Position numbers and translations under genes: made by a program. DNA of 64,000 nucleotides from Mucilaginibacter sp. MD40. Lineage in GTDB: Bacteria > Bacteroidota > Bacteroidia > Sphingobacteriales > Sphingobacteriaceae. This document shows, in pieces, positions 1-64,000 of this stretch. Within the stretch, counting starts at the first letter, position 1. Each line of letters begins with the position of its first letter. A model generated the notes under the pieces. The model was given only the letters and a program-made list of their open reading frames with translations. It searched no databases and had not been told where the DNA came from. The stretch spans positions 1,642,548 to 1,706,547 of the forward strand of contig NZ_NRSW01000001.1 of assembly GCF_002288635.1 (NCBI RefSeq), in the 5' to 3' direction.

Positions 1-30
1 TTGGAATAACATTCTAATAATTTTATTAAG

Positions 31-49
31 CCCTCCCTTTTGGGGAGGG
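31..49 (-). terminator. Possible hemB terminator hairpin
   Basis: A 7-bp GC-rich stem (CCCTCCC at 31-37, GGGAGGG at 43-49) with a 5-nt loop lies just past the hemB stop. On the minus strand it is followed by CTTAATAAAA rather than a U-run, so it is a weak intrinsic terminator at best. Confidence 0.4.
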
Positions 50-63
50 TTTGGGTGGGGCTT

Positions 64-1035
64 CTACAGCCACTTATTCTCCAACACCTCTTTAGCGTGG
101 TAGGTTAATATCGCGCTTGCGCCGGCACGGCGAAGGCTCACCAGTACTTCGGTTATAGCACGCTGATCATTCAGCCAGCCTTTTTGTATGGCAGCTTTTA
201 TCATGGCGTACTCACCGCTTACATTGTAAGCTGCAATAGGCAGCTGGGTATTATCTTTTAACAATTTGATCACATCCAGGTAAGGTAAACCGGGTTTTAC
301 CATCAGGAAATCGGCGCCTTCTGCTTCGTCCAGGCGGGCTTCTATTAATGCCTCCTGCTGATTAGCAGGGTTCATCTGGTAAGTTTTCTTATCACCAAAC
401 TTAGGTGCCGAGTTCAATGCATCCCTAAACGGGCCATAAAAAGCGCTGGCATATTTAGCCGAGTACGACATGATAGATACGTTGGTAAAGCCGTTATCAT
501 CCAATACCTGGCGGATGTAGCCTACGCGGCCATCCATCATGTCTGATGGGGCTATGATATCTGCACCGCTCCGTGCATGTGCCAATGCCATTTTTCCCAG
601 TACTTCTAAAGTAGCATCATTCAGTATCTCACCATTTTCCACAATACCGTCATGACCATCGCTGCTGTAAGGGTCCATCGCTACGTCGGTAATTACACAG
701 GCTTCGGGAAACTCTTTTTTAACCGCGTGGATAGCCCGCAGGTACAAACTTTCGTCGCGGTGACTTTCGGTAGCGTACTTATCCTTTAACGCTTCCTCAA
801 TGTTAGGGAACAGGTCAAAAGAGTTTAAGCCCAATTTAAGGCAACTCTCTACCTCGCGCAGCAGGTTATCGATAGAGTAACGGTAAATACCCGGCATCGA
901 CGATACCTCGGTTTTCTGGTTTTCACCATCAACAATAAACAGCGGAAATATCAAATTGGCCGCGCTTACATGAGTTTCCTGTACCATCTGGCGGATAACT
1001 TCACTCTTGCGGTTTCTTCTTGGTCGTTGTAGCAT
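64..1035 (-). CDS. hemB: Delta-aminolevulinic acid dehydratase (porphobilinogen synthase)
   Basis: Cytoplasmic enzyme that joins two 5-aminolevulinate molecules into porphobilinogen, the second committed step of heme synthesis. The two Schiff-base lysines sit in SYSAKYAS and MVKPGLPYLD (K199 and K252 if counted from an upstream ATG at 1050). The metal loop TDVAMDPYSSDGHDG has Asp where zinc-type enzymes have Cys, which suggests a Mg-dependent, non-zinc enzyme. I prefer the ATG at 1035 (MLQRPRRNRKSEV, the usual family N-terminus, 323 aa). The ATG at 1050 would add MNYKL, and those codons lie in the arm of an intergenic inverted repeat. It lies downstream of hemC-hemD on the same strand, in the order of the pathway's enzymes. 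Confidence 0.97.
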   Translation of the reverse strand: MLQRPRRNRKSEVIRQMVQETHVSAANLIFPLFIVDGENQKTEVSSMPGIYRYSIDNLLREVESCLKLGLNSFDLFPNIEEALKDKYATESHRDESLYLRAIHAVKKEFPEACVITDVAMDPYSSDGHDGIVENGEILNDATLEVLGKMALAHARSGADIIAPSDMMDGRVGYIRQVLDDNGFTNVSIMSYSAKYASAFYGPFRDALNSAPKFGDKKTYQMNPANQQEALIEARLDEAEGADFLMVKPGLPYLDVIKLLKDNTQLPIAAYNVSGEYAMIKAAIQKGWLNDQRAITEVLVSLRRAGASAILTYHAKEVLENKWL

Positions 1036-1040
1036 AAGCT

Positions 1041-1152
1041 TATAGTTCATGGTTGATGGTTCATAGTAAAATCAACAACCTCGTATTAACATGCTCATAA
1101 TTGGTTTCAGTAAATCACTATGATCTATGAACCATCAACTATGAACTTTATA
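1041..1152. repeat. Intergenic inverted repeat with doubled word, hemC-hemB spacer
   Basis: The left arm (1041-1066) contains GTTCATGGTTGATGGTTCAT and the right arm (1125-1152) contains ATGAACCATCAACTATGAAC. Read as reverse complements the arms differ at only about three positions. Each arm holds a GGTTCAT/GGTTGAT word twice. The right arm reaches into the hemC-hemD stop codon. The same word family recurs beside miaA at 59191-59261. The unit lies between two co-directional genes, so a transcript of both would contain the hairpin. Confidence 0.8.
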
Positions 1153-2722
1153 TCCCAAACACTGCCTCGGCTAAACCTACCTCGTCTGGCGAGAAGGGGA
1201 GTACGTATTTAACGCCCATCTCATCAAACTTTTTACCGGTTGATTTGCCTATAGCTATTACTTTTTGGCCGGGCTCAAGCAGGTTATTCGCAAAATATGC
1301 GTCAACATTGCTTGGGCTGGTAAATATCATTACGTCGGCGCCGCTGGCCTCTACGTCTTCTTCTAAAACAGTTTCGTAAACGGGCAGGTCGATGATCTTG
1401 GTATCTGCAGACAAACCCTGATGAATACTTCTCATCGGGTTATCGGCACCCGGGAAAAGTACCGTTGTGCCATTTGCCAGCGCGGCAAAATCGGCGGCAA
1501 CATCAGCAGTATCGGTACTTTCGCCAACAAAATCAGCAAAGTGGCCATTCTTACGTAACATATCCTCACTACCTGCACCCATTACGCCGAATTTTACCTT
1601 CTTAGGAAATTGCGGCTGCAGTTTAAAGAAATATTCAACGGCGTTCTTACTAGTGAAGAATACCCAATCAATGTTCTTTAAAATGTAAGAATCAAAACGG
1701 GTGATCACCGGTACCGTACGTATCAACGAGCGGTCTTCTATTTCGATTTTATGTTTCTCCAGTGCCCGGCGGAAGTAGCTGGTTGCCGATATATCTCTTG
1801 ATATAAACACCTTTGAAGGGAACTTTCTGTCTTTAGCAAACTTGGCCAAAATGCGTTCGGTAACACCCTCAAGTGTTGGCGTTTCTATAAATAAACGATC
1901 AGGAAATTCATCCTCATCATCAGATTTTGAGGTGAATACCTGAAATTGTCCGTTCTCTTTACGGCAATAAACGCCCAGTGGTAAGTGGCAACCACCACCA
2001 AATTGTTTTAATACGCCCCGCTCTAAAGAAAGCTGTTCGGCCACCTCGGGGTGGTGCAATTCCTGCAGTGCATCAAATAATATTTGATTATTATCGCGAA
2101 TCTGGATAGCCAGCACACCTTGCGCAGGTGCGGGAATAAACTCCGTGGGAGTGAGTTCCTCTACGTGAAATTCGCTCAGATCGATACCTAAACGGCTAAC
2201 ACCGGCTTTGGCCAGCATAATGGCATCGTATTTCTCGTCGCGTAGTTTACCTATGCGGGTAGGTACGTTGCCGCGTAGGTCTTCTATTTCCAGATCGGGG
2301 CGCAGAGCTAATAATTGAGCCTTGCGGCGGTTGGATGAAGTACCCACGATGCCACCGTATTTAACGGAAAGCTTTTGGCGCACATCAACGCAATCCTTCA
2401 ATATCAGCAACAGTTCAGCCGGGTCTTCCCGTTCTGAAACTGCTGCGATGATGAGTCCCGGCGGATTTTCTGTAGGCAGGTCTTTATGCGAATGTACCGC
2501 GATGTCTATAGTGCCTGCCAGTAGTTCTTCTTCTAATTCTTTGGTAAAAAAGCCTTTGCCTTCCAGTTTATCCAGGCTAAGGTTAAGGATACGGTCGCCC
2601 TGTGTTTTAATGATCTTAAGTTCTGCAGGGATATGCAATGCTGCAAGTTGGTCCTTAACAAAGTTTGCCTGCCATAGTGCAAGTTCGCTTCCGCGTGTGC
2701 CGATAATTACTGTTCTGTCCAA
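1148..2722 (-). CDS. hemC: Fused hydroxymethylbilane synthase and uroporphyrinogen-III synthase
   Basis: Bifunctional heme enzyme. The N-terminal ~300 residues are porphobilinogen deaminase (HemC), which builds linear hydroxymethylbilane. The rest resembles uroporphyrinogen-III synthase (HemD), which closes the ring. Counted from a TTG at 2746, visible signs are IGTRGSELALWQ near residue 15, the catalytic Asp in HSHKDLP (D89), SSNRRKAQ at 137-144 and the dipyrromethane-cofactor Cys in GGGCHLPLG (C253). The HemD part begins near FPSKVFISRDISA and includes DWVFFTSKNAVEYF. Both possible starts are TTG: 2746 adds eight residues, while 2722 gives MDRTVIIGTRGS, which fits the family better. HemD is weakly conserved in all bacteria, so that half is called partly from position and length. 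Confidence 0.92.
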   Translation of the reverse strand: MDRTVIIGTRGSELALWQANFVKDQLAALHIPAELKIIKTQGDRILNLSLDKLEGKGFFTKELEEELLAGTIDIAVHSHKDLPTENPPGLIIAAVSEREDPAELLLILKDCVDVRQKLSVKYGGIVGTSSNRRKAQLLALRPDLEIEDLRGNVPTRIGKLRDEKYDAIMLAKAGVSRLGIDLSEFHVEELTPTEFIPAPAQGVLAIQIRDNNQILFDALQELHHPEVAEQLSLERGVLKQFGGGCHLPLGVYCRKENGQFQVFTSKSDDEDEFPDRLFIETPTLEGVTERILAKFAKDRKFPSKVFISRDISATSYFRRALEKHKIEIEDRSLIRTVPVITRFDSYILKNIDWVFFTSKNAVEYFFKLQPQFPKKVKFGVMGAGSEDMLRKNGHFADFVGESTDTADVAADFAALANGTTVLFPGADNPMRSIHQGLSADTKIIDLPVYETVLEEDVEASGADVMIFTSPSNVDAYFANNLLEPGQKVIAIGKSTGKKFDEMGVKYVLPFSPDEVGLAEAVFGI

Positions 2723-2767
2723 AAGGTTAAATTTTTTACACTGCAAATTTAAGTTTTTACAGGTAGT

Positions 2768-2826
2768 AACGTGCTATTAATTGAGGATATGAGAGTATCC
2801 TGACTATCTGATGAGTAAAGCACGTT
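2768..2826 (-). other. Nested hairpin upstream of hemC-hemD
   Basis: An outer 8-bp perfect pair (AACGTGCT at 2768-2775, AGCACGTT at 2819-2826) encloses an inner 6-bp hairpin (AGGATA at 2784-2789, TATCCT at 2796-2801). It fills the gap between the channel gene stop (2836) and the hemC-hemD start, so on the minus strand it would be a structured 5' leader of the heme operon or a weak terminator of the channel gene. No U-run follows. Confidence 0.45.
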
Positions 2827-2835
2827 GGCTTCAGG

Positions 2836-3804
2836 TTATCCTCTTGTTGCCTGCCATATAAACCAGGCGTTTAAAATGGCATAGGTGCATATGAGTATCT
2901 GTCCGCAAATAAAATCGAACCGCTGGGCGCGTTCCGCTTCGTTGCGTTTTACCAGTTTTAACGAATAGGCCGTGCAGATAATTACCGTAAGGATAAATAC
3001 CAGGGTGATACCGTGCAGCATATCTACCAGCGTAAATGAGCTGGACTCCGGCAGCGCGGAGTCAACAATGTATTTATTACCAATTACTGCGAACAAGGCA
3101 CCAACGCTTAATCCGAAGCGCGAGTCGATACTATCGGCATGGATGTAAAAACACATGTAGGCAATAAGAAAAGCCACATACATTCCCAAGAACATCTTCC
3201 AGAACAGCCCCATCGCGTCGCGATCAATAGTAAGCAGTACCTTAAAGTTGCTGTACTCGGTATGGGGTTGGGGTATTTTATCGTCGCCAAAGGCGGTTTC
3301 ATATTTTTTTATACCGGTGCTGATGTCGATACTATCTATGTTCCAGCCTCGCAGGGTAAAGCGCGGATCAAAGTGCTTGCCTAAAGTATCTGCCTTAAAT
3401 ACCAGCGCTTTGGAATCAAACTGCGAATTTTCGATAGAGAACCGTAGTTTTTGCTTGTCAAACGGGAAATTGTTGGTAGCCCAGGAGTCTTTCATTACTG
3501 CCTGTAGCTTCATCAGCATATATATGCGGTTATTGCTCGAATCGATAGTAGAGAAGGATGTAGTAACTGATTTGGCTTGTGGTACTTCCAGGTTGTGCAA
3601 AAAATCAAACTTTTTGTTCTTGTACTTAAGCCACAACCACATGTTAATGTTATATTCTTTATCCTTAAAGTTGATGTCGTGTATACTGGTAATGTATATA
3701 CCGCATTGTACGGTATCGATCGGGGCATTCTGAGCATTAGCTTTTAAGGCAGATAGAAAGCCGGCGATAAAAATCAGGATCAGGGTTTTAACTGCTTTTA
3801 ACAT
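2836..3804 (-). CDS. Pentameric ligand-gated ion channel-like membrane protein
   Basis: Looks like a prokaryotic relative of Cys-loop receptors (GLIC/ELIC type): an extracytoplasmic ligand-binding domain followed by four membrane helices. Visible features are a signal peptide (1-24), beta-strand-rich residues ~30-195 with NMWLWLKY and the family signature NFPFDKQKLRFSIENSQFD at 112-130, then M1 (~201-221), M2 (~229-248), a conserved LP at 251-252, M3 starting near D261, and M4 (~297-318). The two cysteines bracketing the Cys-loop are absent, as in other bacterial members. The start is the ATG at 3804; an adjacent TTG lies one codon upstream. The ligand and ion selectivity cannot be read from sequence. 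It is immediately upstream of hemC-hemD on the same strand, with no obvious functional link. Confidence 0.78.
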   Translation of the reverse strand: MLKAVKTLILIFIAGFLSALKANAQNAPIDTVQCGIYITSIHDINFKDKEYNINMWLWLKYKNKKFDFLHNLEVPQAKSVTTSFSTIDSSNNRIYMLMKLQAVMKDSWATNNFPFDKQKLRFSIENSQFDSKALVFKADTLGKHFDPRFTLRGWNIDSIDISTGIKKYETAFGDDKIPQPHTEYSNFKVLLTIDRDAMGLFWKMFLGMYVAFLIAYMCFYIHADSIDSRFGLSVGALFAVIGNKYIVDSALPESSSFTLVDMLHGITLVFILTVIICTAYSLKLVKRNEAERAQRFDFICGQILICTYAILNAWFIWQATRG

Positions 3805-4046
3805 CAAAAGCTATTAACGTTCAATTATAGATGTTGTTTGCAGGGTTATTTAATTTAACGAATTGTTTTTTAGGCAATTAAAAAAACAATTTAACTAATG
3901 TTTGGTTGGGTAATAATATAGCAGATACGTTACCCTGTTAAGGGGCTAAAGAGAATATTATACAACAAAGTTGTTTTTTGATCCGCGCATCATAAATCCG
4001 CGTGTGTTTTATACTCGTTAGTTATTTAAATACGAACAACAAACAC
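3805..4046. promoter_or_regulatory. Divergent intergenic region
   Basis: This 242-nt AT-rich region separates the channel gene (minus) from the XRE regulator (plus) and must hold both promoters. It contains an 11-bp AT-only inverted repeat (AATTGTTTTTT at 3861-3871, AAAAAACAATT at 3881-3891). I cannot assign a clear TAnnTTTG element for either gene. Confidence 0.4.
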
Positions 4047-4328
4047 ATGAAAACCAATTTTAGAAGCAAGGTAAACGAAATTGTCACCAACATCAGGCGG
4101 ACCCGCGAAAGGCTTAACTATACACAAGACTACCTGGCGATGCGCATGAACGTTTCACAAAACGCCTACTCAAAAATTGAGCTCGGCTATTCTAAACTCA
4201 CTCTGGCAAGGCTTATGGAAATATGTGCCATACTGGAAGTGCCTGTATCAGAAATGATAGAGCCGGGCAAACAGCAGCAGGTATACCGGTTAATTTACAA
4301 CCCGTCCCTACGTTTGCAAACCGTTTAG
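4047..4328 (+). CDS. XRE-family helix-turn-helix regulator
   Basis: Small (93 aa) single-domain DNA-binding protein. Residues ~8-65 form a Cro/C1-type helix-turn-helix: KVNEIVTNIRRTRERLNYTQ, DYLAMRMNVSQNAYSKIELG, then LTLARLMEICAILEVPVSEM. No effector or sensory domain is present. The ATG at 4047 is preferred over a GTG at 4002 that would add fifteen residues unlike the family. It stands alone between two intergenic regions and ends 18 nt before a strong hairpin. The target is unknown; an autoregulator or a stand-alone antitoxin-like regulator are both possible, and no toxin partner is adjacent. Confidence 0.85.
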   Translation: MKTNFRSKVNEIVTNIRRTRERLNYTQDYLAMRMNVSQNAYSKIELGYSKLTLARLMEICAILEVPVSEMIEPGKQQQVYRLIYNPSLRLQTV

Positions 4329-4345
4329 TTTAATTTAAGTTAATG

Positions 4346-4384
4346 ATTACAGCAATGGCCCGTTTAGCGGGCCATTGCTGTAAT
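4346..4384 (+). terminator. 17-bp perfect hairpin after XRE gene
   Basis: Perfect 17-bp stem (ATTACAGCAATGGCCCG and its complement) with a 5-nt loop TTTAG. It is placed as a terminator for the XRE gene, but no U-run follows (ATAGTATAG), so it could also be a protein-binding palindrome before the LacI gene. Confidence 0.6.
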
Positions 4385-4444
4385 ATAGTATAGTTTGTAT
4401 AAAGTATTAAATTAGCGGCACAAGAGCAAATATCCCCTTAATGC

Positions 4445-5473
4445 ATGCCCCATAATAAATTACCTACCGTAAAAGAGATAGCTAAGCGGCTAAATGTTTC
4501 CACATCAACTGTTTCGAGGGCGCTGCACAACCACCCAAGTATTGGCCTGGTTACTACCATGCGGGTACATAAAGTAGCCCAGGAACTGGGCTACGAAATA
4601 AACAAGACGGCTATTTTTTTTAAAGAACGTAAAACCTATACTATTGGGGTGATAATTCCCGACCTGGCCGAACCTTTTTTTTCGTCGGCTTTAACCGGCA
4701 TTGAAGATGCTGCGGAAACGTCTCGTTACAATGTGATCATAGGGCAATCGCTAAATAGCTTTGAGCGCGAAAAAAGGATAGTGGCCAACATGAAGGACCA
4801 CAGGGTTGATGGTATACTGGTATCCATTACCAAAGAAACATCAACCTACGAACATTTTGAGCAGTTGCATAAGTTTAATATCCCTGTAGTTTTTTTTGAC
4901 CGTGTGCCCAATCGGCAGGATATCAATTACGTAGCCTGTAACCTGGTATCGGGTATGTTGCAGGCAGTAGCTAAACTGGTAGCAAAAGGGTACAGGCGTA
5001 TAGGCCTTATCAATGGTCCGGCAAAACTTGCCGCCACACTTCAGCGCCTGCAGATCTATCTTAACTGCCTCAGGCAAAATGGGCTGGAGATTGATCAGGA
5101 TATCATTGTTTCTACCACGTTGAGCAAAGCCGATAACTTAACGGCCATGAATAGGTTACTCGTGCTTGAACAGCCGCCAGAAGCTGTAATTACTTTTAAT
5201 GATCATGTTTTGCTGGATTGTATGGCGGCCGTAACCAACGCAGGCCTTGAGGTAAATAAGGATATCAGTTTTGTAAGTTTCGCTAATCTGCCTGTTTGGG
5301 AGTATATGGATAAGAAGCCGTTGGCTTCTATTGAACAGTTCGCTTACAAGCAGGCTTCAACAGCTGCCGGCTTCCTGTTTAAGCTGATAGATCACTCGGC
5401 ACAACCTGATGCTCCCGAGATGCCACCATTGCAATGTATAATTGATTCAGAAATGGTTGAATATTCTCAATAG
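4445..5473 (+). CDS. LacI-family transcriptional regulator
   Basis: Sugar-responsive repressor or activator of 342 aa, the normal length. Residues 6-55 are the LacI helix-turn-helix and hinge (PTVKEIAKRLNVSTSTVSRA, then ELGYEINKTA). Residues ~62-335 are a periplasmic-binding-protein-like effector domain (TIGVIIPDLAEPFFSSALTG, VDGILVSITKE, RIGLINGP). It is followed by a kinase-like gene and a GH109 gene on the same strand, which suggests it controls their use of an N-acetylated hexosamine. A candidate operator lies at 5520-5533 in the gap before the kinase gene. Confidence 0.92.
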   Translation: MPHNKLPTVKEIAKRLNVSTSTVSRALHNHPSIGLVTTMRVHKVAQELGYEINKTAIFFKERKTYTIGVIIPDLAEPFFSSALTGIEDAAETSRYNVIIGQSLNSFEREKRIVANMKDHRVDGILVSITKETSTYEHFEQLHKFNIPVVFFDRVPNRQDINYVACNLVSGMLQAVAKLVAKGYRRIGLINGPAKLAATLQRLQIYLNCLRQNGLEIDQDIIVSTTLSKADNLTAMNRLLVLEQPPEAVITFNDHVLLDCMAAVTNAGLEVNKDISFVSFANLPVWEYMDKKPLASIEQFAYKQASTAAGFLFKLIDHSAQPDAPEMPPLQCIIDSEMVEYSQ

Positions 5474-5519
5474 TTATATTTAAAAAAGTAAAATTTACAC
5501 ATACGGTTGCGTAACCTCT

Positions 5520-5533
5520 TGCAAACGTATGCA
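5520..5533. promoter_or_regulatory. Candidate LacI-type operator
   Basis: TGCAAACGTATGCA is a 14-nt near-palindrome (12 of 14 positions symmetric) with the central CG step and A/T flanks typical of LacI/GalR operators. It lies 131 nt before the kinase-like gene and 46 nt after the LacI-family gene. Confidence 0.5.
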
Positions 5534-5663
5534 CAAACTATTCGTATACCCGTTTTTGCCGGCATATTTTCCCAAGCCGGTAATTAATGCCATTTTTACT
5601 ATGCAATAGCAGGATTCGCGCCTGCCGGTAAACTATACTTTTAAATATATTGCGTAAAATAGC

Positions 5664-6788
5664 ATGCCGCATAAGCCCGGGAATATAGCAGAGGTAGTAT
5701 CAAACTTTAAATGTAATGCTGATAGCAGCTGGTTTAAAGCGTATGGCTCCGGCCATATTAATGATACCTTCTTTTTGAAAAATTTGTCGGTCGGCGGTCC
5801 TCATTATTTATTGCAACGCATTAACCACCATATCTTTCCAAGAGTAGATCAACTGATGCATAACATGCACCGGGTAATAACGCATTTAAAGCAAAAGGTT
5901 GAGGCTGCCGGGGGCGATCCGTTTAAAGAAGCCTTAACACTCATTCCCACGCATACCAACCAGTATTATTATCAGGATAGTATGGGCAGCTATTGGCGTA
6001 TGCTGTATTTTTTGGATGGTGCCCGCAGTTACGATATTGTTACTACTAATAGGCAGGCTTTTGAAGGGGGCAAGGCTTTCGGGAAATTCCAGGCTATGCT
6101 GGCGGATCTCCAGGCAAGTGAATTGTATGAGGTAATACCTGAGTTTCATAATATCAGGCATCGTTTGTCGCAGCTTAACCATGCTATCGCTAAAGGTACA
6201 CCGGAAAGGCTAAAGCAGGTATCGCCAGAGCTGGAAGTGGTTAGGCAATACGCTATGGAAATGCAATACTTTCAGCAGCCTGGGCAGGTGGCCGCGTTAC
6301 CTCAAAGGGTGATACATAACGATACCAAGTTTAACAATGTATTACTCAACAGCCGCGACGAGGCGCAATGTGTGATTGACCTGGAAACCGTGATGCCCGG
6401 GTATGTAGCTTATGATTTTGGCGACGCGATACGCACCATTATTAATAAAGCGGCCGAAGATGAGGCCGATTTAGAAAATATACAGCTGAATATGCCTTTG
6501 TTTGAAGCCTACACCAAAGGTTACCTCAAAGAAGCCGCGGGCTTTTTAACCGAAGCGGAGGTTCTGTCGCTTATTAAAGGAGTTTTATTACTTCCCTTTT
6601 TACAGTCGGTAAGGTTTCTTACCGACCACATTAACGGTGATATTTATTACAAAATACATTTTGAGGGGCATAACCTGCAAAGGGCAAGGGCACAGTTCAG
6701 GTTGTTTCAGCTGCTACATGGCAATGCCGATGTGTTGCACCAGATCATTTTAAACGAATATATAAAATGCAAGGGCCTGCTACGCTAA
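5664..6788 (+). CDS. N-acetylhexosamine 1-kinase-like phosphotransferase (aminoglycoside phosphotransferase fold)
   Basis: Probable sugar 1-kinase of the NahK-like branch of the APH/choline-kinase fold. In that branch the enzyme phosphorylates GlcNAc or GalNAc at C1. Visible motifs are YGSGHINDTF (27-36), LLQRINHHIFP (49-59), the catalytic loop VIHNDTKFNN (216-225, Asp220 as likely base) and the metal-binding VIDLETVMPGYVAYDFGDAI (D239, E241). At 374 aa it has the family length. The substrate is inferred from family likeness and from the neighbouring GH109 enzyme, which would release GalNAc. It could instead act on another hexosamine or amino-sugar derivative. Confidence 0.8.
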   Translation: MPHKPGNIAEVVSNFKCNADSSWFKAYGSGHINDTFFLKNLSVGGPHYLLQRINHHIFPRVDQLMHNMHRVITHLKQKVEAAGGDPFKEALTLIPTHTNQYYYQDSMGSYWRMLYFLDGARSYDIVTTNRQAFEGGKAFGKFQAMLADLQASELYEVIPEFHNIRHRLSQLNHAIAKGTPERLKQVSPELEVVRQYAMEMQYFQQPGQVAALPQRVIHNDTKFNNVLLNSRDEAQCVIDLETVMPGYVAYDFGDAIRTIINKAAEDEADLENIQLNMPLFEAYTKGYLKEAAGFLTEAEVLSLIKGVLLLPFLQSVRFLTDHINGDIYYKIHFEGHNLQRARAQFRLFQLLHGNADVLHQIILNEYIKCKGLLR

Positions 6789-6844
6789 TAGCCGTTGGTC
6801 ATTGCCAAAGAGCACAAATCCATAACCGATAAAAATATGTTTTT

Positions 6845-8194
6845 ATGAATAGAAGAGATTTTGTTAAGCAAAGCGCCATAGGCGTTGCAGGGTTAACCGT
6901 AATACCGTCAGGAACTTTATTTGCCAGAAATGCAGATAAGGTAAGGTTGGGATACATTGGCGTGGGCCTGCGCGGTCGCAGCCATATTAGCGAAGGTTTG
7001 TTGCGAGATGATGTAGAAATAGTAGCCATTTGCGATATACAGGAAAGCTCACTTAAATATTGTCGCCAGCAATTTGTAAAAGTGAATAAAAAACTGCCTG
7101 CCGAATACACCGGCGGTTTAGACGCCTATAAAAGACTGCTAGAGCGTAAAGATATTGACGCGGTGATTATTGCAACCCCATGGCAGTTTCATAAAAGCCA
7201 GGCTATTGATGCTATGCGTGCGGGCAAATATGTAGGCTGCGAGGTAATTGCCGGTATTTCTCTGGAGGACCACTGGGATATCTTAAAAGCGCACGAAGAA
7301 ACCAAAATGCCTTACATGACACTGGAGAACGTTTGCTACCGCCGCGATGTAATGGCCGTTTTAAATATGGTTCGCCAAAACCTGTTTGGCGAGTTGGTGC
7401 ATTGTGAAGGTGGTTACCAGCACGATCTGCGCGGTATTTTATTTAATGATGGCAAAAGCTTCTACGGCAAGGGCGGCGAATACGGCCCTAACACCATGGG
7501 CGAATCGCAATGGCGCACGCAATGGAACATTAACCGTGATGGCGATATTTACCCAACGCACGGCGCAGGCCCGGTAATGCACTATCTGGATATTAACCAT
7601 GGTAACCGTTTTACTAACCTTGTTTCGTTTTCAAGCAAGTCGGTTGGTTTAAACCAATATATTGAGAAAGTATCGCCCGGAAATAAGAACGCTAAGATCA
7701 AGTTCAGGAACGGCGATGTTACCACCACCATGATCAATTGTGCCAATGGCGAAACGGTGATGTTGAGCCATGATGTGCATTTGCCGCGCCCATATTCGCT
7801 GGGCTTCCGTGTACAGGGTACCGGCGGTATCTGGATGGATGTGGCCAACTCTATTTATATTGAAGGAAAATCAGCGCAAGAGGATGTTTGGGATAAGGCT
7901 GATGCATGGCTGGAAAAATACGATCACCCGCTTTGGAAAAAGAACGAACACCTGGCAGAGGGTGCGGGTCATGGCGGTATGGACTGGTTTGTATTTAACG
8001 CGTTTGTAATGGCTGTTAAGGAACGGAGGCAAACCCCGATAGATGTTTACGACTCATTAACGATGAGCGTGATCACCCCGCTTTCAGAAAAATCCTTAAA
8101 AGAAGGTAATACGCCGCAACAATTCCCTGATTTTACCCGAGGTAAATGGAAGCAGAGTAAAAATACTTTCGCTTTGGATGATAGCGGGTTTTAA
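6845..8194 (+). CDS. GH109 family alpha-N-acetylgalactosaminidase-like protein (Gfo/Idh/MocA fold)
   Basis: NAD-dependent glycosidase of family GH109, which cleaves alpha-linked GalNAc by an oxidation-elimination mechanism. A twin-arginine export signal (NRRDFVKQSAIGVAG at 2-16) predicts export of the folded protein with its bound cofactor. The Rossmann motif is IGVGLRGRSH (38-47). ENVCYRRDVM (161-170), GGYQHDLRG (189-197) and YPTHGAGP (236-243) match the GH109 active-site blocks; E161, Y191, Y236 and H239 appear to be the functional residues. Length is 449 aa. It follows the kinase-like gene after a 56-nt gap, which fits a release-then-phosphorylate route. A plain Gfo/Idh/MocA oxidoreductase is the alternative. 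Confidence 0.85.
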   Translation: MNRRDFVKQSAIGVAGLTVIPSGTLFARNADKVRLGYIGVGLRGRSHISEGLLRDDVEIVAICDIQESSLKYCRQQFVKVNKKLPAEYTGGLDAYKRLLERKDIDAVIIATPWQFHKSQAIDAMRAGKYVGCEVIAGISLEDHWDILKAHEETKMPYMTLENVCYRRDVMAVLNMVRQNLFGELVHCEGGYQHDLRGILFNDGKSFYGKGGEYGPNTMGESQWRTQWNINRDGDIYPTHGAGPVMHYLDINHGNRFTNLVSFSSKSVGLNQYIEKVSPGNKNAKIKFRNGDVTTTMINCANGETVMLSHDVHLPRPYSLGFRVQGTGGIWMDVANSIYIEGKSAQEDVWDKADAWLEKYDHPLWKKNEHLAEGAGHGGMDWFVFNAFVMAVKERRQTPIDVYDSLTMSVITPLSEKSLKEGNTPQQFPDFTRGKWKQSKNTFALDDSGF

Positions 8195-8302
8195 GTAAAG
8201 TTGCAGGCATAAGTTATGCCGGTTTAAACATGTTATTACGAGTATTCGATGGATATCGAAAAGCGTGACAATCCCACACCCAGCTTAAGTTTTGCTAACT
8301 AT

Positions 8303-8328
8303 GAGATTGCTTCGTTCCTCGCAATGAC
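8303..8328. repeat. Possible dispersed palindromic repeat fragment
   Basis: Between the GH109 gene and the AraC gene (8195-8374) lies GAGATTGCTTCG followed by TTCCTCGCAATGAC. It is partly self-complementary (ATTGC with GCAAT) and resembles a short element that I recall as repeated in many unrelated bacterial genomes. Nothing else in that gap is recognisable. Confidence 0.5.
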
Positions 8329-8374
8329 ATGTTTTCTTAGTCTCTTATGCTAATTTCCTTGCGGATATAAGGTG

Positions 8375-9253
8375 ATGCAAATTGTTACATTTGCTTTATC
8401 CTTGAAAGATATTCCAGTACATCAACTTAAAGAAAGAGCCAGTACCGGCCTGGAGATGTGGCAGTATCAAACCGGTGATATGGAAGACGATGATATGCCA
8501 TTGGCTGCCCATCGGGATGATCACTACATATTTTTTTTGATCACGGATGGGAAGGCGTCGTTGATGATCGATTTTACGGAAGTGAAATTTAACCCCAAAA
8601 CGCTTTATTATATTTTGCCCGGCCAGGTGCACCAAAGCTTAGATTACAACGAAGCAGCTGGCTGGTTCATCGCAGTAGATACCATGCTTGTCCCGCCCGA
8701 TTACCGAAAGGTTTTTGAGGGCAGCATGGACTTGCAGCAGCCGCATCGGTTGAATGATGACCAAATGAAGCAATGCACCAGTTTGCTAACGGTGCTGTTG
8801 CAGCGTTTCCAGGAAAAAGATAGTTTACCGTTTAATCTGTCGGTGACACACTCTTTGTTGCAGGCATTTGTAGGTATGGTTGCGGGCTGTTACAATTGCG
8901 CGGCAAATCCAAGTGTGCGGTTAACCCGGCCAATGGAAATTGTACAACAGTTTAAACGTTTATTAGTTGATAACATTTGTACTGTTAAGAGCCCATCTGC
9001 ATATGCAGAAATGTTGCGGGTATCTGAAAGTTACCTTAACGAATCGTTAAAAAAGATTACTGGCATGTCTGTAAGTTACTGGATTTCGAACGAATTGGTG
9101 TTAGAAGCCAAACGTTTATTATACTACAGCGAATTAAACGTAAAAGAAATAGCCCATAAATTGGGCTATGATGATCATACCTACTTCTCCCGGATCTTCA
9201 AAAAATCGGAAGGTATCACGCCTTTATCATTTAGAGCATCATACCGTAAATAG
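8375..9253 (+). CDS. AraC-family transcriptional regulator
   Basis: 292-aa regulator with an N-terminal cupin-like ligand domain (ITDGKASLMIDFTE, LYYILPGQVHQ) and two C-terminal AraC helix-turn-helix units from about residue 205: SAYAEMLRVSESYLNESLKK and KEIAHKLGYDDHTYFSRIFK. The start is the ATG at 8375 (MQIVTF), next to a GTG one codon upstream. The following gene is a siderophore-interacting flavoprotein 76 nt downstream, so control of iron or redox functions is a reasonable but unproven guess. Confidence 0.9.
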   Translation: MQIVTFALSLKDIPVHQLKERASTGLEMWQYQTGDMEDDDMPLAAHRDDHYIFFLITDGKASLMIDFTEVKFNPKTLYYILPGQVHQSLDYNEAAGWFIAVDTMLVPPDYRKVFEGSMDLQQPHRLNDDQMKQCTSLLTVLLQRFQEKDSLPFNLSVTHSLLQAFVGMVAGCYNCAANPSVRLTRPMEIVQQFKRLLVDNICTVKSPSAYAEMLRVSESYLNESLKKITGMSVSYWISNELVLEAKRLLYYSELNVKEIAHKLGYDDHTYFSRIFKKSEGITPLSFRASYRK

Positions 9254-9329
9254 TCCAATCATTCCCGTGGGTTTGCCATTGATGCCGGCTGCTTTTGACC
9301 GTTTCTTTGTCTTAAGCAAAACGCACATT

Positions 9330-10046
9330 ATGGAAACATCTACTTTTAACAAACTAAAACAAAAAGCAGGCAACTTGCTTGAGCCGCGCTTACTGCAAAC
9401 CGGCCGTGTGCTGGACGTAAGACCCTGGGCACCATCAACCATGATAGAAATTGATCTGCATCTGCCATTTACTAATATGGAACATTGGGAGCAGGTGCCT
9501 TATATAAAATTCAGGGTTGATCCGCTAACTTATCGTGACTACACACCATCGGGATGGGATGCTGAGACAAGCACCTGTACCATTTTTGTTGATGCGCTGC
9601 ACAATGGCCCCGGCGCAAAATGGGCCCGGAGCTTAAAAGTTAATGATACGGTTAGTTATTTTAAAAAGATATGTTACACCCAGCATCAGCCAGACCAAAC
9701 CTCCGCGATAATTGCTTTAGGCGACGAAAGCAGCGTTGGTCACTTGCTGGCACTGCAAAAAATGGTATTACCACATACACGTTTTTCGGGCGGGATTGTT
9801 ATGGGTAATGAAGACCACCGCAAACAGTTCCACGAATTTTTGTGGACACCCATAGAACCTGTAGAACGCCGCGATGTTTACGGCCACCACAGCCTGATGC
9901 AATGGGTGCTAAAACAAAAGTATAGCCTGGAGAATACCATATTTTACTTAACGGGTAACAGTACCATGGTGGGGCAGTTACGCAAATTGCTTAAGCAGCA
10001 AGGCTATCCTTCATCACAGATCAAGGCCCAGGGTTTCTGGTCTTAA
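9330..10046 (+). CDS. Siderophore-interacting protein (FAD-binding ferric reductase family)
   Basis: Cytoplasmic flavoprotein family that reduces ferric siderophores. Residues ~20-110 form the FAD-binding barrel with YRDYTP as the RxY(T/S)-type flavin motif, and the C-terminal half is the NAD(P)H-binding-like SIP domain (IIALGDESSVGHLLALQKM, YLTGNSTMVGQLRKLLKQQG). The ATG at 9330 (METSTFNKLKQKAGN) starts the conserved region; longer reading-frame extensions overlap the upstream AraC gene. At 238 aa it is a typical length. No siderophore receptor is nearby, so its substrate is unknown. Confidence 0.83.
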   Translation: METSTFNKLKQKAGNLLEPRLLQTGRVLDVRPWAPSTMIEIDLHLPFTNMEHWEQVPYIKFRVDPLTYRDYTPSGWDAETSTCTIFVDALHNGPGAKWARSLKVNDTVSYFKKICYTQHQPDQTSAIIALGDESSVGHLLALQKMVLPHTRFSGGIVMGNEDHRKQFHEFLWTPIEPVERRDVYGHHSLMQWVLKQKYSLENTIFYLTGNSTMVGQLRKLLKQQGYPSSQIKAQGFWS

Positions 10047-10052
10047 GAAATC

Positions 10053-10080
10053 TACGTTAAGCTTATTTCAGCTTAACGTA
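10053..10080. terminator. Bidirectional terminator between convergent genes
   Basis: Perfect 11-bp stem TACGTTAAGCT (10053-10063) and AGCTTAACGTA (10070-10080) with a 6-nt loop. It lies between the flavoprotein gene and the convergent lipoprotein gene, and its right arm encodes the last residues of the lipoprotein. Confidence 0.65.
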
Positions 10081-10533
10081 GGTCTCTATGATCTCGTGGT
10101 TAATGTTTAGGCTGTCAATCTTTTCTATTCCTTTTTGTATCAGGGTGTCACCCTTAAATTTTACGGTAAAGTCAAAATCTTTTCCTTCCCAATCGCGGGC
10201 GTTCAGGTAGGCTAAATGCTCGGTGTACTTATCGCCTTTAAAATCATAAGTGCCGCCGCCCGCGGTATAAGTAGCTTCCTTACCCTTGCCTTTGCTCAGA
10301 TCATGGCGCATAAAGGCAAAATGGGTATCATTTAAAATTTTGATCATTTCCTGGTTAGGAACGGGGTATTCTTTAACAGTATCGCCTTTTGTAACCGTAA
10401 TGGCCGATACCAGTTTCCAGGTGCCCACCATAGGCGAAGCGGATCTTGCTTCTGAATCGGTACTTTCAGCAGGCTTTTGTGTGCATGATGCCAATGCGAT
10501 GGCCGCAAGAGGCAACAGGTTTTTAACTTTCAT
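10063..10533 (-). CDS. Lipocalin-like lipoprotein
   Basis: 156-aa predicted outer-membrane or periplasmic lipoprotein. The signal peptide ends in a lipobox ALASC (Cys16). The body starts with MVGTWKLVSA and is beta-rich (GGGTYDFKGDKYTEHLAY, FKGDTLIQKG), the pattern of small lipocalin-like domains common in Bacteroidota. No ligand can be assigned. It is convergent with the flavoprotein gene and divergent from the DUF72 gene. Confidence 0.75.
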   Translation of the reverse strand: MKVKNLLPLAAIALASCTQKPAESTDSEARSASPMVGTWKLVSAITVTKGDTVKEYPVPNQEMIKILNDTHFAFMRHDLSKGKGKEATYTAGGGTYDFKGDKYTEHLAYLNARDWEGKDFDFTVKFKGDTLIQKGIEKIDSLNINHEIIETYVKLK

Positions 10534-10604
10534 GAGATGGAGGTTTGTTGATTTAATACGAATATAAGTGCAATAATAATAAATGCAAGCATGTTAACCT
10601 TACT

Positions 10605-11369
10605 ATGCAGGATAATACGTATAACTTACCGGCAAATTTTTATTCTGGAACCAGCGGATTGGTATTACCGGTACCCAACAAGCAGGCTTACCCACCCGAA
10701 TACCAGAACAGTTCGCGCTTAAATTATTACGGCTCGCTTTTCAACAGCATCGAGATCAACAGCTCATTTTATAGACTGCCCATGGCATCAACTGTTAAGA
10801 AATGGGCGAATGAAGTGCCGGATACTTTCAGGTTTACTTATAAACAGCTGCGCGATGTTACGCATAACAAGGAGTTGTTATTTGAGCCTGATGATGTATA
10901 TCGGTTTTTACAAGTGGTAGATGCCGCGGGTGATAAAAAGGGAAGCCTGTTGATACAGTTTCCGGGGAAAACGGATATTGGCTCTATAAGGCAGTTAGAG
11001 AAATTACTGGTCAATACCGGTGATACGGATTGGGACGTTGCGGTCGAGTTCAGAAACAAGAACTGGTATCACGAAGATGTTTACCGCCTGCTTGATGAAT
11101 ACCGGGCCGCAATGGTGATACAGGACATGCCTAAAGCCATTACACCGATGATAGATTCGCCCGCTGATTTTGTTTACCTGCGCTTTCACGGGCCAAATGG
11201 CGGTTATCGGGGTAGTTACAGTGAGGTATTTCTGCAGGAGTACGCCCAATTAATAGTTGAGTGGTTAGGTGATGGCAAGCGGGTTTACTGCTACTTTAAT
11301 AATACCGCGGGCGAGGCGGTACATAATTTAATAACGCTGAATAGCATGGTTGCAGAAGCTGTTGGATAA
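10605..11369 (+). CDS. DUF72 domain protein (YecE family)
   Basis: 254-aa cytoplasmic TIM-barrel-like protein of the DUF72/YecE family, whose biochemical role is unsettled. Recognisable blocks are YPPEYQNSSRLNYYGSLFNS, IEINSSFYRLP, FRFTYKQLRDVTH, VAVEFRNKNWY, and FVYLRFHGPNGGYRGSYS near the end. The start is an ATG 71 nt downstream of the divergent lipoprotein start. The gene appears monocistronic and ends 8 nt before a strong terminator. Confidence 0.88.
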   Translation: MQDNTYNLPANFYSGTSGLVLPVPNKQAYPPEYQNSSRLNYYGSLFNSIEINSSFYRLPMASTVKKWANEVPDTFRFTYKQLRDVTHNKELLFEPDDVYRFLQVVDAAGDKKGSLLIQFPGKTDIGSIRQLEKLLVNTGDTDWDVAVEFRNKNWYHEDVYRLLDEYRAAMVIQDMPKAITPMIDSPADFVYLRFHGPNGGYRGSYSEVFLQEYAQLIVEWLGDGKRVYCYFNNTAGEAVHNLITLNSMVAEAVG

Positions 11370-11377
11370 TAAAACAA

Positions 11378-11424
11378 TTGCCCGGTGTAAATGACGGACT
11401 TTCGTTATCACTTACACCGGGCAA
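11378..11424. terminator. Terminator between DUF72 and SDR genes
   Basis: Perfect 13-bp stem TTGCCCGGTGTAA (11378-11390) and its complement (11412-11424) around a 21-nt loop, between two convergent genes. No long U-run on either side; it probably serves both. Confidence 0.65.
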
Positions 11425-11447
11425 AGCAATCAACATATTCTATATCA

Positions 11448-12188
11448 TTACCATGGCAATTGTTCGCCTAAGTGATAGAAGCCACCGGTAGGGCCGTCTT
11501 CGCCGATAAGCGCCAGTTCCACACTGGTTTTTGCACCATCAACAATTTCCATAGGCGCAACATCATTGCCGCCAAGTTCGGTTTTTACCCAACCCGGGTG
11601 CGCGGAGTTTACTTTGATATTGGTATCGGCCAGTTCAATAGCCAGGTGATTAGTAAACATATTTAAAGCTGCTTTTGATGCGTCATATGATAGCACTTTA
11701 ATGGCCTCTATCGGGCTATTGGGTTGTGAGTGCATAGTTAATGATCCTAAAATGCTTGATAGATTCACGATACGGCCTGCATCACTCTTTTTAAGCAATG
11801 GCAGCAGCGCATTGGCTAAATAAACCTGGGCGAAAAAGTTAGTCTGGAAAACGTATTCAAATTCTTCTTCGGTTGTTTCGACGGTGATCTTTTCAAACAA
11901 CGAACGTTTTGGTGCCACACCTGCATTGTTGATTAAGATATCCAGCTTGCCGAATTTATCTTCTACATAAGCGGCTAAGGCTTTTCTATCATCTGCACTG
12001 GTCACTTCAAGTTTAGCGCCGTAAGCGTCTATTCCTTGTTGCTTTAATTTCTCGGCTGATTCATTGGCTACATCCAGGTTGCGGGCAGTAAGGATAACGG
12101 TTACGCCTTTCTCACCAAGTTGTTTTGCGGTTTCAAAGCCTATACCTCTGTTTGCACCGGTAATAAGTGCTACTTTTTGATTTTTCAT
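11448..12188 (-). CDS. Short-chain dehydrogenase/reductase (SDR)
   Basis: 246-aa classical SDR of the carbonyl-reductase-like group. It has the cofactor motif TGANRGIG (10-17), NNAG (87-90), catalytic Ser in VNLSS (~144) and YDASK (Y168, K172). The basic Arg36 after the second strand (LTARN) suggests NADPH preference. It lies downstream of a TetR regulator on the same strand with its own operator copy at 12221-12234, 32 nt upstream of the start codon, so it is probably the regulator's main target. The substrate is likely a reactive carbonyl or quinone, by analogy to similar TetR-SDR pairs; this is inference. Confidence 0.92.
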   Translation of the reverse strand: MKNQKVALITGANRGIGFETAKQLGEKGVTVILTARNLDVANESAEKLKQQGIDAYGAKLEVTSADDRKALAAYVEDKFGKLDILINNAGVAPKRSLFEKITVETTEEEFEYVFQTNFFAQVYLANALLPLLKKSDAGRIVNLSSILGSLTMHSQPNSPIEAIKVLSYDASKAALNMFTNHLAIELADTNIKVNSAHPGWVKTELGGNDVAPMEIVDGAKTSVELALIGEDGPTGGFYHLGEQLPW

Positions 12189-12220
12189 TATTGTATGAAG
12201 TTATTTGTTTTATCTTTTAT

Positions 12221-12234
12221 AGACCGTTCGGTCT
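12221..12234. promoter_or_regulatory. TetR operator copy 1 (upstream of SDR)
   Basis: AGACCGTTCGGTCT: arms AGACCG and CGGTCT around TT. It is an exact copy of the core of the site in front of the TetR gene at 12851-12868, and sits in the 65-nt gap between the TetR stop and the SDR start. Confidence 0.85.
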
Positions 12235-12253
12235 TTTTTATTTCAAAAAAAAA

Positions 12254-12841
12254 TTAAATACAATTAGCTATAATCTCGTCTTTCAGCATTTTACTGATCT
12301 GTTTCATTACATCATTATTGTCGGCTACTCTGGCCATCAGTACTCCTCCTTCGAGCATGGCGAACATCTTGATAGCAAACTCGTCTATCTGCCAGTCGGC
12401 CTTGAATTCGTTGTTGGCTTGTCCGCAAGCTAAAATGCCTTTTAATAGAGCCTGCGATTCTTTAATGCTTCTGTTAACCCTTTGCTTTATCGCGGGGTTA
12501 GTATCATCGGCCTCCGAGCCAAAATTAAGCATAGGGCAACCACCTTCTATAACAGGCTTATCCACTTTGGCAAAGTGATCTATAAAATAGAACAGCTTTT
12601 CTTTAGCAGTTTTTTTCCTGTTTAGTCCGGAGCAAACGCTTTCACTAATAGTATTTAAACAGTAATCTACTACCGCGAATGAAAGCTCTTCCTTGCTTTC
12701 AAAGTGCCCATACAAGCCGCCCTTGGCCATTTTGGTAGCTTGCATCACATCACTCATGGCGGTACCTGCAACACCTTTGGTGTTAAATACCGGCGCCGAT
12801 TGCTCTATAATGAATTGCCTTGTACGTTCTGCTTTTGTCAC
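12254..12841 (-). CDS. TetR-family repressor
   Basis: 195-aa regulator. Residues ~5-50 are the TetR helix-turn-helix (RTRQFIIEQSAPVFNTKGVA, then SDVMQATKMAKGGLYGHFES). The C-terminal part is the ligand-binding helical domain, with Cys residues in GGCPMLNFGS that could sense electrophiles as in NemR-like proteins; the sensing role is inference. The start is GTG at 12841, because no ATG is near. A palindrome (12851-12868) sits just 9 nt upstream and an identical core sits before the SDR gene, which points to autoregulation plus control of the SDR. Confidence 0.92.
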   Translation of the reverse strand: MTKAERTRQFIIEQSAPVFNTKGVAGTAMSDVMQATKMAKGGLYGHFESKEELSFAVVDYCLNTISESVCSGLNRKKTAKEKLFYFIDHFAKVDKPVIEGGCPMLNFGSEADDTNPAIKQRVNRSIKESQALLKGILACGQANNEFKADWQIDEFAIKMFAMLEGGVLMARVADNNDVMKQISKMLKDEIIANCI

Positions 12842-12850
12842 GGGTCAAAT

Positions 12851-12868
12851 ATAGACCGTTCGGTCTAT
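12851..12868. promoter_or_regulatory. TetR operator copy 2 (upstream of TetR gene)
   Basis: ATAGACCGTTCGGTCTAT: 8-bp arms around TT, 9 nt upstream of the TetR GTG start. The core is the same as the site at 12221-12234 and resembles the TAGACC-type palindromes of NemR-like repressors. Confidence 0.88.
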
Positions 12869-12979
12869 TTTGGCAAGCATTCTTTTTACAAATGTTAATG
12901 TAATGACAATTGTTACAAACACCGGTTTAAACTATTATAGCTTTAGCACCGTCATACCACCAAAAAAACAGAAAAACAG

Positions 12980-13666
12980 ATGAAAAAGATATTTTTAATG
13001 TTAGCGTTTGTTGCCGGCATAGGTGTTGCCGCAAATGCACAAACCAAAGTAACCAAGACCCCGGAACAACGTGCGCAGCATAGGGCGGCCGCTTTAAGCA
13101 AAAAGCTTAACCTCAATGCAGATCAATCTGCCAAGGTGAATGCCATATTCGCTCAACAGGCTTCACAAATGGATAGCCTTAAAACAAATAAATCCGGCGA
13201 CCGGAAAGCAAACTTTGCAGCCCGTAAGGCTATATTTACCAACACCGATGCCCGTTTGAACGCGGTGTTAACCCCGGAGCAGGAAACCACTTATGCCAAC
13301 CTGAAAACTGAAATGAAAAATAAATTTCATAGCAGGCACCATGGCGCTAAAACCCCCGATGAAAAAGCGCAGCGTTTAACCGGCGTGTTAACTAAAAAGT
13401 TATCGCTAAGTGCCGACCAGTCTGCAAAAGTGAATAGCATATTGCTGCAAAGCGCTACGCAAATGGATAGCTTAAAAGCCAACAAACCAGCCGACCGTGC
13501 AGCCGTAAAGCAATCACGTAAGGCTATGCTGCAGAACGCCGATGCGCAGTTGAAAACAGTTTTTACCGCGGAGCAACAAAAAGCCTACGCCGACCTGAAA
13601 GCTAAAATGATAGAACGTATAAAGGCACACAGAGGCGCGAAAGTAACCGCGCCAAGTGCAGGATAA
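12980..13666 (+). CDS. Exported Spy/CpxP-like protein with internal tandem duplication
   Basis: 228-aa secreted alpha-helical protein; signal peptide 1-20 (GVAANA/Q). The mature part is two 86-residue repeats, 27-112 and 125-210, joined by a basic 12-residue linker containing HSRHHG. By hand count 47 of 86 positions are identical without gaps. Both repeats carry ADQSAKVN and QMDSLK, and end in (T/A)EQ..Y..LK, similar to the LTxxQ signature of periplasmic chaperone or stress sensors. The helical, Lys/Gln-rich composition fits Spy-like ATP-independent chaperones, though function is inferred. It is monocistronic with a terminator at 13694. Confidence 0.82.
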   Translation: MKKIFLMLAFVAGIGVAANAQTKVTKTPEQRAQHRAAALSKKLNLNADQSAKVNAIFAQQASQMDSLKTNKSGDRKANFAARKAIFTNTDARLNAVLTPEQETTYANLKTEMKNKFHSRHHGAKTPDEKAQRLTGVLTKKLSLSADQSAKVNSILLQSATQMDSLKANKPADRAAVKQSRKAMLQNADAQLKTVFTAEQQKAYADLKAKMIERIKAHRGAKVTAPSAG

Positions 13667-13693
13667 ATAGTGTGATTGATGAGTAAGTGAGTG

Positions 13694-13727
13694 GCGGGCA
13701 GCGTAATGTTGCCCGCTTTTTTATTTT
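13694..13727 (+). terminator. Intrinsic terminator of the Spy-like gene
   Basis: GCGGGCA (13694-13700) pairs with TGCCCGC (13710-13716), 9-nt loop, followed by TTTTTTATTTT. The U-run overlaps the 3' end of the convergent serine hydrolase gene. Confidence 0.85.
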
Positions 13728-14788
13728 AAGGCCTCGGCAAGGAGCTTGTTTAACTCTTTATAACGTTCGCCACGCCCATCGTTGTTAAAATAATACGCAA
13801 CCAGCATGGCGGCATATTGCCCGTTATTATTTACTACCGGGTAGCTGCCAAACAGGCCCGGGCTGCTGACGTTGCCGCCATCCATTACCCACTCGCCAAA
13901 TCCATAACCAATACCCCCGGCTTCTTTCGGCGTATAAGCGATTTTAACATCAGCTGTTAAGCGGTTAACCTGCATTTGTTTGATGCTCTGTTCAGATAAT
14001 ATACGTTTGCCGTCGGCCGCAATACCCTTGTTAAGTATCATCACCAGAAATTTGAGGTAATCATTAGCAGTACTTACCGCGCCGCCTGCCGGTAAGGCTA
14101 CCGGTTTGTGGCCAAAATCGGTATTGGTCATGTGTAGTGGCGTGGCAATTCGTTCGTTAAACAGCGTTTCAAAGTTTTTGCCGCTTATTTTTTCCAGTAT
14201 GGCTCCGGCAATTTGTAGGCCTACGTTGCTATAATGGAAAACTTTTCCGGGGGCACCTTCCATTGGCATAGCGGCTATATCGGCAATGGCGTCGTCCATG
14301 CTGTTGTTGTCTTTAAGTTCAGCCAGGCTTTCTTTTAATGCCGGGGCCTTAATAGCCGTAGTATGCGACATGCACTGCCACACGGTAATACCGCCTTTGC
14401 CCGCTTTGCTTAACGCCAGCAGGTATTTCCCAACGGTATCTGTTAGTTGGATTTTCCCCTCATCAACAAACGTCATCACCAGGGCGGCGCTTAGCCATTT
14501 GCTGCAACTGGCAACAGGCTGGCGGCTATCCGCGTTCAGGTCGGCCATGTCGGCTTCCTTGCCTGTGCGGCGGGCAACAAAGCGGTTGATCATCTTTTGC
14601 CTGCGCGATAGGTTATTTTGCGCCGCGGAGTATACTACTTTACCTTTGCTGTAAACAACCAGTACGGCCCTGCCGCCCATATCCGGCGTGTTTGTCTTAA
14701 ACCATTCATCTACCTTACTGAAATTATTTTGGGCTGATAAGGTGCCGGTAACAAAAATTAACGCTGATATCAGTAATCCTTTTTTCAT
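13721..14788 (-). CDS. Exported serine hydrolase (class C beta-lactamase / penicillin-binding family)
   Basis: 355-aa secreted protein; signal peptide 1-19 (GTLSAQ). Active-site Ser-x-x-Lys is SCSK (S94, K97) and the second motif is HYSN (Y186, N188). The third KTG-like motif is not clear; GLFGSYP near 322 may stand in for it. Such proteins are esterases, D-amino peptidases or beta-lactamases; the specific reaction is not readable. The start is the ATG at 14788 (MKKGLLISAL, a good signal peptide); upstream extension in the frame overlaps the divergent lipoprotein gene. Cys95 next to the nucleophile is unusual. Confidence 0.85.
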   Translation of the reverse strand: MKKGLLISALIFVTGTLSAQNNFSKVDEWFKTNTPDMGGRAVLVVYSKGKVVYSAAQNNLSRRQKMINRFVARRTGKEADMADLNADSRQPVASCSKWLSAALVMTFVDEGKIQLTDTVGKYLLALSKAGKGGITVWQCMSHTTAIKAPALKESLAELKDNNSMDDAIADIAAMPMEGAPGKVFHYSNVGLQIAGAILEKISGKNFETLFNERIATPLHMTNTDFGHKPVALPAGGAVSTANDYLKFLVMILNKGIAADGKRILSEQSIKQMQVNRLTADVKIAYTPKEAGGIGYGFGEWVMDGGNVSSPGLFGSYPVVNNNGQYAAMLVAYYFNNDGRGERYKELNKLLAEALK

Positions 14789-14857
14789 GATGGATAAAGT
14801 TTCCCGAAATATAATAAACTCATCGGTATTTGAAATATTCATGACAGGGGCATTTTG

Positions 14858-14865
14858 TATCTTTG
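14858..14865 (+). promoter_or_regulatory. Bacteroidota -7 promoter element
   Basis: TATCTTTG matches TAnnTTTG. It lies 8 nt before the lipoprotein ATG at 14874, so the transcript would be nearly leaderless. No well-spaced TTTG -33 box is evident. Confidence 0.5.
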
Positions 14866-14873
14866 CCACCATT

Positions 14874-15323
14874 ATGCCTGTATATAAAGTATTACGTTTG
14901 GTTGCAGCTGTTTTAGTGGTAAGCGCTGTGATCTCCTGCAACAGTGAGGATAAAAAAAAGCCGGGAACGGATAGTGCCGCTTTGGACAAATCAAACACGG
15001 TGGTTACCATGCATGCCGATACCGGCCACCTGGTGGGTGCCTGGCATGATGAGGCTATTAAATCAGACAAAGGGGAGGAGATCGCTTATGAAGTGATCAG
15101 CAAAGGGCACAAGGTATACATACAGGCCATTACCTTTAAGGGTAAAGAATTAACCCTGAATGATGCGCCGCCTATAACCGCATCGGCATCAGAGATACGT
15201 AAAGACGGTGACAAATACGTTGGCGTAAATTCGCCTACCGAAGTTTACAAAATAGACAAAAGCGGCAACCTGCTCATATATGATGGGGAAACACTGGTTG
15301 CTATCTGCAAAAGGATATTGTAA
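14874..15323 (+). CDS. Small hypothetical lipoprotein
   Basis: 149 aa. The signal peptide ends at the lipobox VISC (Cys22) followed by NSEDKKK, a linker typical of surface or outer-membrane lipoproteins. The body (HLVGAWHDEAIKSDKGEEIA, YEVISKGHKVYIQAITFKGK, then GNLLIYDGETLVAICKRIL) is strand-rich with a WxxE-type start, like a short lipocalin or META-like fold, but I do not recognise a named family. The ATG at 14874 is chosen because it gives the signal peptide; a longer open frame upstream runs across the divergent gene. Confidence 0.72.
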   Translation: MPVYKVLRLVAAVLVVSAVISCNSEDKKKPGTDSAALDKSNTVVTMHADTGHLVGAWHDEAIKSDKGEEIAYEVISKGHKVYIQAITFKGKELTLNDAPPITASASEIRKDGDKYVGVNSPTEVYKIDKSGNLLIYDGETLVAICKRIL

Positions 15324-15339
15324 TACCCAGCGGGGAGAA

Positions 15340-17760
15340 CTACTTATGGTTCTTGTTCCAGCCTATTTTCATTTTGCCATTTTCTTCGTGGGCGCGTATG
15401 TGTACCACAATGCCTTTAAAGCGTTTCTTTTTACGTTCTTCAAGGTCAGTGATTTTAAAATCGTCTTTAGGGTTGCGCAGGGGAATGTCTAACGCGATAT
15501 CGGTACCTCTATCCAGCCCGTAAACACCGGCAACATCCACATTTAACACGCTCGAACTTACCTCCAGCGGCTTAATGGTGATCATATCGCCGTTCACTAC
15601 AAAATGTCCGTCCAGTTTAGGTATCTGGATGTTTTTAAGGTCGCGGAAAGGAAACACAAATTTTCCTACCCCGAGCAGCGGCTGAAAATTAAGCAACGCC
15701 GCATCCCGAAGACTCAGATCAAGATCACCTTTTAGCGAGCGTGGAACCAAATTACCCGCATCGGTAACACTGCCGCTGATATTTGTTTTTGCTGACAGGT
15801 AGCCTTTTAAATTATCGGCGGTAAAATCTTTAAGGGCAAAATTGTTGAACGCTCTAAAAAACTCAGGCATATTCACATTACTTACCACGGCATTAACCGC
15901 AAAGCGGTTAAGTTTATCGCCCTGTGTTACCTTACCATTCATCTTTAAAGTACCGCCGGCATGTTTAACACCCACGTTCTGTATCAGGATGCCGTTCTCT
16001 GTGGTTAAAAGGTCGGCATGGGCATCGGTAGCCATAAATCTTTTATAGTAAAGTTTATTCACCTGCATGTGCATTTCTGCACGACCACGTTCGAGTACGT
16101 TGCCTAACTGGTCAACAAAGTTGCCGCTGTTGCCCCTGCTTTTAGTGGCCTGTGCGGCCTTACGCTCGCTCAGGAAGCCCATAAATTCACCAAGATAAAG
16201 GGCCGGACTATGAATCTGCCACGTAAGCAGTATTTTTTCGGGTGAATCGTAATACAAGTTCAGGAAGTTATTTACACGGCCTTCCATGGTAACTACGCTA
16301 CGCCCGCTTTGTAAATGAATATTATTAAGTATCAAATCGTTCTTAACAAAGTTGAGCGAGAAGGATGTATTTTTTAGCTTGAGGTTACGCGGCAGGTAAA
16401 ACAGATCTGTATGGCGCAGGTTAATAGAGCCGTTCACGAAAGGCTTATTGATCTTGTAATCTACCACGTCGGCCCGGTAGCGCAAGTTAATATCGGCAGA
16501 GCCACCACTAAATTTGGCAATATCATCCTGCAGGAACCAGTTAAGGTCGGCAGCCGGAAAATTGGACCGAAAATTCCCCGTAGCGATAGGTTTATCAAGG
16601 TTAATAACGCTGCCCGTGTCAATGGTAAACGGCAGGTGGTTATAGGTGCCTTTGAAGGCGGTGAGCTTTATAACCGAATTGGCATCGCTCAAAGATTGGC
16701 TTTTAATATAACTATTGGTAAAAACACCATTAAACGAGCAACTATCAATAACACCGCCGGGTGTGGTAAGCTTGTTATTATTCACTTTGGCGGTTACGTA
16801 TAAAAGTGGATCGCCGGCACCGAAACTACCGGATATAGCTGCTGTAACCGCTATGGGGCGGTCCAGATTAAACATGTTAAGCGATTTCTGTATGTTAGCA
16901 GCCAGCAGGTTGGAGGCATGTTTCCACAAAATACTATTTGCTGCCAGGTTGATGGTAAATTCAGTTGGTTCCTTTTTGGTGCGGAACAAGGCGTTTACCA
17001 TAAAAGCATCGCCGCCTATATTTAGTGGCTTCACCTGTACGGCTATTTGCCCTTTGTCTTCATTATAACCCGCGTCAAAATCACCCTCGAGCTGCTTATT
17101 CTTAATAAAACTGCCTTTTAGCGTGTTAAAGGCCATGCTTTTTGCCAATACATTCAAATGGAAATTGGCATGCCAGCCACTGTCGGGGTAGCTCATTTTT
17201 CCCTTAAGGTCATCAATGCTGAAGTTGAACAGCTTATGATCTTTGCGGTTGTCAACAGTAAAGTTTACGTTATCAAAGCTGAAGTTTTTTAACTGCGTCG
17301 CCGAACTGCTTTCAGACTTGTTATCTTTTACCTGTTTCTTGTCTTTCTTAAATACTGAGGTGTTACTGTAGCCGGTGCTATCGGTATAGAGGTCTATGCT
17401 GGCATCGCTAATGGCAATATGGTTAATATCAATAGTGCCTTTAAACAGCGCGAGTGTATTAAGTGAGATATTAAAATCGCGGGCGTTAAGCAGGGTATGT
17501 TTATGTTGTTCAAACTGCTTATCGCGCACGAGTACGTTTTGTAAGGTTAACGAAACATCCGGCAGCCCGCGGAAAAAGTTAGGTTTCATATCGCCTATTA
17601 CCAGGGTGCCATCTACGCTTTTGGCCAGTTGCTCATTTACCATTTTAAGCACTTTTGCCTTATTGAATGATATATACATTGTTGCACCTACAATGAGCAA
17701 TAAGATCAGCAGCGCAACGCCACCGATAATCTTAAGCGATATTTTTAACCATTTTGGCAT
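15340..17760 (-). CDS. AsmA-like protein
   Basis: 806-aa envelope protein of the AsmA/TamB-like repeat family, which are inner-membrane-anchored bridges thought to move lipids to the outer membrane. One N-terminal membrane helix (~7-29, ISLKIIGGVALLILLLIVGA), then long beta-repeats with many DxxxDLSLRDAAL-like strands. The C-terminal region (~640-780, SLKGDLDLSLRDAALLNFQP, IKPLEVSSSVLNVDVAGVYG) matches the AsmA C-terminal domain. It starts at ATG 17760 and is convergent with the small lipoprotein gene 17 nt away. It stands alone, so a shared pathway cannot be inferred. Confidence 0.88.
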   Translation of the reverse strand: MPKWLKISLKIIGGVALLILLLIVGATMYISFNKAKVLKMVNEQLAKSVDGTLVIGDMKPNFFRGLPDVSLTLQNVLVRDKQFEQHKHTLLNARDFNISLNTLALFKGTIDINHIAISDASIDLYTDSTGYSNTSVFKKDKKQVKDNKSESSSATQLKNFSFDNVNFTVDNRKDHKLFNFSIDDLKGKMSYPDSGWHANFHLNVLAKSMAFNTLKGSFIKNKQLEGDFDAGYNEDKGQIAVQVKPLNIGGDAFMVNALFRTKKEPTEFTINLAANSILWKHASNLLAANIQKSLNMFNLDRPIAVTAAISGSFGAGDPLLYVTAKVNNNKLTTPGGVIDSCSFNGVFTNSYIKSQSLSDANSVIKLTAFKGTYNHLPFTIDTGSVINLDKPIATGNFRSNFPAADLNWFLQDDIAKFSGGSADINLRYRADVVDYKINKPFVNGSINLRHTDLFYLPRNLKLKNTSFSLNFVKNDLILNNIHLQSGRSVVTMEGRVNNFLNLYYDSPEKILLTWQIHSPALYLGEFMGFLSERKAAQATKSRGNSGNFVDQLGNVLERGRAEMHMQVNKLYYKRFMATDAHADLLTTENGILIQNVGVKHAGGTLKMNGKVTQGDKLNRFAVNAVVSNVNMPEFFRAFNNFALKDFTADNLKGYLSAKTNISGSVTDAGNLVPRSLKGDLDLSLRDAALLNFQPLLGVGKFVFPFRDLKNIQIPKLDGHFVVNGDMITIKPLEVSSSVLNVDVAGVYGLDRGTDIALDIPLRNPKDDFKITDLEERKKKRFKGIVVHIRAHEENGKMKIGWNKNHK

Positions 17761-17897
17761 ATAAACATTTTAGTGATAAAGTATAAAGTGATGAATTTGT
17801 TTGTGTAAGCAATTGATGTTTAAGAGCATTAAGGAGTAAGTCTGCTTGAAATAACTGATGTTAAAGGGCAATCTTAATTTCATATCTTAGCCGCAAC

Positions 17898-18698
17898 ATG
17901 TCTACAACAGTGTTACCACCAGCATTACGAACGGTTAATGTTACCCGTTATGTAACCCCTTTGCGTGAAGGAGGATCGTTGCCGGCCATTGCCGAAGCGG
18001 ATGATGGTTTTTTATATGTGTTAAAATTCCGCGGGGCGGGGCAAGGGCCCAAAGCGCTTATAGCAGAACTGATTGGTGGCGAAATAGCCCGCAAGTTAGG
18101 TTTTCGCATTCCGGAATTGGTTTTTGTGAATTTGGATGAGGCTTTTGGCCGTACCGAAGCGGATGAGGAAATACAAGACCTGCTTAAGTTTAGTGTAGGG
18201 TTAAACCTGGCACTGCATTACTTATCAGGCGCTATCACCTTTGATCCCACGGTTACCGAGGTGGATGAATTACTGGCCTCGCAAATAGTTTGGCTTGATG
18301 CTTTACTAACCAACGTCGACCGTACCCCGCGCAATACCAATATGCTTGTTTGGCACCGTGAGCTATGGCTCATTGACCATGGCGCAGCCCTGTATTTTCA
18401 TCACAGTATGGATAACTGGGAGGAGCAGTCACTGCGCCCGTTTGTGCAGATAAAAGACCATGTACTGATCAAAAGAGCCACACAATTGCAGGAGGTAGAT
18501 AAAGCTTTTAAAGCAATCCTGACTCCGGATATTATTAATGCCATCGTATCCATTATACCCAATGACTGGCTAACCGACCGCTCATTTGAAACAGAGGACG
18601 ATCAGCGGCAGGTATATGCCAAATTCCTCAACAACCGCATAGCCAACTCAGAAATATTTGTAAAGGAAGCCGAAAATGCAAGACAGACATTTATTTGA
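17898..18698 (+). CDS. HipA-like kinase (HipA_2 type)
   Basis: 266-aa stand-alone kinase-like protein resembling the catalytic core of HipA without its N-terminal domain. Likely ATP-binding Lys43 in YVLKFRG, catalytic loop LDALLTNVDRTPRNTN (133-148; D141, N146) and a metal-binding Asp in LWLIDHG (D160). Toxin HipA phosphorylates glutamyl-tRNA synthetase; whether this short form does so is unknown. There is no HipB antitoxin. Its 3' end overlaps the DUF3037 gene by 23 nt, indicating translational coupling. A TATCTTAG sequence 23 nt before the ATG could be a -7 element. Confidence 0.8.
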   Translation: MSTTVLPPALRTVNVTRYVTPLREGGSLPAIAEADDGFLYVLKFRGAGQGPKALIAELIGGEIARKLGFRIPELVFVNLDEAFGRTEADEEIQDLLKFSVGLNLALHYLSGAITFDPTVTEVDELLASQIVWLDALLTNVDRTPRNTNMLVWHRELWLIDHGAALYFHHSMDNWEEQSLRPFVQIKDHVLIKRATQLQEVDKAFKAILTPDIINAIVSIIPNDWLTDRSFETEDDQRQVYAKFLNNRIANSEIFVKEAENARQTFI

Positions 18699-19065
18699 GT
18701 ATGCCGTTATCAGGGTAGTACCCAGGGTAGAACGTGAAGAGTTTATCAATGTGGGCGTGATATTGTATTGTGCCAAACAGAAATTTCTGCAGATGCGCTA
18801 TCATATTGACCGGGATAGGCTGCACGCTTTTTCAAAAGACTTAGATATTGATGTGGTAGAAAAGAATCTACTATCCTTTCAAAAAATAGCACAGGGGGGC
18901 AAAGGCGCCGGGCCGATAGGAGAGCTGGATGCTCCATCACGCTTTAGGTGGTTAACAGCCACGCGAAGCACGGTGGTGCAAACTTCTAAAGTACACCCGG
19001 GCTTTTGTATAGATGGTGAAGATGCCATTGACAAACTTTACCGACAATTAGTATTGCAAGATTAA
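18676..19065 (+). CDS. DUF3037 domain protein
   Basis: 129-aa cytoplasmic protein of the DUF3037 family, function unknown. The N-terminal signature is FEYAVIRVVPRVEREEFINV followed by GVILYC, and the rest is mixed helix and strand ending in DAIDKLYRQLVLQ. It overlaps the HipA-like kinase gene by 23 nt in another frame, so the two products are probably made together. This pairing recurs in other bacteria as far as I know, which makes DUF3037 a candidate substrate, partner or regulator of the kinase. Confidence 0.85.
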   Translation: MQDRHLFEYAVIRVVPRVEREEFINVGVILYCAKQKFLQMRYHIDRDRLHAFSKDLDIDVVEKNLLSFQKIAQGGKGAGPIGELDAPSRFRWLTATRSTVVQTSKVHPGFCIDGEDAIDKLYRQLVLQD

Positions 19066-19074
19066 AAGCGCCTT

Positions 19075-19257
19075 TTACTCACTACGCCTGATAATGGTGT
19101 TATCGCCCGGTGCAGGTACTTCACCTTTTTGTGAGTCGTCCGCGTTCGCGGCCCCGTCTTTAAGCTGTTGGTATACCGTTTCCATTAACCTATCCTGTTG
19201 GGTCATCTCAAGTAAATGTTGTATTTGCTCCGGGGTAATTTCAATTTCTATTTTCAT
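19075..19257 (-). CDS. Small hypothetical protein
   Basis: 60-aa protein starting at ATG 19257 (MKIEIEITPEQIQHLLEMTQ). One predicted helix carries the QHLLEMTQQDRLMETVYQQL segment, and the tail is polar and probably disordered. No family recognised. It is convergent with DUF3037 (9 nt apart) and divergent from ThuA. Called mainly from composition and the plausible start; it could be a chance frame. Confidence 0.5.
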   Translation of the reverse strand: MKIEIEITPEQIQHLLEMTQQDRLMETVYQQLKDGAANADDSQKGEVPAPGDNTIIRRSE

Positions 19258-19381
19258 GAATATAGCAGGCGCAAAGCTTAGGCCAAATATGCCCGGCCGA
19301 TAAATAAAATCGTGTGTATGTAAAAAGTACACTATATGTTTTTAAATTAGCTTTTTCAGAAACCAGTTTAAACCCAACATT

Positions 19382-20239
19382 ATGACCGCTTACATAAAAG
19401 CCGCCCTCTTTGGCCTGTTCTGCCTGTGCTTTTTAAATTGCGCATTTGCTCAAAAACGAATGGCCGTTGAGCCACGGTTTAAAGTGATAGGATTTTATAC
19501 AGGTAAGGAAGACCAGGCGCACATCAGCTTTTTGCATGAGGCCACCAAATGGTTCCCCGCTATGGCTAAAAAATACAATTTCAGGTTTGATACAACATCC
19601 AACTGGGGTAACCTTAATGATGCATTTCTGAAAAACTACCAGGTGGTTATTTTCCTGGATACCCGGCCGGAAGACCCCGCGCAGCGGGCAGCCTTTGAAC
19701 GGTACATGAAAAATGGCGGCGGCTGGATGGGTTTTCACTTCTCGGCATTCGCACTTAACAACTCCGCGGTACCCGCCAACTGGGATTGGTACCATAATGA
19801 GTTTTTGGGCTCGGGGCAATATGGCAGTAATACCTGGCGGCCAACCTCGGCCATCTTAAAGGTGGAAGACAAAATGCACCCGGTTATGCGTGACCTGCCT
19901 GCCACCTTTAAAGCACAACCCAACGAGTGGTATCGCTGGGAAAAAGACCTGACCAAAAATCCCAACATTAAAATATTGGCTTCTATTGATCCGGTAAGCT
20001 TTCCTTTAGGCACCGGCCCCAAGCCCAATGAAATATGGCATAGCGGTTATTACCCGGTAGTATGGACCAACAAAAATTATAAGATGGTTTACTTAAACAT
20101 GGGCCATAATGATATTGATTACGAGCATCATACCAATAAGGATCTTTCACATACATTTGGTAACCCTGTTGAAGATCAATTGATATTAAACGCGCTATTA
20201 TGGCTGGGCACAATACGTGTTATAAACGCAACCAATTAA
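19382..20239 (+). CDS. Exported ThuA-domain protein
   Basis: 285 aa with a signal peptide (1-23, CAFA/Q). ThuA is a class-I glutamine-amidotransferase-like fold linked to carbohydrate use. Blocks are FKVIGFYTGKEDQAHISF, YQVVIFLDTRPEDPAQ, NGGGWMGFHFSAFA, HPVMRDLPATFKAQPNEWYR, and the C-terminal MVYLNMGHNDIDYEH. It is followed 22 nt later by a GH30 gene, so the pair is likely one transcript for secreted sugar metabolism. Enzymatic activity is not established for the family. Confidence 0.87.
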   Translation: MTAYIKAALFGLFCLCFLNCAFAQKRMAVEPRFKVIGFYTGKEDQAHISFLHEATKWFPAMAKKYNFRFDTTSNWGNLNDAFLKNYQVVIFLDTRPEDPAQRAAFERYMKNGGGWMGFHFSAFALNNSAVPANWDWYHNEFLGSGQYGSNTWRPTSAILKVEDKMHPVMRDLPATFKAQPNEWYRWEKDLTKNPNIKILASIDPVSFPLGTGPKPNEIWHSGYYPVVWTNKNYKMVYLNMGHNDIDYEHHTNKDLSHTFGNPVEDQLILNALLWLGTIRVINATN

Positions 20240-20261
20240 TTCACTAAATTATATATTCAGC

Positions 20262-21719
20262 ATGAACAAAAAACTACTCGTGGCTTTGCTGCTCGGTGTG
20301 TCGGCTAACAGCTTTGGCCAGCGTGTATCGCAAAAGCAGGCTTCGTATTCTGCTGCCAACCGAACGGTTAAAGTATTTGTAACAGAAAAAGGCTCCAGCA
20401 AACGCCTTGCACCGGCAGGCGAAATTAAGTTTGAAACAGAAGCCCAGCCGCCTGAAACGGAAACAGTGGTATTTGTTGACCCGGATAAAAAATTCCAAAC
20501 TATGTTGGGCATAGGTGGCGCGCTTACTGATGCCGCCGCGGAAACTTTTTATAAACTGCCGAAAGATAAGCAGGAGGAATTATTATCGGCATACTACAGT
20601 AGCAATGGTATAGGTTACAGTTTTGGCCGTACTACTATACAAAGTTGTGATTTTAGCAGCAGCAGCTACAGTTATGTAAGTAACAGCGATAAAGGTTTAT
20701 CTACATTTAATATAGCTCACGATAAGCAATACCGCATTCCGTTCATTAAAGCGGCTATCAAAGAAGCTGGTGGTAAACTGCCCATTTTTGTTTCGCCGTG
20801 GAGCCCGCCTGCGTTCATGAAAACCAACAACGATGTACTGCACGGAGGCCACCTTAAACCGGAGTATGCTCAAAGCTGGGCCAACTTTTATGTGAAGTTT
20901 ATTAATGCCTATGAAAAAATGGGTATTCCTGTTTGGGGCCTTTCGGTACAAAACGAACCTATGGCAACGCAAACATGGGAATCATGCAATTACACGGCCG
21001 GGGAAGAACGCGATTTTGTTAAAAATCACCTGGGCCCGGTATTAGCAAAAAATGGGCTTGGCGGCAAAAAACTTATCATATGGGATCATAACCGCGACCT
21101 GCTGTACCAGCGCGCCAGCACCGTATTGGAAGACCCCGCCGCCGCAAAATATGTTTGGGGGATAGGCTTCCATTGGTATGAAACCTGGACAGGCGCCGGG
21201 CAAAATTTTGAGAGCGTGCGCTTAACACACCAGGCTTTCCCCGACAAGAACCTCGTTTTTACAGAGGGCTGTGTAGAAAAGTTTGACTTTAGCCGTTTAG
21301 ACGACTGGAGTCTTGGCGAACGCTACGGATTATCCATGATCAATGATTTTAATGGCGGTACCGTAGCCTGGACAGATTGGAACATCCTGCTTGACGAAAA
21401 AGGCGGACCTAACCATGTAGGTAATTTCTGTTTCGCGCCTGTACACGCTGATACCCGCAGCGGCCAGTTACTTTACACTAACGCCTACTATTATATTGGT
21501 CACTTTTCTAAATACATTCGCCCCGGCGCTAAACGTATAGCCAGTTCGCCAAGCCGAGATAAACTTTTAAGTACAGCTTATCTTAACCCTGATGGCAAGA
21601 TCGCTGTGGTGGTAATGAACCGTACTGATGAGCGGATCGAATACCGTTTATGGATCAAAGGCTGGGCAGCAAAAACAGTGAGCGAGCCGCACTCCATTGC
21701 TACATTAGTAGTTAATTAA
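20262..21719 (+). CDS. Secreted GH30 glycoside hydrolase (glucosylceramidase-like)
   Basis: 485 aa, signal peptide 1-19 (NSFGQ). GH30 retaining beta-glycosidase: (beta/alpha)8 barrel with acid/base Glu232 in SVQNEP and nucleophile Glu335 in VFTEGC, plus the small beta-domain at both ends (C-terminal AVVVMNRTDERIEYRLW). Subfamily members act on beta-glucosides or beta-1,6-glucans; the substrate here is not resolved. It ends at 21719 and a terminator lies at 21836, so it closes the ThuA-GH30 unit. Confidence 0.93.
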   Translation: MNKKLLVALLLGVSANSFGQRVSQKQASYSAANRTVKVFVTEKGSSKRLAPAGEIKFETEAQPPETETVVFVDPDKKFQTMLGIGGALTDAAAETFYKLPKDKQEELLSAYYSSNGIGYSFGRTTIQSCDFSSSSYSYVSNSDKGLSTFNIAHDKQYRIPFIKAAIKEAGGKLPIFVSPWSPPAFMKTNNDVLHGGHLKPEYAQSWANFYVKFINAYEKMGIPVWGLSVQNEPMATQTWESCNYTAGEERDFVKNHLGPVLAKNGLGGKKLIIWDHNRDLLYQRASTVLEDPAAAKYVWGIGFHWYETWTGAGQNFESVRLTHQAFPDKNLVFTEGCVEKFDFSRLDDWSLGERYGLSMINDFNGGTVAWTDWNILLDEKGGPNHVGNFCFAPVHADTRSGQLLYTNAYYYIGHFSKYIRPGAKRIASSPSRDKLLSTAYLNPDGKIAVVVMNRTDERIEYRLWIKGWAAKTVSEPHSIATLVVN

Positions 21720-21835
21720 TAACGATGCCATGTAATGGCATGATGATTGTAAATGTTGACCATGTGTGTAAGGATAAGTGCTGGGGATAAGGATGAAACA
21801 ATTGGGATACCAATCCCATTGATGTAAATGCGAGA

Positions 21836-21867
21836 AACGCCGCGAAGTTGACTTCCCGGCGTTTTTT
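21836..21867 (+). terminator. Intrinsic terminator of ThuA-GH30 unit
   Basis: AACGCCG.GAAG pairs with CTTC.CGGCGTT (one C.C mismatch, TTGA loop) and is followed by a run of T. The 116 nt before it hold two small hairpins (ATGCCAT/ATGGCAT near 21725, TGGGAT/ATCCCA near 21803) and no gene. Confidence 0.85.
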
Positions 21868-21949
21868 GTAATTATAATTCCAGGTGTCAGATCAGTATTC
21901 ATAAGTAGTTAACCAAGCTGCTCATGCCAAAGGCCGAAACATATTGTTG

Positions 21950-21957
21950 TATATTTG
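21950..21957 (+). promoter_or_regulatory. Bacteroidota -7 promoter element
   Basis: TATATTTG matches TAnnTTTG, 21 nt before the GH43 gene ATG at 21979. No clear TTTG -33 box at the usual spacing. Confidence 0.55.
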
Positions 21958-21978
21958 TGCCATACCAATCTTCCGCCT

Positions 21979-23727
21979 ATGAGATCTCGCATATTCACCA
22001 TTGTTTTAGTGTTGCTTGCACTGCAGGTATCGGCACAGAAGCGTTTAACCTACTGCAACCCGTTAAATCTTGATTATGGATATACGCCTTTTGCCAACTT
22101 CGCGGCATGGGGTAAGCATCGCGCTACCGCCGACCCAACCATGACGCTTTTTAAAGGTAACTATTACCTTTTTAGCACTAACCAGTTTGGTTACTGGTGG
22201 AGTCCCGATATGCTGAACTGGAAGTTTGTGTCGCGTAAGTTTGTGAGGCCTTACAACGAAGTGCAGGGCGATGAGCTATGCGCGCCGGGTACCTTGGTTC
22301 TGGGCGATACCTTGCTGGTGATCGGCTCAACCTACAATAAAGATTTTACGCTTTGGATGAGTACCGACCCGCGTACCGATACCTGGAAGGCGGCCAAAGA
22401 TTACTTTAAAGTAGGGGCTTGGGATCCGGGTTTGTTTGCGGATGATGACGGGCGGGTTTATATCTACCACGGTAGTAGCAATACATTGCCAATGTACGGG
22501 CAGGAGATAGATCGTAAAACGTTTGACCCCATCGGCCCTAAAAAGGAAATGATCAAACTGGATTGGCAGCAGCATGGCTGGGAGCGTTTCGGCGAAAATA
22601 ATGATAACGTTTTCCTGACCGGGTTTATGGAAGGTGGCTGGATGAACAAGCATAATGGCAAGTACTATCTGCAATATGCTGCCCCGGGTACCGAAGGCCG
22701 TGGCTACGGCGATGGTGTTTATGTGGGTGATAAACCTTTGGGGCCGTTCACTTATCAAAAGCATAACCCGTTCAGTTATAAACCGGGCGGCTTCGCCAAG
22801 GGGGCCGGCCACGGTGCAACCTGGGCTGATAAGTTTGGCAATTACTGGCATATCTCCACCATGGTTATTGATGTAAAGAACAACTTTGAGCGCCGCATTG
22901 GTTTCTGGCCTGCCGGCTTTGATGCCGATGGCACACTGTTCACCAATACATCTTACGGAGATTACCCGCATTACCTGCCTAATGGTAAAGAAGATCATGT
23001 AAAGAACGGCAACTTTACCGGCTGGATGCTGCTGAACTACAATAAGCCTGTACAGGTATCATCAACCCTGGGTGCTTATGTGCCCAACCTGGCAGTTGAT
23101 GAAGATATCAAAACCTACTGGAGCGCCAAAACAGCCAACCCCGGCGAATGGCTGCAAACCGACCTGGGCGATGTAAGTACAGTGCGTGCTATCCAAATTA
23201 ACTATGCAGATCAGGATGCTACATTTATGGGCAAATCTTTAGGCGTTTATCATCAGTATAAAATAACAGCCTCTAATGATGGTAAAACATGGCGCACCAT
23301 TGTAGACAAAAGCAAGAATAAAACAGATGTGCCGCATGATTATGTGGAGTTGAAAACGCCGGTTAAAGCACGCTTCTTAAAGATAACCAACCTGCATATG
23401 CCTACCGGAAAGTTTGCCTTATCAGGGTTCAGGGCGTTTGGAAAAGGAGCGGGGGCGGTGCCCGATACCGTTAAGAACTTCATCGTTTTACGCGGCAAGG
23501 CCGAGAGCAGAAACTCCTGGCTGCGCTGGCAGCAAACGGATGGCGCTGTTGGTTATACTATTTACATGGGCGTAGCACCGGATAAATTGTACAATAATAT
23601 TATGGTTTACAACGCTAACGAGTACTATTTTAATGGCATGGAAAAGGATACGACATACTATTTCCAGATAGAAGCCTTTAATGAGAATGGTATAAGCAAG
23701 CGAACTAAGGTGATGAAGGTAGAGTAA
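21979..23727 (+). CDS. Secreted GH43-like glycoside hydrolase with discoidin and FN3-like domains
   Basis: 582 aa; signal peptide 1-19 (LQVSAQ). Residues ~20-340 are a five-bladed-propeller GH43-type catalytic domain with the expected acidic triad: Asp52 (ATADPTM), Asp149 (GAWDPGLF) and Glu218 (GFMEGGW). Residues ~355-487 form an F5/8 type C (CBM32-like) domain (LAVDEDIKTYWSAK, GEWLQTDLGDV). Residues ~495-582 are fibronectin-III-like (YFQIEAFNENG). GH43 enzymes usually remove arabinose, xylose or galactose side chains; the substrate is unknown. A TTG eight codons earlier is less likely than ATG 21979. No SusC/SusD pair is near. Confidence 0.88.
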   Translation: MRSRIFTIVLVLLALQVSAQKRLTYCNPLNLDYGYTPFANFAAWGKHRATADPTMTLFKGNYYLFSTNQFGYWWSPDMLNWKFVSRKFVRPYNEVQGDELCAPGTLVLGDTLLVIGSTYNKDFTLWMSTDPRTDTWKAAKDYFKVGAWDPGLFADDDGRVYIYHGSSNTLPMYGQEIDRKTFDPIGPKKEMIKLDWQQHGWERFGENNDNVFLTGFMEGGWMNKHNGKYYLQYAAPGTEGRGYGDGVYVGDKPLGPFTYQKHNPFSYKPGGFAKGAGHGATWADKFGNYWHISTMVIDVKNNFERRIGFWPAGFDADGTLFTNTSYGDYPHYLPNGKEDHVKNGNFTGWMLLNYNKPVQVSSTLGAYVPNLAVDEDIKTYWSAKTANPGEWLQTDLGDVSTVRAIQINYADQDATFMGKSLGVYHQYKITASNDGKTWRTIVDKSKNKTDVPHDYVELKTPVKARFLKITNLHMPTGKFALSGFRAFGKGAGAVPDTVKNFIVLRGKAESRNSWLRWQQTDGAVGYTIYMGVAPDKLYNNIMVYNANEYYFNGMEKDTTYYFQIEAFNENGISKRTKVMKVE

Positions 23728-23842
23728 TAAGGTGATAAAAACCTTAAAATTTATTACTGGTTTACACACAGTAAGTGTTTGAAAATTTCATAATTAAATA
23801 ATATGCCGATTGAATTTTTTAATTTAGCGGCGGGAAAATTGT

Positions 23843-24796
23843 ATGAAGATCACATTTGACTTTGAGAAACCTCTTGCTGAGATAGAGGGACAGATTGAAA
23901 AGGTTAAGCAGGTTGAAGAGAAGAACAAGCTTGACATGTCTGCCACCATAGCTGAACTGGAAGCTAAATTGCACGAGGCACAGAAAGAGATATATCAAAA
24001 CCTTACCGGTTGGCAAAAGGTACAGATATCGCGCCACCCTGAGCGCCCATATACCTTACAGTACCTGGAACTGATGTGCGATGACTTTATTGAATTGCAT
24101 GGCGACCGTACCGTAGGCGATGATAAAGCTATTATTGGTGGTTGGGGTACCATGAACGGCCAAACCGCTATGTTTATTGGTCATCAAAAAGGCCGTAACA
24201 CAAAAGAACGCCAGTACCGTAATTTTGGTATGGCTAACCCTGAAGGTTACCGTAAAGCTTTAAGGCTAATGAAAATGGCCGAGAAATTTAACAAGCCGAT
24301 CATTACCCTGATAGATACGCCCGGAGCATACCCTGGCCTGGAAGCCGAAGAGCGCGGACAAGGCGAGGCTATTGCCCGCAACCTGTTAGAGATGGCGGTG
24401 CTTAAAGTGCCCATCATCTGCGTTATTATAGGCGAAGGTGCTTCTGGTGGTGCATTGGGTATAGGTATAGGCGACAAGGTGATGATGTTGGATAACTCAT
24501 GGTATTCGGTTATCTCGCCGGAGAACTGTTCAACCATCCTGTTCAAGACCTGGGAGCAAAAAGAGCGCGCAGCAGAAATGCTTAAGCTTACCTCAACCGA
24601 GATGTTAAAGAACAAGTTGATTGACGGGGTGATAAAAGAACCACTTGGCGGCGCGCACCAGGACCCTGTTGCTATGGCAGCTACACTGAAAAAACAATTA
24701 CTTAAAGACCTTAAAGCGCTTAGTGAGCGCAATATTGATGAGCTGGTTACAGAACGTATTGATAAGTTCTGCAGCATGGGGGTAGTCGAGGAATAG
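23843..24796 (+). CDS. accA: Acetyl-CoA carboxylase carboxyltransferase subunit alpha
   Basis: 317 aa, close to the usual length. With AccD it transfers the carboxyl group from biotin to acetyl-CoA, making malonyl-CoA for fatty acids. Seen: N-terminal helix [20 protein letters not shown], crotonase-fold core [54 protein letters not shown], and the oxyanion loop [15 protein letters not shown]. The 115-nt upstream gap is AT-rich with two minor hairpins. It stands alone; accD is not in the window. Confidence 0.98.
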
Positions 24797-24818
24797 TCTT
24801 TTATAATATTACAGGAAC

Positions 24819-24840
24819 GCGGCATCAAGCCGCTTTTTTT
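24819..24840 (+). terminator. Intrinsic terminator of accA
   Basis: GCGGC (24819-24823), loop ATCAA, GCCGC (24829-24833), then seven T. Confidence 0.85.
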
Positions 24841-24943
24841 GTTTTTGACGCTGCTCATTCGAGCTATAGCTAAGAATCTTTCAAGTGCCTATAAACGCCG
24901 GGAAATATATCACTCGCCAAATTAGGGCGCCAACTAATAAAAG

Positions 24944-26314
24944 CTATTTCTTCTCCAACTCCTCAATTATCTTCTTCGCCATTTCATTATTCGGGTCCAG
25001 CGTAACAGATCGTTTATAGTTAAGCAGCGCTTTTTCTTTATCCCCTTTAGCGTTGTAGGCATCGGCAAGGCTATCATATACATTGCCCGATTTGGGAAAC
25101 AGTTGCGTGTTGTAATTAAATACCGTAATAGCATCATCAATACGGTTTTTCCCTTTATAATAGTATCCTATCATATTTAATGATGATTCATTGTCAAAAC
25201 CATATTCAGTTGCGTATTTGCTTTTTAGATGATTATACCACGGTATGATCTCGTTGCCGTTCAAGCTATCCAATTGCCTGGCGAAGTCATTAAGCACCGA
25301 TTTTTTAGGCTGCTGATAAGGTTTGCCATCCAATATATCCTCAATGGCTTTATTAACATCGTAAAGCGTGTTTTGCTTATTGTTGGTGAGCAGTATAATA
25401 GTTCGGCCCCGGGCCGGGTAAGCCGTCAATAATGCCTGGTAGTTAAGAGCGGTACCATCATGCTGATGATAAATTAGCTTTTCACCATCCATAGTGCCGC
25501 CGCCTAAACCGCATTGTTTGCCGGGCGAAAAAGGTGTAAGTATCTCGCGGGTAGACTGCGGATTAATAAGTTTAAAGCTTTCCAAAGCTTTTTCCCATTT
25601 GTAAAAATCATCCAGGGTAACCGCGGTCCAGCCGGTAATTGGATATGCCATAGGCGACTGTACCCTGGCGTTATTGTATGACCGAGCTACCAGAGGTTCA
25701 TCGGTAGGGTCTACTATGGAATTGCTCATGCCGCATGGTTTGAGCATTTTATTCGTTACAAACTCTGCGAAACTGCTGCCGGTTATTTCGGCAATGATCT
25801 GTCTTTGCAATAAAGTATTGCTATTGTTATAGGCATACTGGGTGCCCGGTTCAAAATCGAGCTTATCAAATTTCTTTAGAGCTGCCATAGCTTCTCCATC
25901 AGATTTTAATTCGCCCCATTTAAGGTTAGGCAAACCGCTGGTATACTGCAGCAGATTTTTAATGCTAATCTTGTCTGCCCAGGCCGGAAGCCCGGTGAGA
26001 TATTTAGATATTTTATCATCGATGCTGAGCTTGCCCTGTTCCTTCAGCATCATAATGGCTACGGCATTAAACTCTTTGGCTATGGAGCCAATATGGAAAC
26101 GGTAAGCTGTAGTGAGGGTTTGCTTTTCTGTAGCATCGGTATAGCCGATAGCGGCTTTGTAAATTACCTTTCCCTTATCCATTACCAGTACATTGCCTTT
26201 AAACACGCCAATGCGGTTGCTGCGATGTATCAATGAATCTACAATGGTGGTTTTGGTTTGCGCACTGGCAACAAGCGATATTGCAAGTGATATGGCAAGG
26301 CAGATAGTTTTCAT
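24944..26314 (-). CDS. Exported serine hydrolase with C-terminal TPR repeats
   Basis: 456 aa; signal peptide 1-18 (LVASAQ). Beta-lactamase/esterase fold with nucleophile motif SIAK (S77, K80), YNN (162-164) and a later HQHDGTALN. Residues ~375-456 hold TPR-like helical pairs (SLNMIGYYYKGKNRIDDAIT, SGNVYDSLADAYNAKGDKEK). This arrangement is frequent in Bacteroidota; the TPR part may dock a partner or the wall. Reaction unknown. Divergence from accA and lack of cotranscribed neighbours give no further hint. Confidence 0.87.
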   Translation of the reverse strand: MKTICLAISLAISLVASAQTKTTIVDSLIHRSNRIGVFKGNVLVMDKGKVIYKAAIGYTDATEKQTLTTAYRFHIGSIAKEFNAVAIMMLKEQGKLSIDDKISKYLTGLPAWADKISIKNLLQYTSGLPNLKWGELKSDGEAMAALKKFDKLDFEPGTQYAYNNSNTLLQRQIIAEITGSSFAEFVTNKMLKPCGMSNSIVDPTDEPLVARSYNNARVQSPMAYPITGWTAVTLDDFYKWEKALESFKLINPQSTREILTPFSPGKQCGLGGGTMDGEKLIYHQHDGTALNYQALLTAYPARGRTIILLTNNKQNTLYDVNKAIEDILDGKPYQQPKKSVLNDFARQLDSLNGNEIIPWYNHLKSKYATEYGFDNESSLNMIGYYYKGKNRIDDAITVFNYNTQLFPKSGNVYDSLADAYNAKGDKEKALLNYKRSVTLDPNNEMAKKIIEELEKK

Positions 26315-26374
26315 GCTTGTTAGATAATGTAACGTGTATGAATGTTACAAGCATAATTTGAGCTATATCAATGC

Positions 26375-26404
26375 AAAAAAAAGCGGTAACCACATGGTCA
26401 CCGC
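26375..26404 (-). terminator. Intrinsic terminator of rplY
   Basis: On the minus strand GCGGTGACC, a short loop and GGTTACCGC form the stem, followed by eight T. It lies 32 nt past the rplY stop. Confidence 0.85.
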
Positions 26405-26435
26405 TTTTTCATTCCTTTACAAGGAGCTGGGATAA

Positions 26436-27014
26436 TTATTTACCTCTGCTTTCTTGTTCTGCCTGGCGCAGCGCACGTGAAGTAGTTACCGAAACGATAG
26501 TGTCTTCCTGTGCGTTGGTGATAGTAAGGTTAGGGATTTTGATATCGCCAACACGTACTGATTTACCAACTTCCAGTTCTTCAATGCTCACTTCAATGTT
26601 ATCAAGGTGATCTTTCGGAAGAGCTTTAACACGTAGCTTACGTAATTTCTGCACTAATTTACCACCCACTTTAACACCCGGAGAAGTACCGGTTAATTTA
26701 ACTGGGATCTCGATAGTTACCGGTTTGTTCTGATCTAACTCTAAAAAGTCGATGTGTAACAGTTGCTCAGTTAAAGGATGGAATTGTGTATCCTTAATAA
26801 TAGCCTGAGTTTTTTTACCTGCAACTTCAATGTCGATGAAATGAACAACCGGAGTGTAAATTACGGCTCTCAAATCAGCTGCGGACACTGCAAAGTGGGT
26901 CTGGGTAGCACCACCGTAAAGTACTGCAGGCACTAAGCCTTGGTAACGCAGTTCTTTAGCGTCTCTTTTCCCTACGTTCTCTCTTGGAGAACCGCTAATA
27001 GCAATTGATTTCAT
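26436..27014 (-). CDS. rplY: 50S ribosomal protein bL25 (Ctc form)
   Basis: 192 aa, the long two-domain Ctc/TL5 form: N-terminal 5S rRNA-binding barrel (~1-95, ISGSPRENVGKRDAKELRYQ, GLVPAVLYGG) and C-terminal beta domain (~96-185). The tail QAEQESRGK is charged. It is downstream of prs in the same direction, an arrangement also common outside Bacteroidota. A 100-nt gap with a hairpin separates the two. Confidence 0.96.
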   Translation of the reverse strand: MKSIAISGSPRENVGKRDAKELRYQGLVPAVLYGGATQTHFAVSAADLRAVIYTPVVHFIDIEVAGKKTQAIIKDTQFHPLTEQLLHIDFLELDQNKPVTIEIPVKLTGTSPGVKVGGKLVQKLRKLRVKALPKDHLDNIEVSIEELEVGKSVRVGDIKIPNLTITNAQEDTIVSVTTSRALRQAEQESRGK

Positions 27015-27029
27015 TTGTTTATTTAATTA

Positions 27030-27049
27030 CCGTACCACCATTGGTACGG
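27030..27049 (-). other. Hairpin in the prs-rplY spacer
   Basis: CCGTACCA (27030-27037) pairs perfectly with TGGTACGG (27042-27049) over a 4-nt loop, 16 nt upstream of the rplY start codon. No U-run follows, so it may be an attenuator or a leader structure. Confidence 0.5.
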
Positions 27050-27114
27050 ATGTCTTTAGCCTCTCACGAGGGTTTAGTATTCTTCTTAAGACTGCTGACT
27101 TCCGACTGCAGCCT

Positions 27115-28059
27115 TTATTCTATTCTGAACAGCTGGCTTATTGAGCCATGCTCGTTTACGTTCATGATCGCTTTCGCGAACAGGTCTGCAGTTGATAGTA
27201 CCTTTATCTTATTACTTTGCTGTTTAAGCGGTATAGTATCGGTAACTATCAGTTCAGTCAGGGCCGAATTCTCGATGGTTTCGTAGGCCTTACCCGATAA
27301 TACCGGGTGCGTACAAACCGCCCTTACCGAACGTGCGCCGCGCTCCATGATCAGGCCTGCGGCCTTTGCAAGTGTACCAGCGGTATCGCATATATCATCT
27401 ATCAGTACAATGTCCTGGTCGGTTACATCACCAATAACGGTCATGCTCTCGATTTCGTTGGCGCGCTTGCGGCGTTTATCGCAAATTACCACCTCTGCAT
27501 TAAAATACTTGGCAAAGCTACGTGCCCTGTATGATCCGCCCATATCAGGCGAGGCAATGGTTAGGTTTTCTAAACCAAGGCTTTTAATGTATGGTACAAA
27601 TATGATAGAAGCATCAAGGTGATCTACCGGTACATCAAAAAAAGCCTGTATCTGCGCGGCGTGCAGGTCCATCGTCATAATACGGTGTATACCTGCTGCA
27701 ACCAGTAGGTTAGCTACCAGTTTTGAGCCAATAGCCACACGTGGCTTATCTTTCCTGTCCTGCCTTGCCAAACCAAAATACGGGATAACCGCGGTAATGT
27801 AATGGGCTGACGCGCGACGCGCGGCATCTACCAGCATTAACAGCTCCATTAAGTTATCGGTAGGCTGGTTGGTTGACTGGATGAGGAATACATCGCAGCC
27901 GCGGATAGACTCATCAAAGTGCGGTTGATATTCGCCGTCGCTGAAACGCGAAACAGCTACTTGTCCAAGCTCTTTGCCATATGATGTGGCAATGGCTTTA
28001 GCAATGGCGGTTGAACCCGAACCGGCAAATAGCTTAACTGTATTAAACTGTAAAGGCAT
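27115..28059 (-). CDS. prs: Ribose-phosphate pyrophosphokinase
   Basis: 314 aa. Makes PRPP from ribose 5-phosphate and ATP for purine, pyrimidine, histidine and NAD synthesis. Seen: FSDGEYQPHFDESIRGCDVF, the catalytic flexible-loop region YFGLARQDRKDKPR, MDLHAAQIQAFFD (metal/ATP), and the PRPP-binding loop VLIDDICDTAGTLAKAAGL. First gene of a likely prs-rplY unit. Confidence 0.98.
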   Translation of the reverse strand: MPLQFNTVKLFAGSGSTAIAKAIATSYGKELGQVAVSRFSDGEYQPHFDESIRGCDVFLIQSTNQPTDNLMELLMLVDAARRASAHYITAVIPYFGLARQDRKDKPRVAIGSKLVANLLVAAGIHRIMTMDLHAAQIQAFFDVPVDHLDASIIFVPYIKSLGLENLTIASPDMGGSYRARSFAKYFNAEVVICDKRRKRANEIESMTVIGDVTDQDIVLIDDICDTAGTLAKAAGLIMERGARSVRAVCTHPVLSGKAYETIENSALTELIVTDTIPLKQQSNKIKVLSTADLFAKAIMNVNEHGSISQLFRIE

Positions 28060-28137
28060 TTTTTGATTTTATATTTCAGATAAACGGTTTGCGAAATGTA
28101 AACCGGCGATCATCATTAATATCAACCCCGTAAAAAA

Positions 28138-28195
28138 ATTTCGGATTTCATATTTCCAGCGCGTTTAAGCAAATCTGAAAATCCGAAATCCGAAA
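28138..28195. repeat. Intergenic inverted repeat with doubled word, tRNA-Gln to prs
   Basis: Left arm 28138-28159 contains TTTCGGATTTCATATTTCCA; right arm 28175-28195 contains GAAAATCCGAAATCCGAAAC. The word CCGAAA occurs twice in the right arm. It matches the architecture of the other doubled-word repeats and lies between tRNA-Gln and prs. Confidence 0.65.
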
Positions 28196-28203
28196 CTTTA
28201 TTG

Positions 28204-28274
28204 TTGCCCGACCTGGATTCGAACCAAGACAAACGGTACCAAAAACCGTCGTACTACCATTATACTATCAGGCA
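28204..28274 (-). tRNA. tRNA-Gln (anticodon TTG)
   Basis: 71-nt cloverleaf on the minus strand: acceptor TGCCTGA/TCGGGCA, D stem GTAT/GTAC, anticodon stem ACGGT/ACCGT around TTTTGGT (anticodon TTG), and T arm CTTGG-TTCGAAT-CCAGG. CCA is not encoded. Confidence 0.95.
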
Positions 28275-28483
28275 ATCTCCTTTGGTTTGAGTATCTCCCC
28301 GAAAAGGAATGCAAATATAAGACGATTTTTTACAAGTCAAAAGCAAAAAATGAAAAAATATAGCACATGAAGATAACTGCCTCATAATCCGTTAAAAATT
28401 GTTAAGCTTTTAGGTTTTAAGTTATATATACTGATGTTTTTACTAATTTCGGCTGCTTAAACCTGATGTACAGTAAAATCAGC

Positions 28484-31400
28484 ATGAACTATAAGAAGAT
28501 AAACAATATCGTGGGCTGGGCGGCCGGTATTATTGCCAGCATCACTTACATTTTAACACTTGAACCTTCAACCAGCTTTTGGGATTGCGGCGAATTTATA
28601 GCTTGTATTTATCGCCTGCAGGTGGCCCACCAGCCGGGTGCGCCTTTATTTACCATGATAGGTAAGGTTTTCTCGCTCCTTTCTATGGGCGATAACACCA
28701 AGGTGGCTTATTTTACCAATCTCGCGTCGGCATTGGCAAGTGGCGCTACTATATTGTTCCTGTTCTGGACCATTACGGCGCTGGCCAAAAAGTTACTGGT
28801 GAAAGCCAATGAGGAGATTGACGTTACTAAAACCATCCTGATCATGGGAGCCGGTTTAGTTGGCGCGTTAGCCTATACTTATTCTGATACTTTCTGGTTT
28901 TCGGCGGTAGAGTCTGAGGTTTACGCCCAATCATCGCTTTGCACCGCTATTGTATTCTGGGCTATACTTAAATGGGAAGCTCACGCAGATGAGCCCCGTG
29001 CCGATAAATGGCTCGTTTTTATTGCTTATGTAATGGGTTTATCTATCGGTATACACTTGCTAAACCTGCTGGTTATACCTGCCATAGCGCTGGTGATCTA
29101 TTTTCGCAGGGCAAAAAGCGTTTCTACAAAAGGAACAATCGGCTATTTTATTTTAGGATGTATAACTGTAGCCGTTATCCTTTGGGGAGTTATTCAGTTT
29201 ACAGTTAAAGGCGCCGCTTTTTCAGATCTGTTGTTTGTAAACACACTGGGCATGGGCTTTAATACCGGTGCCATTATATTTTACCTGTTGGTTACGGGCG
29301 CGCTGGCATTTGGTATCATCTATACCATTAATGCTAACAAAACTTTCCTTTGGTTAGCTATTGCCTGCTTTCTATTATTATTGGGCTTTAGCGCCGGTAT
29401 CATTGGCCTTATTGCCGGTGTAGCTATACTGGCTCTCTTAGAATATGTTTTAAAAGTTCGTACGCAGCGCTCCATATTAAATCAGGTGCTCATCTGCGCG
29501 GTGTTCATCATGTTCGGTTACAGCTCATTTGTAATGATCGTGATCCGTGCAAAAGCAGGCACTAATCTTAACAATAGCGATCCTGAGGATGCTTTTGCCC
29601 TTAACAGCTACCTTAACCGCGACCAGTATGGCGAAACACCATTACTTTATGGTAACTTCTTTGACGCGCAACCTATCGATCAAAAAGAAGGTGCTATCAT
29701 CTATCGCCGCGGTGATACTAAGTATGAAGAGGCCGGTAAAAAGATAACCACTATATACGATCGTAATACCTTATTCCCGCGCATGTTTAGCCAAAAGCCG
29801 CAGCATCCGGAGTTTTACAGGATGTGGAGCAATCTTGGCCCGGAAGAACACCCTACAATGGCTACTAACCTGGGCTTTTTTCTCAGCTGGCAGGTTACCC
29901 AAATGTATACGCGCTATTTTCTATGGAACTTTGTGGGGCGCGCCAATGATATGGACGGGCAAATGAACCAGGGGCCTGACGGCAGCTGGTTAAGCGGTTT
30001 CAACTTTGGTAAGATACTTCCTAAAACAGTTACCGAAAGCAAATCTTATAACCGTTTATTTTTCCTGCCGCTCATTATTGGTTTGCTGGGTGTGTTCTAT
30101 CATTTCAAGCGCCATCAGCGCGATGCCGGCGTAGTAACCGTGTTGTTCTTTTTTACAGGCCTGGCCATTGTGCTATACCTTAACCAGGACCCGTTGCAGC
30201 CACGCGAGCGTGATTACGCTTATGCCGGGTCGTTCTATGCTTTTGCCATATGGATAGGGCTTGGGGTGCTGTTCATAGCTGATCTATTGAGCAAAAAGAT
30301 CAACGCGAAAACAGGTGCCATTATCGCTACAACGGTTGGCTTGCTTGCAGCACCAGTATTGATGGCCAGCCAGGAGTGGGACGATCATGACCGTTCTACC
30401 AAGCTTACCCCGCATGATATGGCTTATAATTACCTTAATTCATGCGCGCCAAACGCTATTTTGTTTACTTATGCCGATAACGACACTTACCCGCTTTGGT
30501 ATATACAGGAAGTAGAAGGTGTTAGACCGGATGTGCGTATTGTTAACCTGAGCTTATTGGGTACTGATTGGTACATCCGCCAGATGAAGACCAAAATGAA
30601 CGAGTCCGCACCGTTGCCGATAACCATGCCTGATAAGAAATTTGAGGCAGGTGTGCGCGATGTGATCTATTATAACGATAGTAAAATAAGCGGACCGGTT
30701 GAGCTGAAGGATATTTTTGACTTTATTACATCTGATAACGCTAACGCGATGGTGCAGTACCAGAGCGGTGAGAATGCCAACTATCTGCCTACTAAAAACT
30801 TTAAACTAACCGTAAATGCCGATGAGGTAGTTAAGGCAGGAAGTGTGCCGGCCGATCAAAAAGGCCGCATTGTGCCAGAAATGGACTGGACTTATCCGGG
30901 TAAATATGTTACTAAGGATAACCTGGCCATGATGGATATCATCGCTCATAATAACTGGAAACGACCTATTTATTTTGCTACCACCGTGCCAAGCGATAAC
31001 ATGATGGGTTTGGATAAATACCTTTACAGCGAAGGTTTCTCATACCGCCTGATGCCATACAAACCGGATACCGCACGTGCCGCGCAGGAGAACAGCAACA
31101 CGCTGATCATGTACAACAACATGGTGAATAAGTACAAGTACGGCAATTTTAAGAATGCCCGTTATCTCGATCATGAGTCCATCACGCTTTTTTATCCATT
31201 GATCAGCCGCCTTTACTCAACCCTGGCTGATAACCTGTTAAAGGAAGGGCACCGCGATCTGGCCAAGAACGCGCTTAAAAAGTATGATGATGTAATGCCT
31301 ACTACTATCAATTCGTCTGAAATTGCCATACGGAAATACTACATGGTAGAAACGCTTTACAGCCTGGGCGAAAATGACATGGCCGGCAAGCAGGTAAACG

Positions 31401-31636
31401 CTATAGATGATTATGTGATGAGTACCCTGCAATATAATTATAGCATATACCAAAAAGGAGATAACAGCCTTAATATGCGTGAGATTCAGCTTTCTCTTTC
31501 ATTGCTGAATAGCCTGGCGCAATCAACAAAGGAATTTAAGCAAAGTACGCTTTCTGCCAAGCTGGAGGCACAACTCAAAGAATACAGTAACAAGTTCGGC
31601 AGCCTGCTGCAACAACAGCAGCAACCCGGGCAATAA
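28484..31636 (+). CDS. DUF2723 family multi-pass membrane protein (GT117-like)
   Basis: About 1050 aa, typical of Bacteroidota DUF2723 proteins, which are related to protein-O-mannosyltransferases and classed as GT117. N-terminal signature PSTSFWDCGEFIACIYRL (29-46) and AHQPGAPLFTMIGK supply the acidic residues expected of a GT-C enzyme. About a dozen membrane helices follow to ~residue 640; the remaining ~400 residues are soluble (NAILFTYADNDTYPLWYIQE, RPDVRIVNLSLLGTDWY). ATG 28484 (MNYKKINN) is the likely start; an in-frame ATG at 28466 would add six residues. It may glycosylate exported proteins; donor and acceptor are unknown. Confidence 0.9.
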   Translation: MNYKKINNIVGWAAGIIASITYILTLEPSTSFWDCGEFIACIYRLQVAHQPGAPLFTMIGKVFSLLSMGDNTKVAYFTNLASALASGATILFLFWTITALAKKLLVKANEEIDVTKTILIMGAGLVGALAYTYSDTFWFSAVESEVYAQSSLCTAIVFWAILKWEAHADEPRADKWLVFIAYVMGLSIGIHLLNLLVIPAIALVIYFRRAKSVSTKGTIGYFILGCITVAVILWGVIQFTVKGAAFSDLLFVNTLGMGFNTGAIIFYLLVTGALAFGIIYTINANKTFLWLAIACFLLLLGFSAGIIGLIAGVAILALLEYVLKVRTQRSILNQVLICAVFIMFGYSSFVMIVIRAKAGTNLNNSDPEDAFALNSYLNRDQYGETPLLYGNFFDAQPIDQKEGAIIYRRGDTKYEEAGKKITTIYDRNTLFPRMFSQKPQHPEFYRMWSNLGPEEHPTMATNLGFFLSWQVTQMYTRYFLWNFVGRANDMDGQMNQGPDGSWLSGFNFGKILPKTVTESKSYNRLFFLPLIIGLLGVFYHFKRHQRDAGVVTVLFFFTGLAIVLYLNQDPLQPRERDYAYAGSFYAFAIWIGLGVLFIADLLSKKINAKTGAIIATTVGLLAAPVLMASQEWDDHDRSTKLTPHDMAYNYLNSCAPNAILFTYADNDTYPLWYIQEVEGVRPDVRIVNLSLLGTDWYIRQMKTKMNESAPLPITMPDKKFEAGVRDVIYYNDSKISGPVELKDIFDFITSDNANAMVQYQSGENANYLPTKNFKLTVNADEVVKAGSVPADQKGRIVPEMDWTYPGKYVTKDNLAMMDIIAHNNWKRPIYFATTVPSDNMMGLDKYLYSEGFSYRLMPYKPDTARAAQENSNTLIMYNNMVNKYKYGNFKNARYLDHESITLFYPLISRLYSTLADNLLKEGHRDLAKNALKKYDDVMPTTINSSEIAIRKYYMVETLYSLGENDMAGKQVNAIDDYVMSTLQYNYSIYQKGDNSLNMREIQLSLSLLNSLAQSTKEFKQSTLSAKLEAQLKEYSNKFGSLLQQQQQPGQ

Positions 31637-31662
31637 ATAAAAAAGCGATCTGCAAAGACACC

Positions 31663-31692
31663 AATGGCCGGAATTTCTTCCGGCCATTTTTT
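31663..31692 (+). terminator. Intrinsic terminator of DUF2723 gene
   Basis: Perfect 11-bp stem AATGGCCGGAA / TTCCGGCCATT with a TTTC tetraloop, then TTTT. Confidence 0.9.
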
Positions 31693-31763
31693 ATGCTTTT
31701 ATTTTTGACTCATGCGTGGTTAATACCAAATTAAAGGATAAAGCAAGCAAGGCCTAATTTTAT

Positions 31764-31771
31764 TACTTTTG
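31764..31771 (+). promoter_or_regulatory. Bacteroidota -7 element upstream of pth
   Basis: TACTTTTG matches TAnnTTTG. It is 72 nt before the pth ATG at 31844; no TTTG -33 box is obvious. Confidence 0.5.
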
Positions 31772-31843
31772 CGCCTTATGGGTACAAGGCCCTATTTTAG
31801 TAAATATTTAAAAGCAGCTCCCGTTAACAGGAGCCAGGGGAGT

Positions 31844-32404
31844 ATGAAATACTTAGTAGTTGGTTTGGGCAATATCGGGCCCGAATATGCCGATACCCGG
31901 CATAATATCGGTTTTATGGTGCTGGATGAATACGCCAGGCAGGAAAACGCTAAATTTTATAACATGCGCCTGGCTTATTACACGGAAGTAAACCATAAGG
32001 GCCGTACTCTGCACCTAATAAAACCCACTACATATATGAACCTGAGTGGTAAAGCCCTTAACCATTGGATGAAGGAGCTGAAAGTACCGCTGCAAAATGT
32101 GCTGGTGATAGTAGATGACCTGGCCTTGCCGCTTGGTACGCTGCGCCTCAAACCTAAAGGGAGTGCTGCCGGGCATAACGGTTTAAAAAATATTGAAGCG
32201 GTTTTGGGTACCAATGAATATGCGCGACTGCGTTTCGGCATTAGTGATAACTTCCCGAAAGGCCGGCAGGTAGACTATGTGCTGAGTGGGTTTGATGATG
32301 CCGAGAAACCCGAGTTACCCGCGCTTATTGATCGTTCTATAGAAATGGTAAAAAGCTTTGCCACCATAGGTACCGAGCTTACCATGACTAAGTTTAACAA
32401 GTAG
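31844..32404 (+). CDS. pth: Peptidyl-tRNA hydrolase
   Basis: 186 aa. Releases tRNA from prematurely dropped peptidyl-tRNA. Blocks: MKYLVVGLGNIGPEYADTRHN (start, with conserved N and the catalytic H at the end of the block), LIKPTTYMNLSG, VIVDDLALPLGTLRLKPKGS and AAGHNGLKNI. The ATG at 31844 starts at the family-typical MKYLVVGLGN; it is preceded by AGGGGAGT, an SD-like stretch that is rare in this genome. An upstream in-frame ATG (31778) would add 22 residues without family resemblance. Confidence 0.96.
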   Translation: MKYLVVGLGNIGPEYADTRHNIGFMVLDEYARQENAKFYNMRLAYYTEVNHKGRTLHLIKPTTYMNLSGKALNHWMKELKVPLQNVLVIVDDLALPLGTLRLKPKGSAAGHNGLKNIEAVLGTNEYARLRFGISDNFPKGRQVDYVLSGFDDAEKPELPALIDRSIEMVKSFATIGTELTMTKFNK

Positions 32405-32494
32405 CGTTTTTGTTACAATATAAATAGTAGTAATAACAATAGCTTTGGTGCAACAGACGCATGCCAGTTTGCGTCTTATCACCTAAACTATTAA

Positions 32495-34882
32495 ATGAAA
32501 AAGCTCCTGCTGGTTGTGTTAGGCTGTATGTGTTACATACTAAGCTTCGCGCAATCTTCTCCTCAAAATTTTACGGTAAAGGGTTTGGTAATTGATTCAG
32601 CAGCCAACAAGCCTTTAAGCTACGTTACCGTGGCTTTAACCGATGCAGGCAGCAATGCTCCGGTAAAAAGCATGCTTTCTAAAGATGATGGTACTTTTGA
32701 ATTTGCCGGCCTGCCGCAAAAGCCTTACAAACTGGCTTTGGTTTACATGGGCTACGCAACAAAAGTTATCAGCATAGCAGGCGATAAAAAAATAACGGAT
32801 GTTGGCAGGATATTGCTTGCGCCAACCCACAACCAGCTAAAGGAGGTTTCGGTGGTAGCAACCAAGCCGCTGATGAAACAGGAAGTTGACCGCCTCAGCT
32901 ATGATGTACAGGCCGACCCGGAGGCAAAAACAGTTACCGCGCTGGATATGATCCGTAAAGTGCCACTACTATCAGTTGATGGCAGTGATAACATCAAGCT
33001 GCGCGGAAGCGGCAATTATAAGATACTGTTGAATGGTAAAGAGTCGGCACTGATGGCCCGCAACCCTTCTGATATCTTAAAGGCCATGCCGGGTACCAAT
33101 ATTGTTAAGATAGAAGTGATTACCACGCCGCCTGCCAAATACGATGCGGAGGGTTTAGCCGGTATTATAAATATTATCACACAAAAGAAAGGGGATGAGG
33201 GTTATAATGGCTCGGTAAACTTAAATTATAACAGTATCTGGGGCCCTCGTGCTAACATAAATCTTACCGTGAAAAAGGGAAAGTTTGGTATAAGCGGTTT
33301 TGCCGGTACCGGGCACAGGCCAAAACGCCCTACTGATTTTTACAACCAGACTGATTTCTTGCAGCAACCATCGTCTGTAATGCAAAATGGTAACCGTTAT
33401 AGTACGGGTAATAATAATTATGTAAGTACCGAACTAAGTTTTGAAGCTGACAGCTTAAACCTGCTTACCGGCACGTTTAACTATTACCAGGGCTCCAACC
33501 AAAGCGGCTCAACCCAATATACCACAGAAACCAACGCGGGTATTGCCAACAGCTATACTACTATCAATAACGGGGAAGGTACCAATCGTGGTACCGACTT
33601 TGGCCTTAATTACCAGTTAGGTTTTAAGGCTAACAAAGAGCAGCTGCTTACAGCTTCGTACAAATACAGCGACAACTCCAGTAATTCACTCAATTTTGTG
33701 TCGCCGGGTAATACGGCCGATTTCAGGCAATCCAACAATGCAGGAGCCAGGGAGCATACCACGCAGTTGGACTATGTGCAGCCACTTAAAAAGCTGAATA
33801 TTGAAGCCGGCGGAAAAATGATCAACCGGCAAAACTATAGTATGTTCCATACCGATATTAAGGATGCCTTAGGTAATTATACTAATAGCGGGCAAACTAA
33901 TGATTTTGATTATCATCAGAATATTTATAGCGTATATAACTCATATACCCTCAAATTTACTAAATGGACCTTTAAAGCAGGTGCCAGGTACGAGCGTACG
34001 GCAATTGATGCCAATTTTACATCAACCAACACCAACCTCGACCAGTCATATAATAATGTAGTGCCATCCTTTTCTATGCAGCGTTCATTAAAGAACAGCA
34101 GCGTAACTTTTGGTTTTACACAGCGTATACAACGCCCGGGCATATATCAATTAAACCCATTTGTTGATAGTACCAACACCAAATTCATCAGTACCGGTAA
34201 CCCGGCCCTGCGCCCTGCGGTAAACAATAACTTTGAACTTAGTTATGGCAACTTTGCCAAAGGATCATTAAATGTGAGCTTAAGCTACTCATTCGCTAAC
34301 AACACTATTCAGAACCTTTCCAGCGTAAATGGTACGGTTACCACCACTACCTACGCCAATGTGGGTAAAAACAAAAACCTCGGGCTCGATGTAAGCTGGA
34401 ATTATCCTATTACCCCTAAGTTTAACGTAAATGTTAATGCCGAGTTGCTACGAGTTTGGTTAAAGGGAACGTATAACAACGAATTTTTTACCAATAGCGG
34501 CTACCAGGGCCATGTGTTTACCAATAGCAGCTACAAATTTGATAATGGCTACAGGGTAGGGGTTAACGTAGGTTTCGACAGCCGGTATGTATTGCTGCAG
34601 GGTAAAGATAATTACTATCTGGGCTATGGCTTTAGCGCTTCTAAAGAGTTTTTAAATAAAAAGGCCAACATATGGCTCTATGCAAACGGCCCTTTCAGTA
34701 AGTATATAAAGCTTGATTTTTACACCCGTACCGATGCTTTTAGTAACTTTTCTTACAATTACCAAAACTTCAGGGCCATTGCCATTGGCTTCAATTATAA
34801 ATTCGGCAAGCTAAGCTCTGAAATAAAAAAGAATAAGCGCGGAATAAATAATGACGATACATCAGGCGGCGCTAAAAATTAA
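32495..34882 (+). CDS. Outer-membrane TonB-dependent-receptor-like barrel protein
   Basis: 795 aa; signal peptide 1-19. Residues ~27-110 are a CarboxypepD_reg-like Greek-key domain (KPLSYVTVALTDAG, YKLALVYMGYATKV), then a plug-like part (TALDMIRKVPLLSVDGSDNI, KLRGSGNYKILLNGK, IEVITTPPAKYDAEGLAGII) and a C-terminal barrel with alternating aromatic strands. It belongs to the OMP_b-brl_3 type rather than SusC, and no SusD follows. The ligand is unknown. Upstream 32405-32494 shows no clear promoter. Confidence 0.88.
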   Translation: MKKLLLVVLGCMCYILSFAQSSPQNFTVKGLVIDSAANKPLSYVTVALTDAGSNAPVKSMLSKDDGTFEFAGLPQKPYKLALVYMGYATKVISIAGDKKITDVGRILLAPTHNQLKEVSVVATKPLMKQEVDRLSYDVQADPEAKTVTALDMIRKVPLLSVDGSDNIKLRGSGNYKILLNGKESALMARNPSDILKAMPGTNIVKIEVITTPPAKYDAEGLAGIINIITQKKGDEGYNGSVNLNYNSIWGPRANINLTVKKGKFGISGFAGTGHRPKRPTDFYNQTDFLQQPSSVMQNGNRYSTGNNNYVSTELSFEADSLNLLTGTFNYYQGSNQSGSTQYTTETNAGIANSYTTINNGEGTNRGTDFGLNYQLGFKANKEQLLTASYKYSDNSSNSLNFVSPGNTADFRQSNNAGAREHTTQLDYVQPLKKLNIEAGGKMINRQNYSMFHTDIKDALGNYTNSGQTNDFDYHQNIYSVYNSYTLKFTKWTFKAGARYERTAIDANFTSTNTNLDQSYNNVVPSFSMQRSLKNSSVTFGFTQRIQRPGIYQLNPFVDSTNTKFISTGNPALRPAVNNNFELSYGNFAKGSLNVSLSYSFANNTIQNLSSVNGTVTTTTYANVGKNKNLGLDVSWNYPITPKFNVNVNAELLRVWLKGTYNNEFFTNSGYQGHVFTNSSYKFDNGYRVGVNVGFDSRYVLLQGKDNYYLGYGFSASKEFLNKKANIWLYANGPFSKYIKLDFYTRTDAFSNFSYNYQNFRAIAIGFNYKFGKLSSEIKKNKRGINNDDTSGGAKN

Positions 34883-34894
34883 TATTTTAGCGGC

Positions 34895-35239
34895 ATGAAG
34901 GTATACGGAATAACCAATTGCAATACAGTAAAAAAAGCGCTCGACTGGTTAAAGGCCAATCATGTAGCATATGAGTTTCATGATTTTAAAAAGCTGGGCG
35001 TTACCCCCGAAAAGTTAGAAGAATGGGATGCCAAGGCCGGGTATGAAAAATTCTTGAACAAGCATGGCCTCACCTGGAAACAGCTGGATTCGGCAGTGAA
35101 AGAAAGCATCAAGACCAAACAAGACGCACTTAAGTTACTGCAGGAGAAAACCAGCATGATCAAACGGCCGGTAATAGAGAAAAATGGCTTCCTTTTCTTT
35201 GGTTTTGATGAGCAGGTGTATGCGGAGCATTTAAAATAA
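34895..35239 (+). CDS. ArsC/Spx-family protein (YffB-like)
   Basis: 114-aa thioredoxin-fold protein of the arsenate-reductase-like family. The N-terminal TNCNTVKKALDWLK carries a single Cys (C9) as in YffB and Spx-like members, and IKRPVIEKNGFLFFGFDE is the C-terminal family block. Without an arsenic operon nearby an arsenate role is unlikely; glutathione- or thiol-dependent reductase, or regulator, is more likely. It follows the barrel gene after 12 nt and may be cotranscribed by chance. Confidence 0.87.
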   Translation: MKVYGITNCNTVKKALDWLKANHVAYEFHDFKKLGVTPEKLEEWDAKAGYEKFLNKHGLTWKQLDSAVKESIKTKQDALKLLQEKTSMIKRPVIEKNGFLFFGFDEQVYAEHLK

Positions 35240-35364
35240 TCAAGGCAGGTTAATTCCCCATAAGCTTGCGAGGTAAATTACTTATTACACTTGTATTTTG
35301 GTAAGTTACACAAGGGTATATTGTGTATACTTGCTCTTTGTTTTTACTAAATCACTAAATAATT

Positions 35365-37317
35365 ATGAAATTGAAACTCATTGCCGGTGGGATGCTGGCG
35401 GCACTGGCCTTTACCAATATGGCCAACGCTCAGGCACCTGTAAGCAACTACAATTATCACGACGCCTTCGCGCCATTTTTTTACACTAAAAATGGTTCTG
35501 AGTTTCGTGCGGCTGATGGGCAGCCGGGGCCGAAATACTGGCAAAACCGTGCTGATTACCAGTTAAATGCCAGGCTTAACGATCAAACCAACGAGGTAAC
35601 AGGTTCAGAGGTATTAAATTATACCAACAACAGCCCCCAAAAGCTGGATTTTTTATGGATGCAGTTAGACCAAAACCTTTTTAAGCAAGGTTCTCGCGGT
35701 GAGGCTATCATCCCGCCATCAGGCAGCCGTAATGGAGGCCGTGGCGATCTTTCACAAGGTGGTTACACTATTAAATCTGTAAAACTGGTTGGTGGCCCCG
35801 AATTGAAATTTACCATCAACGATACCCGTATGCAGATATTTTTGCCACAGGGTGTAGCTCCAAATGGTGGCCAGATAAAATTGGCTATCGATTATTCTTT
35901 CATAGTGCCTCAATACGGTTCAGACCGTACCGGTATACAGGACACCAAGAACGGTAAAATATATACCGTGGCTCAATGGTACCCGCGCATGTATGTTTAT
36001 GATGATGTACAGGGCTGGAACATGCTGCCTTACACCGGCCCAAGTGAATTTTACCTGGAGTATGGTGATTTTGATATTAATATCACCGCTCCGGCTAATC
36101 ATATCGTATTCGCATCAGGCGAGTTGCTTAACCCGCAGGAAGTATATACTCCCGAGCAAATGAAGCGCTGGGCTGCTGCCGAAAAGAGCGAGCAAACGGT
36201 AATTATTCGTTCTGCCGATGAAGTAACCAACCCGGCATCGCGCCCGGCTGGTAAAAAAGAACTTACCTGGCGCTTTAGAATCAAGAACGCCCGCGATGCT
36301 TCGTGGGCATCATCCGCAGCGTTTATTGTTGACGCGGCTAAGATGGATCTGCCAAGCGGTAAGAAATCTACCGCTATATCTGCTTACCCTGTTGAGAGCA
36401 ATGGTAATAATGCCTGGGGCCGCTCAACCGAGTATGTAAAGAAATCTATAGAATTTAATTCAAAAAAATGGTTTGAGTATCCTTATCCAGCCGCTACAGC
36501 CGTTGCCGGCGTGGTTGGTGGTATGGAGTACCCCGGCATCGTGTTCTGTAGCTGGAAATCTACCAAAGGCTCTCTTTGGGGAGTTAACGACCATGAGTTT
36601 GGCCATACCTGGTTCCCGATGATCGTAGGCTCAAACGAGCGCCTTTACGGCTGGATGGATGAGGGCTTTAATACCTTTATCAATACTTTAAGCACTGCCG
36701 ATTTTAATAATGGCGAGTATGCCAATAAAAAAATGGATATGCAGAAAGTAGGCGCATATCTTACCCGCCCTGAACTGGAGCCGGTGATGAGCAACCCCGA
36801 GAACTTAAAGGAAATGAACAATGGTATATTGTTATACTTTAAACCGGGCATGGGCTTAACTATGCTGCGCGAAACCATTTTAGGTCCCGAGCGCTTTGAT
36901 TATGCTTTCCGCACTTATGTTGCGCGCTGGGCTTTCAAACACCCTACACCTGACGACTTTTTCCGTACTATGGAAAATGTAGGCGGCGAAAGCCTGCAGT
37001 GGTTCTGGAGAGGCTGGTTTGTAAATAACTGGAGGCTGGATATAGGGGTGCGCGATGTGAAATACATTAACAACGACCCATCAAAAGGCGCGTTGATCAC
37101 GCTGGATAACCTCGATAAAATGCCTTTCCCGGTTACGCTTGAAGTTAAAACCGTTAGCGGTAAAGTACAACGCTTAACCCTGCCGGTTGAGATATGGGAA
37201 CGTAACAACAGCTTCATGGCTAAATTCCCGTCAACTGAGGAGATACAGTCAGTAACGGTTGACCCTGACAAAACCTCACCTGATTATAATACGGACAATA
37301 ACGTTTGGAAGAAATAA
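35365..37317 (+). CDS. Secreted M1-family zinc metallopeptidase
   Basis: 650 aa; signal peptide 1-22 (NMANAQ). Gluzincin active site HEFGH (H410, E411, H414) with third zinc ligand Glu433 in WMDEGF, 19 residues on, and GGMEYP (385-390) in place of the usual GAMEN. The N-terminal ~250 residues are the M1 beta-saddle ([17 protein letters not shown]). Ends with a small beta domain ([18 protein letters not shown]). Likely an exported aminopeptidase. The 125-nt upstream region holds no gene. Confidence 0.93.
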
Positions 37318-37328
37318 TAATATATATT

Positions 37329-37354
37329 AACCCGGCCTAAAAGCCGGGTTTTTT
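37329..37354 (+). terminator. Intrinsic terminator of M1 peptidase gene
   Basis: AACCCGGC / GCCGGGTT, 6-nt loop, then TTTTATT. Confidence 0.9.
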
Positions 37355-37425
37355 ATTGCTTTTTACACATGCAGGCAAACCTTTGGGTTAAAACAAAGGT
37401 TTTAAATTTACTAATATCTTAAACC

Positions 37426-38109
37426 ATGAAACGTCTGTTGCTGCTTGTTTACATCCTATCCGTTGCCTCTATTACAGCTATGGCACAAACCACCCTGAAA
37501 GGAACGGTTTATGAGGACGGCTCAAGTACCCGCCTTGGTAACGTATTCATCAGGGATAATAATACCCGCAAGGTTTCCATCACCGATAAAAAGGGGAATT
37601 TTGAAATAGAAACCGCTCCCGGGCATATCCTTATATTTAACTCTCCGGGTTACACGGCCGATACACTTTATGTAATTGATATGCGGCCAAAGCGTATTAA
37701 CATGTCTACGCAGTTTATTAAGCTGAGCGAGGTGAACATCACAGCCAAACGGCCTGATTTTAACCCAAGAGCTGAGTATCCGGAGGTTTATGAAAAAAGT
37801 AAGGTATATGTTTTTTCGCCTTCTACATGGTTTAGCAAAGAAGGTAAACAAGCGCGCAGGTTAAAAAAATACTTCCAGACGGAGGCCGAGCAGCGGCAGA
37901 TAGACCAGGCGTTTAGCCCGGCATACGTAGGTAGTATTGTCCCATTAAAGGGCAAGGACCTGGAAAACTTCATGACGATGTACAGGCCCGATTATAAATT
38001 TTTGAGAAGTAACAATCGCGAATCAATGGCGGCCTATATTAATGATAGTTACAAGAAGTTTATGGCATTACCACCGGATAAGCGTGCTCCGCAACCATTG
38101 AAACTGTAG
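37426..38109 (+). CDS. Exported CarboxypepD_reg-like protein
   Basis: 227 aa; signal peptide 1-20 (SITAMAQ). Residues ~22-105 are a carboxypeptidase-regulatory-like beta sandwich (TLKGTVYEDGSSTRLGNVFI, KVSITDKKGNFEIETAPGHI, IKLSEVNITAKRP), the domain usually found at the N-terminus of SusC-like receptors. Here it is followed by a ~115-residue helical, basic tail instead of a barrel. It may be a periplasmic or surface accessory; function unknown. Confidence 0.78.
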   Translation: MKRLLLLVYILSVASITAMAQTTLKGTVYEDGSSTRLGNVFIRDNNTRKVSITDKKGNFEIETAPGHILIFNSPGYTADTLYVIDMRPKRINMSTQFIKLSEVNITAKRPDFNPRAEYPEVYEKSKVYVFSPSTWFSKEGKQARRLKKYFQTEAEQRQIDQAFSPAYVGSIVPLKGKDLENFMTMYRPDYKFLRSNNRESMAAYINDSYKKFMALPPDKRAPQPLKL

Positions 38110-38178
38110 GTTTTGAAGCGTATGTATCGCATGATAAAAAATATAAATTATTGTATTTCAGATTTAAAAGTTTTTCTC

Positions 38179-38186
38179 TACCTTTG
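38179..38186 (+). promoter_or_regulatory. Bacteroidota -7 element upstream of rpsU
   Basis: TACCTTTG matches TAnnTTTG, 28 nt before the rpsU ATG. No well-spaced TTTG box. A start near 38191 would leave a short leader that is mostly the SD region. Confidence 0.6.
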
Positions 38187-38194
38187 ACGTCCCT

Positions 38195-38204
38195 GAAAGG
38201 AGGT
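38195..38204 (+). promoter_or_regulatory. Perfect Shine-Dalgarno of rpsU
   Basis: GAAAGGAGGT is complementary to 10 nt of the usual 16S rRNA 3' end, 10 nt before the rpsU ATG. Bacteroidota ribosomes sequester the anti-SD with bS21, bS18 and bS6, and rpsU is known to keep a strong SD, consistent with autoregulation by bS21. Confidence 0.9.
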
Positions 38205-38214
38205 ATTTGGGATT

Positions 38215-38406
38215 ATGATCATTATCAACGTAAAAGACGGAGAATCATTAGATAAAGCATTAAAACGCTTTAAAAAGAAATTTGAGAAAACTGGTGTCTT
38301 AAGAGAGCTACGTAGTCGTCAGGCTTTTGAAAAGAAATCTGTTACTCGCAGGCATGTCGTTAAAAACGCCATCTACAAACAAGGTTTAAACCAGGAAACT
38401 GTTTAA
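38215..38406 (+). CDS. rpsU: 30S ribosomal protein bS21
   Basis: 63 aa, very basic C-terminus (EKKSVTRRHVVKNAIYK). N-terminal MIIINVKDGESLDKALKRFK is the bS21 signature. In Bacteroidota bS21 helps hide the anti-SD of 16S rRNA, so its strong SD (38195-38204) fits feedback: ribosomes lacking bS21 would translate it best. First gene of an apparent rpsU-xerC-hpf transcript. Confidence 0.98.
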   Translation: MIIINVKDGESLDKALKRFKKKFEKTGVLRELRSRQAFEKKSVTRRHVVKNAIYKQGLNQETV

Positions 38407-38428
38407 TTCTTTCTTTCGATAAAGAATT
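38405..38428 (+). other. AT-rich hairpin after rpsU stop
   Basis: AATTCTTT (38405-38412) pairs with AAAGAATT (38421-38428), 8-nt loop, followed by TT. It is weak and may be a partial terminator or processing site after rpsU. Confidence 0.4.
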
Positions 38429-38451
38429 TTACAAATTTCTTGTCAGCATAA

Positions 38452-38498
38452 AAAAACTATTTGTACATTCAATTCACTTGGGTGTTCAAATAGTTTTT
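38452..38498 (+). promoter_or_regulatory. Hairpin abutting the xerC start codon
   Basis: AAAAACTATTTG (38452-38463) pairs perfectly with CAAATAGTTTTT (38487-38498), and ACA/TGT extends it past one mismatch. The right arm ends at the base before the xerC ATG. It could occlude initiation of xerC or act as an AU-rich terminator that limits read-through from rpsU. Confidence 0.55.
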
Positions 38499-39398
38499 AT
38501 GTTTTTAGAGCTTTTCATTAATCATATCCGGCACGAGAAGCGTTACTCGCAACATACGGTAACCGCTTATGAGCATGATCTGCAACAGTTCTTTCTGTAT
38601 CTGAACCCTGAAGATGCTCCGCCGGCATTTCTGCAGCCAGCGGATATTACGCACCACCAGGTACGCGGCTGGATGGTGAGCCTCATAGACCAGCAAATGA
38701 GCCCCAGAACGGTTGGGCGCAAAATTGTTACTCTTCGCAAATATTTTAAGTTCTTACTTTCATTGGGCCGTGTTACCCAAAACCCTGCGGCCCGTGTGGT
38801 TGCGCCCAAGGTGCCCAAAATACTCCCGGTTGTTGTAGACAGCGATAGGCTAACAAATTTACTTGATAATAGTAAGCACCATTTTACAGATGATTTTAAG
38901 GGGCTGCGCGATAAGCTGGTGATAGAAATGCTTTTTGGTACCGGTATACGCCTCGCCGAATTACTGAATATAAAGGAAACCGATATTGATTTTTATCATA
39001 AGACCGTAAAGGTGCTGGGCAAGCGCAACAAGCAGCGCATTGTGCCCCTTAACGCCGAGCTGATCAGTTTGATAAAGCAGTACGGTGAGAAAAAGAAAAA
39101 TCAAAATTTTGATAACAATTCTTTAACCTTGGTCGTTACAGATAAAGGAGCCGATGCTTATCCGAAGCTAATTTATTTAATAGTGCAGAAGTATCTTTCA
39201 TATATCACCATTCAGGACAAAAGGAGCCCCCATATTCTGCGGCATACCTTTGCCACCACTTTATTAAATAATGGCGCCGACCTGAATGCCATAAAGGAAT
39301 TACTTGGCCATGCCAGCCTTGCAGCAACTCAGGTATACACACACAATTCAGTTGAGCGATTAAAGTCTATTTATAAACAAGCCCATCCAAAGGCATAA
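38499..39398 (+). CDS. xerC: Tyrosine recombinase of XerC/XerD type
   Basis: 299 aa, the XerC/D length. N-terminal SAM-like domain (HEKRYSQHTVTAYEHDLQQF), catalytic domain with Arg in GTGIRLAELLNIK, the RHTF block in SPHILRHTFATTLLNNG and ELLGHASLAATQVYTHNS with the catalytic Tyr in VYTHNS. Normally resolves chromosome dimers at dif. Start ATG 38499 (MFLELFINHIRHEK). Context between rpsU and hpf indicates a housekeeping gene, not a mobile integrase; XerC versus XerD is not certain. Confidence 0.92.
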   Translation: MFLELFINHIRHEKRYSQHTVTAYEHDLQQFFLYLNPEDAPPAFLQPADITHHQVRGWMVSLIDQQMSPRTVGRKIVTLRKYFKFLLSLGRVTQNPAARVVAPKVPKILPVVVDSDRLTNLLDNSKHHFTDDFKGLRDKLVIEMLFGTGIRLAELLNIKETDIDFYHKTVKVLGKRNKQRIVPLNAELISLIKQYGEKKKNQNFDNNSLTLVVTDKGADAYPKLIYLIVQKYLSYITIQDKRSPHILRHTFATTLLNNGADLNAIKELLGHASLAATQVYTHNSVERLKSIYKQAHPKA

Positions 39399-39406
39399 AA
39401 AGGAGG
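39399..39406 (+). promoter_or_regulatory. Strong Shine-Dalgarno of hpf
   Basis: AAAGGAGG directly after the xerC stop, 4 nt before the hpf ATG at 39411. With the rpsU site it is one of the two best matches to the anti-SD I noticed in the window. Confidence 0.85.
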
Positions 39407-39410
39407 AAAA

Positions 39411-39758
39411 ATGAAAATCACCGTGCAATCTATTCACTTTACTGCAGACAGAAAATTGCTTGATTTTATTCAGAAGAAAGCTGATAAGCTGGAAACTTTT
39501 TTTGACCACATCATTAGTGGAGAAGTATATTTAAAGTTGGAAAACGTAGAAGATGAGGCTAATAAGATAACGGAAATTAAACTTTCGCTCCCGGGTGTGC
39601 AAATGTTTGCCAAAGAGCAGTGTAAGACCTTTGAAGAAGCTACCGACCTGGCGGTTGAGAGCCTTCGCAAACAAATTGAAAAGTATAAAACTAAAAAATC
39701 AATTGCGGCCGAAGCTGCGCGAAAAGCAGCCCTTGTTACGGAAGGCGATGATTTATAA
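39411..39758 (+). CDS. hpf: Ribosome hibernation-promoting factor (short HPF/RaiA family)
   Basis: 115 aa. N-terminal beta-alpha fold MKITVQSIHFTADRKLLDFI, QKKADKLETFFDHIISGEVY, and the acidic/basic tail ATDLAVESLRKQIEKYKTKK. The short form lacks the long-HPF dimerisation domain. It would bind idle 70S ribosomes and block the decoding region. It starts 12 nt after xerC with a strong SD, which is unusual here and suggests translation that depends on a free anti-SD. Confidence 0.92.
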   Translation: MKITVQSIHFTADRKLLDFIQKKADKLETFFDHIISGEVYLKLENVEDEANKITEIKLSLPGVQMFAKEQCKTFEEATDLAVESLRKQIEKYKTKKSIAAEAARKAALVTEGDDL

Positions 39759-39787
39759 GCATATATGAGGGCGAAAATTGAGCCCGG

Positions 39788-39819
39788 ATCGGCAGGTGAA
39801 TAGCCTGCCGATTTTTTTT
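39788..39819 (+). terminator. Intrinsic terminator of rpsU-xerC-hpf
   Basis: ATCGGCAGG / CCTGCCGAT, 7-nt loop, then a run of T. Confidence 0.92.
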
Positions 39820-39829
39820 GCAAAAATAT

Positions 39830-39859
39830 TTTGCACAGGTTTATTTTTTTGTAGATTTG
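39830..39859 (+). promoter_or_regulatory. Promoter of the tRNA-tuf operon
   Basis: TTTG (39830-39833) and TAGATTTG (39852-39859) are 18 nt apart, a good match to the Bacteroidota TTTG-N18to21-TAnnTTTG promoter. Confidence 0.8.
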
Positions 39860-39863
39860 CAAT

Positions 39864-39907
39864 CCCTTTCGGAGAGGTCTTAAACACATCTCTCAACATA
39901 AAAAGGG
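39864..39907 (+). other. Structured leader of the tRNA-tuf operon
   Basis: CCCTTT (39864-39869) pairs with AAAGGG (39902-39907) and encloses GAGAGGT (39872-39878) with ATCTCTC (39888-39894). It begins where transcription from the promoter at 39830 should start, and lies ~100 nt before the first tRNA. A processing or attenuation role is possible. Confidence 0.5.
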
Positions 39908-40006
39908 AATGGTTCTTTAAAAAGAAATACATAGCGCAAAAAAAAATATTTGCATCTCTAATAATGTTACAGCCGGAAACGGTGACGCGTTGTTAAAAAC
40001 AAATAA

Positions 40007-40079
<73 letters not shown>

Positions 40080-40144
40080 CTGTTTATTTCGGAGATATGT
40101 TGCTTAGCTTCCAATTGAGCAGTATAAATCCGAAATATAACAAT

Positions 40145-40225
40145 GGGGAGATACCAGAGCGGTCAAATGGGACGGACTGTAAATCCGTTGCTTCGGCTAC
40201 GAAGGTTCGAATCCTTCTCTCCCCA
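40145..40225 (+). tRNA. tRNA-Tyr (anticodon GTA)
   Basis: 81-nt class II tRNA with long variable arm: acceptor GGGGAGA/TCTCCCC, anticodon loop CTGTAAA (GTA). Confidence 0.97.
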
Positions 40226-40232
40226 CAAAATT

Positions 40233-40299
40233 CAGTATGCAGTTTCCGGTTTACAGTAAGCAGTTTAGCTGCCAACTGTTAACGGGGAACTGCTAACTG
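40233..40299. repeat. Inverted repeat in the tRNA-Tyr to tRNA-Gly spacer
   Basis: Arms 40233-40258 and 40274-40299 match at about 20 of 26 positions as reverse complements. The word is CAGTTNGCAGTT. The next spacer (40392-40456) uses a related word, although the tRNAs differ. Confidence 0.7.
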
Positions 40300-40305
40300 G
40301 TTTAA

Positions 40306-40378
40306 GCGGAAGTAGCTCAGTTGGTAGAGCGATAGCCTTCCAAGCTATAGGTCGCGAGTTCGAACCTCGTCTTCCGCT
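40306..40378 (+). tRNA. tRNA-Gly (anticodon TCC)
   Basis: 73-nt cloverleaf: acceptor GCGGAAG/CTTCCGC, anticodon loop CTTCCAA (TCC). Confidence 0.97.
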
Positions 40379-40391
40379 CTTGTTAAAGTGA

Positions 40392-40456
40392 GCAGTTGGC
40401 AATTAGCAGTTGGCGGTCGTTTTTTAAAGAACCGCAAACTGTGTATTACAAACTGC
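40392..40456. repeat. Inverted repeat in the tRNA-Gly to tRNA-Thr spacer
   Basis: The left arm (40392-40421) has GCAGTTGGC twice; the right arm (40430-40456) reads AACCGCAAACTG and later ACAAACTGC, the complement with small gaps. Confidence 0.7.
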
Positions 40457-40471
40457 AAACCCAGCAAAAAA

Positions 40472-40543
<72 letters not shown>

Positions 40544-40600
40544 CAAATACTTAACAGTATTATTTTTAAGAATAAATTAACCTACAAACAAAAATAAATC

Positions 40601-41788
40601 ATGGCAAAAGAAAAGTTTGACCGCAGTAAGCCGCACTTAAACATCGGTACAATCGGTCACGTTGACCACGGTAAAACAACCCTTACCGCAGCTATCACCA
40701 AAGTATTAGCTGACGCAGGTTTATCAGAAGCTCGTTCATTTGATTCAATTGACTCTGCTCCTGAAGAAAAAGAACGTGGTATTACTATTAATACTGCTCA
40801 CGTTGAGTACTCAACTGCAAACCGTCACTATGCGCACGTTGACTGCCCGGGCCACGCTGACTATGTGAAAAACATGGTTACTGGTGCTGCTCAGATGGAT
40901 GGTGCTATCATTGTGGTTGCTGCTACTGATGGTCCTATGCCACAAACTCGCGAGCACATCCTGTTGGCTCGTCAGGTAGGTGTACCTGCACTTGTAGTGT
41001 TCATGAACAAAGTTGACATGGTTGACGACCCAGAGTTGTTAGAGCTTGTTGAAATGGAAGTTCGTGAGTTATTATCATTCTACGAGTTCCCTGGTGATGA
41101 TATCCCTGTAATTCAAGGTTCAGCTCTTGGTGGCTTGAACGGCGATGCAAAATGGGTTGGTAAAATCATGGAGTTGATGGATGCCGTAGATAGCTACATC
41201 CCAATCCCTCCACGTTTGACTGATCTTCCTTTCCTTATGCCAGTTGAGGACGTATTCTCAATCACTGGTCGTGGTACTGTTGCTACCGGCCGTATTGAGC
41301 GTGGTGTTATCAACTCTGGTGAGCCGGTAGATATCCTGGGTATGGGTGCTGAGAACTTGAAATCAACCGTAACTGGTGTTGAGATGTTCCGCAAGATCCT
41401 TGACCGTGGCGAAGCTGGTGATAACGTAGGTTTATTGTTACGTGGTATTGAGAAAACTGATATCCGTCGTGGTATGGTTATCTGCAAACCAGGTTCAGTA
41501 ACTCCTCACACTGACTTCAAAGCAGAAGTTTACGTATTATCAAAAGCAGAAGGTGGCCGTCACACTCCATTCTTCAACAAATACCGTCCGCAATTCTATT
41601 TCCGTACTACTGACGTAACAGGTGAAATTTCACTTGAACCAGGTGTAGAAATGGTTATGCCAGGTGATAACGTTACCATCACTGTAAAATTGATCAACGC
41701 TATCGCAATGGAAAAAGGTCTTCGTTTCGCTATCCGTGAGGGTGGTAGAACCGTAGGTGCTGGTCAGGTAACTGAAATATTAGCATAA
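40601..41788 (+). CDS. tuf: Translation elongation factor EF-Tu
   Basis: 395 aa GTPase that brings aminoacyl-tRNA to the ribosome. P-loop GHVDHGKTT, switch [27 protein letters not shown] and the C-terminal [20 protein letters not shown]. Codon use is strongly biased toward one set, as for highly expressed genes. It follows four tRNAs and precedes tRNA-Trp and secE, the classic tRNA-tufB-secE order. Confidence 0.99.
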
Positions 41789-41836
41789 TCCAATACATAC
41801 CCTTAAATGGGTATAGCTAACGGTTAATTTTTGTGT

Positions 41837-41866
41837 AAAGTACCGGGGCAAAGGTCTCGGTACTTT
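41837..41866 (+). terminator. Hairpin downstream of tuf
   Basis: AAAGTACCG (41837-41845) / CGGTACTTT (41858-41866), 12-nt loop, no U-run after it. Probably a partial terminator or mRNA 3' end, since tRNA-Trp follows. Confidence 0.6.
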
Positions 41867-41888
41867 ATTCACAATATGCAAAACATAT

Positions 41889-41910
41889 AAATTTCTGGAA
41901 GCAGAAATTT
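41889..41910 (+). other. Perfect hairpin before tRNA-Trp
   Basis: AAATTTCTG / CAGAAATTT with GAAG tetraloop, 6 nt before the 5' end of tRNA-Trp. May mark an RNA processing site. Confidence 0.5.
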
Positions 41911-41916
41911 ACATAC

Positions 41917-41987
41917 ACGGGAATAGTTCAATGGTAGAATAGAGGTCTCCAAAACCTTTGATCAGGGTTCGAATCCTTGTTCCCGTG
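41917..41987 (+). tRNA. tRNA-Trp (anticodon CCA)
   Basis: 71-nt cloverleaf: acceptor ACGGGAA/TTCCCGT, anticodon loop CTCCAAA (CCA). Between tuf and secE, as in many bacteria. Confidence 0.97.
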
Positions 41988-42005
41988 CTTTAAGCGAATA
42001 ATAAA

Positions 42006-42200
42006 ATGGCAGGCGTAGCTGAATATATTAAAGAATCATACATCGAGTTGACCGAGAAGGTAACCTGGCCAACCTGGAGAGAGTTGCAGAACAGCGCCGT
42101 TTTGGTACTGGTTGCAGCCCTGATCATTGCTCTTCTTATTTTCGGTATGGATCAGATAATTGGCTATTTGCTTAAACAGTTTTATACTTCACTAACCTAA
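42006..42200 (+). CDS. secE: Preprotein translocase subunit SecE
   Basis: 64 aa, short one-helix form. YIKESYIELTEKVTWPTWRE is the conserved amphipathic segment, followed by one membrane helix (SAVLVLVAALIIALLIF). Stabilises SecY in the secretion channel. Starts 18 nt after tRNA-Trp. Confidence 0.98.
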   Translation: MAGVAEYIKESYIELTEKVTWPTWRELQNSAVLVLVAALIIALLIFGMDQIIGYLLKQFYTSLT

Positions 42201-42215
42201 TTTATACTAACATAG

Positions 42216-42758
42216 ATGAGTGAGCAATTAAAATGGTACGTAGTTAGGGCAATTAGTGGTAAAGAAAAAAAGGTAAAGCAGTATATTGATGCAGAGGTAA
42301 ACAGGTTAGGCATCAGCCACCTGGTACCACAGGTATTAATACCTACTGAAAAATATTACCAGATGCGCGATGGAAAGAAGATCGCTAAAGAGCGTAACTA
42401 CTTTCCGGGATATGTATTAATGGAAGCAGCGTTGGATGGTGAGCTTGAGCACGTTATCAAGAACATCAACAGCGTTATTGGCTTTTTAGGCGATAAGGCC
42501 GGCAATGCTATCCCGCTTCGCCAGGCAGAAGTTAATCGTATCTTAGGTAAGGTTGACGAAATGACCACCCAGGCCGAAACCATGAACGTACCTTACTATG
42601 TAGGCGAGAACGTAAAGGTTATGGATGGTCCATTCAACGGTTTCAGTGGTGTTATTGAAGAGGTGAACGAAGAGAAAAAGAAACTGAAAGTAATGGTAAA
42701 GATATTCGGGCGCCGTACGCCGCTTGAATTGAATTACATGCAGGTAGAGAAAGAATAG
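42216..42758 (+). CDS. nusG: Transcription termination/antitermination factor NusG
   Basis: 180 aa. NGN domain ([30 protein letters not shown]) binds RNA polymerase; C-terminal KOW motif ([20 protein letters not shown]) contacts partners such as S10 or Rho. Fifteen nt after secE. Confidence 0.99.
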
Positions 42759-42759
42759 A

Positions 42760-42871
42760 GATTAGTTATTAGTGATCAGAGATTAGTTCTCTTCATCATA
42801 ATTAATTCAAAAATATAAATAAGAGAGTGATTGTACTGATTAACTGATCACTGGTTAACCAATCACTACTC
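42760..42871. repeat. Inverted repeat in the nusG-rplK spacer
   Basis: The left arm (42760-42793) carries GATTAGTT twice around GTGATCAG. The right arm (42821-42871) is its gapped complement with CTGATCAC and CCAATCACT. It lies inside the secE-nusG-rplK transcript, not at its end. Confidence 0.65.
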
Positions 42872-42936
42872 ACAAAATCTTAAATGTTACTTAGCTTCCA
42901 CTTACTAACATTGAGTTATAATAAAGTAAATTAAAA

Positions 42937-43380
42937 ATGGCAAAAGAAGTCGGTGCGTTAGTAAAACTACAAGTAAAAGGCGGCGCTGCAAATCCATCTC
43001 CACCAATTGGCCCTGCACTGGGTGCCAAAGGTGTAAACATTATGGAGTTTTGCAAGCAGTTTAATGCACGTACCCAGGATCGTCCTGGTAAAGTGTTACC
43101 TGTGGTTATTACTGTGTATGTAGACAAGTCATTCGATTTTATCATCAAAACTCCACCGGTTGCTATTCAACTGTTGGAAGCAACTGGTTTAAAAAGCGGT
43201 TCGGCAGAACCTAACCGTAAAAAAGTTGCCAGCGTAAACTGGGAACAGGTTGAAACCATTGCAAAAGATAAAATGACTGATTTAAACGCTTTCACAGTAG
43301 AATCAGCCATGAAAATGGTGGCAGGTACTGCCCGCAGTATGGGAATCACCGTTAGCGGTACAGCTCCCTGGAATAATTAA
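42937..43380 (+). CDS. rplK: 50S ribosomal protein uL11
   Basis: 147 aa. N-terminal [20 protein letters not shown] and C-terminal rRNA-binding [10 protein letters not shown]. Binds the GTPase-associated centre of 23S rRNA. First of the rplKAJL block. Confidence 0.99.
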
Positions 43381-43403
43381 TTTATACAAATCAGTTTAAG
43401 ACA

Positions 43404-44102
43404 GTGGCAAGATTAACAAAAAATCAAAAAGCGGCACTCTCCAAAATTGAGGCGAACAAAGCTTACACATTACAAGATGCATCTGCTTTGGTAAAGGAAC
43501 TTACCAATACCAAGTTTGATTCATCAGTAGATATTGATGTACGTTTAGGTGTTGACCCACGTAAAGCCAATCAAATGGTACGTGGTATTGCAACCCTTCC
43601 TCATGGAACCGGTAAAACTGTACGCGTATTGGTGCTTTGTACTCCTGATAAGGAACAAGAAGCAAAAGACGCAGGCGCAGATTACGTAGGTTTGGATGAT
43701 TATATTGCCAAGATTGAAGGCGGTTGGACTGATGTTGATATTATCATCACTATGCCAAGTGTTATGGCTAAAGTAGGACGTTTGGGCCGTATATTGGGTC
43801 CGCGTAACTTAATGCCTAACCCTAAATCGGGTACAGTTACTACAGAAGTAGGTAAAGCTGTAACTGACGTAAAAGGTGGTAAGATCGATTTCAAGGTTGA
43901 TAAAACCGGTATCATCCACACTTCAATAGGAAAAGCATCTTTCTCTGCTGAAAAAATTTATGAGAATGCATTAGAAGTATTGCAAACCATCTCTAAATTA
44001 AAACCATCAGCAGCAAAGGGCACATATTTTAAGAGTATACATCTCTCTTCAACAATGTCGCCAGGTATTACAATTGAAACTAAATCAGTAGCGGGGATCT
44101 AA
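43404..44102 (+). CDS. rplA: 50S ribosomal protein uL1
   Basis: 232 aa; GTG start at 43404. [17 protein letters not shown] and [20 protein letters not shown] are diagnostic. Stalk base of the E site and, in other bacteria, translational repressor of its own operon. Confidence 0.99.
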
Positions 44103-44104
44103 TC

Positions 44105-44623
44105 ATGAATAAAGAAGAAAAACACGACCTTGTTCTTGCCCTTACTGAGCAGATTAAAGAGTATGGTAATTTCTATATTACTGATACTGCTGATCTTACG
44201 GTTGCAAAAGTAAATAATATCCGCCGTCAGTGCTTTGAAAACGAGATCACTATGCAGGTAGCCAAAAACAGCTTGATCAAAAAAGCTATGGAAGCTGCAG
44301 GTGGCGAGTTTGACGCGATATACGATGTATTAAAAGGTTCTTCATCAATCCTTTTCTCTAAATCAGCAACAGCTCCGGCTAAGTTGATCAAGAAACTGAG
44401 AAAAACAGGTGATAAACCGGTTTTAAAAGCAGCTTATATCGATTCAGCAATTTTCATCGGAGACAATCAGTTAGATACCTTAACTAAGCTTAAATCTAAG
44501 GAACAACTGATAGGCGAGATCGTTGGCTTACTGCAATCACCGGCTAAGAACGTTGTTTCTGCTCTACAATCAGGCGGAAGCATTATTGCAGGTGTTGTAA
44601 AAACATTACAGGAAAGAGGTTAA
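44105..44623 (+). CDS. rplJ: 50S ribosomal protein uL10
   Basis: 172 aa, starts 2 nt after rplA. EEKHDLVLALTEQIKEYGNF and VAKNSLIKKAMEAAG; the C-terminal helix anchors bL12. The transcript region that binds L10 in other bacteria would lie inside rplA here. Confidence 0.98.
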   Translation: MNKEEKHDLVLALTEQIKEYGNFYITDTADLTVAKVNNIRRQCFENEITMQVAKNSLIKKAMEAAGGEFDAIYDVLKGSSSILFSKSATAPAKLIKKLRKTGDKPVLKAAYIDSAIFIGDNQLDTLTKLKSKEQLIGEIVGLLQSPAKNVVSALQSGGSIIAGVVKTLQERG

Positions 44624-44689
44624 TCCAAACACCTTTAAAAGTTTGGACATTAAAAAACAAAGTATTTAAAAGTAAAAATTTAAAATAAA

Positions 44690-45073
44690 ATGGCAGATTT
44701 AAAAGCCTTTGCTGAACAGTTAGTTAACTTAACAGTAAAAGAAGTAAACGAATTAGCTCAAATCTTAAAAGACGAGTATGGCATTGAGCCAGCTGCTGCA
44801 GCTGTTGCTGTTGCTGCTCCTGCAGGTGACGGTGGCGATGCTGCTCCTGCTGCTGCTGAGCAAACTGCATTTGATGTTATCCTGAAAGAAGCAGGTGGCC
44901 AGAAATTAGCAGTTGTTAAATTAGTAAAAGACTTAACTGGTCTTGGTCTTAAAGAAGCTAAAGATTTAGTAGACGGCGCTCCAAAAGAATTGAAAGCTGG
45001 CGTTTCTAAAGAAGAAGCTGAGTCTCTGAAAAAACAATTAGAGGAAGCCGGAGCAGTAGTTGAGGTTAAATAA
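44690..45073 (+). CDS. rplL: 50S ribosomal protein bL12 (L7/L12)
   Basis: 127 aa acidic stalk protein. N-terminal dimerisation helix, Ala-rich hinge ([15 protein letters not shown]), and C-terminal factor-binding domain ([20 protein letters not shown]). Confidence 0.99.
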
Positions 45074-45089
45074 TTTAACCCTCCGCACA

Positions 45090-45131
45090 CAATAGCATCA
45101 GACTCCGACCATTTTTGGTCGGGGTCTATTG
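45090..45131 (+). terminator. Hairpin between rplL and rpoB
   Basis: ACTCCGACC pairs with GGTCGGGGT (one G-T), with flanking CAATAG/CTATTG and a bulge. No U-run, so it is more likely an attenuator or processing site than a full terminator. The rest of the 192-nt spacer has no gene. Confidence 0.55.
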
Positions 45132-45265
45132 CTGTTTATATACGTCCTTATATAAGAGGGTTGTGGTTTGTGGTTCATCCCTTCCCTTAAAATGCAGTAA
45201 ACCAGGCTTCTGGGATACTTAAAAGCCGCATACAAACAGGTTTAATAAATTAAAATTATAACACC

Positions 45266-48200
45266 TTGGCAAACGATAATAACCAAAGAGTAAACTTTGC
45301 AACCAGCAGAAAGGTACTTGATTACCCTGACTTCCTGGATGTTCAGTTACAATCTTTCCAGGAATTTTTTCAATTAGAAACTACTTCAGATAACCGCTAC
45401 AAAGAAGGGTTGTTTAAAGTGTTTGCAGAAAACTTTCCTATTTCAGATTCAAGGAACATCTTTGTTTTAGAGTTTCTTGACTATTTTATTGATCCGCCAC
45501 GTTACGATATACGCGAGTGTATTGAGCGCGGATTAACTTACAGTGTGCCATTAAAAGCAAAGCTTCGCCTGAGCTGTAACGATGCAGAACACGAAGACTT
45601 TGAAACCATTGTACAGGATGTGTACTTGGGTACCATTCCTTACATGACGCCTAAGGGAACATTTGTGATCAATGGCGCCGAGCGTGTAATTGTATCGCAA
45701 TTACACCGTTCGCCAGGTGTGTTCTTTGGCCAGAGCCGCCACACCAACGGTACCAAATTATACTCGGCCCGTGTTATACCTTTCAAAGGTTCATGGATTG
45801 AGTTTGCTACAGACGTTAACAACGTAATGTATGCTTACATTGACCGTAAAAAGAAATTCCCGGTTACCACGCTGCTTCGTGCTATTGGCTATGATTCTGA
45901 TAAGGACATCTTAGAATTATTTGAGCTGGCCGATGAAGTGAAAGTAAGCAAATCAGGCCTGAAAAAATATATCGGCCGTAAGCTTGCTGCAAGGGTGCTT
46001 AAAAAATGGGTTGAAGATTTCGTGGATGAAGACACCGGCGAGGTGGTTTCAATTGACCGTAATGAGATCATCCTTGAGCGCGAAACCGTACTGGAAGACG
46101 ACCATATTGACATGATCATTGATGCAGGTGTTAAAACCATTATCCTTAACAAGGAAGATGCGGCCACCAGCGGTGATTATACCATTATATATAACACTTT
46201 ACAGAAAGATACTTCAAACTCAGAGAAAGAAGCGGTTGAGCATATCTACCGCCAGCTGCGTAATGCAGAACCACCTGATGAGGAAACCGCACGCGGTATT
46301 ATTGACAGGTTGTTCTTCTCTGATAAACGATATGACCTGGGTGATGTGGGCCGTTACCGCATTAACCGTAAGCTTAAGCTGGATACCTCTGATGAAACTA
46401 AGGTATTAACCAAGCAGGATATCATCGCGATTGTTAAATACCTGATCAAACTCATCAACTCAAAAGCTGAGGTGGATGATATTGACCACTTATCAAACCG
46501 TCGTGTGCGTACCGTGGGCGAGCAGCTTTATGCTCAGTTTGGCGTAGGTTTAGCACGTATGGCACGTACCATCCGCGAGCGTATGAACATTCGTGATAAC
46601 GAGGTGTTCACGCCAACTGACCTGATCAACGCACGTACACTGTCATCAGTGATCAACTCGTTCTTCGGTACCAACCAGCTATCACAGTTCATGGACCAAA
46701 CCAATCCACTGGCAGAGATTACGCACAAGCGTCGTCTGTCAGCCCTTGGGCCAGGTGGTCTTTCACGTGAGCGTGCAGGTTTCGAGGTTCGTGACGTTCA
46801 CTATACCCACTATGGTAGGTTGTGTACTATTGAAACACCAGAGGGACCTAACATCGGATTGATCTCTTCTTTGTGTGTACATGCTAAAATCAACAACTTA
46901 GGCTTTATTGAAACCCCGTACAAACGTGTGGTTGATGGTAAGGTACAGGTAGATGAGCCGGTTATTTACCTGTCTGCAGAAGATGAAGACGGTAAAACTA
47001 TTGGCCAGGCTAATGCTGTATACAATGATAAAGGTGAGTTTGCTACCCCGCGTGTAAAAGCACGTTACGAGGGCGACTTCCCGGTAATTGAGCCTGAAAG
47101 ACTGGATCTGATGGACATTGCGCCAAACCAGATCACCTCTATCGCGGCATCGTTGATTCCGTTTCTGGAGCATGATGATGCTAACCGTGCCTTGATGGGT
47201 TCAAACATGCAACGCCAGGCCGTTCCGCTTTTACGCCCTGAGGCGCCAATTGTAGGTACCGGTTTGGAAGGCCGTGTAGCAAAGGATTCACGTACATTGA
47301 TCAATGCCGAAGGCGATGGTGTAGTAGAATATGTAGATGCTAACCAGATCACCATTAAATATGACCGTAACGACCTTGATCGTTTAACTTCATTTGATGG
47401 CGATAGCAAGACCTATCTGTTAACCAAGTTTAAAAAGACCAACCAAAGCACTACCATTAACCTTAAGCCTATTGTTAAGAAAGGCCAGAGGGTTGAAAAA
47501 GGACAAGTACTTTGCGAGGGTTACGCTACCCAGAATGGTGAGCTTGCACTTGGCCGTAACCTTAAAGTAGCTTTCATGCCTTGGCAGGGATATAACTTTG
47601 AGGATGCGATCGTGATCTCAGAGCGTGTAGTATCTCAGGATATCTTCACTTCAATACACGTTGAAGAGTTTGAGCTTGAAGTACGTGACACTAAACGTGG
47701 TGAAGAGGAATTGACACCGGATATTCCTAACGTTTCTGAAGAAGCCACCAAAGACCTTGACGAAGACGGTATTATTCGTGTAGGTGCCGAGGTTAAAGAA
47801 GGCGATATATTGATAGGTAAGATCACTCCGAAAGGCGAATCAGACCCATCACCGGAAGAAAAACTGTTGCGCGCCATATTTGGTGACAAGGCAGGCGACG
47901 TAAAAGACGCGTCATTAAAAACACCTCCGTCAATTGCAGGTGTGGTTATTGATACCAAACTTTTCAGCCGTGCTAAAAAGACCACCAAGTCTGAAGAGAA
48001 AGCACAACTGGAAAAACTGGATGCCAAGCACGAAAAAGCGGTTAGAGAACTTAAAGCTACTTTAGTTGATAAGTTATTTGAAATTGTTAACGGTAAAACC
48101 TCACAAGGCGTTTACAACGTTTACAAAGAGCTTTATGTAGCTAAAGGCGTTAAGTTTACCCAAAAAATACTGGCTGAACTTAACTACGAAAACATCAACC

Positions 48201-49069
48201 CAACTAAGTGGACAACTGATGATGATAAAAATGATCAGATAAAACTTCTGCTGCATAACTACAACATCAAGGTTAACGAAGAACTGGGTGCTTACCGCCG
48301 CGATAAGTTCGCGATAAGCGTGGGTGATGAGCTGCCATCAGGTATTGTACAGATGGCTAAAGTTTACATCGCTAAGAAACGTAAGCTTAAGGTAGGTGAT
48401 AAAATGGCGGGCCGCCACGGTAACAAAGGTATTGTTGCACGTATTGTACGTGATGAGGATATGCCTTTCTTAGAAGACGGAACCCCGGTTGATATTGTGT
48501 TGAACCCGCTGGGTGTACCTTCACGTATGAACCTTGGCCAGATATACGAAACTGTATTAGGCTGGGCTGGTAAAGAGCTTGGTGTGAAATTCGCTACCCC
48601 TATTTTTGATGGTGCAAGCCACGAAGAGGTAGAGGAATGGATCAAGAAAGCAGGCTTACCGGAGTCGGGCCGTACATACCTTTACAACGGCTTAACCGGC
48701 GACCGCTTTGACCAGCAAACTACTGTAGGTATTATCTACATGCTTAAACTGGGCCACATGGTCGATGATAAGATGCACGCCCGTTCAATCGGTCCGTACT
48801 CACTTATCACACAACAGCCGCTGGGTGGTAAAGCACAGTTCGGTGGTCAGCGTTTTGGTGAGATGGAGGTTTGGGCATTAGAAGCATTCGGTGCAGCAAA
48901 CATCCTGCAGGAGATATTGACCGTTAAGTCGGATGATGTTATCGGCCGTGCCAAAACATACGAAGCTATTGTTAAAGGCGAGAACCTGCCAACACCATCA
49001 GTTCCGGAATCATTCAACGTATTGGTTCACGAGCTAAGAGGTTTAGGTTTGGATATCACCTTGGAATAA
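45266..49069 (+). CDS. rpoB: RNA polymerase subunit beta
   Basis: 1267 aa. Starts at TTG 45266 ([16 protein letters not shown]); no better start exists. Visible blocks: [13 protein letters not shown], rifampicin-pocket [45 protein letters not shown] and the C-terminal [20 protein letters not shown]. Rif-region residues appear wild type by eye. Confidence 0.99.
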
Positions 49070-49078
49070 TATTGTTTT

Positions 49079-49167
49079 AAAGTTGTAAGGTTTGAATGTT
49101 GTAAGGTTAACACCACATCATTTGAGCCTTACAACATTTCAACTTTACAACGTTCCAACCTTTCAAC
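49079..49167. repeat. Inverted repeat in the rpoB-rpoC spacer
   Basis: The left arm (49079-49110) has GTTGTAAGG twice; the right arm (49126-49167) is a gapped complement (CCTTACAACATTTCAACTTT and more). Lies within the rpoBC transcript. Confidence 0.7.
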
Positions 49168-49180
49168 AACATTAAAAAAA

Positions 49181-49186
49181 GAGGAG
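49181..49186 (+). promoter_or_regulatory. SD-like GAGGAG before rpoC
   Basis: GAGGAG, 3 nt before the rpoC ATG at 49190, a short spacing. SD-like sequences are rare in this window. Confidence 0.6.
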
Positions 49187-49189
49187 ACT

Positions 49190-52100
49190 ATGTCTTACAA
49201 AAAGGATAATAAAATCAAAAGTAACTTCACCACCATTACCATCAGTTTGGCCTCTCCGGAGTCTATCCTGGAACGTTCAAGCGGTGAGGTTTTAAAGCCG
49301 GAGACCATTAATTACCGTACTTACAAACCAGAGCGTGATGGTTTGTTCTGCGAGCGTATTTTTGGTCCGGTTAAAGATTATGAGTGCCATTGCGGTAAAT
49401 ACAAACGTATCCGTTACAAGGGTATCGTTTGTGACCGTTGCGGTGTTGAAGTAACCGAGAAAAAAGTACGTCGCGAGCGTATGGGCCACATTAACTTAGT
49501 GGTGCCGGTTGCACACATCTGGTATTTCCGCTCGTTACCAAACAAAATTGGTTACCTGCTGGGCTTGCCAACTAAAAAGCTCGACCTGATCATTTATTAT
49601 GAAAGATATGTAGTTATACAGCCAGGTGTTAAAGAAGTTGACGGAATCTCTAAAATGGATTTCCTTACTGAAGAAGAATACCTGGATATCCTGGACACTT
49701 TACCAAAAGAGAACCAGTACCTGGATGACAAAGACCCACAAAAATTTGTGGCTAAAATGGGTGCCGAAGCGCTTGAGGAGTTATTGAAACGCATTAATTT
49801 AGATGAGCTTTCATACAACCTGCGTCACCAGGCAGCTAATGAAACTTCACAACAACGTAAAAACGAAGCGTTAAAACGCTTGCAGGTTGTTGAAGCTTTC
49901 CGTGGTTCAAAAACACGTATCGAGAATAACCCTGAATGGATGATCGTTAAGATCGTTCCGGTTATCCCTCCAGAATTACGCCCGTTAGTACCATTGGAAG
50001 GTGGCCGTTTCGCAACTTCAGATTTGAACGATCTTTACCGCCGTGTAATTATCCGTAACAACCGTTTAAAACGTTTGATCGAGATCAAAGCACCTGAGGT
50101 AATTTTACGTAACGAAAAACGTATGCTGCAGGAAGCTGTGGATTCGTTATTTGATAACTCACGTAAAGTTAACGCGGTTAAAACTGAGGGTAACCGTGCT
50201 TTGAAATCACTTTCAGACATCCTGAAAGGTAAACAAGGCCGTTTCCGTCAGAACCTTTTGGGTAAACGTGTCGACTACTCCGCACGTTCGGTAATTGTTG
50301 TAGGTCCTAACCTTAAACTGCATGAGTGCGGTTTACCAAAGGATATGGCTGCCGAGCTGTTTAAACCGTTTATCATCCGCAAAATGATTGAGCGTGGTGT
50401 GGTTAAAACAGTAAAATCTGCTAAAAAGATAGTTGACCGTAAAGATCCATTAGTTTGGGATATTTTAGAGAACGTACTTAAAGGCCACCCTGTGTTGCTA
50501 AACCGTGCGCCTACGCTGCACCGTTTGGGTATCCAGGCATTCCAGCCTAAACTGGTTGAAGGTAAAGCCATCCAGCTGCACCCGTTAACCTGTACCGCGT
50601 TCAACGCCGACTTTGACGGTGACCAGATGGCTGTGCACGTACCACTTGGTAACGCAGCAATTTTGGAAGCCCAGGTATTAATGTTGGCATCGCACAACAT
50701 CCTTAACCCGGCAAATGGTACGCCAATTACAGTACCATCTCAGGACATGGTACTTGGTTTGTACTACATAACCAAAGGCCGTAAAACTGATGAAACCCGC
50801 GTGGTTAAAGGGCAAGGTTTAACTTTCTACTCTGCAGAAGAGGTGATCATCGCTTATAACGAGAAGAAAATTGACCTGCATGCCTTTATTAAAGTAAAAG
50901 GCCGTGTTAAAGAGCGCGATGGCAGCATCGTTACTAAATTGATTGAAACTACCGTAGGCCGCGTGTTATTTAACCAGCACGTACCGGAAGAGGTAGGTTA
51001 CATAAACGAGTTGTTGACCAAGAAATCACTACGTGATATTATTGGTGAGGTAGTGAAAACTACCGGTATGGCACGTGCAGCACAGTTCTTGGATGATATC
51101 AAAGAATTAGGCTTCCAGATGGCATTCCGTGGTGGTCTTTCATTTAACCTTAAAGACATCAACATCCCTGAACAAAAAGTTAAACTGATCGACCAGGCTT
51201 CAAAAGAAGTTGAGGAAGTGATGAATAACTATAACATGGGTTTCATTACCAACAACGAGCGTTACAACCAGATCATCGATATCTGGACACGTATCAACAA
51301 CCGCTTAACCGCGAACGTAATGGATATCCTCAGCAACGATAACCAGGGTTTCAACTCTGTTTACATGATGCTTGACTCAGGTGCCCGTGGTTCTAAAGAG
51401 CAGATCCGTCAGCTGGCAGGTATGCGTGGTTTGATGGCTAAGCCGCAAAAATCAGGCTCGGGTGGTGAGATCATTGAGAACCCTATCCTTTCAAACTTTA
51501 AAGAAGGTTTGTCAGTATTAGAGTATTTCATTTCTACTCACGGTGCGCGTAAAGGTTTGGCGGATACGGCGTTGAAAACAGCGGATGCTGGTTACTTAAC
51601 CCGTCGTTTACATGACGTTGCACAGGATATGATCGTTGGTGAAGTTGATTGCGGTACACTGCGTGGTATCTATACAACTGCACTTAAAGATAATGAGGAC
51701 ATTGTTGAGCCGTTATATGACCGTATACTCGGCCGTACAACCCTGCATGATGTCCATGATCCTATTACCAATGAGCTAATAGTAGCTGCAGGTGATGATA
51801 TCACTGAAGAGATCGCTAAGAAAATAGAGAACTCTCCGCTCGAAGGTGTAGAGATACGTTCTGTATTAACCTGCGAAAGCAAGCGTGGCGTGTGTTCACT
51901 GTGCTACGGCCGTAACCTTGCAAGCGGTAAACGTGTGCAAATGGGCGAGGCTGTAGGTGTAATTGCTGCACAGTCTATCGGTGAGCCGGGTACACAGTTA
52001 ACACTTCGTACCTTCCACGTGGGTGGTACTGCGTCAAACATCGCGGCTGAATCACAGATCAACGCTAAATTTGATGGTATCATCGAGTTTGAAAACGTAC

Positions 52101-53479
52101 GTACCGTTACTTATGAAACTGCCGAAGACGGCGCTGTTGATGTGGTATTAGGCCGTTCTGGTGAGTTCCGCATTATAGAGCCGGGCACTAACAAAGTAAT
52201 TGTTACCAATAACATCCCTTACGGTTCATACCTGTACATTAAAGACGGTGCAACTGTTACTAAAGGCGACCGTATCTGTTCATGGGATCCGTACAACGCG
52301 GTAATCATCTCTGAGTTTGCAGGTATCGCTCAGTTCGAGTCGGTACTGGAAGGTGTAACTTTCCGTGAGGAGAGCGACGAGCAAACCGGTCACCGCGAGA
52401 AAGTAATTATCGATACCAGGGACAAAACTAAAAACCCTGCTATCCAGATAGTTGATAATAAAGGTAATGTTGTTAAAGGTTACAACATCCCGGTAGGTGC
52501 CCACATCTCTGTTGATGAAGGTGATAAACTGCAGACCGGACAAGTTATTGCTAAAATTCCTCGTTCAACCGGTAAAACGCGAGATATTACAGGTGGTCTT
52601 CCACGTGTAACCGAGTTATTTGAAGCACGTAACCCATCTAACCCTGCGGTAGTAACCGAGATTGATGGTGTGGTAACTTTAGGTGGTGTAAAACGTGGTA
52701 ACCGCGAGATCACCATTGAAAGTAAAGACGGACAGGTTAAAAAGTACCTGGTACCACTTTCAAAACACATCCTTGTACAGGATAACGACTTTGTTAAAGC
52801 TGGTATGCCATTGTCTGATGGTTCAATCTCTCCGGCAGATATCCTTGCAATTAAAGGCCCTGCTGCCGTGCAAGAGTACCTGGTTAACGGTATACAAGAG
52901 GTTTACCGCTTACAGGGTGTGAAGATCAACGATAAACACTTTGAGGTTATCGTTCACCAGATGATGCAGAAAGTAGCTATTGAGGATGCAGGTGATACCC
53001 GTTTCCTTGAAAGAGAAGCTGTTGATAGCTGGGATTTCATGATGGAGAACGACGAGATCTACGACAAGAAAGTTGTTGTTGAGCCGGGTGATTCTACCAA
53101 CCTGAAAGCCGGTCAGATCATTTCATTGCGTAAACTGAGAGACGAAAACTCAATGTTAAAACGTCGTGATATGAAATTGGTTGAGGTAAGGGACGCCATT
53201 CCTGCGACTTCAAGCCCAATGCTGCAAGGTATTACAAGGGCTTCATTAGGTACTAAGTCTTTCATCTCTGCGGCATCGTTCCAGGAAACAACTAAAGTAC
53301 TGAACGAAGCAGCTATCGCCGGTAAACGTGATAATATGCTTGGTTTGAAAGAGAACGTTATCGTTGGTCACTTAATTCCTTCTGGTACCGGTATGCGCGA
53401 TTATGAAAATATCCGCGTGGGTTCTCAGGAAGAATTTGATCGCCTGATGGCATCAAAAACTGAAGAAGTGGAAGCTTAA
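49190..53479 (+). CDS. rpoC: RNA polymerase subunit beta-prime
   Basis: 1429 aa. Zinc finger [20 protein letters not shown], rudder region [14 protein letters not shown], catalytic [12 protein letters not shown] with three Asp, second Cys cluster [13 protein letters not shown] and bridge-helix region [13 protein letters not shown]. Last gene of the rpoBC unit. Confidence 0.99.
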
Positions 53480-53494
53480 TCAGGTTTTTTTGAA

Positions 53495-53502
53495 TATTTT
53501 TG
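53495..53502 (+). promoter_or_regulatory. -7 element overlapping the rpoC terminator
   Basis: TATTTTTG matches TAnnTTTG, 44 nt before the DUF3467 ATG. Its last base is the first base of the terminator stem. Confidence 0.5.
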
Positions 53503-53540
53503 CAAAGCCTTCTATGAAAATGGAAGGCTTTGCTATTTTT
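53502..53540 (+). terminator. rpoC terminator
   Basis: Perfect 11-bp stem GCAAAGCCTTC (53502-53512) / GAAGGCTTTGC (53523-53533), 10-nt loop, then TATTTTT. Confidence 0.85.
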
Positions 53541-53546
53541 ACTACT

Positions 53547-53858
53547 ATGGAAGAACAGAATAACAACCAGCTGAATATTGAGCTTACAGAAGATGTGGCT
53601 GAAGGAGTTTACGCTAATCTGGCCATTATAACTCATTCCAGTTCAGAGTTCGTGCTTGATTTTATCAGAGTAATGCCCGGTGTTCCCAAAGCGCGGGTAA
53701 AATCACGTGTAGTACTTACGCCCGAACATGCAAAAAGGCTCCTTTCTGCGCTTGAAGATAATATTGAAAAATATGAGGAAGCGCACGGCCGCATTAAAAT
53801 ACAAAACGACCCACCCGCGTTCCCACTAAATTTTGGTGGTACCATGGGGCAGGCGTAG
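53547..53858 (+). CDS. DUF3467 domain protein
   Basis: 103 aa cytoplasmic protein. IELTEDVAEGVYANLAIITH and the core EFVLDFIRVMPGVPKARVKS, then RVVLTPEHAKRLLSALEDNI, match DUF3467, a small family of unknown function often beside transcription or cell-envelope genes. ATG 53547 starts it; upstream codons in frame lie in the rpoC terminator. Confidence 0.9.
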   Translation: MEEQNNNQLNIELTEDVAEGVYANLAIITHSSSEFVLDFIRVMPGVPKARVKSRVVLTPEHAKRLLSALEDNIEKYEEAHGRIKIQNDPPAFPLNFGGTMGQA

Positions 53859-53965
53859 TTAGTTGATTAAGTGATTGGTTAATTAGTTGATTAGGTTTGT
53901 CTTCGCGCAGAAGTTATGGTGCGGCTACCTAATGACTCAATGACTCAATGACTCAATGACCAATC
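53859..53965. repeat. Inverted repeat with AATGACTC tandem, DUF3467 to fcl
   Basis: The left part is GATTAAGTGATTGG...GTTGATTAGGT. The right part (53927-53965) is ACCTAATGACTC with AATGACTC repeated three times, complementary with G-T pairs. GTTGATTAGGT is shared with the element at 62998-63070. Confidence 0.6.
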
Positions 53966-53967
53966 AA

Positions 53968-54900
53968 ATGAACAAAGATTCAAAAATATATATAGCAGGC
54001 CATCGGGGAATGGTGGGTTCGGCCATTATGCGTAAACTGCAACAGGAGGGCTATACCAACCTGATTACGCGTACCTCGGCAGAGCTTGACCTTCGCGACC
54101 AAAATGCTGTTACCAATTTCTTTTCTGCCGAAAAGCCCGAATATGTTTTTTTGGCTGCTGCCAAAGTTGGTGGTATTGTAGCCAATAATACTTACCGTGC
54201 GGAATTCCTTTACGATAACTTACAGATACAGAATAATATCATTCATTCATCGCATGTATATGGGGTTAAAAAGCTGATGTTCCTGGGGTCGAGCTGTATC
54301 TACCCTAAAATGGCACCCCAGCCATTAAAGGAAGATGCCTTACTGACGGGTTTACTTGAGCCAACCAATGAACCCTATGCCATTGCCAAAATTGCCGGAA
54401 TAAAAATGTGCGACGCATACCGTGCGCAGTATGGTTGTAACTATATTTCGGTAATGCCTACCAATTTATACGGCTATAATGATAATTATCACCCTCAAAA
54501 CTCCCATGTGCTGCCGGCGCTCATAAGGCGTTTCCATGAAGCAAAGGAGCAGGGAGCACCAAGTGTAACTATTTGGGGCAGCGGTTCGCCACTAAGGGAG
54601 TTTTTATTTGCCGATGACCTGGCCGAAGCTTGTTACTACTTAATGCAGCATTACGATGAAGCTGGTTTCATCAATATTGGCAGCGGAAAGGAAATTTCTA
54701 TAAAGGATTTGGCGCTGCTAATTAAAGATATTGTAGGCTATAGTGGCAATATTGAATTTGACGCCTCAAAGCCTGATGGTACGCCCCGGAAACTGATGGA
54801 TGTATCAAAACTGGCTGAAAAAGGTTGGACTTATAAAACAGAACTAAAAGAGGGTATTCAGCTGGCTTATGCCGATTTTTTAAATAAGCACAAAGGGTAA
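53968..54900 (+). CDS. fcl: GDP-L-fucose synthase
   Basis: 310 aa SDR-type epimerase-reductase that makes GDP-L-fucose from GDP-4-keto-6-deoxymannose. [45 protein letters not shown] and [14 protein letters not shown] (the YxxxK pair) are diagnostic. ATG 53968 ([14 protein letters not shown]) is preferred; an ATG at 53956 is the last copy of the AATGACTC tandem. The partner gmd is not in the window. Confidence 0.93.
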
Positions 54901-54902
54901 TA

Positions 54903-55769
54903 ATGATGAACCGTAATAAAGTGATCGTATTTGGAGCGTCGGGCCAATTGGGGCAATGCCTCAAGAAAGTGGCGGAAGAACAACGCCTGGAAGGCTACAT
55001 ATTTCCTGACGAGGCAGAATCCAATATATTAGATGTATCCGTTTTAGAAAAGTTATTTGTTGCCCACAACCCGGCATATTGTATCAATTGTGCCGCATAC
55101 ACTGCTGTAGATAAAGCAGAAAGTGATAGTGAGACAGCTTTTGCTATAAATAGGAAGGGAGTGGAGAATATTGCCGATATGTGCAACTCCTATGATGCCG
55201 TCTTAGTTCATATCTCAACCGACTTTGTATTTGGGGGCGATGGGAACAAGCCGCTTACCGAAGAAGATACCACGGCTCCTGTAAGCGTATATGGCCAGAG
55301 TAAGCTCGAAGGCGAAATGGTTATACCGGCTTTGCTCAATAAGTACTTTATATTACGTACGGGCTGGCTGTATTCTGAGTATGGTAACAACTTTGTTAAA
55401 ACCATGCTGCGCATAGGCCGGGAGCGAGGCGAGATAAAAGTAATAAACGACCAGACAGGTACGCCCACCTACGCTATGGACCTGGCATTAACCGTCACCG
55501 GCATCATATCATCAGGCATTAATAAATTTGGCTTATACCATTATGCCAACGAGGGTACCGCAACCTGGTACGATTTTGCCAGGGCGATACATGAATTTGC
55601 GGCAACCGGAGTAAAAGTACACCCTATACCCACAACCGAATATCCTACACCGGCAAAACGCCCGTTATATTCCGTAATGGATAAATCAAAAATAAAGCAG
55701 ACATTTAACATAAATATCCCGCAGTGGGAAGATAGTTTAAAGGTTTGTTTACATAAACTGGAAGCTTAG
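54903..55769 (+). CDS. rfbD: dTDP-4-dehydrorhamnose reductase
   Basis: 288 aa; last step to dTDP-L-rhamnose. VIVFGASGQLGQCLKK, CINCAAYTAVDKAE, STDFVFGGDGNKPLTEED, GQSKLEGE (YxxxK as YGQSK) and RTGWLYSEYGNNFVK. It follows fcl by 2 nt (two ATGs at 54903 and 54906). rfbB and rfbC are absent from the window. Confidence 0.95.
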   Translation: MMNRNKVIVFGASGQLGQCLKKVAEEQRLEGYIFPDEAESNILDVSVLEKLFVAHNPAYCINCAAYTAVDKAESDSETAFAINRKGVENIADMCNSYDAVLVHISTDFVFGGDGNKPLTEEDTTAPVSVYGQSKLEGEMVIPALLNKYFILRTGWLYSEYGNNFVKTMLRIGRERGEIKVINDQTGTPTYAMDLALTVTGIISSGINKFGLYHYANEGTATWYDFARAIHEFAATGVKVHPIPTTEYPTPAKRPLYSVMDKSKIKQTFNINIPQWEDSLKVCLHKLEA

Positions 55770-55803
55770 CCAAACAAAGTAATTAATAACTCATTTACAG
55801 CGC

Positions 55804-56664
55804 ATGAAAGGTATCATATTAGCAGGCGGATCGGGTACAAGGCTTTATCCCATTACAAAGGCCATAAGTAAGCAGTTAATGCCTATTTACGATAAGCCGA
55901 TGATTTACTACCCGCTATCGGTGTTGATGCTGGCGGGCATCAGTGAGATATTGATTATTACCACACCCGAGGATAATGCCGGTTTTAAGCGGCTTTTAGG
56001 TACCGGTGAAGAGCTTGGCTGCAGGTTTGAGTATGCCGTACAGGAGCAGCCCAACGGTCTTGCGCAGGCCTTTGTAATAGGGGCCGATTTTGTTGGAAAA
56101 GATAAAGTAGCTTTGGTCTTAGGCGATAATATTTTTTACGGTTCGGGTTTTAGTAAACTGATACAAAGCTTTAATAATGTTGATGGCGCCGCCATATTTG
56201 CCTACCCCGTTGCCGATCCGGAGCGGTATGGTGTGGTGGAATTTGATAAGGGTAACAAAGCCATATCTATCGAAGAAAAACCATTGAAGCCAAAATCTAA
56301 ATTCGCGGTACCGGGCCTGTATTTTTATGACAACAGCGTTATTGAAATAGCTAAGAACATTGCTCCATCTCCAAGAGGTGAATACGAAATAACCGATGTG
56401 AACAAAGTTTACCTGGAGCAAGGTAAACTGCAGGTAGGTGTAATGGACCGCGGAACAGCTTGGCTGGACACCGGTACTTTTGACTCACTAAGCGATGCTA
56501 CCGAATTTGTAAGGGTAATTGAAAAACGGCAGTCCAAAAAAATTGGGTGTATAGAAGAGGTAGCTTATTTAATGGGCTATATCAATGCATCTCAATTAGC
56601 TATTCTTGCTGATAAATATAGCAAAAGCGGCTACGGACAATACCTAAAAAACCTGCTTAGCTAA
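55804..56664 (+). CDS. rfbA: Glucose-1-phosphate thymidylyltransferase
   Basis: 286 aa; first step to dTDP-sugars. [46 protein letters not shown], and the C-terminal [18 protein letters not shown]. Completes a fcl-rfbD-rfbA unit supplying two deoxysugars, presumably for LPS or capsule. Confidence 0.97.
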
Positions 56665-56675
56665 GCAGGTTTTTT
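56646..56675 (+). terminator. Terminator overlapping rfbA stop
   Basis: A perfect 30-nt palindrome AAAAAACCTGCTTAG/complement that includes the rfbA stop TAA and ends in TTTTTT. Confidence 0.85.
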
Positions 56676-56696
56676 AGTAAATATAGTAGCTATATA

Positions 56697-58199
56697 TTAA
56701 GCGTGCTGTGGTGTAAACAAACTTTCACCTTGCAACGATTTATCAATCATATTTTTGGTAATGCGTTGTACCTTCTCTTTATCGGCACCGGCCATTCCAC
56801 GTTTGCTGCACCAGTCTGTAGTGGCTGCGTTTACAACGGTGCCTGAAGTAGGTGTTTTTCTAAATACAATAAATGTACCTAAACCGTTGGTCGCTTTTTC
56901 AGGGCCTTCAACGCCACCGTTAACCGCGAAATCGTAACCAAGAAGTTCTATTTTATCAAATTTTAGTTTCGAATTATCAATCACCGGTATTTCTTTTGAA
57001 CCGGGCATGATCATTTTTACTACCGGCGCACCGTCATATTCAACAGTAGGGATCTTTAATATATCACCATTCTTTAAGCCTGTACCTTCAAACAATGGCG
57101 ATTTATCGTTTACTATTTTATAACCGTCTTGCCTGTTGGTTAGTTTAGAGCCATACCCGCCGCCGCTAAAATCGGCACCTATGCTCGAGGTAATAGGATA
57201 TTTAAGAAAATCAGTTTCCCACAAAATGGAGCTGTAAGGCGTGTCTTTCAGAGGATCCAGATTATTATCTTTATAACAGATCATCAGGTTATCCTTCTTG
57301 TTATACCTCACTTGCCAGTACATGGTATTGCCGGATAACACCAGCATGTTTTTACCACTGGCAACAAATTTATCCACGTTTTCACGTGCTGCCCTTGTCC
57401 AGTACTCGCTGTGGCCAACTATCATCAGCAATTTCGACTTTTGGATATTGTTATAATCGTCCAGGTCGGCGTCAGTAATGTAATTTGCATTATAATTCTG
57501 GGTAAGCATCCAAAAGAAAAAGCTCGATGTAAAGTCTTTACGACCTACCAAGCCATCCTGGTATCTCAGATAAGACGAAACGGTTGCCCTGTTTCCCAGA
57601 TCGGGGTCATATGCGCTTTTGCCACCGCCGTAATTGTAGGCGTTATCGGTATTGGTAGGATAAACAATGGTAATATCATACGGGTTTTCGTTATCTGATA
57701 TCACAAAGTAATTAGTACCTCTGAAACGATATACACCCGGCTTAAGCGTATCAGGCAACTTAAATTCGCCGGTTTTCTCGAACTTACAGCCGTCTAACCA
57801 GGGCTTTTCGGTATTTACCTTTTGTACTTTTACAGCTGTGGTATAAGAGGCGTGTATTTTACCATTGAAATCACTTAAAGTAATTATCTGCTTCGGGTTG
57901 TCAGGTCCAGAATAATACAAGGTTATCATATCCCCGGCTTTATAAGAAAGCTTATCGGTGTAGCCGTAAAGGGTTTTACTAAAATCAGTCCCTTTGATAA
58001 GGTTAGGGCCTAACTCTGTAGTGGAATACAAACTTTGGTCATAAACCTTTGGCGGAATGTCGGGATTGGTTGAACCGGTATTTACAGTGTTGCCGGGTTT
58101 GGGTGTAGTGGTAATGATCTCGCTTTTCTTGCATCCAACGAGCACAAGCAAAGCAGAGGCAGATCCTATAAAGGATCGTCTATTAATAGTAGGGGGCAT
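56697..58199 (-). CDS. N,N-dimethylformamidase beta-subunit-like lipoprotein
   Basis: 500 aa. NRRSFIGSASALLVLVGCKK has a twin-arginine pair and a lipobox (LVGC, Cys23), suggesting Tat export and lipidation. The body matches the C-terminal region of dimethylformamidase large subunits: IVGHSEYWTRAARENVDKFV, ASGKNMLVLSGNTMYWQVRY and LLGYDFAVNGG. Small-subunit partner is absent and the substrate is unknown. It is convergent with rfbA. Confidence 0.78.
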   Translation of the reverse strand: MPPTINRRSFIGSASALLVLVGCKKSEIITTTPKPGNTVNTGSTNPDIPPKVYDQSLYSTTELGPNLIKGTDFSKTLYGYTDKLSYKAGDMITLYYSGPDNPKQIITLSDFNGKIHASYTTAVKVQKVNTEKPWLDGCKFEKTGEFKLPDTLKPGVYRFRGTNYFVISDNENPYDITIVYPTNTDNAYNYGGGKSAYDPDLGNRATVSSYLRYQDGLVGRKDFTSSFFFWMLTQNYNANYITDADLDDYNNIQKSKLLMIVGHSEYWTRAARENVDKFVASGKNMLVLSGNTMYWQVRYNKKDNLMICYKDNNLDPLKDTPYSSILWETDFLKYPITSSIGADFSGGGYGSKLTNRQDGYKIVNDKSPLFEGTGLKNGDILKIPTVEYDGAPVVKMIMPGSKEIPVIDNSKLKFDKIELLGYDFAVNGGVEGPEKATNGLGTFIVFRKTPTSGTVVNAATTDWCSKRGMAGADKEKVQRITKNMIDKSLQGESLFTPQHA

Positions 58200-58282
58200 T
58201 TTATTATTATTTAATAACTGATGCTAAAATAGCAATAAGTCATTAATTTTAAATCGCAACTATCTTAAATTTATATTAATTT

Positions 58283-59191
58283 TCAGTTAGTTACAACTTT
58301 TTTCTCTGCAAAAGATATTATTTCAGCAGCGTTTAGCCAATTAAGTTCATTATCCTTCCTAAACCAGGTTAGCTGTCGCTTGGCAAAACGCCTTGTATTC
58401 TGTTTAATTTTGTCAATAGCATCGTTAAGGCTAACCTTACCATCCAGGTAATCAAATAGTTCTACATAGCCAACCGTATTGAGCGCGCCATAATGCCTTA
58501 GCGAATAAAGCTTTTCCACTTCGGGTAAAAGCCCCTCCTGCATCATGACATCCACCCTCATGTTTATCCTGTTATAAAGTTCTTCGCGAGGCAAATCAAT
58601 ACCTATTTTAATGGTGTCAAAACCGCGTTGGTTTTTAGTGCCGGTTAAATAGCTTGACATAGGCTTACCGGTGGCTTCATATATCTCGAGCGCACGTATA
58701 ACCCTTTGCGGGTTGTTAATATCTACCGTATGGTAATAGTCAGGATCAACCAGTTTAAGCTTTTGCTGTAGTTCGGCAATGCCATTAACTGCCAGCTCAG
58801 TATTTAACCGGTCGCGTATGTCAGTATTGGCTGCGGGCAGGTCATCAAAACCTTCCGTTACGGCTTTAATGTATAACCCCGACCCACCTACCATAATTAC
58901 AACTTTGTAAGTTTTAAATAATTGTTCTAAAAGCGCCAGGCATTCGCGTTCGTAATCTCCAACCGAGTAAGGTTCAGTAACACTTAGCGTATCTATAAAA
59001 TAGTGGGGGGCGGCGGCAAGCTCGGTTGTGGTGGGCTTAGCCGTACCGATGGACATTTCACGGAAAAACTGCCTGGAATCGGCCGATACGATAACCGTAT
59101 TGTAATGCTGTGCCAGTTGTATGGCAGCCGCTGTTTTTCCGGATGCTGTAGGGCCGGTAATTACTATTAAAGTAGGGTTGGTAGCGTTCAT
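58283..59191 (-). CDS. miaA: tRNA dimethylallyltransferase
   Basis: 302 aa. Adds isopentenyl to A37 of tRNAs reading UNN codons. P-loop GPTASGKT (13-20), VSADSRQFFREMSIGTAKPT, and VGGSGLYIKAVTEGFDDLP. It ends the minus-strand run from dapD. Confidence 0.97.
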   Translation of the reverse strand: MNATNPTLIVITGPTASGKTAAAIQLAQHYNTVIVSADSRQFFREMSIGTAKPTTTELAAAPHYFIDTLSVTEPYSVGDYERECLALLEQLFKTYKVVIMVGGSGLYIKAVTEGFDDLPAANTDIRDRLNTELAVNGIAELQQKLKLVDPDYYHTVDINNPQRVIRALEIYEATGKPMSSYLTGTKNQRGFDTIKIGIDLPREELYNRINMRVDVMMQEGLLPEVEKLYSLRHYGALNTVGYVELFDYLDGKVSLNDAIDKIKQNTRRFAKRQLTWFRKDNELNWLNAAEIISFAEKKVVTN

Positions 59192-59261
59192 AGATAGAAA
59201 ATGGTTTATAGTTCATGGTTCATAGGTTCTTTGCCATGAACTATGAACCACCAACTATCTA
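59191..59261. repeat. Inverted repeat beside miaA
   Basis: Left arm 59191-59219 with TTTATAGTTCATGG; right arm 59234-59261 with CCATGAACTATGAACC. It fills the gap between miaA and the acidic-tail gene. The words match those at 1041-1152. Confidence 0.75.
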
Positions 59262-59265
59262 CTAA

Positions 59266-59931
59266 TTAATAATCGTCACTGCGTCCGGAACGGCGATCGT
59301 CCTCCTCAAAATTATCATCGTCGCCAAAGCCGAACTCATCTTCTTCAGTCTCTTCTTCCTCGTGTTCATCATCACTACCGCTAAGGTGTTTAGGAGTACT
59401 CTCATCGGCATCGGTTACTTCAGAGAAATCTTCAGCATCTTCAGGGTTAAATTGCATTTCGTTCAAAAAGTCGAAGTCCTCATCAGCAGATGATACCACC
59501 GTTGGGTTAAACACGTTGCCAAATTGCTTTGGCGCTTCGCCAACAGAGCGCACTACGTTAGGATAGGTTACAGCCGGATCCTCGTCCAGAATGATTTTCA
59601 TCAGCTCGACATGAAAGTCAAACGGGCGGTCGAAATTAAAGGTGTAGTAAAATTTCTGATGAGGATCGTCAATATAGTTGCTTAGTTTTGCTTTCTCCAT
59701 CAGCGGGATGTTGCGATCAATCCTTTTTTGATTGGGCATGTAAGTAATCTCATCACCCTTCATCCATTGGTCGTTACTTACGTAGAACGATGATGGATAT
59801 TCGGATTTGTATCCTGTAGACTGATGGATAGCTTTATGAAGATCTTCAAAAGTTTGGTTGGATTTAATATCGATATCCCTCGAAACATCATCGTAATCTT
59901 CAAAAGTAACCCTGAACCTGTATAGTGCCAT
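59266..59931 (-). CDS. pRiA4b ORF3-like protein with acidic tail
   Basis: 221 aa. Residues ~1-125 (LYRFRVTFEDYDDVSRDIDI, TFEDLHKAIHQSTGY, PSSFYVSNDQWMKGDE) match the PRiA4_ORF3-like family, named from a plasmid gene but common on chromosomes. The C-terminal ~50 residues are rich in Glu and Asp and likely disordered. Function unknown; context between cca and miaA may hint at tRNA or RNA work. Confidence 0.75.
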   Translation of the reverse strand: MALYRFRVTFEDYDDVSRDIDIKSNQTFEDLHKAIHQSTGYKSEYPSSFYVSNDQWMKGDEITYMPNQKRIDRNIPLMEKAKLSNYIDDPHQKFYYTFNFDRPFDFHVELMKIILDEDPAVTYPNVVRSVGEAPKQFGNVFNPTVVSSADEDFDFLNEMQFNPEDAEDFSEVTDADESTPKHLSGSDDEHEEEETEEDEFGFGDDDNFEEDDRRSGRSDDY

Positions 59932-59983
59932 TGTGTTTATTTAAGTATAATTTTATCAGAAAAATATTTTATTTAATTAAAAT

Positions 59984-61390
59984 TCAGTTTGCCACAACTT
60001 TCAAGCCAATTTCTTTTCCTTTTTCGATAGTGTATTTTATCGCTGCTTCGCGGTCGTTAGGAATTTCCCCTTCCAGAATAGCCTCGCGTATCTTGTTTTT
60101 GATAATGCCAACTTCGCGGCCCTCACTTATGCCAAATAGTTGCATAATATCCAGGCCGGTTACCGGCGGCTGCCAATTGCGTATGTTATCGCGTTCTTCC
60201 ACATCTTTGAGCTTTTGTTGTACCAGCTCAAAATTCTGACGGTATTTTTTTACTTTATATTCGTTTTTTGTGGTTACGTCGGCCTTGCATAACAGCATGA
60301 GTGCCTCAATATCGTCACCTGCCTCAAAAAGCAGACGGCGTACGGCAGAATCTGTTACCACTGATTGCGATAATACAATAGGGCGCAGGTGCAGTTGTAC
60401 CAGTTTTTGCACAAACTTCATTTTTTCATTCAAAGGAAGTTTGAGTTGTGTGAAAATTTTAGGTACCATGCGGGCGCCTTTGTCCTCGTGGCCATGAAAC
60501 GTCCAGCCGTGGCCTTGCTCAAAGCGTTTGGTGGCGGGTTTGGCAATATCATGCAATATAGCGGCCCAGCGCAGCCAAAGGTCGCCGGTAGTTTCACAAA
60601 TATTATCCAGTACCTGTAGCGTATGGTAAAAGTTGTCTTTGTGCCCCTTACCGTTGATCACCTCCACGCCATACAATGCAGCCATTTGCGGGAAGATGAT
60701 ATGCAGCAGGCCGGTATCAAATAAATAGTTAAACCCCACGGAAGGTAGTGGCGACAGGATGATCTTATTCAGTTCATCCGTAATGCGTTCCTGCGATACG
60801 ATCTTTATCCGCTGTAAGTTACTTTTTATAGCTGCAACGGCCTCATCATCTATCCTGAAACCCAGCTGTGAGGCAAAACGTATGGCCCGCATCATGCGTA
60901 ATGGGTCGTCTGAGAATGTTTCTACCGGGTTAAGCGGTGTACGCATCAGTTTATTGTTCAGATCTGTAATGCCCTCAAAAGGATCTATTAATTCCCCGTA
61001 ATTATCAGGATGCAACGATATGGCCAGCGCGTTAATGGTAAAATCGCGGCGTTTCTGGTCGTCTTCGAGCGTGCCATTCTCTACAATTGGTTTGCGCGAA
61101 TCAGAACGGTAGCTTTCTTTACGGGCACCAACAAACTCCACCTCCACATCCTGGTAGCGCAGCATAGCCGTCCCGAAGTTCTTGAAAACCGACACTTTAA
61201 CGTTGAGGCTTGCCGCAACCGCTTCGGCAAATTCAATACCGTTACCCAATACAACTACGTCAATATCTTTTGATGGCCTGTTCAGGAAAATATCGCGCAC
61301 GTAACCGCCAATTGCGAAAGCCTGTACATTTTTTTCGGCAGCAAGTTTAGAAATAACAGAAAATACCGGATGTTGCAGGTGTTGTTTCAT
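59984..61390 (-). CDS. cca: CCA tRNA nucleotidyltransferase
   Basis: 468 aa. Adds or repairs the 3' CCA, needed because none of the six tRNA genes here encodes it. Nucleotidyltransferase core [20 protein letters not shown] (GG28, D42, D44), [12 protein letters not shown], head/body [11 protein letters not shown] and an HD domain [14 protein letters not shown] 61390 is chosen ([10 protein letters not shown]); a longer frame overlaps tsaC. Confidence 0.96.
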
Positions 61391-61445
61391 AGTGTAGGCT
61401 GCGAACAGGCTCGTATTGGCAGAGGCAAATTTAATATTATAATTT

Positions 61446-62012
61446 TTAACGGCGTATAAATTCAAATGTGCCGTTTGGAGCCAGCCGCATAATGGTCGAT
61501 GGCTTTTTTATTTCAGTAAGGTGCTGATCAACGTCTACCACGTAATCAACCCCATCTATTATATCCTGTGATATTTTACCAAAATACTCCGGTGAAGGCT
61601 CCCCACTGATATTGGCCGAAGTGCTAACCAGAGGTTTGCGCAGGCGTTGTATCAGTTGCTGGCAAAAGGGGTGGCTGGTTACCCTAATACCCACACTGCC
61701 ATCATCAGAAATAAGTGCAGCAGGGAGGTTTTTGGCACCCGGCATTACCAGCGTAAGCGGATTTTCCGCGTATTCTATCAATGTGTAAGCAATGTCAGGT
61801 ACTTCCTGTATGTAGCTTTGCAATTTGTTGTCTACATCAACCAGAATAATCATGCTTTTGCTTTCCTCACGTTGTTTAAGCGCGAAGATCCGTTTAATGG
61901 CATCGGTATTGGTAGCATCGCAGCCTATACCCCAGATAGTATCGGTAGGGTAGAGGATGATACCGCCCTCCTGTACTATCTTCAGCGCTTTATTAACTTC
62001 GTCTTTAAGCAT
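61446..62012 (-). CDS. tsaC: L-threonylcarbamoyladenylate synthase (Sua5/YciO/YrdC)
   Basis: 188 aa; makes the threonylcarbamoyl-AMP for t6A37 of ANN-decoding tRNAs. [49 protein letters not shown] and [12 protein letters not shown]. Its start overlaps the GT9 gene end by 8 nt, so translational coupling is likely. Confidence 0.95.
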
Positions 62013-62991
62013 AATTAAGGTACAAACTTAAGGCTTTTATTATTTTTTTCTCATCAAGCATTTCCATACACTTCGGGATGCCATATAATTTGCAGGTATT
62101 ACGTACACACGGTTCGCATGGCAATTCACCGTAACGTATGACCTGCAGATTAGTTTTATTATAAGGCGCCGTATTCCGTTCATCTCCCGCTCCAAAAAGA
62201 ACAATAGTTGGTGTGTCTACCGCATTAGCCAGATGCGCAGGCCCAGAATCCGTTGTCAGTACCGCTTTAGCGCCGGCCATCAGTTCTGCCAATCCTTTTA
62301 AATTAGTTTTACCGGCTTGGTTATGTAAGCGGTTCGGGTTGTTGGTTTCTTTAAGTAGTTCATCAATATAAGGGGCTTCTTTAGGAGAACCAACAAACAC
62401 GAAGTCCAAATTTGTAAAATGTGCCGTAAGCGCATTAATAATACTTCGGCCTTTATCAACCGGAATACGGCGGGATGAAGCTTCGGAGTTAAAGTTAATA
62501 ATTACTTTATTACTGGTGTCTTGGGATGCAGCAGCTTTTAAGTCTACATTTCGGTGTAGCACGGGTTTGTTAGTTACCGCTTCCAGTAAACAGATATATT
62601 CATCAACCCGGTGCAGGCCAACAGGCTTCTTAACTGATGTAGTCAGTAAGAATACGCCGCCTTCTTTACGGAACCCAACACGTTGTTTGGCGCTGCTTGC
62701 CCATGCCATTACAAATGACGAAAGCGAATGCGGCAGGTTAAAGTAAATATCGTAGCGCTCAGGTTTAAGCGATTTACCGAAACGATAAACGCCCTTTAAT
62801 CCGGGATGATCTTGTTTTGAAAATGAATAGACTTTATTGATGCCTGGGATGAGTTCGGCAATGCCCGTTAATTCTTTTTTGATGATTACATCAATTGTGG
62901 CATCACGGTATTCGGCTTTAACGGCATTAACAAAGGCGGTAGCCATTACCACATCGCCAAGCCAGTTAGGAAGCCGAATGAGTATTTTCAT
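62005..62991 (-). CDS. Glycosyltransferase family 9 (heptosyltransferase-like)
   Basis: 328 aa. ILIRLPNWLGDVVMATAFVN and TDSGPAHLANAVDTPTIVLF are GT9/ADP-heptose-LPS heptosyltransferase blocks; the C-terminal part has a four-Cys cluster GELPCEPCVRNTCKLYGIPKC. Transfers a heptose-like sugar to LPS core or a related glycan. The sugar is inferred. Confidence 0.9.
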   Translation of the reverse strand: MKILIRLPNWLGDVVMATAFVNAVKAEYRDATIDVIIKKELTGIAELIPGINKVYSFSKQDHPGLKGVYRFGKSLKPERYDIYFNLPHSLSSFVMAWASSAKQRVGFRKEGGVFLLTTSVKKPVGLHRVDEYICLLEAVTNKPVLHRNVDLKAAASQDTSNKVIINFNSEASSRRIPVDKGRSIINALTAHFTNLDFVFVGSPKEAPYIDELLKETNNPNRLHNQAGKTNLKGLAELMAGAKAVLTTDSGPAHLANAVDTPTIVLFGAGDERNTAPYNKTNLQVIRYGELPCEPCVRNTCKLYGIPKCMEMLDEKKIIKALSLYLNYA

Positions 62992-62997
62992 GATTAA

Positions 62998-63070
62998 GTT
63001 GATTAAGTGAATAGTTGATTAGGTGAGTCGTTGTAAAAGAAAAACAACTCACCTAATCAACTTAATCAAC
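62998..63070. repeat. Inverted repeat beside GT9 gene
   Basis: Left arm 62998-63034 holds GTTGATTAAG and GTTGATTAGGTGAG; right arm 63044-63070 holds CTCACCTAATCAACTTAATC. The arms match except for two short insertions. It fills the 86-nt gap to dapD and shares GTTGATTAGGT with 53859-53965. Confidence 0.8.
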
Positions 63071-63077
63071 AAAGTAC

Positions 63078-63893
63078 TTATACAGCAACATTATTATCCC
63101 TTAACGCGTCGTTAAGCGATGTTTTTTTGTCGGTTGATTCTTTACGTTTACCAATAATCAGCGCGCATGGCACCTGGTACTCTCCGGCAGGGAAAGTTTT
63201 GGTATACGAACCAGGTATAACTACTGAGCGTGCCGGCACGCGGCCTTTGTACTCAACAGGTGTTGAACCGGTAACATCAATTATTTTGGTTGATGCGGTT
63301 AAAACCACATTGGCACCTAATACCGCTTCGGACTCAACATGCACACCTTCCACAACTATAGCGCGTGAGCCAAGGAAACAGTTATCCTCAATAATTACAG
63401 GTGATGCCTGCACCGGTTCCAGCACGCCGCCTATGCCTACGCCACCGCTCAGGTGAACGTGTTTACCAATTTGCGCGCATGAGCCAACGGTTGCCCAGGT
63501 ATCTACCATGGTGCCTTCATCAACATAAGCGCCAATGTTTACATATGATGGCATCATGATTACCCCTTTGGCCAGGTAAGCGCCATAACGGGCAATACCA
63601 TGAGGAACTACACGCACACCAAGCTCTTTATAGTTTGTTTTGAGCTTCATTTTATCATAAAAAACAAAGGGGCCTGTTTTGATTTCTTCCATAGCGCGGG
63701 TAGGGAAGTAGAGTATAACGGCTTTCTTTATCCAGTCGTTTGTGTGCCAGCGAGAGCCAATAAGCTCTGAAACACGTATTTCGCCTTTATCAAGGCGGTC
63801 AATAACCGCTTCAATAGCATTAATATATTCACCAAAATTTAAAAGGTTGCGGTCTTCCCAGGCATCCTCAATAAGTTTCTTCAGGTTAAGCAT
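63078..63893 (-). CDS. dapD: Tetrahydrodipicolinate N-succinyltransferase
   Basis: 271 aa from ATG 63893 (MLNLKKLIEDAWEDRN). Left-handed beta-helix acyltransferase of lysine and meso-diaminopimelate synthesis: ARYGAYLAKGVIMMPSYVNI, GAYVDEGTMVDTWATVGSCA, SGGVGIGGVLEP. First gene of the minus-strand run. Confidence 0.97.
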   Translation of the reverse strand: MLNLKKLIEDAWEDRNLLNFGEYINAIEAVIDRLDKGEIRVSELIGSRWHTNDWIKKAVILYFPTRAMEEIKTGPFVFYDKMKLKTNYKELGVRVVPHGIARYGAYLAKGVIMMPSYVNIGAYVDEGTMVDTWATVGSCAQIGKHVHLSGGVGIGGVLEPVQASPVIIEDNCFLGSRAIVVEGVHVESEAVLGANVVLTASTKIIDVTGSTPVEYKGRVPARSVVIPGSYTKTFPAGEYQVPCALIIGKRKESTDKKTSLNDALRDNNVAV

Positions 63894-63898
63894 CAGTA

Positions 63899-63906
63899 CA
63901 AAAATA
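63899..63906 (-). promoter_or_regulatory. -7 element of dapD
   Basis: On the minus strand TATTTTTG, 5 nt before the dapD ATG, a nearly leaderless arrangement. Confidence 0.55.
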
Positions 63907-63964
63907 AATTTCGCCAAATTAAAGGATTTTTGGGGACATTTGTTTGATTATAGTGATAAGATAT

Positions 63965-64000
63965 ATGCCTGAGAAAGATAAATTAAGGATAGATAAGTAT
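63965..64000 (+). CDS. S4-domain RNA-binding protein, 5' fragment
   Basis: Twelve codons from ATG 63965 to the window edge read MPEKDKLRIDKY, the usual N-terminus of Bacteroidota small S4-domain (HslR-like) RNA-binding proteins, which continue beyond the window. Too short to confirm. It is divergent from dapD, 71 nt between starts. Confidence 0.6.
   Translation, partial: MPEKDKLRIDKY

What the first reader, a model, noticed from the sequence alone, without database searches (positions are those of the whole stretch)
1041..63070. Family of intergenic hairpins with a word repeated in each arm
At 1041-1152, 28138-28195, 40233-40299, 40392-40456, 42760-42871, 49079-49167, 53859-53965, 59191-59261 and 62998-63070 the spacer is an inverted repeat, and in most of them each arm contains a short word (about 7-9 nt) twice. 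The word differs between loci: GTTGTAAGG between rpoB and rpoC, GATTAGTT between nusG and rplK, GTTGATTA beside dapD, GCAGTTGGC between tRNAs. Six lie between co-directional genes that look cotranscribed, so they would be RNA structures inside messages, and a conserved terminator role is unlikely. A shared architecture with varying sequence suggests either a spreading element or a selected RNA feature. I do not know a described family that fits.
Basis: seen in the sequence. Interest (0 to 1): 0.75.

Follow-up and report, generated by a model that had tools for sequence, protein, structure and literature searches.

The report
Swappable seven-base-word hairpins after genes
In Mucilaginibacter and related bacteria, long RNA hairpins built from repeated 7- or 8-base words sit directly after the ends of genes; the hairpin stays in place through evolution while its sequence is repeatedly replaced by an unrelated one, which suggests that the fold matters and the letters do not.

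Summary
The window is Mucilaginibacter. All nine spans fold into hairpins, and all nine start 0-12 nt after a gene's 3' end (six stop codons, three tRNAs). The "doubled word" is a 7-nt (sometimes 8-nt) period. In 2.04 Mb of this genome, 57 of 757 co-directional and 11 of 138 convergent spacers carry it (shuffled 3.3 and 1.7), against 5 of 221 divergent spacers (shuffled 2.3) and 1 of 3,958 coding stretches. About ten interlinked word families occur.

Between this genome and a ~93%-identical relative, roughly a third of these spacers were swapped for different sequence, often a different-word hairpin, with flanks intact. Only one clear gain or loss of a hairpin-bearing spacer was seen among 474 orthologous junctions. 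At rpoB-rpoC, 32 of 32 Mucilaginibacter keep a hairpin built from eight word families (at least 16 family changes on the tree). Substitutions preserve pairing more than expected (20/34 vs 13.1, p=0.013), and both-sided changes occur within families.

Best reading: intercistronic RNA hairpins selected for fold, whose arms are rewritten by a repeat-prone local process. Likely role, inferred only: RNA processing or a 3'-end barrier. They are not RAYT/REP elements, not typical U-tract terminators, and match no Rfam family.

The parts
988..1147 (-). Hairpin between hemC-hemD-like gene (stop at 1148) and hemB; GTTCATAG/GTTGATGG heptads, stem 23 bp, loop about 58. Swapped for a GTCCATAG-type hairpin in Mucilaginibacter sp. 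44-25.
   Evidence: gene names
28138..28195 (-). Hairpin 7 nt after tRNA-Gln; weak word repeat (lag 8, 0.47), stem 20 bp
40081..40144 (+). tRNA-Thr/tRNA-Tyr spacer: hairpin without clear heptads (25 bp), similar in several relatives
40233..40299 (+). tRNA-Tyr/tRNA-Gly spacer hairpin, GCAGTTT heptads, stem about 26-29 bp; TTAGTGA word in M. rigui and M. glaciei
40392..40456 (+). tRNA-Gly/tRNA-Thr spacer hairpin, GCAGTTG heptads; GGTTCATT word in M. pankratovii and M. glaciei
42760..42871 (+). nusG-rplK hairpin starting 1 nt after the nusG stop; GATTAGT words, stem 26 bp, loop 47; other words in other species, absent in some Pedobacter/Arcticibacter
49079..49167 (+). rpoB-rpoC hairpin, GTTGTAAGG words (period 8), stem 26 bp; a hairpin at this place in 32/32 Mucilaginibacter with eight word families
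53859..53965 (+). Hairpin from the DUF3467-gene stop to the epimerase start; GTTGATTA 5' arm, (CAATGACT)n 3' arm; replaced by a GTCCATGG hairpin in sp. 44-25
59191..59261 (-). Hairpin between PRiA4_ORF3-like gene and miaA; GTTCATAG heptads, stem 24-25 bp; near-identical in sp. 44-25
62998..63070 (-). Hairpin between dapD and a glycosyltransferase-9 gene; GTTGATTA words (period 8), inner stem 16 bp in one run

Best explanation
These are intercistronic RNA hairpins, selected for their fold and their place and not for their sequence. Each arm (about 15-38 bp) is a degenerate tandem array of a 7-nt (less often 8-nt) word; the 5' arm is poor in C. The hairpin begins within a few nucleotides of the end of the upstream gene, a protein gene or a tRNA, and often fills the spacer. 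Shown: period, placement, restriction to gene 3' ends, retention of the hairpin when the sequence is replaced, and an excess of pairing-preserving changes. Inferred: (1) the arms arise and are rewritten by a repeat-prone local DNA process, such as slippage of about 7-nt units plus fold-back template switching; (2) in the transcript the sequence-free duplex works as punctuation, a site for duplex-specific cleavage (RNase III type) or a roadblock for 3' exonucleases, separating or stabilising parts of a common transcript. Cleavage or roadblock fits the tRNA spacers, where no ribosome terminates.
For: Period 7 restricted to spacers that follow gene ends. Median start 5 nt after the stop codon in co-directional spacers. 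32/32 rpoB-rpoC hairpins in Mucilaginibacter with eight word families and at least 16 family changes on the rpoC tree. Swaps in place between 93%-identical genomes with flanks near-normal beyond 60 nt. One clear hairpin presence/absence difference in 474 non-divergent orthologous junctions. One-sided substitutions at paired sites keep the pair 20/34 against 13.1 expected (p=0.013), while controls show none (42/119 vs 38.8; 15/47 vs 13.7). Within-family covariation: 3, 4, 2 and 6 pairs changed on both sides in four families (none in the fifth), 92-97% of cells paired, column-shuffled means 0.1-0.8. tRNA spacers behave the same way.
Against: No expression or RNA data. The pairing test rests on 34 substitutions from one genome pair. 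Covariation sets hold 3-7 sequences, and the shuffled maxima reach 1-4 both-sided pairs, so only the GTTGTAA (6 vs max 2) and TTATTGA (4 vs max 1) sets clearly exceed their controls. Most co-directional spacers lack such a hairpin, so it is not a general requirement; nusG-rplK lacks it in several Pedobacter/Arcticibacter. A few arrays lie outside any hairpin (18 of 57 co-directional). Dispersed families also fit a mobile element. RNase III cleavage or exonuclease blocking is untested.
Confidence: 0.5

Rival explanations
1. A family of small non-autonomous mobile elements (MITE/REP-like) that insert directly after gene ends and have diversified into word families; the hairpin is the element's own recombination substrate and its host function is nil.
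For: Families such as GCAGTTT align over the full hairpin at 72-82% in 64 of 101 genus genomes, with many copies per genome, at gene ends. tRNA spacers of 2-11 nt in many distant Bacteroidota are about 80-nt hairpins here. One clean 88-nt presence/absence was seen.
Against: Swapped alleles of this genome have no near-identical full-length copy in it or its sister; the best full-length matches are 73-81%, and the best own-genome match of at least 60 nt among all heptad spacers is 91%. Replacement is far commoner than gain or loss. No target-site duplication was noted by eye. The single RAYT carries its own different REP.
Confidence: 0.25
2. Pure mutational product: a DNA process (7-nt slippage, snap-back template switching) makes and remakes repeat hairpins in unconstrained spacers; structure is not selected.
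For: Heptanucleotides are the most abundant long simple repeats in many bacterial genomes and were ascribed to polymerase slippage (Mrazek et al. 2007 as reported in PMC4679880). Array copy number changes at 1970622 and 2046430.
Against: Placement within a few nt of gene ends, absence from divergent spacers, 32/32 retention at rpoB-rpoC, and an excess of G-U-type pairing-preserving changes.
Confidence: 0.15
3. REP-like translational control: a hairpin within 15 nt of the stop codon stalls the terminating ribosome and lowers expression of the upstream gene.
For: 36 of 44 co-directional hairpins start within 16 nt of the stop; E. coli REPs within 15 nt of a stop codon stall ribosomes (Liang et al. 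2015 as cited in PMC12306157).
Against: The same hairpins follow tRNAs, which are not translated.
Confidence: 0.1

Closest known systems
REP/BIME elements of enterobacteria (with RAYT)
   Same: Palindromic, dispersed, extragenic; placed at gene 3' ends, some within 15 nt of the stop codon; reported to act as barriers to exonucleases.
   Different: REPs have a conserved sequence linked to a RAYT transposase. Here the sequence is not conserved, the arms are 7/8-nt tandem words, orthologous sites swap families, and this genome's RAYT has its own different REP.
Heptanucleotide repeats: long simple sequence repeats (Mrazek), cyanobacterial STRRs, TAACTGA repeats of Beggiatoaceae
   Same: Tandem 7-nt units in intergenic DNA; lineage-specific words.
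   Different: Those are direct repeats, TAACTGA mostly just upstream of start codons. Here the units form both arms of a hairpin directly downstream of genes and are degenerate.
Intercistronic RNase III or mRNA-stabilising hairpins in bacterial operons
   Same: Long, largely sequence-independent duplexes between cotranscribed genes.
   Different: No known repeat construction or family swapping; cleavage is not shown here.
Integron attC sites
   Same: Hairpins of similar length after stop codons, conserved by fold and not sequence, with 7-nt boxes.
   Different: No gene cassettes at rpoB-rpoC; many word families lack GTT...AAC boxes.

Membership tests
REP/RAYT system | Conserved palindromic sequence shared by copies and flanking the RAYT gene | tested here: not met
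   The only Y1_Tnp (G000:C1:1309337-1309678) is flanked by CCGTCCCATGAATGGGACGGCAATGAA copies, unrelated to the heptad words.
REP/RAYT system | Extragenic position at gene 3' ends, not between divergent promoters | tested here: met
   57/757 co-directional, 11/138 convergent, 5/221 divergent (shuffled 3.3, 1.7, 2.3).
Rho-independent terminator | Hairpin followed by a U-tract | tested here: not met
   7/43 heptad hairpins in co-directional spacers have one, against 21/83 of other convergent hairpins. A minority could still terminate.
Heptanucleotide simple sequence repeats (LSSR/STRR) | Tandem 7-nt unit | tested here: met
   Lag 7 and 14 peaks in arms and spacers, lags 3-6 at background; some arrays have period 8.
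Heptanucleotide simple sequence repeats (LSSR/STRR) | Simple direct repeat without inverted partner | tested here: not met
   39 of 57 co-directional arrays pair within a hairpin.
Integron attC | RYYYAAC/GTTRRRY boxes in every site and cassette context | tested here: not met
   Families such as AAGAATC, GGTAAAA and GATTAGA lack the boxes (by inspection); core operons such as rpoB-rpoC. No search for an integrase was made.
Rfam families | Covariance-model match at the gathering score | tested here: not met
   Only tRNAs are found in the window.
RNase III substrate | Cleavage of the duplex in vivo | not testable with these tools
   Only stem length (about 20-38 bp in most) is compatible.
MITE | Near-identical copies, target-site duplication, insertion polymorphism | tested here: inconclusive
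   One clean 88-nt presence/absence; best own-genome non-self match of at least 60 nt is 91% and swapped alleles have 73-81% at best; duplications not systematically tested.

The most novel reading that the evidence does not exclude
A bacterial genus keeps an intercistronic RNA hairpin as a fold-only part: selection sees duplex and position, while an unknown local process replaces the whole sequence with another hairpin drawn from a limited vocabulary of 7/8-nt words. That would be a self-renewing class of RNA element with its own generator.
Probability: 0.3. Interest if true: 0.85.

Novelty: new variant of a known kind. Interest (0 to 1): 0.66.

Why it matters
Homology searches and covariance models find conserved RNA by sequence similarity; an element whose fold and place persist while its sequence is swapped wholesale would escape them, as this one escaped Rfam. 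It also gives a natural experiment for two open questions: why 7-nt units dominate bacterial tandem repeats, and whether intercistronic hairpins at gene ends are functional punctuation. The rpoB-rpoC spacer, with at least 16 family replacements and no observed loss in 32 Mucilaginibacter genomes, is a ready-made test case.

Tried and rejected
All-frame translational stop (7 is 1 mod 3, so a stop in each word would close all frames): rejected, 56% of heptad spacers have stops in all frames within 75 nt against 58% after shuffling.

Intrinsic terminator: U-tract in 7/43 only.

RAYT/REP: the genome's RAYT has a different REP.

Copying of existing hairpins as the source of swaps: no near-identical donors in either genome.

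Import of orthologous alleles from diverged species with long tracts: flank identity is normal beyond 60 nt, though slightly lowered within 60 nt.

Excision then re-insertion: empty sites are too rare.

First detector (ungapped inverted repeats) mixed these hairpins with terminators. Raw stem counts on spacers separate observed from shuffled only weakly; the lag analysis was decisive.

Literature: eight full-text searches found no description of such a family in Sphingobacteriaceae; absence from an open-access library is not proof.

Full report
WHAT THE WINDOW IS. The window is 64 kb of a Mucilaginibacter chromosome (G000:C1:1642548-1706547, 4.29-Mb genome). A MAG called Mucilaginibacter sp. 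44-25 (L053, genome G039) is close: 96.2% over 24 kb around rpoC and about 93% over 680 kb.

CHECK OF THE OBSERVATION. The nine spans fold with z of -1.8 to -8.8. Each begins 0-12 nt after the 3' end of the upstream gene: six stop codons (hemC-D-like, nusG, rpoB, the DUF3467 gene, the PRiA4_ORF3-like gene, dapD) and three tRNAs (Gln, Tyr, Gly).

GENOME-WIDE TEST. I read 2.04 Mb of the genome and called genes with a small Markov gene finder written here (stops are reliable, starts less so). In 42-nt stretches, at least 60% identity at lag 7 occurs in 57/757 co-directional, 11/138 convergent and 5/221 divergent spacers; shuffled spacers give 3.3, 1.7 and 2.3. In co-directional spacers lags 3-6 give at most 5, lag 8 gives 18 and lag 14 gives 62; coding stretches give 1/3958. 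The period lies in hairpin arms: arms of hairpins within 16 nt of a stop show lag-7 z = 14.1 and lag-14 z = 10.6, with no positive peak at other lags from 2 to 15; hairpins elsewhere show little or none. Hairpins of this class start a median of 5 nt after the stop, and their 5' arm has 9.8% C and 24.8% G. In convergent spacers several hairpins run from stop to stop. 100 kb of E. coli gives none at lag 7, but only 30 non-divergent spacers were available there.

WORDS. About ten interlinked words recur: GAATCAA/GAGTCAA, GTTCATA/GTCCATA, GATTAGA/GTGATTA, GGTAAAA/GCTAAAA, GTCAAAA, GATTTTA, GTATCAA, GTTGGCA, GTAGTGA. The GCAGTTT type is found full-length at 72-82% in 64 of 101 genus genomes, again at gene ends.

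EVOLUTION. For 351 orthologous spacers between this genome and G039, heptad spacers are mostly either 95-100% identical or replaced: by the array definition 12/38 are below 70% identity against 25/248 of other non-divergent spacers (Fisher p = 0.0009). Examples: window 53859-53965 is a GTTGATTA/CAATGACT hairpin here and a GTCCATGG hairpin in 44-25; window 988-1147 is GTTCATAG here and GTCCATAG there; at 2186162 AAGANNC faces GCAGTTT. Flank identity is lowered only within about 60 nt (0.93 vs 0.98) and normal beyond. Among 474 non-divergent junctions one clear presence/absence of a hairpin-bearing spacer was seen (88 nt at 1593995). Swapped alleles have no near-identical full-length copy elsewhere in either genome.

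rpoB-rpoC. All 32 Mucilaginibacter spacers examined hold a hairpin near the rpoB stop, in eight word families (labels assigned by eye), with at least 16 changes of family on an rpoC tree of 36 rows, which includes four Pedobacter. Pedobacter relatives have similar word hairpins; Sphingobacterium and more distant Bacteroidota have shorter ordinary hairpins or none. The lag-7/8 signal around rpoC is strong in Mucilaginibacter, present in Pedobacter, absent in Sphingobacterium and weak in Chitinophaga. The DUF3467-epimerase, nusG-rplK and tRNA spacers show the same pattern of place kept and word changed, with nusG-rplK empty in several Pedobacter/Arcticibacter.

IS THE FOLD SELECTED? In 26 unswapped heptad hairpins, one-sided substitutions at paired positions keep a standard pair 20 of 34 times; the spacer substitution spectrum predicts 13.1 (p = 0.013). 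Other hairpins (42/119 vs 38.8) and divergent spacers (15/47 vs 13.7) show no excess. Arms change at 2.8% per site against 5.8% for unpaired bases inside the arms. Within rpoB-rpoC families 92-97% of cells pair and 3, 4, 2, 6 and 0 pairs changed on both sides, against column-shuffled means of 0.1-0.8 and maxima of 1-4. Since most kept changes are G-U type, RNA and not DNA is the likelier object of selection (inference). This evidence is moderate: one genome pair and small alignments.

HOW IT PROBABLY WORKS. Shown: place, period, retention, swapping. Inferred: a sequence-free duplex at the junction of two coding or tRNA units of one transcript acts as punctuation, cut by a duplex-specific RNase or stopping 3' exonucleases. 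Ribosome stalling, as reported for E. coli REPs within 15 nt of a stop codon (PMC12306157), would fit the protein genes but not the tRNA spacers. Why 7 nt: heptanucleotides dominate long simple repeats in many bacteria, and polymerase slippage was proposed (Mrazek et al. 2007 as reported in PMC4679880); slippage plus fold-back template switching could make and remake such arms. That step is unproven.

LIMITS. Home-made gene finder; thresholds chosen here; one close genome pair; unnamed genus genomes; no RNA data; whole-genome data for other genera could not be fetched.

Noticed in passing
window 42872-42936 (nusG-rplK spacer, after the hairpin): Conserved leader AAATGTTACTTAGCTTCCACTTACTAACATTGAGT directly upstream of rplK, with a GCTTCC core seen across many Bacteroidota; probably the ribosomal-protein autoregulatory leader of the L11 operon, not reported by Rfam at gathering threshold.
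   Followed up: partly
L264 (G000:C1:1309337-1309678 and flanks): The genome's only Y1_Tnp/RAYT gene is flanked by several copies of a classical REP, CCGTCCCATGAATGGGACGGCAATGAA.
   Followed up: partly
window 8299-8340: Short dispersed repeat with 86-100% identical copies, often in inverted pairs, in three other Mucilaginibacter genomes.
   Followed up: no
G000 about 1599562, 1782247, 2188496 and orthologues in G039: Another palindromic repeat, CCTCTCCAAAGGAGAGGA...CCCTCTCCTTTGGAGAGGG, accounts for several spacer-length differences between the two genomes.
   Followed up: no
Pedobacter nusG-rplK spacers (e.g. L062-L065, L111): Promoter-like palindrome GGACTGCAAGATTATCCATATCTTTGCAGTCC containing the Bacteroidota TTTGC promoter element.
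   Followed up: no
window 40081-40144: tRNA-Thr/tRNA-Tyr spacer forms a conserved hairpin (TGTTTATTTCGG...AAATCAACA type) containing AGCTTCC, without heptads.
   Followed up: no
L016, L018, L050 rpoB-rpoC spacers: Three species share an inner hairpin followed by TTTGTTAACTT..ACGTGCAA inside the outer word hairpin, perhaps a nested element.
   Followed up: no

Follow-up and report, generated by a model that had tools for sequence, protein, structure and literature searches.

RESULTS

Two spacers with a common vocabulary

In the window, by which we mean the whole 64-kb stretch of DNA that was analysed, two spacers lie directly upstream of the minus-strand genes hemB and miaA, whose likely starts are the ATG codons at 1035 and 59191. 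Upstream of hemB lies hemCD (porphobilinogen deaminase fused to uroporphyrinogen-III synthase), and upstream of miaA a PRiA4_ORF3-like gene. In both spacers, heptamers are arranged in two tandem arrays of opposite orientation, GTTSATR followed by YATSAAC. The inverted arms are 26 nt long, 92% complementary and 58 nt apart at hemB, compared to 28 nt, 82% and 15 nt at miaA. The coordinates of these and of the other features are given in Table 1. The end coordinate 1152 of the original prediction runs into the final bases of hemCD, whose stop codon occupies 1148-1150. We also observed an in-frame ATG at 1048-1050 within the hemB arm, 15 nt upstream of the likely start, which may extend the N-terminus of hemB by five residues (MNYKL).

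Table 1. Positions of the spacer elements in the window. Labels of vocabularies were set by eye for the rpoB-rpoC, 53859, miaA and 62992 gaps.
Feature	Position	Strand	Remarks
hemB-adjacent arm (3' arm in mRNA)	1041..1066	-	three GTTSATR words on + strand
Loop of the hemCD-hemB element	1067..1124	.	58 nt, unconserved; aligns with close relative G081 only
Arm adjoining the hemCD stop codon (5' arm in mRNA)	1125..1150	-	stop TAA = 1150-1148
nusG-rplK spacer, GATTAGT / ACTGATCACT words in inverted order	42759..42936	+	by eye only
rpoB-rpoC spacer hairpin, GTTGTAAG-type 8-nt words	49070..49189	+	stem 49082-49151; z −4.8
DUF3467-epimerase spacer, chimeric pair of GTTGATTAG + TGACTCAA words	53859..53955	+	z −2.1, weak fold
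Arm adjoining the miaA start codon (59191)	59191..59218	-	words at 59204-59225 (GTTTATAGTTCATGGTTCATAG)
Arm adjoining the stop of the PRiA4_ORF3-like gene (59266-59931)	59234..59261	-	
THDPS_N_2/hexapeptide-repeat (tetrahydrodipicolinate succinyltransferase-like)-glycosyltransferase-9 spacer hairpin, GTTGATTA-type words	62992..63077	-	z −9.7

The predicted RNA folds of both elements are very stable, with −38.9 kcal/mol (z −6.5) at hemB and −31.9 kcal/mol (z −7.1) at miaA, and in neither case was any of 200 shuffled sequences as stable. By eye no T-run follows the stem in either sequence. Known RNA families were rejected as a source of the elements, as Rfam returned six tRNAs above the gathering score in the window and nothing else.

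Abundance of the words

The sequence TATAGTTCATGG occurs as exact copies at 1041-1052 and 59207-59218. For the two-word pattern GTTSATRGTTSATRG we found six exact matches in the window, every one of them inside the hemB and miaA spacers. Under a dinucleotide model (20 runs) we obtained no matches with 0 or 1 mismatch and 0.65 per window with 2 mismatches. Across the genome (4.285 Mb) exact matches to the same pattern number 13, spread over 7 places, and its reversed control has none. When three words were searched with as many as 3 mismatches, we obtained 45 matches versus 8 for the control. Thus the words common to both spacers occur far above chance.

HemB, 99% identical to that of Mucilaginibacter sp. 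44-25, assigns the genome to Mucilaginibacter. Within the genus the exact two-word pattern was present in 92 of 100 Mucilaginibacter genomes, ranging from 0 to 340 matches per genome (reversed pattern: 0 to 9). In the family sample it was found in 51 of 151 genomes, and those from outside the genus sometimes carry dozens of copies (for example 88 in G512 and 74 in G540). For the phylum sample we detected it in 93 of 395 genomes, mostly with one to a few matches; the other matches were pure GTTGATGG/GTTGATAG tandems or came from genomes with controls just as high (G292, G331). A chance likeness of the two spacers is virtually ruled out by the window, genome and genus controls. The original prediction had noted nearly the same sequence in the arms of both spacers and had taken this to indicate a dispersed element. 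Both points are borne out: the 12-nt copies are exact, the window matches are confined to the two spacers, and further copies lie elsewhere in the genome, also when mismatches are allowed, and throughout most of the genus, with controls near zero.

Anatomy of the elements

We surveyed inverted repeats in spacers without using the word itself. The survey and the occupancy counts below are based on ungapped scores of at least 14, and gene starts were set by simple scripts rather than a trained gene finder. In Mucilaginibacter such repeats were found in 33 of 132 codirectional spacers, compared to 4 of 1056 shuffles; for convergent spacers the count was 8 of 22 and for divergent ones 2 of 28. Among codirectional spacers from outside the genus, other Sphingobacteriales had 5 of 55 and the remaining taxa 17 of 271 (22/326 overall). 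In the genus the repeat spans 0.83 of a codirectional spacer at the median, versus 0.44 elsewhere (P = 3e-5). At hemCD-hemB the median lengths left uncovered are 3 nt on the stop side and 6 nt on the start side (60 labelled spacers).

For the arms, again found without the word, self-identity was 0.47 at lag 7 and 0.34 at lag 8, compared to 0.23-0.30 at other lags. All 16 of 16 neighbouring inverted arrays face each other (+ then −) with none in the −+ order, and 3 more neighbours have the same orientation. By eye an arm consists of 2-4 words in variable order. The two arms of an element have their vocabulary in common, and their word order differs. In genome G072 the array often appears to provide the stop codon itself, for example ...TAGTTCATAG (by eye). 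The pairwise similarity of 20 loci in this genome was 70-82% over 74-123 nt (25 longest alignments); their loops are dissimilar by eye, and GYAGCTGC recurs beside the 5' arm. The G072 locus L144 carries a 20-nt tandem, CATGAACTATCAGCAGCTAC, which is about three heptamers long and ends in ordinary heptamers.

Candidatus Poribacteria (L224) and Bacteroidota (L213 and L169) also have codirectional spacers in which other short words form inverted arrays. The words include AGTTGTC/AGTTATC, which are close to TAACTGA, and CAACATCG/CAACACAG. These spacers suggest that the inverted-array arrangement extends past Mucilaginibacter.

The original prediction had further described one word family immediately upstream of minus-strand start codons. 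The positions hold at hemB and miaA, and the arrays do end beside the start. However, the arms occupy the entire gap from stop to start and also occur between convergent genes, and a start-codon element proper was therefore rejected. Likewise, GTTSATR is common to hemB and miaA but is just one of at least six or seven vocabularies. The others noted by eye in the window, in G088 or at hemB include GTCSATR, GTCATTRG, GTTCATTRG, GTTGATTAG, GTTGTAAG/GTTGAAAA, GAGATAT and GATTAGA. At rpoB-rpoC alone, we could tell apart five vocabularies by eye in seven syntenic genomes; the leader GGAGACT before rpoC is conserved. In the rplL-rpoB spacer (45074-45265) a hairpin AATAGCATCAGACTCCGACC..GGTCGGGGTCTATTGCTG is conserved in 7 of 7 syntenic genomes, and in 4 of the 7 the second half of the spacer has GAGATAT-type hairpins instead.

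Turnover at the orthologous hemCD-hemB gap

The hemCD-hemB spacer could be parsed at 76 of 97 hemB loci; the 21 unparsable loci were dropped. We detected a strong inverted repeat (score at least 14) in 55 of the 76 spacers, drawn from six or seven unrelated families. Labels were assigned with regular expressions. The word families account for most rows (GTTNATR 17, GTCSATR 15, GTTCATTRG 8, GTCATTRG 8), followed by the CCCCCTTTAGGGGG type with 12, the CCTCCC/GGGAGG type with 7, CCAGGATTTAAC with 1 and 8 labelled 'other'.

When the labels were mapped onto a tree built from the neighbouring end of hemCD, the 67 tips took 32 changes, whereas shuffled labels took 37-48 (mean 42.4). The tree is based on 342 columns and is weakly supported (15 of 72 inner branches starred), and the count omits the 8 'other' rows and one row with too little sequence. 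These numbers therefore point to some inheritance together with much switching. Among ten well-supported (starred) sister pairs the label was the same in 4 and different in 6, where 2 of the 6 include a row scripted as 'other'. Between related species, one vocabulary supplants another at the boundary of the same two genes. The occupancy of 55/76 is far above the codirectional average of the genus (33/132), which suggests a local function or a hot spot rather than mere tolerance.

Comparison of two close relatives

The same replacement can be seen between G000, which carries the chimeric pair of Table 1, and its close relative G100 (96% identity over 20 kb). For the hairpin-filled codirectional spacers we observed identities of 52, 60, 95, 98, 99, 99, 100 and 100%, and for the other codirectional spacers 76, 93, 98, 99, 99 and 100%. 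Thus 2 of 8 hairpin-filled gaps were wholly different, compared to 0 of 6 others. In the gap at 53859-53955 a GTCSATR hairpin takes the place of the chimeric pair in G100, and the flanks are 90-100% identical per 50 nt right up to the gap edges. The G000 type of this gap is also found in G057, and the G100 type in G081 and G066. The flanks at hemB are more divergent (∼88%), and a longer recombination tract may therefore account for the difference there. In the 44100-64000 comparison one 400-nt block around 55299 was 72% identical and the rest ∼96%; this block probably represents a local replacement.

Evaluation of alternative explanations

The turnover would be expected if the processing or stability of the mRNA, or translational coupling, depended on pairing between cistrons and any pairing sequence sufficed, so that unrelated families could supplant one another. 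Such selection is consistent with the strong inverted repeats that hemCD-hemB spacers retain at well above the general rate despite the change of sequence, with the stable folds at hemB and miaA and with the few nucleotides left at stop and start. The mismatches in the arms, however, do not favour pairs that RNA can form. On the mRNA strand we counted 65 G.U versus 79 A.C mismatches in 60 hemB spacers, 68 versus 89 in 64 hemB spacers and 30 versus 36 in 33 survey spacers. Only the 17 window spacers, a small set, lean the opposite way with 20 versus 9 (these 17 and the 64 hemB spacers were taken at gapped scores of at least 10). Furthermore, arms were no more alike within an element than between elements (P 0.24, n 12; P 0.30, n 4), and convergent spacers are occupied as well. 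Selection for RNA pairing is thus supported neither by the arm mismatches nor by arm co-variation, the latter with small numbers, and we regard it as a doubtful general explanation. Given the over-occupancy at hemCD-hemB, the hairpin may still have a role at that gap. That the elements are intrinsic transcription terminators is most improbable. Strong hairpins past stop codons, frequent in convergent gaps (8/22), would fit, but the T-run is missing at hemB and miaA, and the hairpins lie inside likely operons (rpoB-rpoC, hemCD-hemB) and end beside a start codon.

The elements could also have arisen on the spot, with slippage building the heptamer arrays and template switching making the inverted partner, and with no transfer. 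The 7-8 nt period of the arms, their common vocabulary without common order and the mention of a slippage hypothesis for heptamers in PMC4692102 speak for this origin. It does not account for the distribution at 53859, where one chimeric cassette is held by G000 and G057 and the other cassette, with matching loop, by G100 and G081, in both cases against the kinship of the flanks. Nor does it predict change that is all-or-none (52-60% or 95-100% identity), and we consider a purely local origin quite unlikely. Mobilisation of REP/REPIN repeats by RAYT, a Y1 transposase, is in turn very unlikely. RAYT-like Y1 transposases are present in 91 of 100 genomes and the GTTSATR copy number tracks their count (Spearman 0.43), but it also tracks genome size (0.39), a confounder, and in the nine genomes without Y1 the median match count is nevertheless 13. 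When ten repeat patterns were tested, 0 of 21 Y1 loci had any of them inside the fetched stretch, and RAYT-linked REPs were rejected for these words. The Y1 loci instead bear other palindromes beside the gene, several with GTAG (by eye). At L324, L325-L343 and L305 the Y1/RAYT-like genes adjoin palindromes of their own, for example TTTGTAGAAAA beside GCCCC..GGGGC, apparently with one kind per transposase type.

DISCUSSION

Proposed exchange of spacer cassettes

Having established the anatomy of the elements, the convergent orientation of their arrays, the filling of the gap, the presence of several vocabularies per genome and the replacement from stop to start by a cassette of another vocabulary, we propose, with our confidence evenly balanced, that the elements at hemB and miaA are examples of a class of exchangeable palindromic cassettes in spacers, which are either tolerated or useful through a hairpin that bridges stop and start. 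Each cassette in this sense would consist of two facing arrays, built from tandem words of 7 or 8 nt, and would span the stop-to-start gap. Cassettes would be swapped as units, through recombination or some palindrome-moving activity, and the arrays may later grow, shrink and drift word by word via slippage. Exchange of whole cassettes is favoured because the change is all-or-none and because homologous cassettes are common to species against kinship. They would behave like REP/MITE-type palindromes, yet not as cognate repeats of the local RAYT-like transposases. Judged from position alone, the hairpin in the mRNA would put the stop and start codons ∼10-18 nt apart and allow transcription to go on through the operon gap, so that a cassette of ∼100 nt would cost little or would keep the translation of both genes linked; for this reason cassettes would be retained in operons. 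A terminating ribosome would find the next start because the stem joins it to the stop.

Several observations weigh against parts of this proposal. With regard to exchange, a clean empty site was not found, and no enzyme was linked to the words at the 21 RAYT-like loci. Fresh transposition is argued against by copies within a genome that are only ∼70-82% alike over 74-123 nt and by the mostly low copy numbers in G000. As for the bridging of stop and start, stop codons in the 5' arms of the 33 survey spacers are hardly enriched (65 versus 54 expected). In 8 convergent spacers the count was 8 versus 14.8 expected. At hemB we counted 102 versus 73.5 expected in 48 word-family spacers and 22 versus 7.8 in 19 spacers of the other two families. 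An account of word polarity by stop codons in all frames was weak in the survey and stronger at hemB, and was set aside. We think it possible, though unlikely, that operon gaps in Mucilaginibacter are slots for interchangeable hairpins. A dedicated process would then read the hairpin, or the space between stop and start, instead of any particular sequence, and would swap unrelated 7- or 8-nt vocabularies between species, leaving the flanking genes untouched.

Comparison with known repeats

REP units are fixed sequences of 20-40 bp, and MITEs are short inverted-repeat elements between genes that are often mobile. The Mucilaginibacter elements resemble MITEs as short inverted repeats between genes, but may lack a constant body, and by eye their loops vary among copies. 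Like REP and REPIN palindromes (PMC3733652), they are palindromic, intergenic, multi-copy and located between operon genes. Unlike these, the word arrays do not flank RAYT-like genes, and by eye their arms are arrays of variable length rather than a fixed palindrome with a GTAG or CGTC tag.

The closest known kind are the convergent heptamer-array pairs of Xanthomonas (PMC4692102). The GGGAATC arrays consist of heptamers in tandem whose units vary, and most of them lie in intergenic DNA between aligned genes, few between divergent ones; 70 and 75 cases of two nearby arrays in convergent orientation were reported, and the prominent repeats lie at differing genes in two species. Mucilaginibacter likewise has tandem heptamers with degenerate positions, arrays that face each other (+ then −) and a similar gene context. 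In contrast to the single G-rich, quadruplex-forming word per Xanthomonas genome, there are many 7- and 8-nt vocabularies per Mucilaginibacter genome, and the GTTSATR/GTCSATR words contain GG at most and thus no G-tracts capable of forming a quadruplex. Unlike the GGGAATC arrays as presented in PMC4692102, the Mucilaginibacter pairs span the gap from stop to start and supplant one another at orthologous gaps. The TAACTGA repeats of Beggiatoaceae, cyanobacteria and five Bacteroidetes (PMC4679880) are also heptamer arrays, mostly intergenic and often few nt upstream of a start codon. They are built on a single word, nearly all direct with one inverted repeat, whereas the Mucilaginibacter arrays are inverted pairs. 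Its author suggested a protein-binding site for translation; its main text names neither Mucilaginibacter nor Pedobacter. We found no description of the present repeats in Mucilaginibacter in the open-licence literature. Inverted heptamer-array pairs were already known, but with one word per genome; in the present case one anatomy is common to many vocabularies.

Shine-Dalgarno sites are little used in the host phylum. The gaps of essential gene pairs (rpoB-rpoC, hemCD-hemB) wholly change sequence among close relatives, and the genes themselves barely change. Two questions thereby become testable: the reason for the abundance of heptamers in bacterial intergenic DNA, and the status of hairpins between cistrons, which may be baggage that the cell tolerates or may tie a stop codon to the start that follows it.
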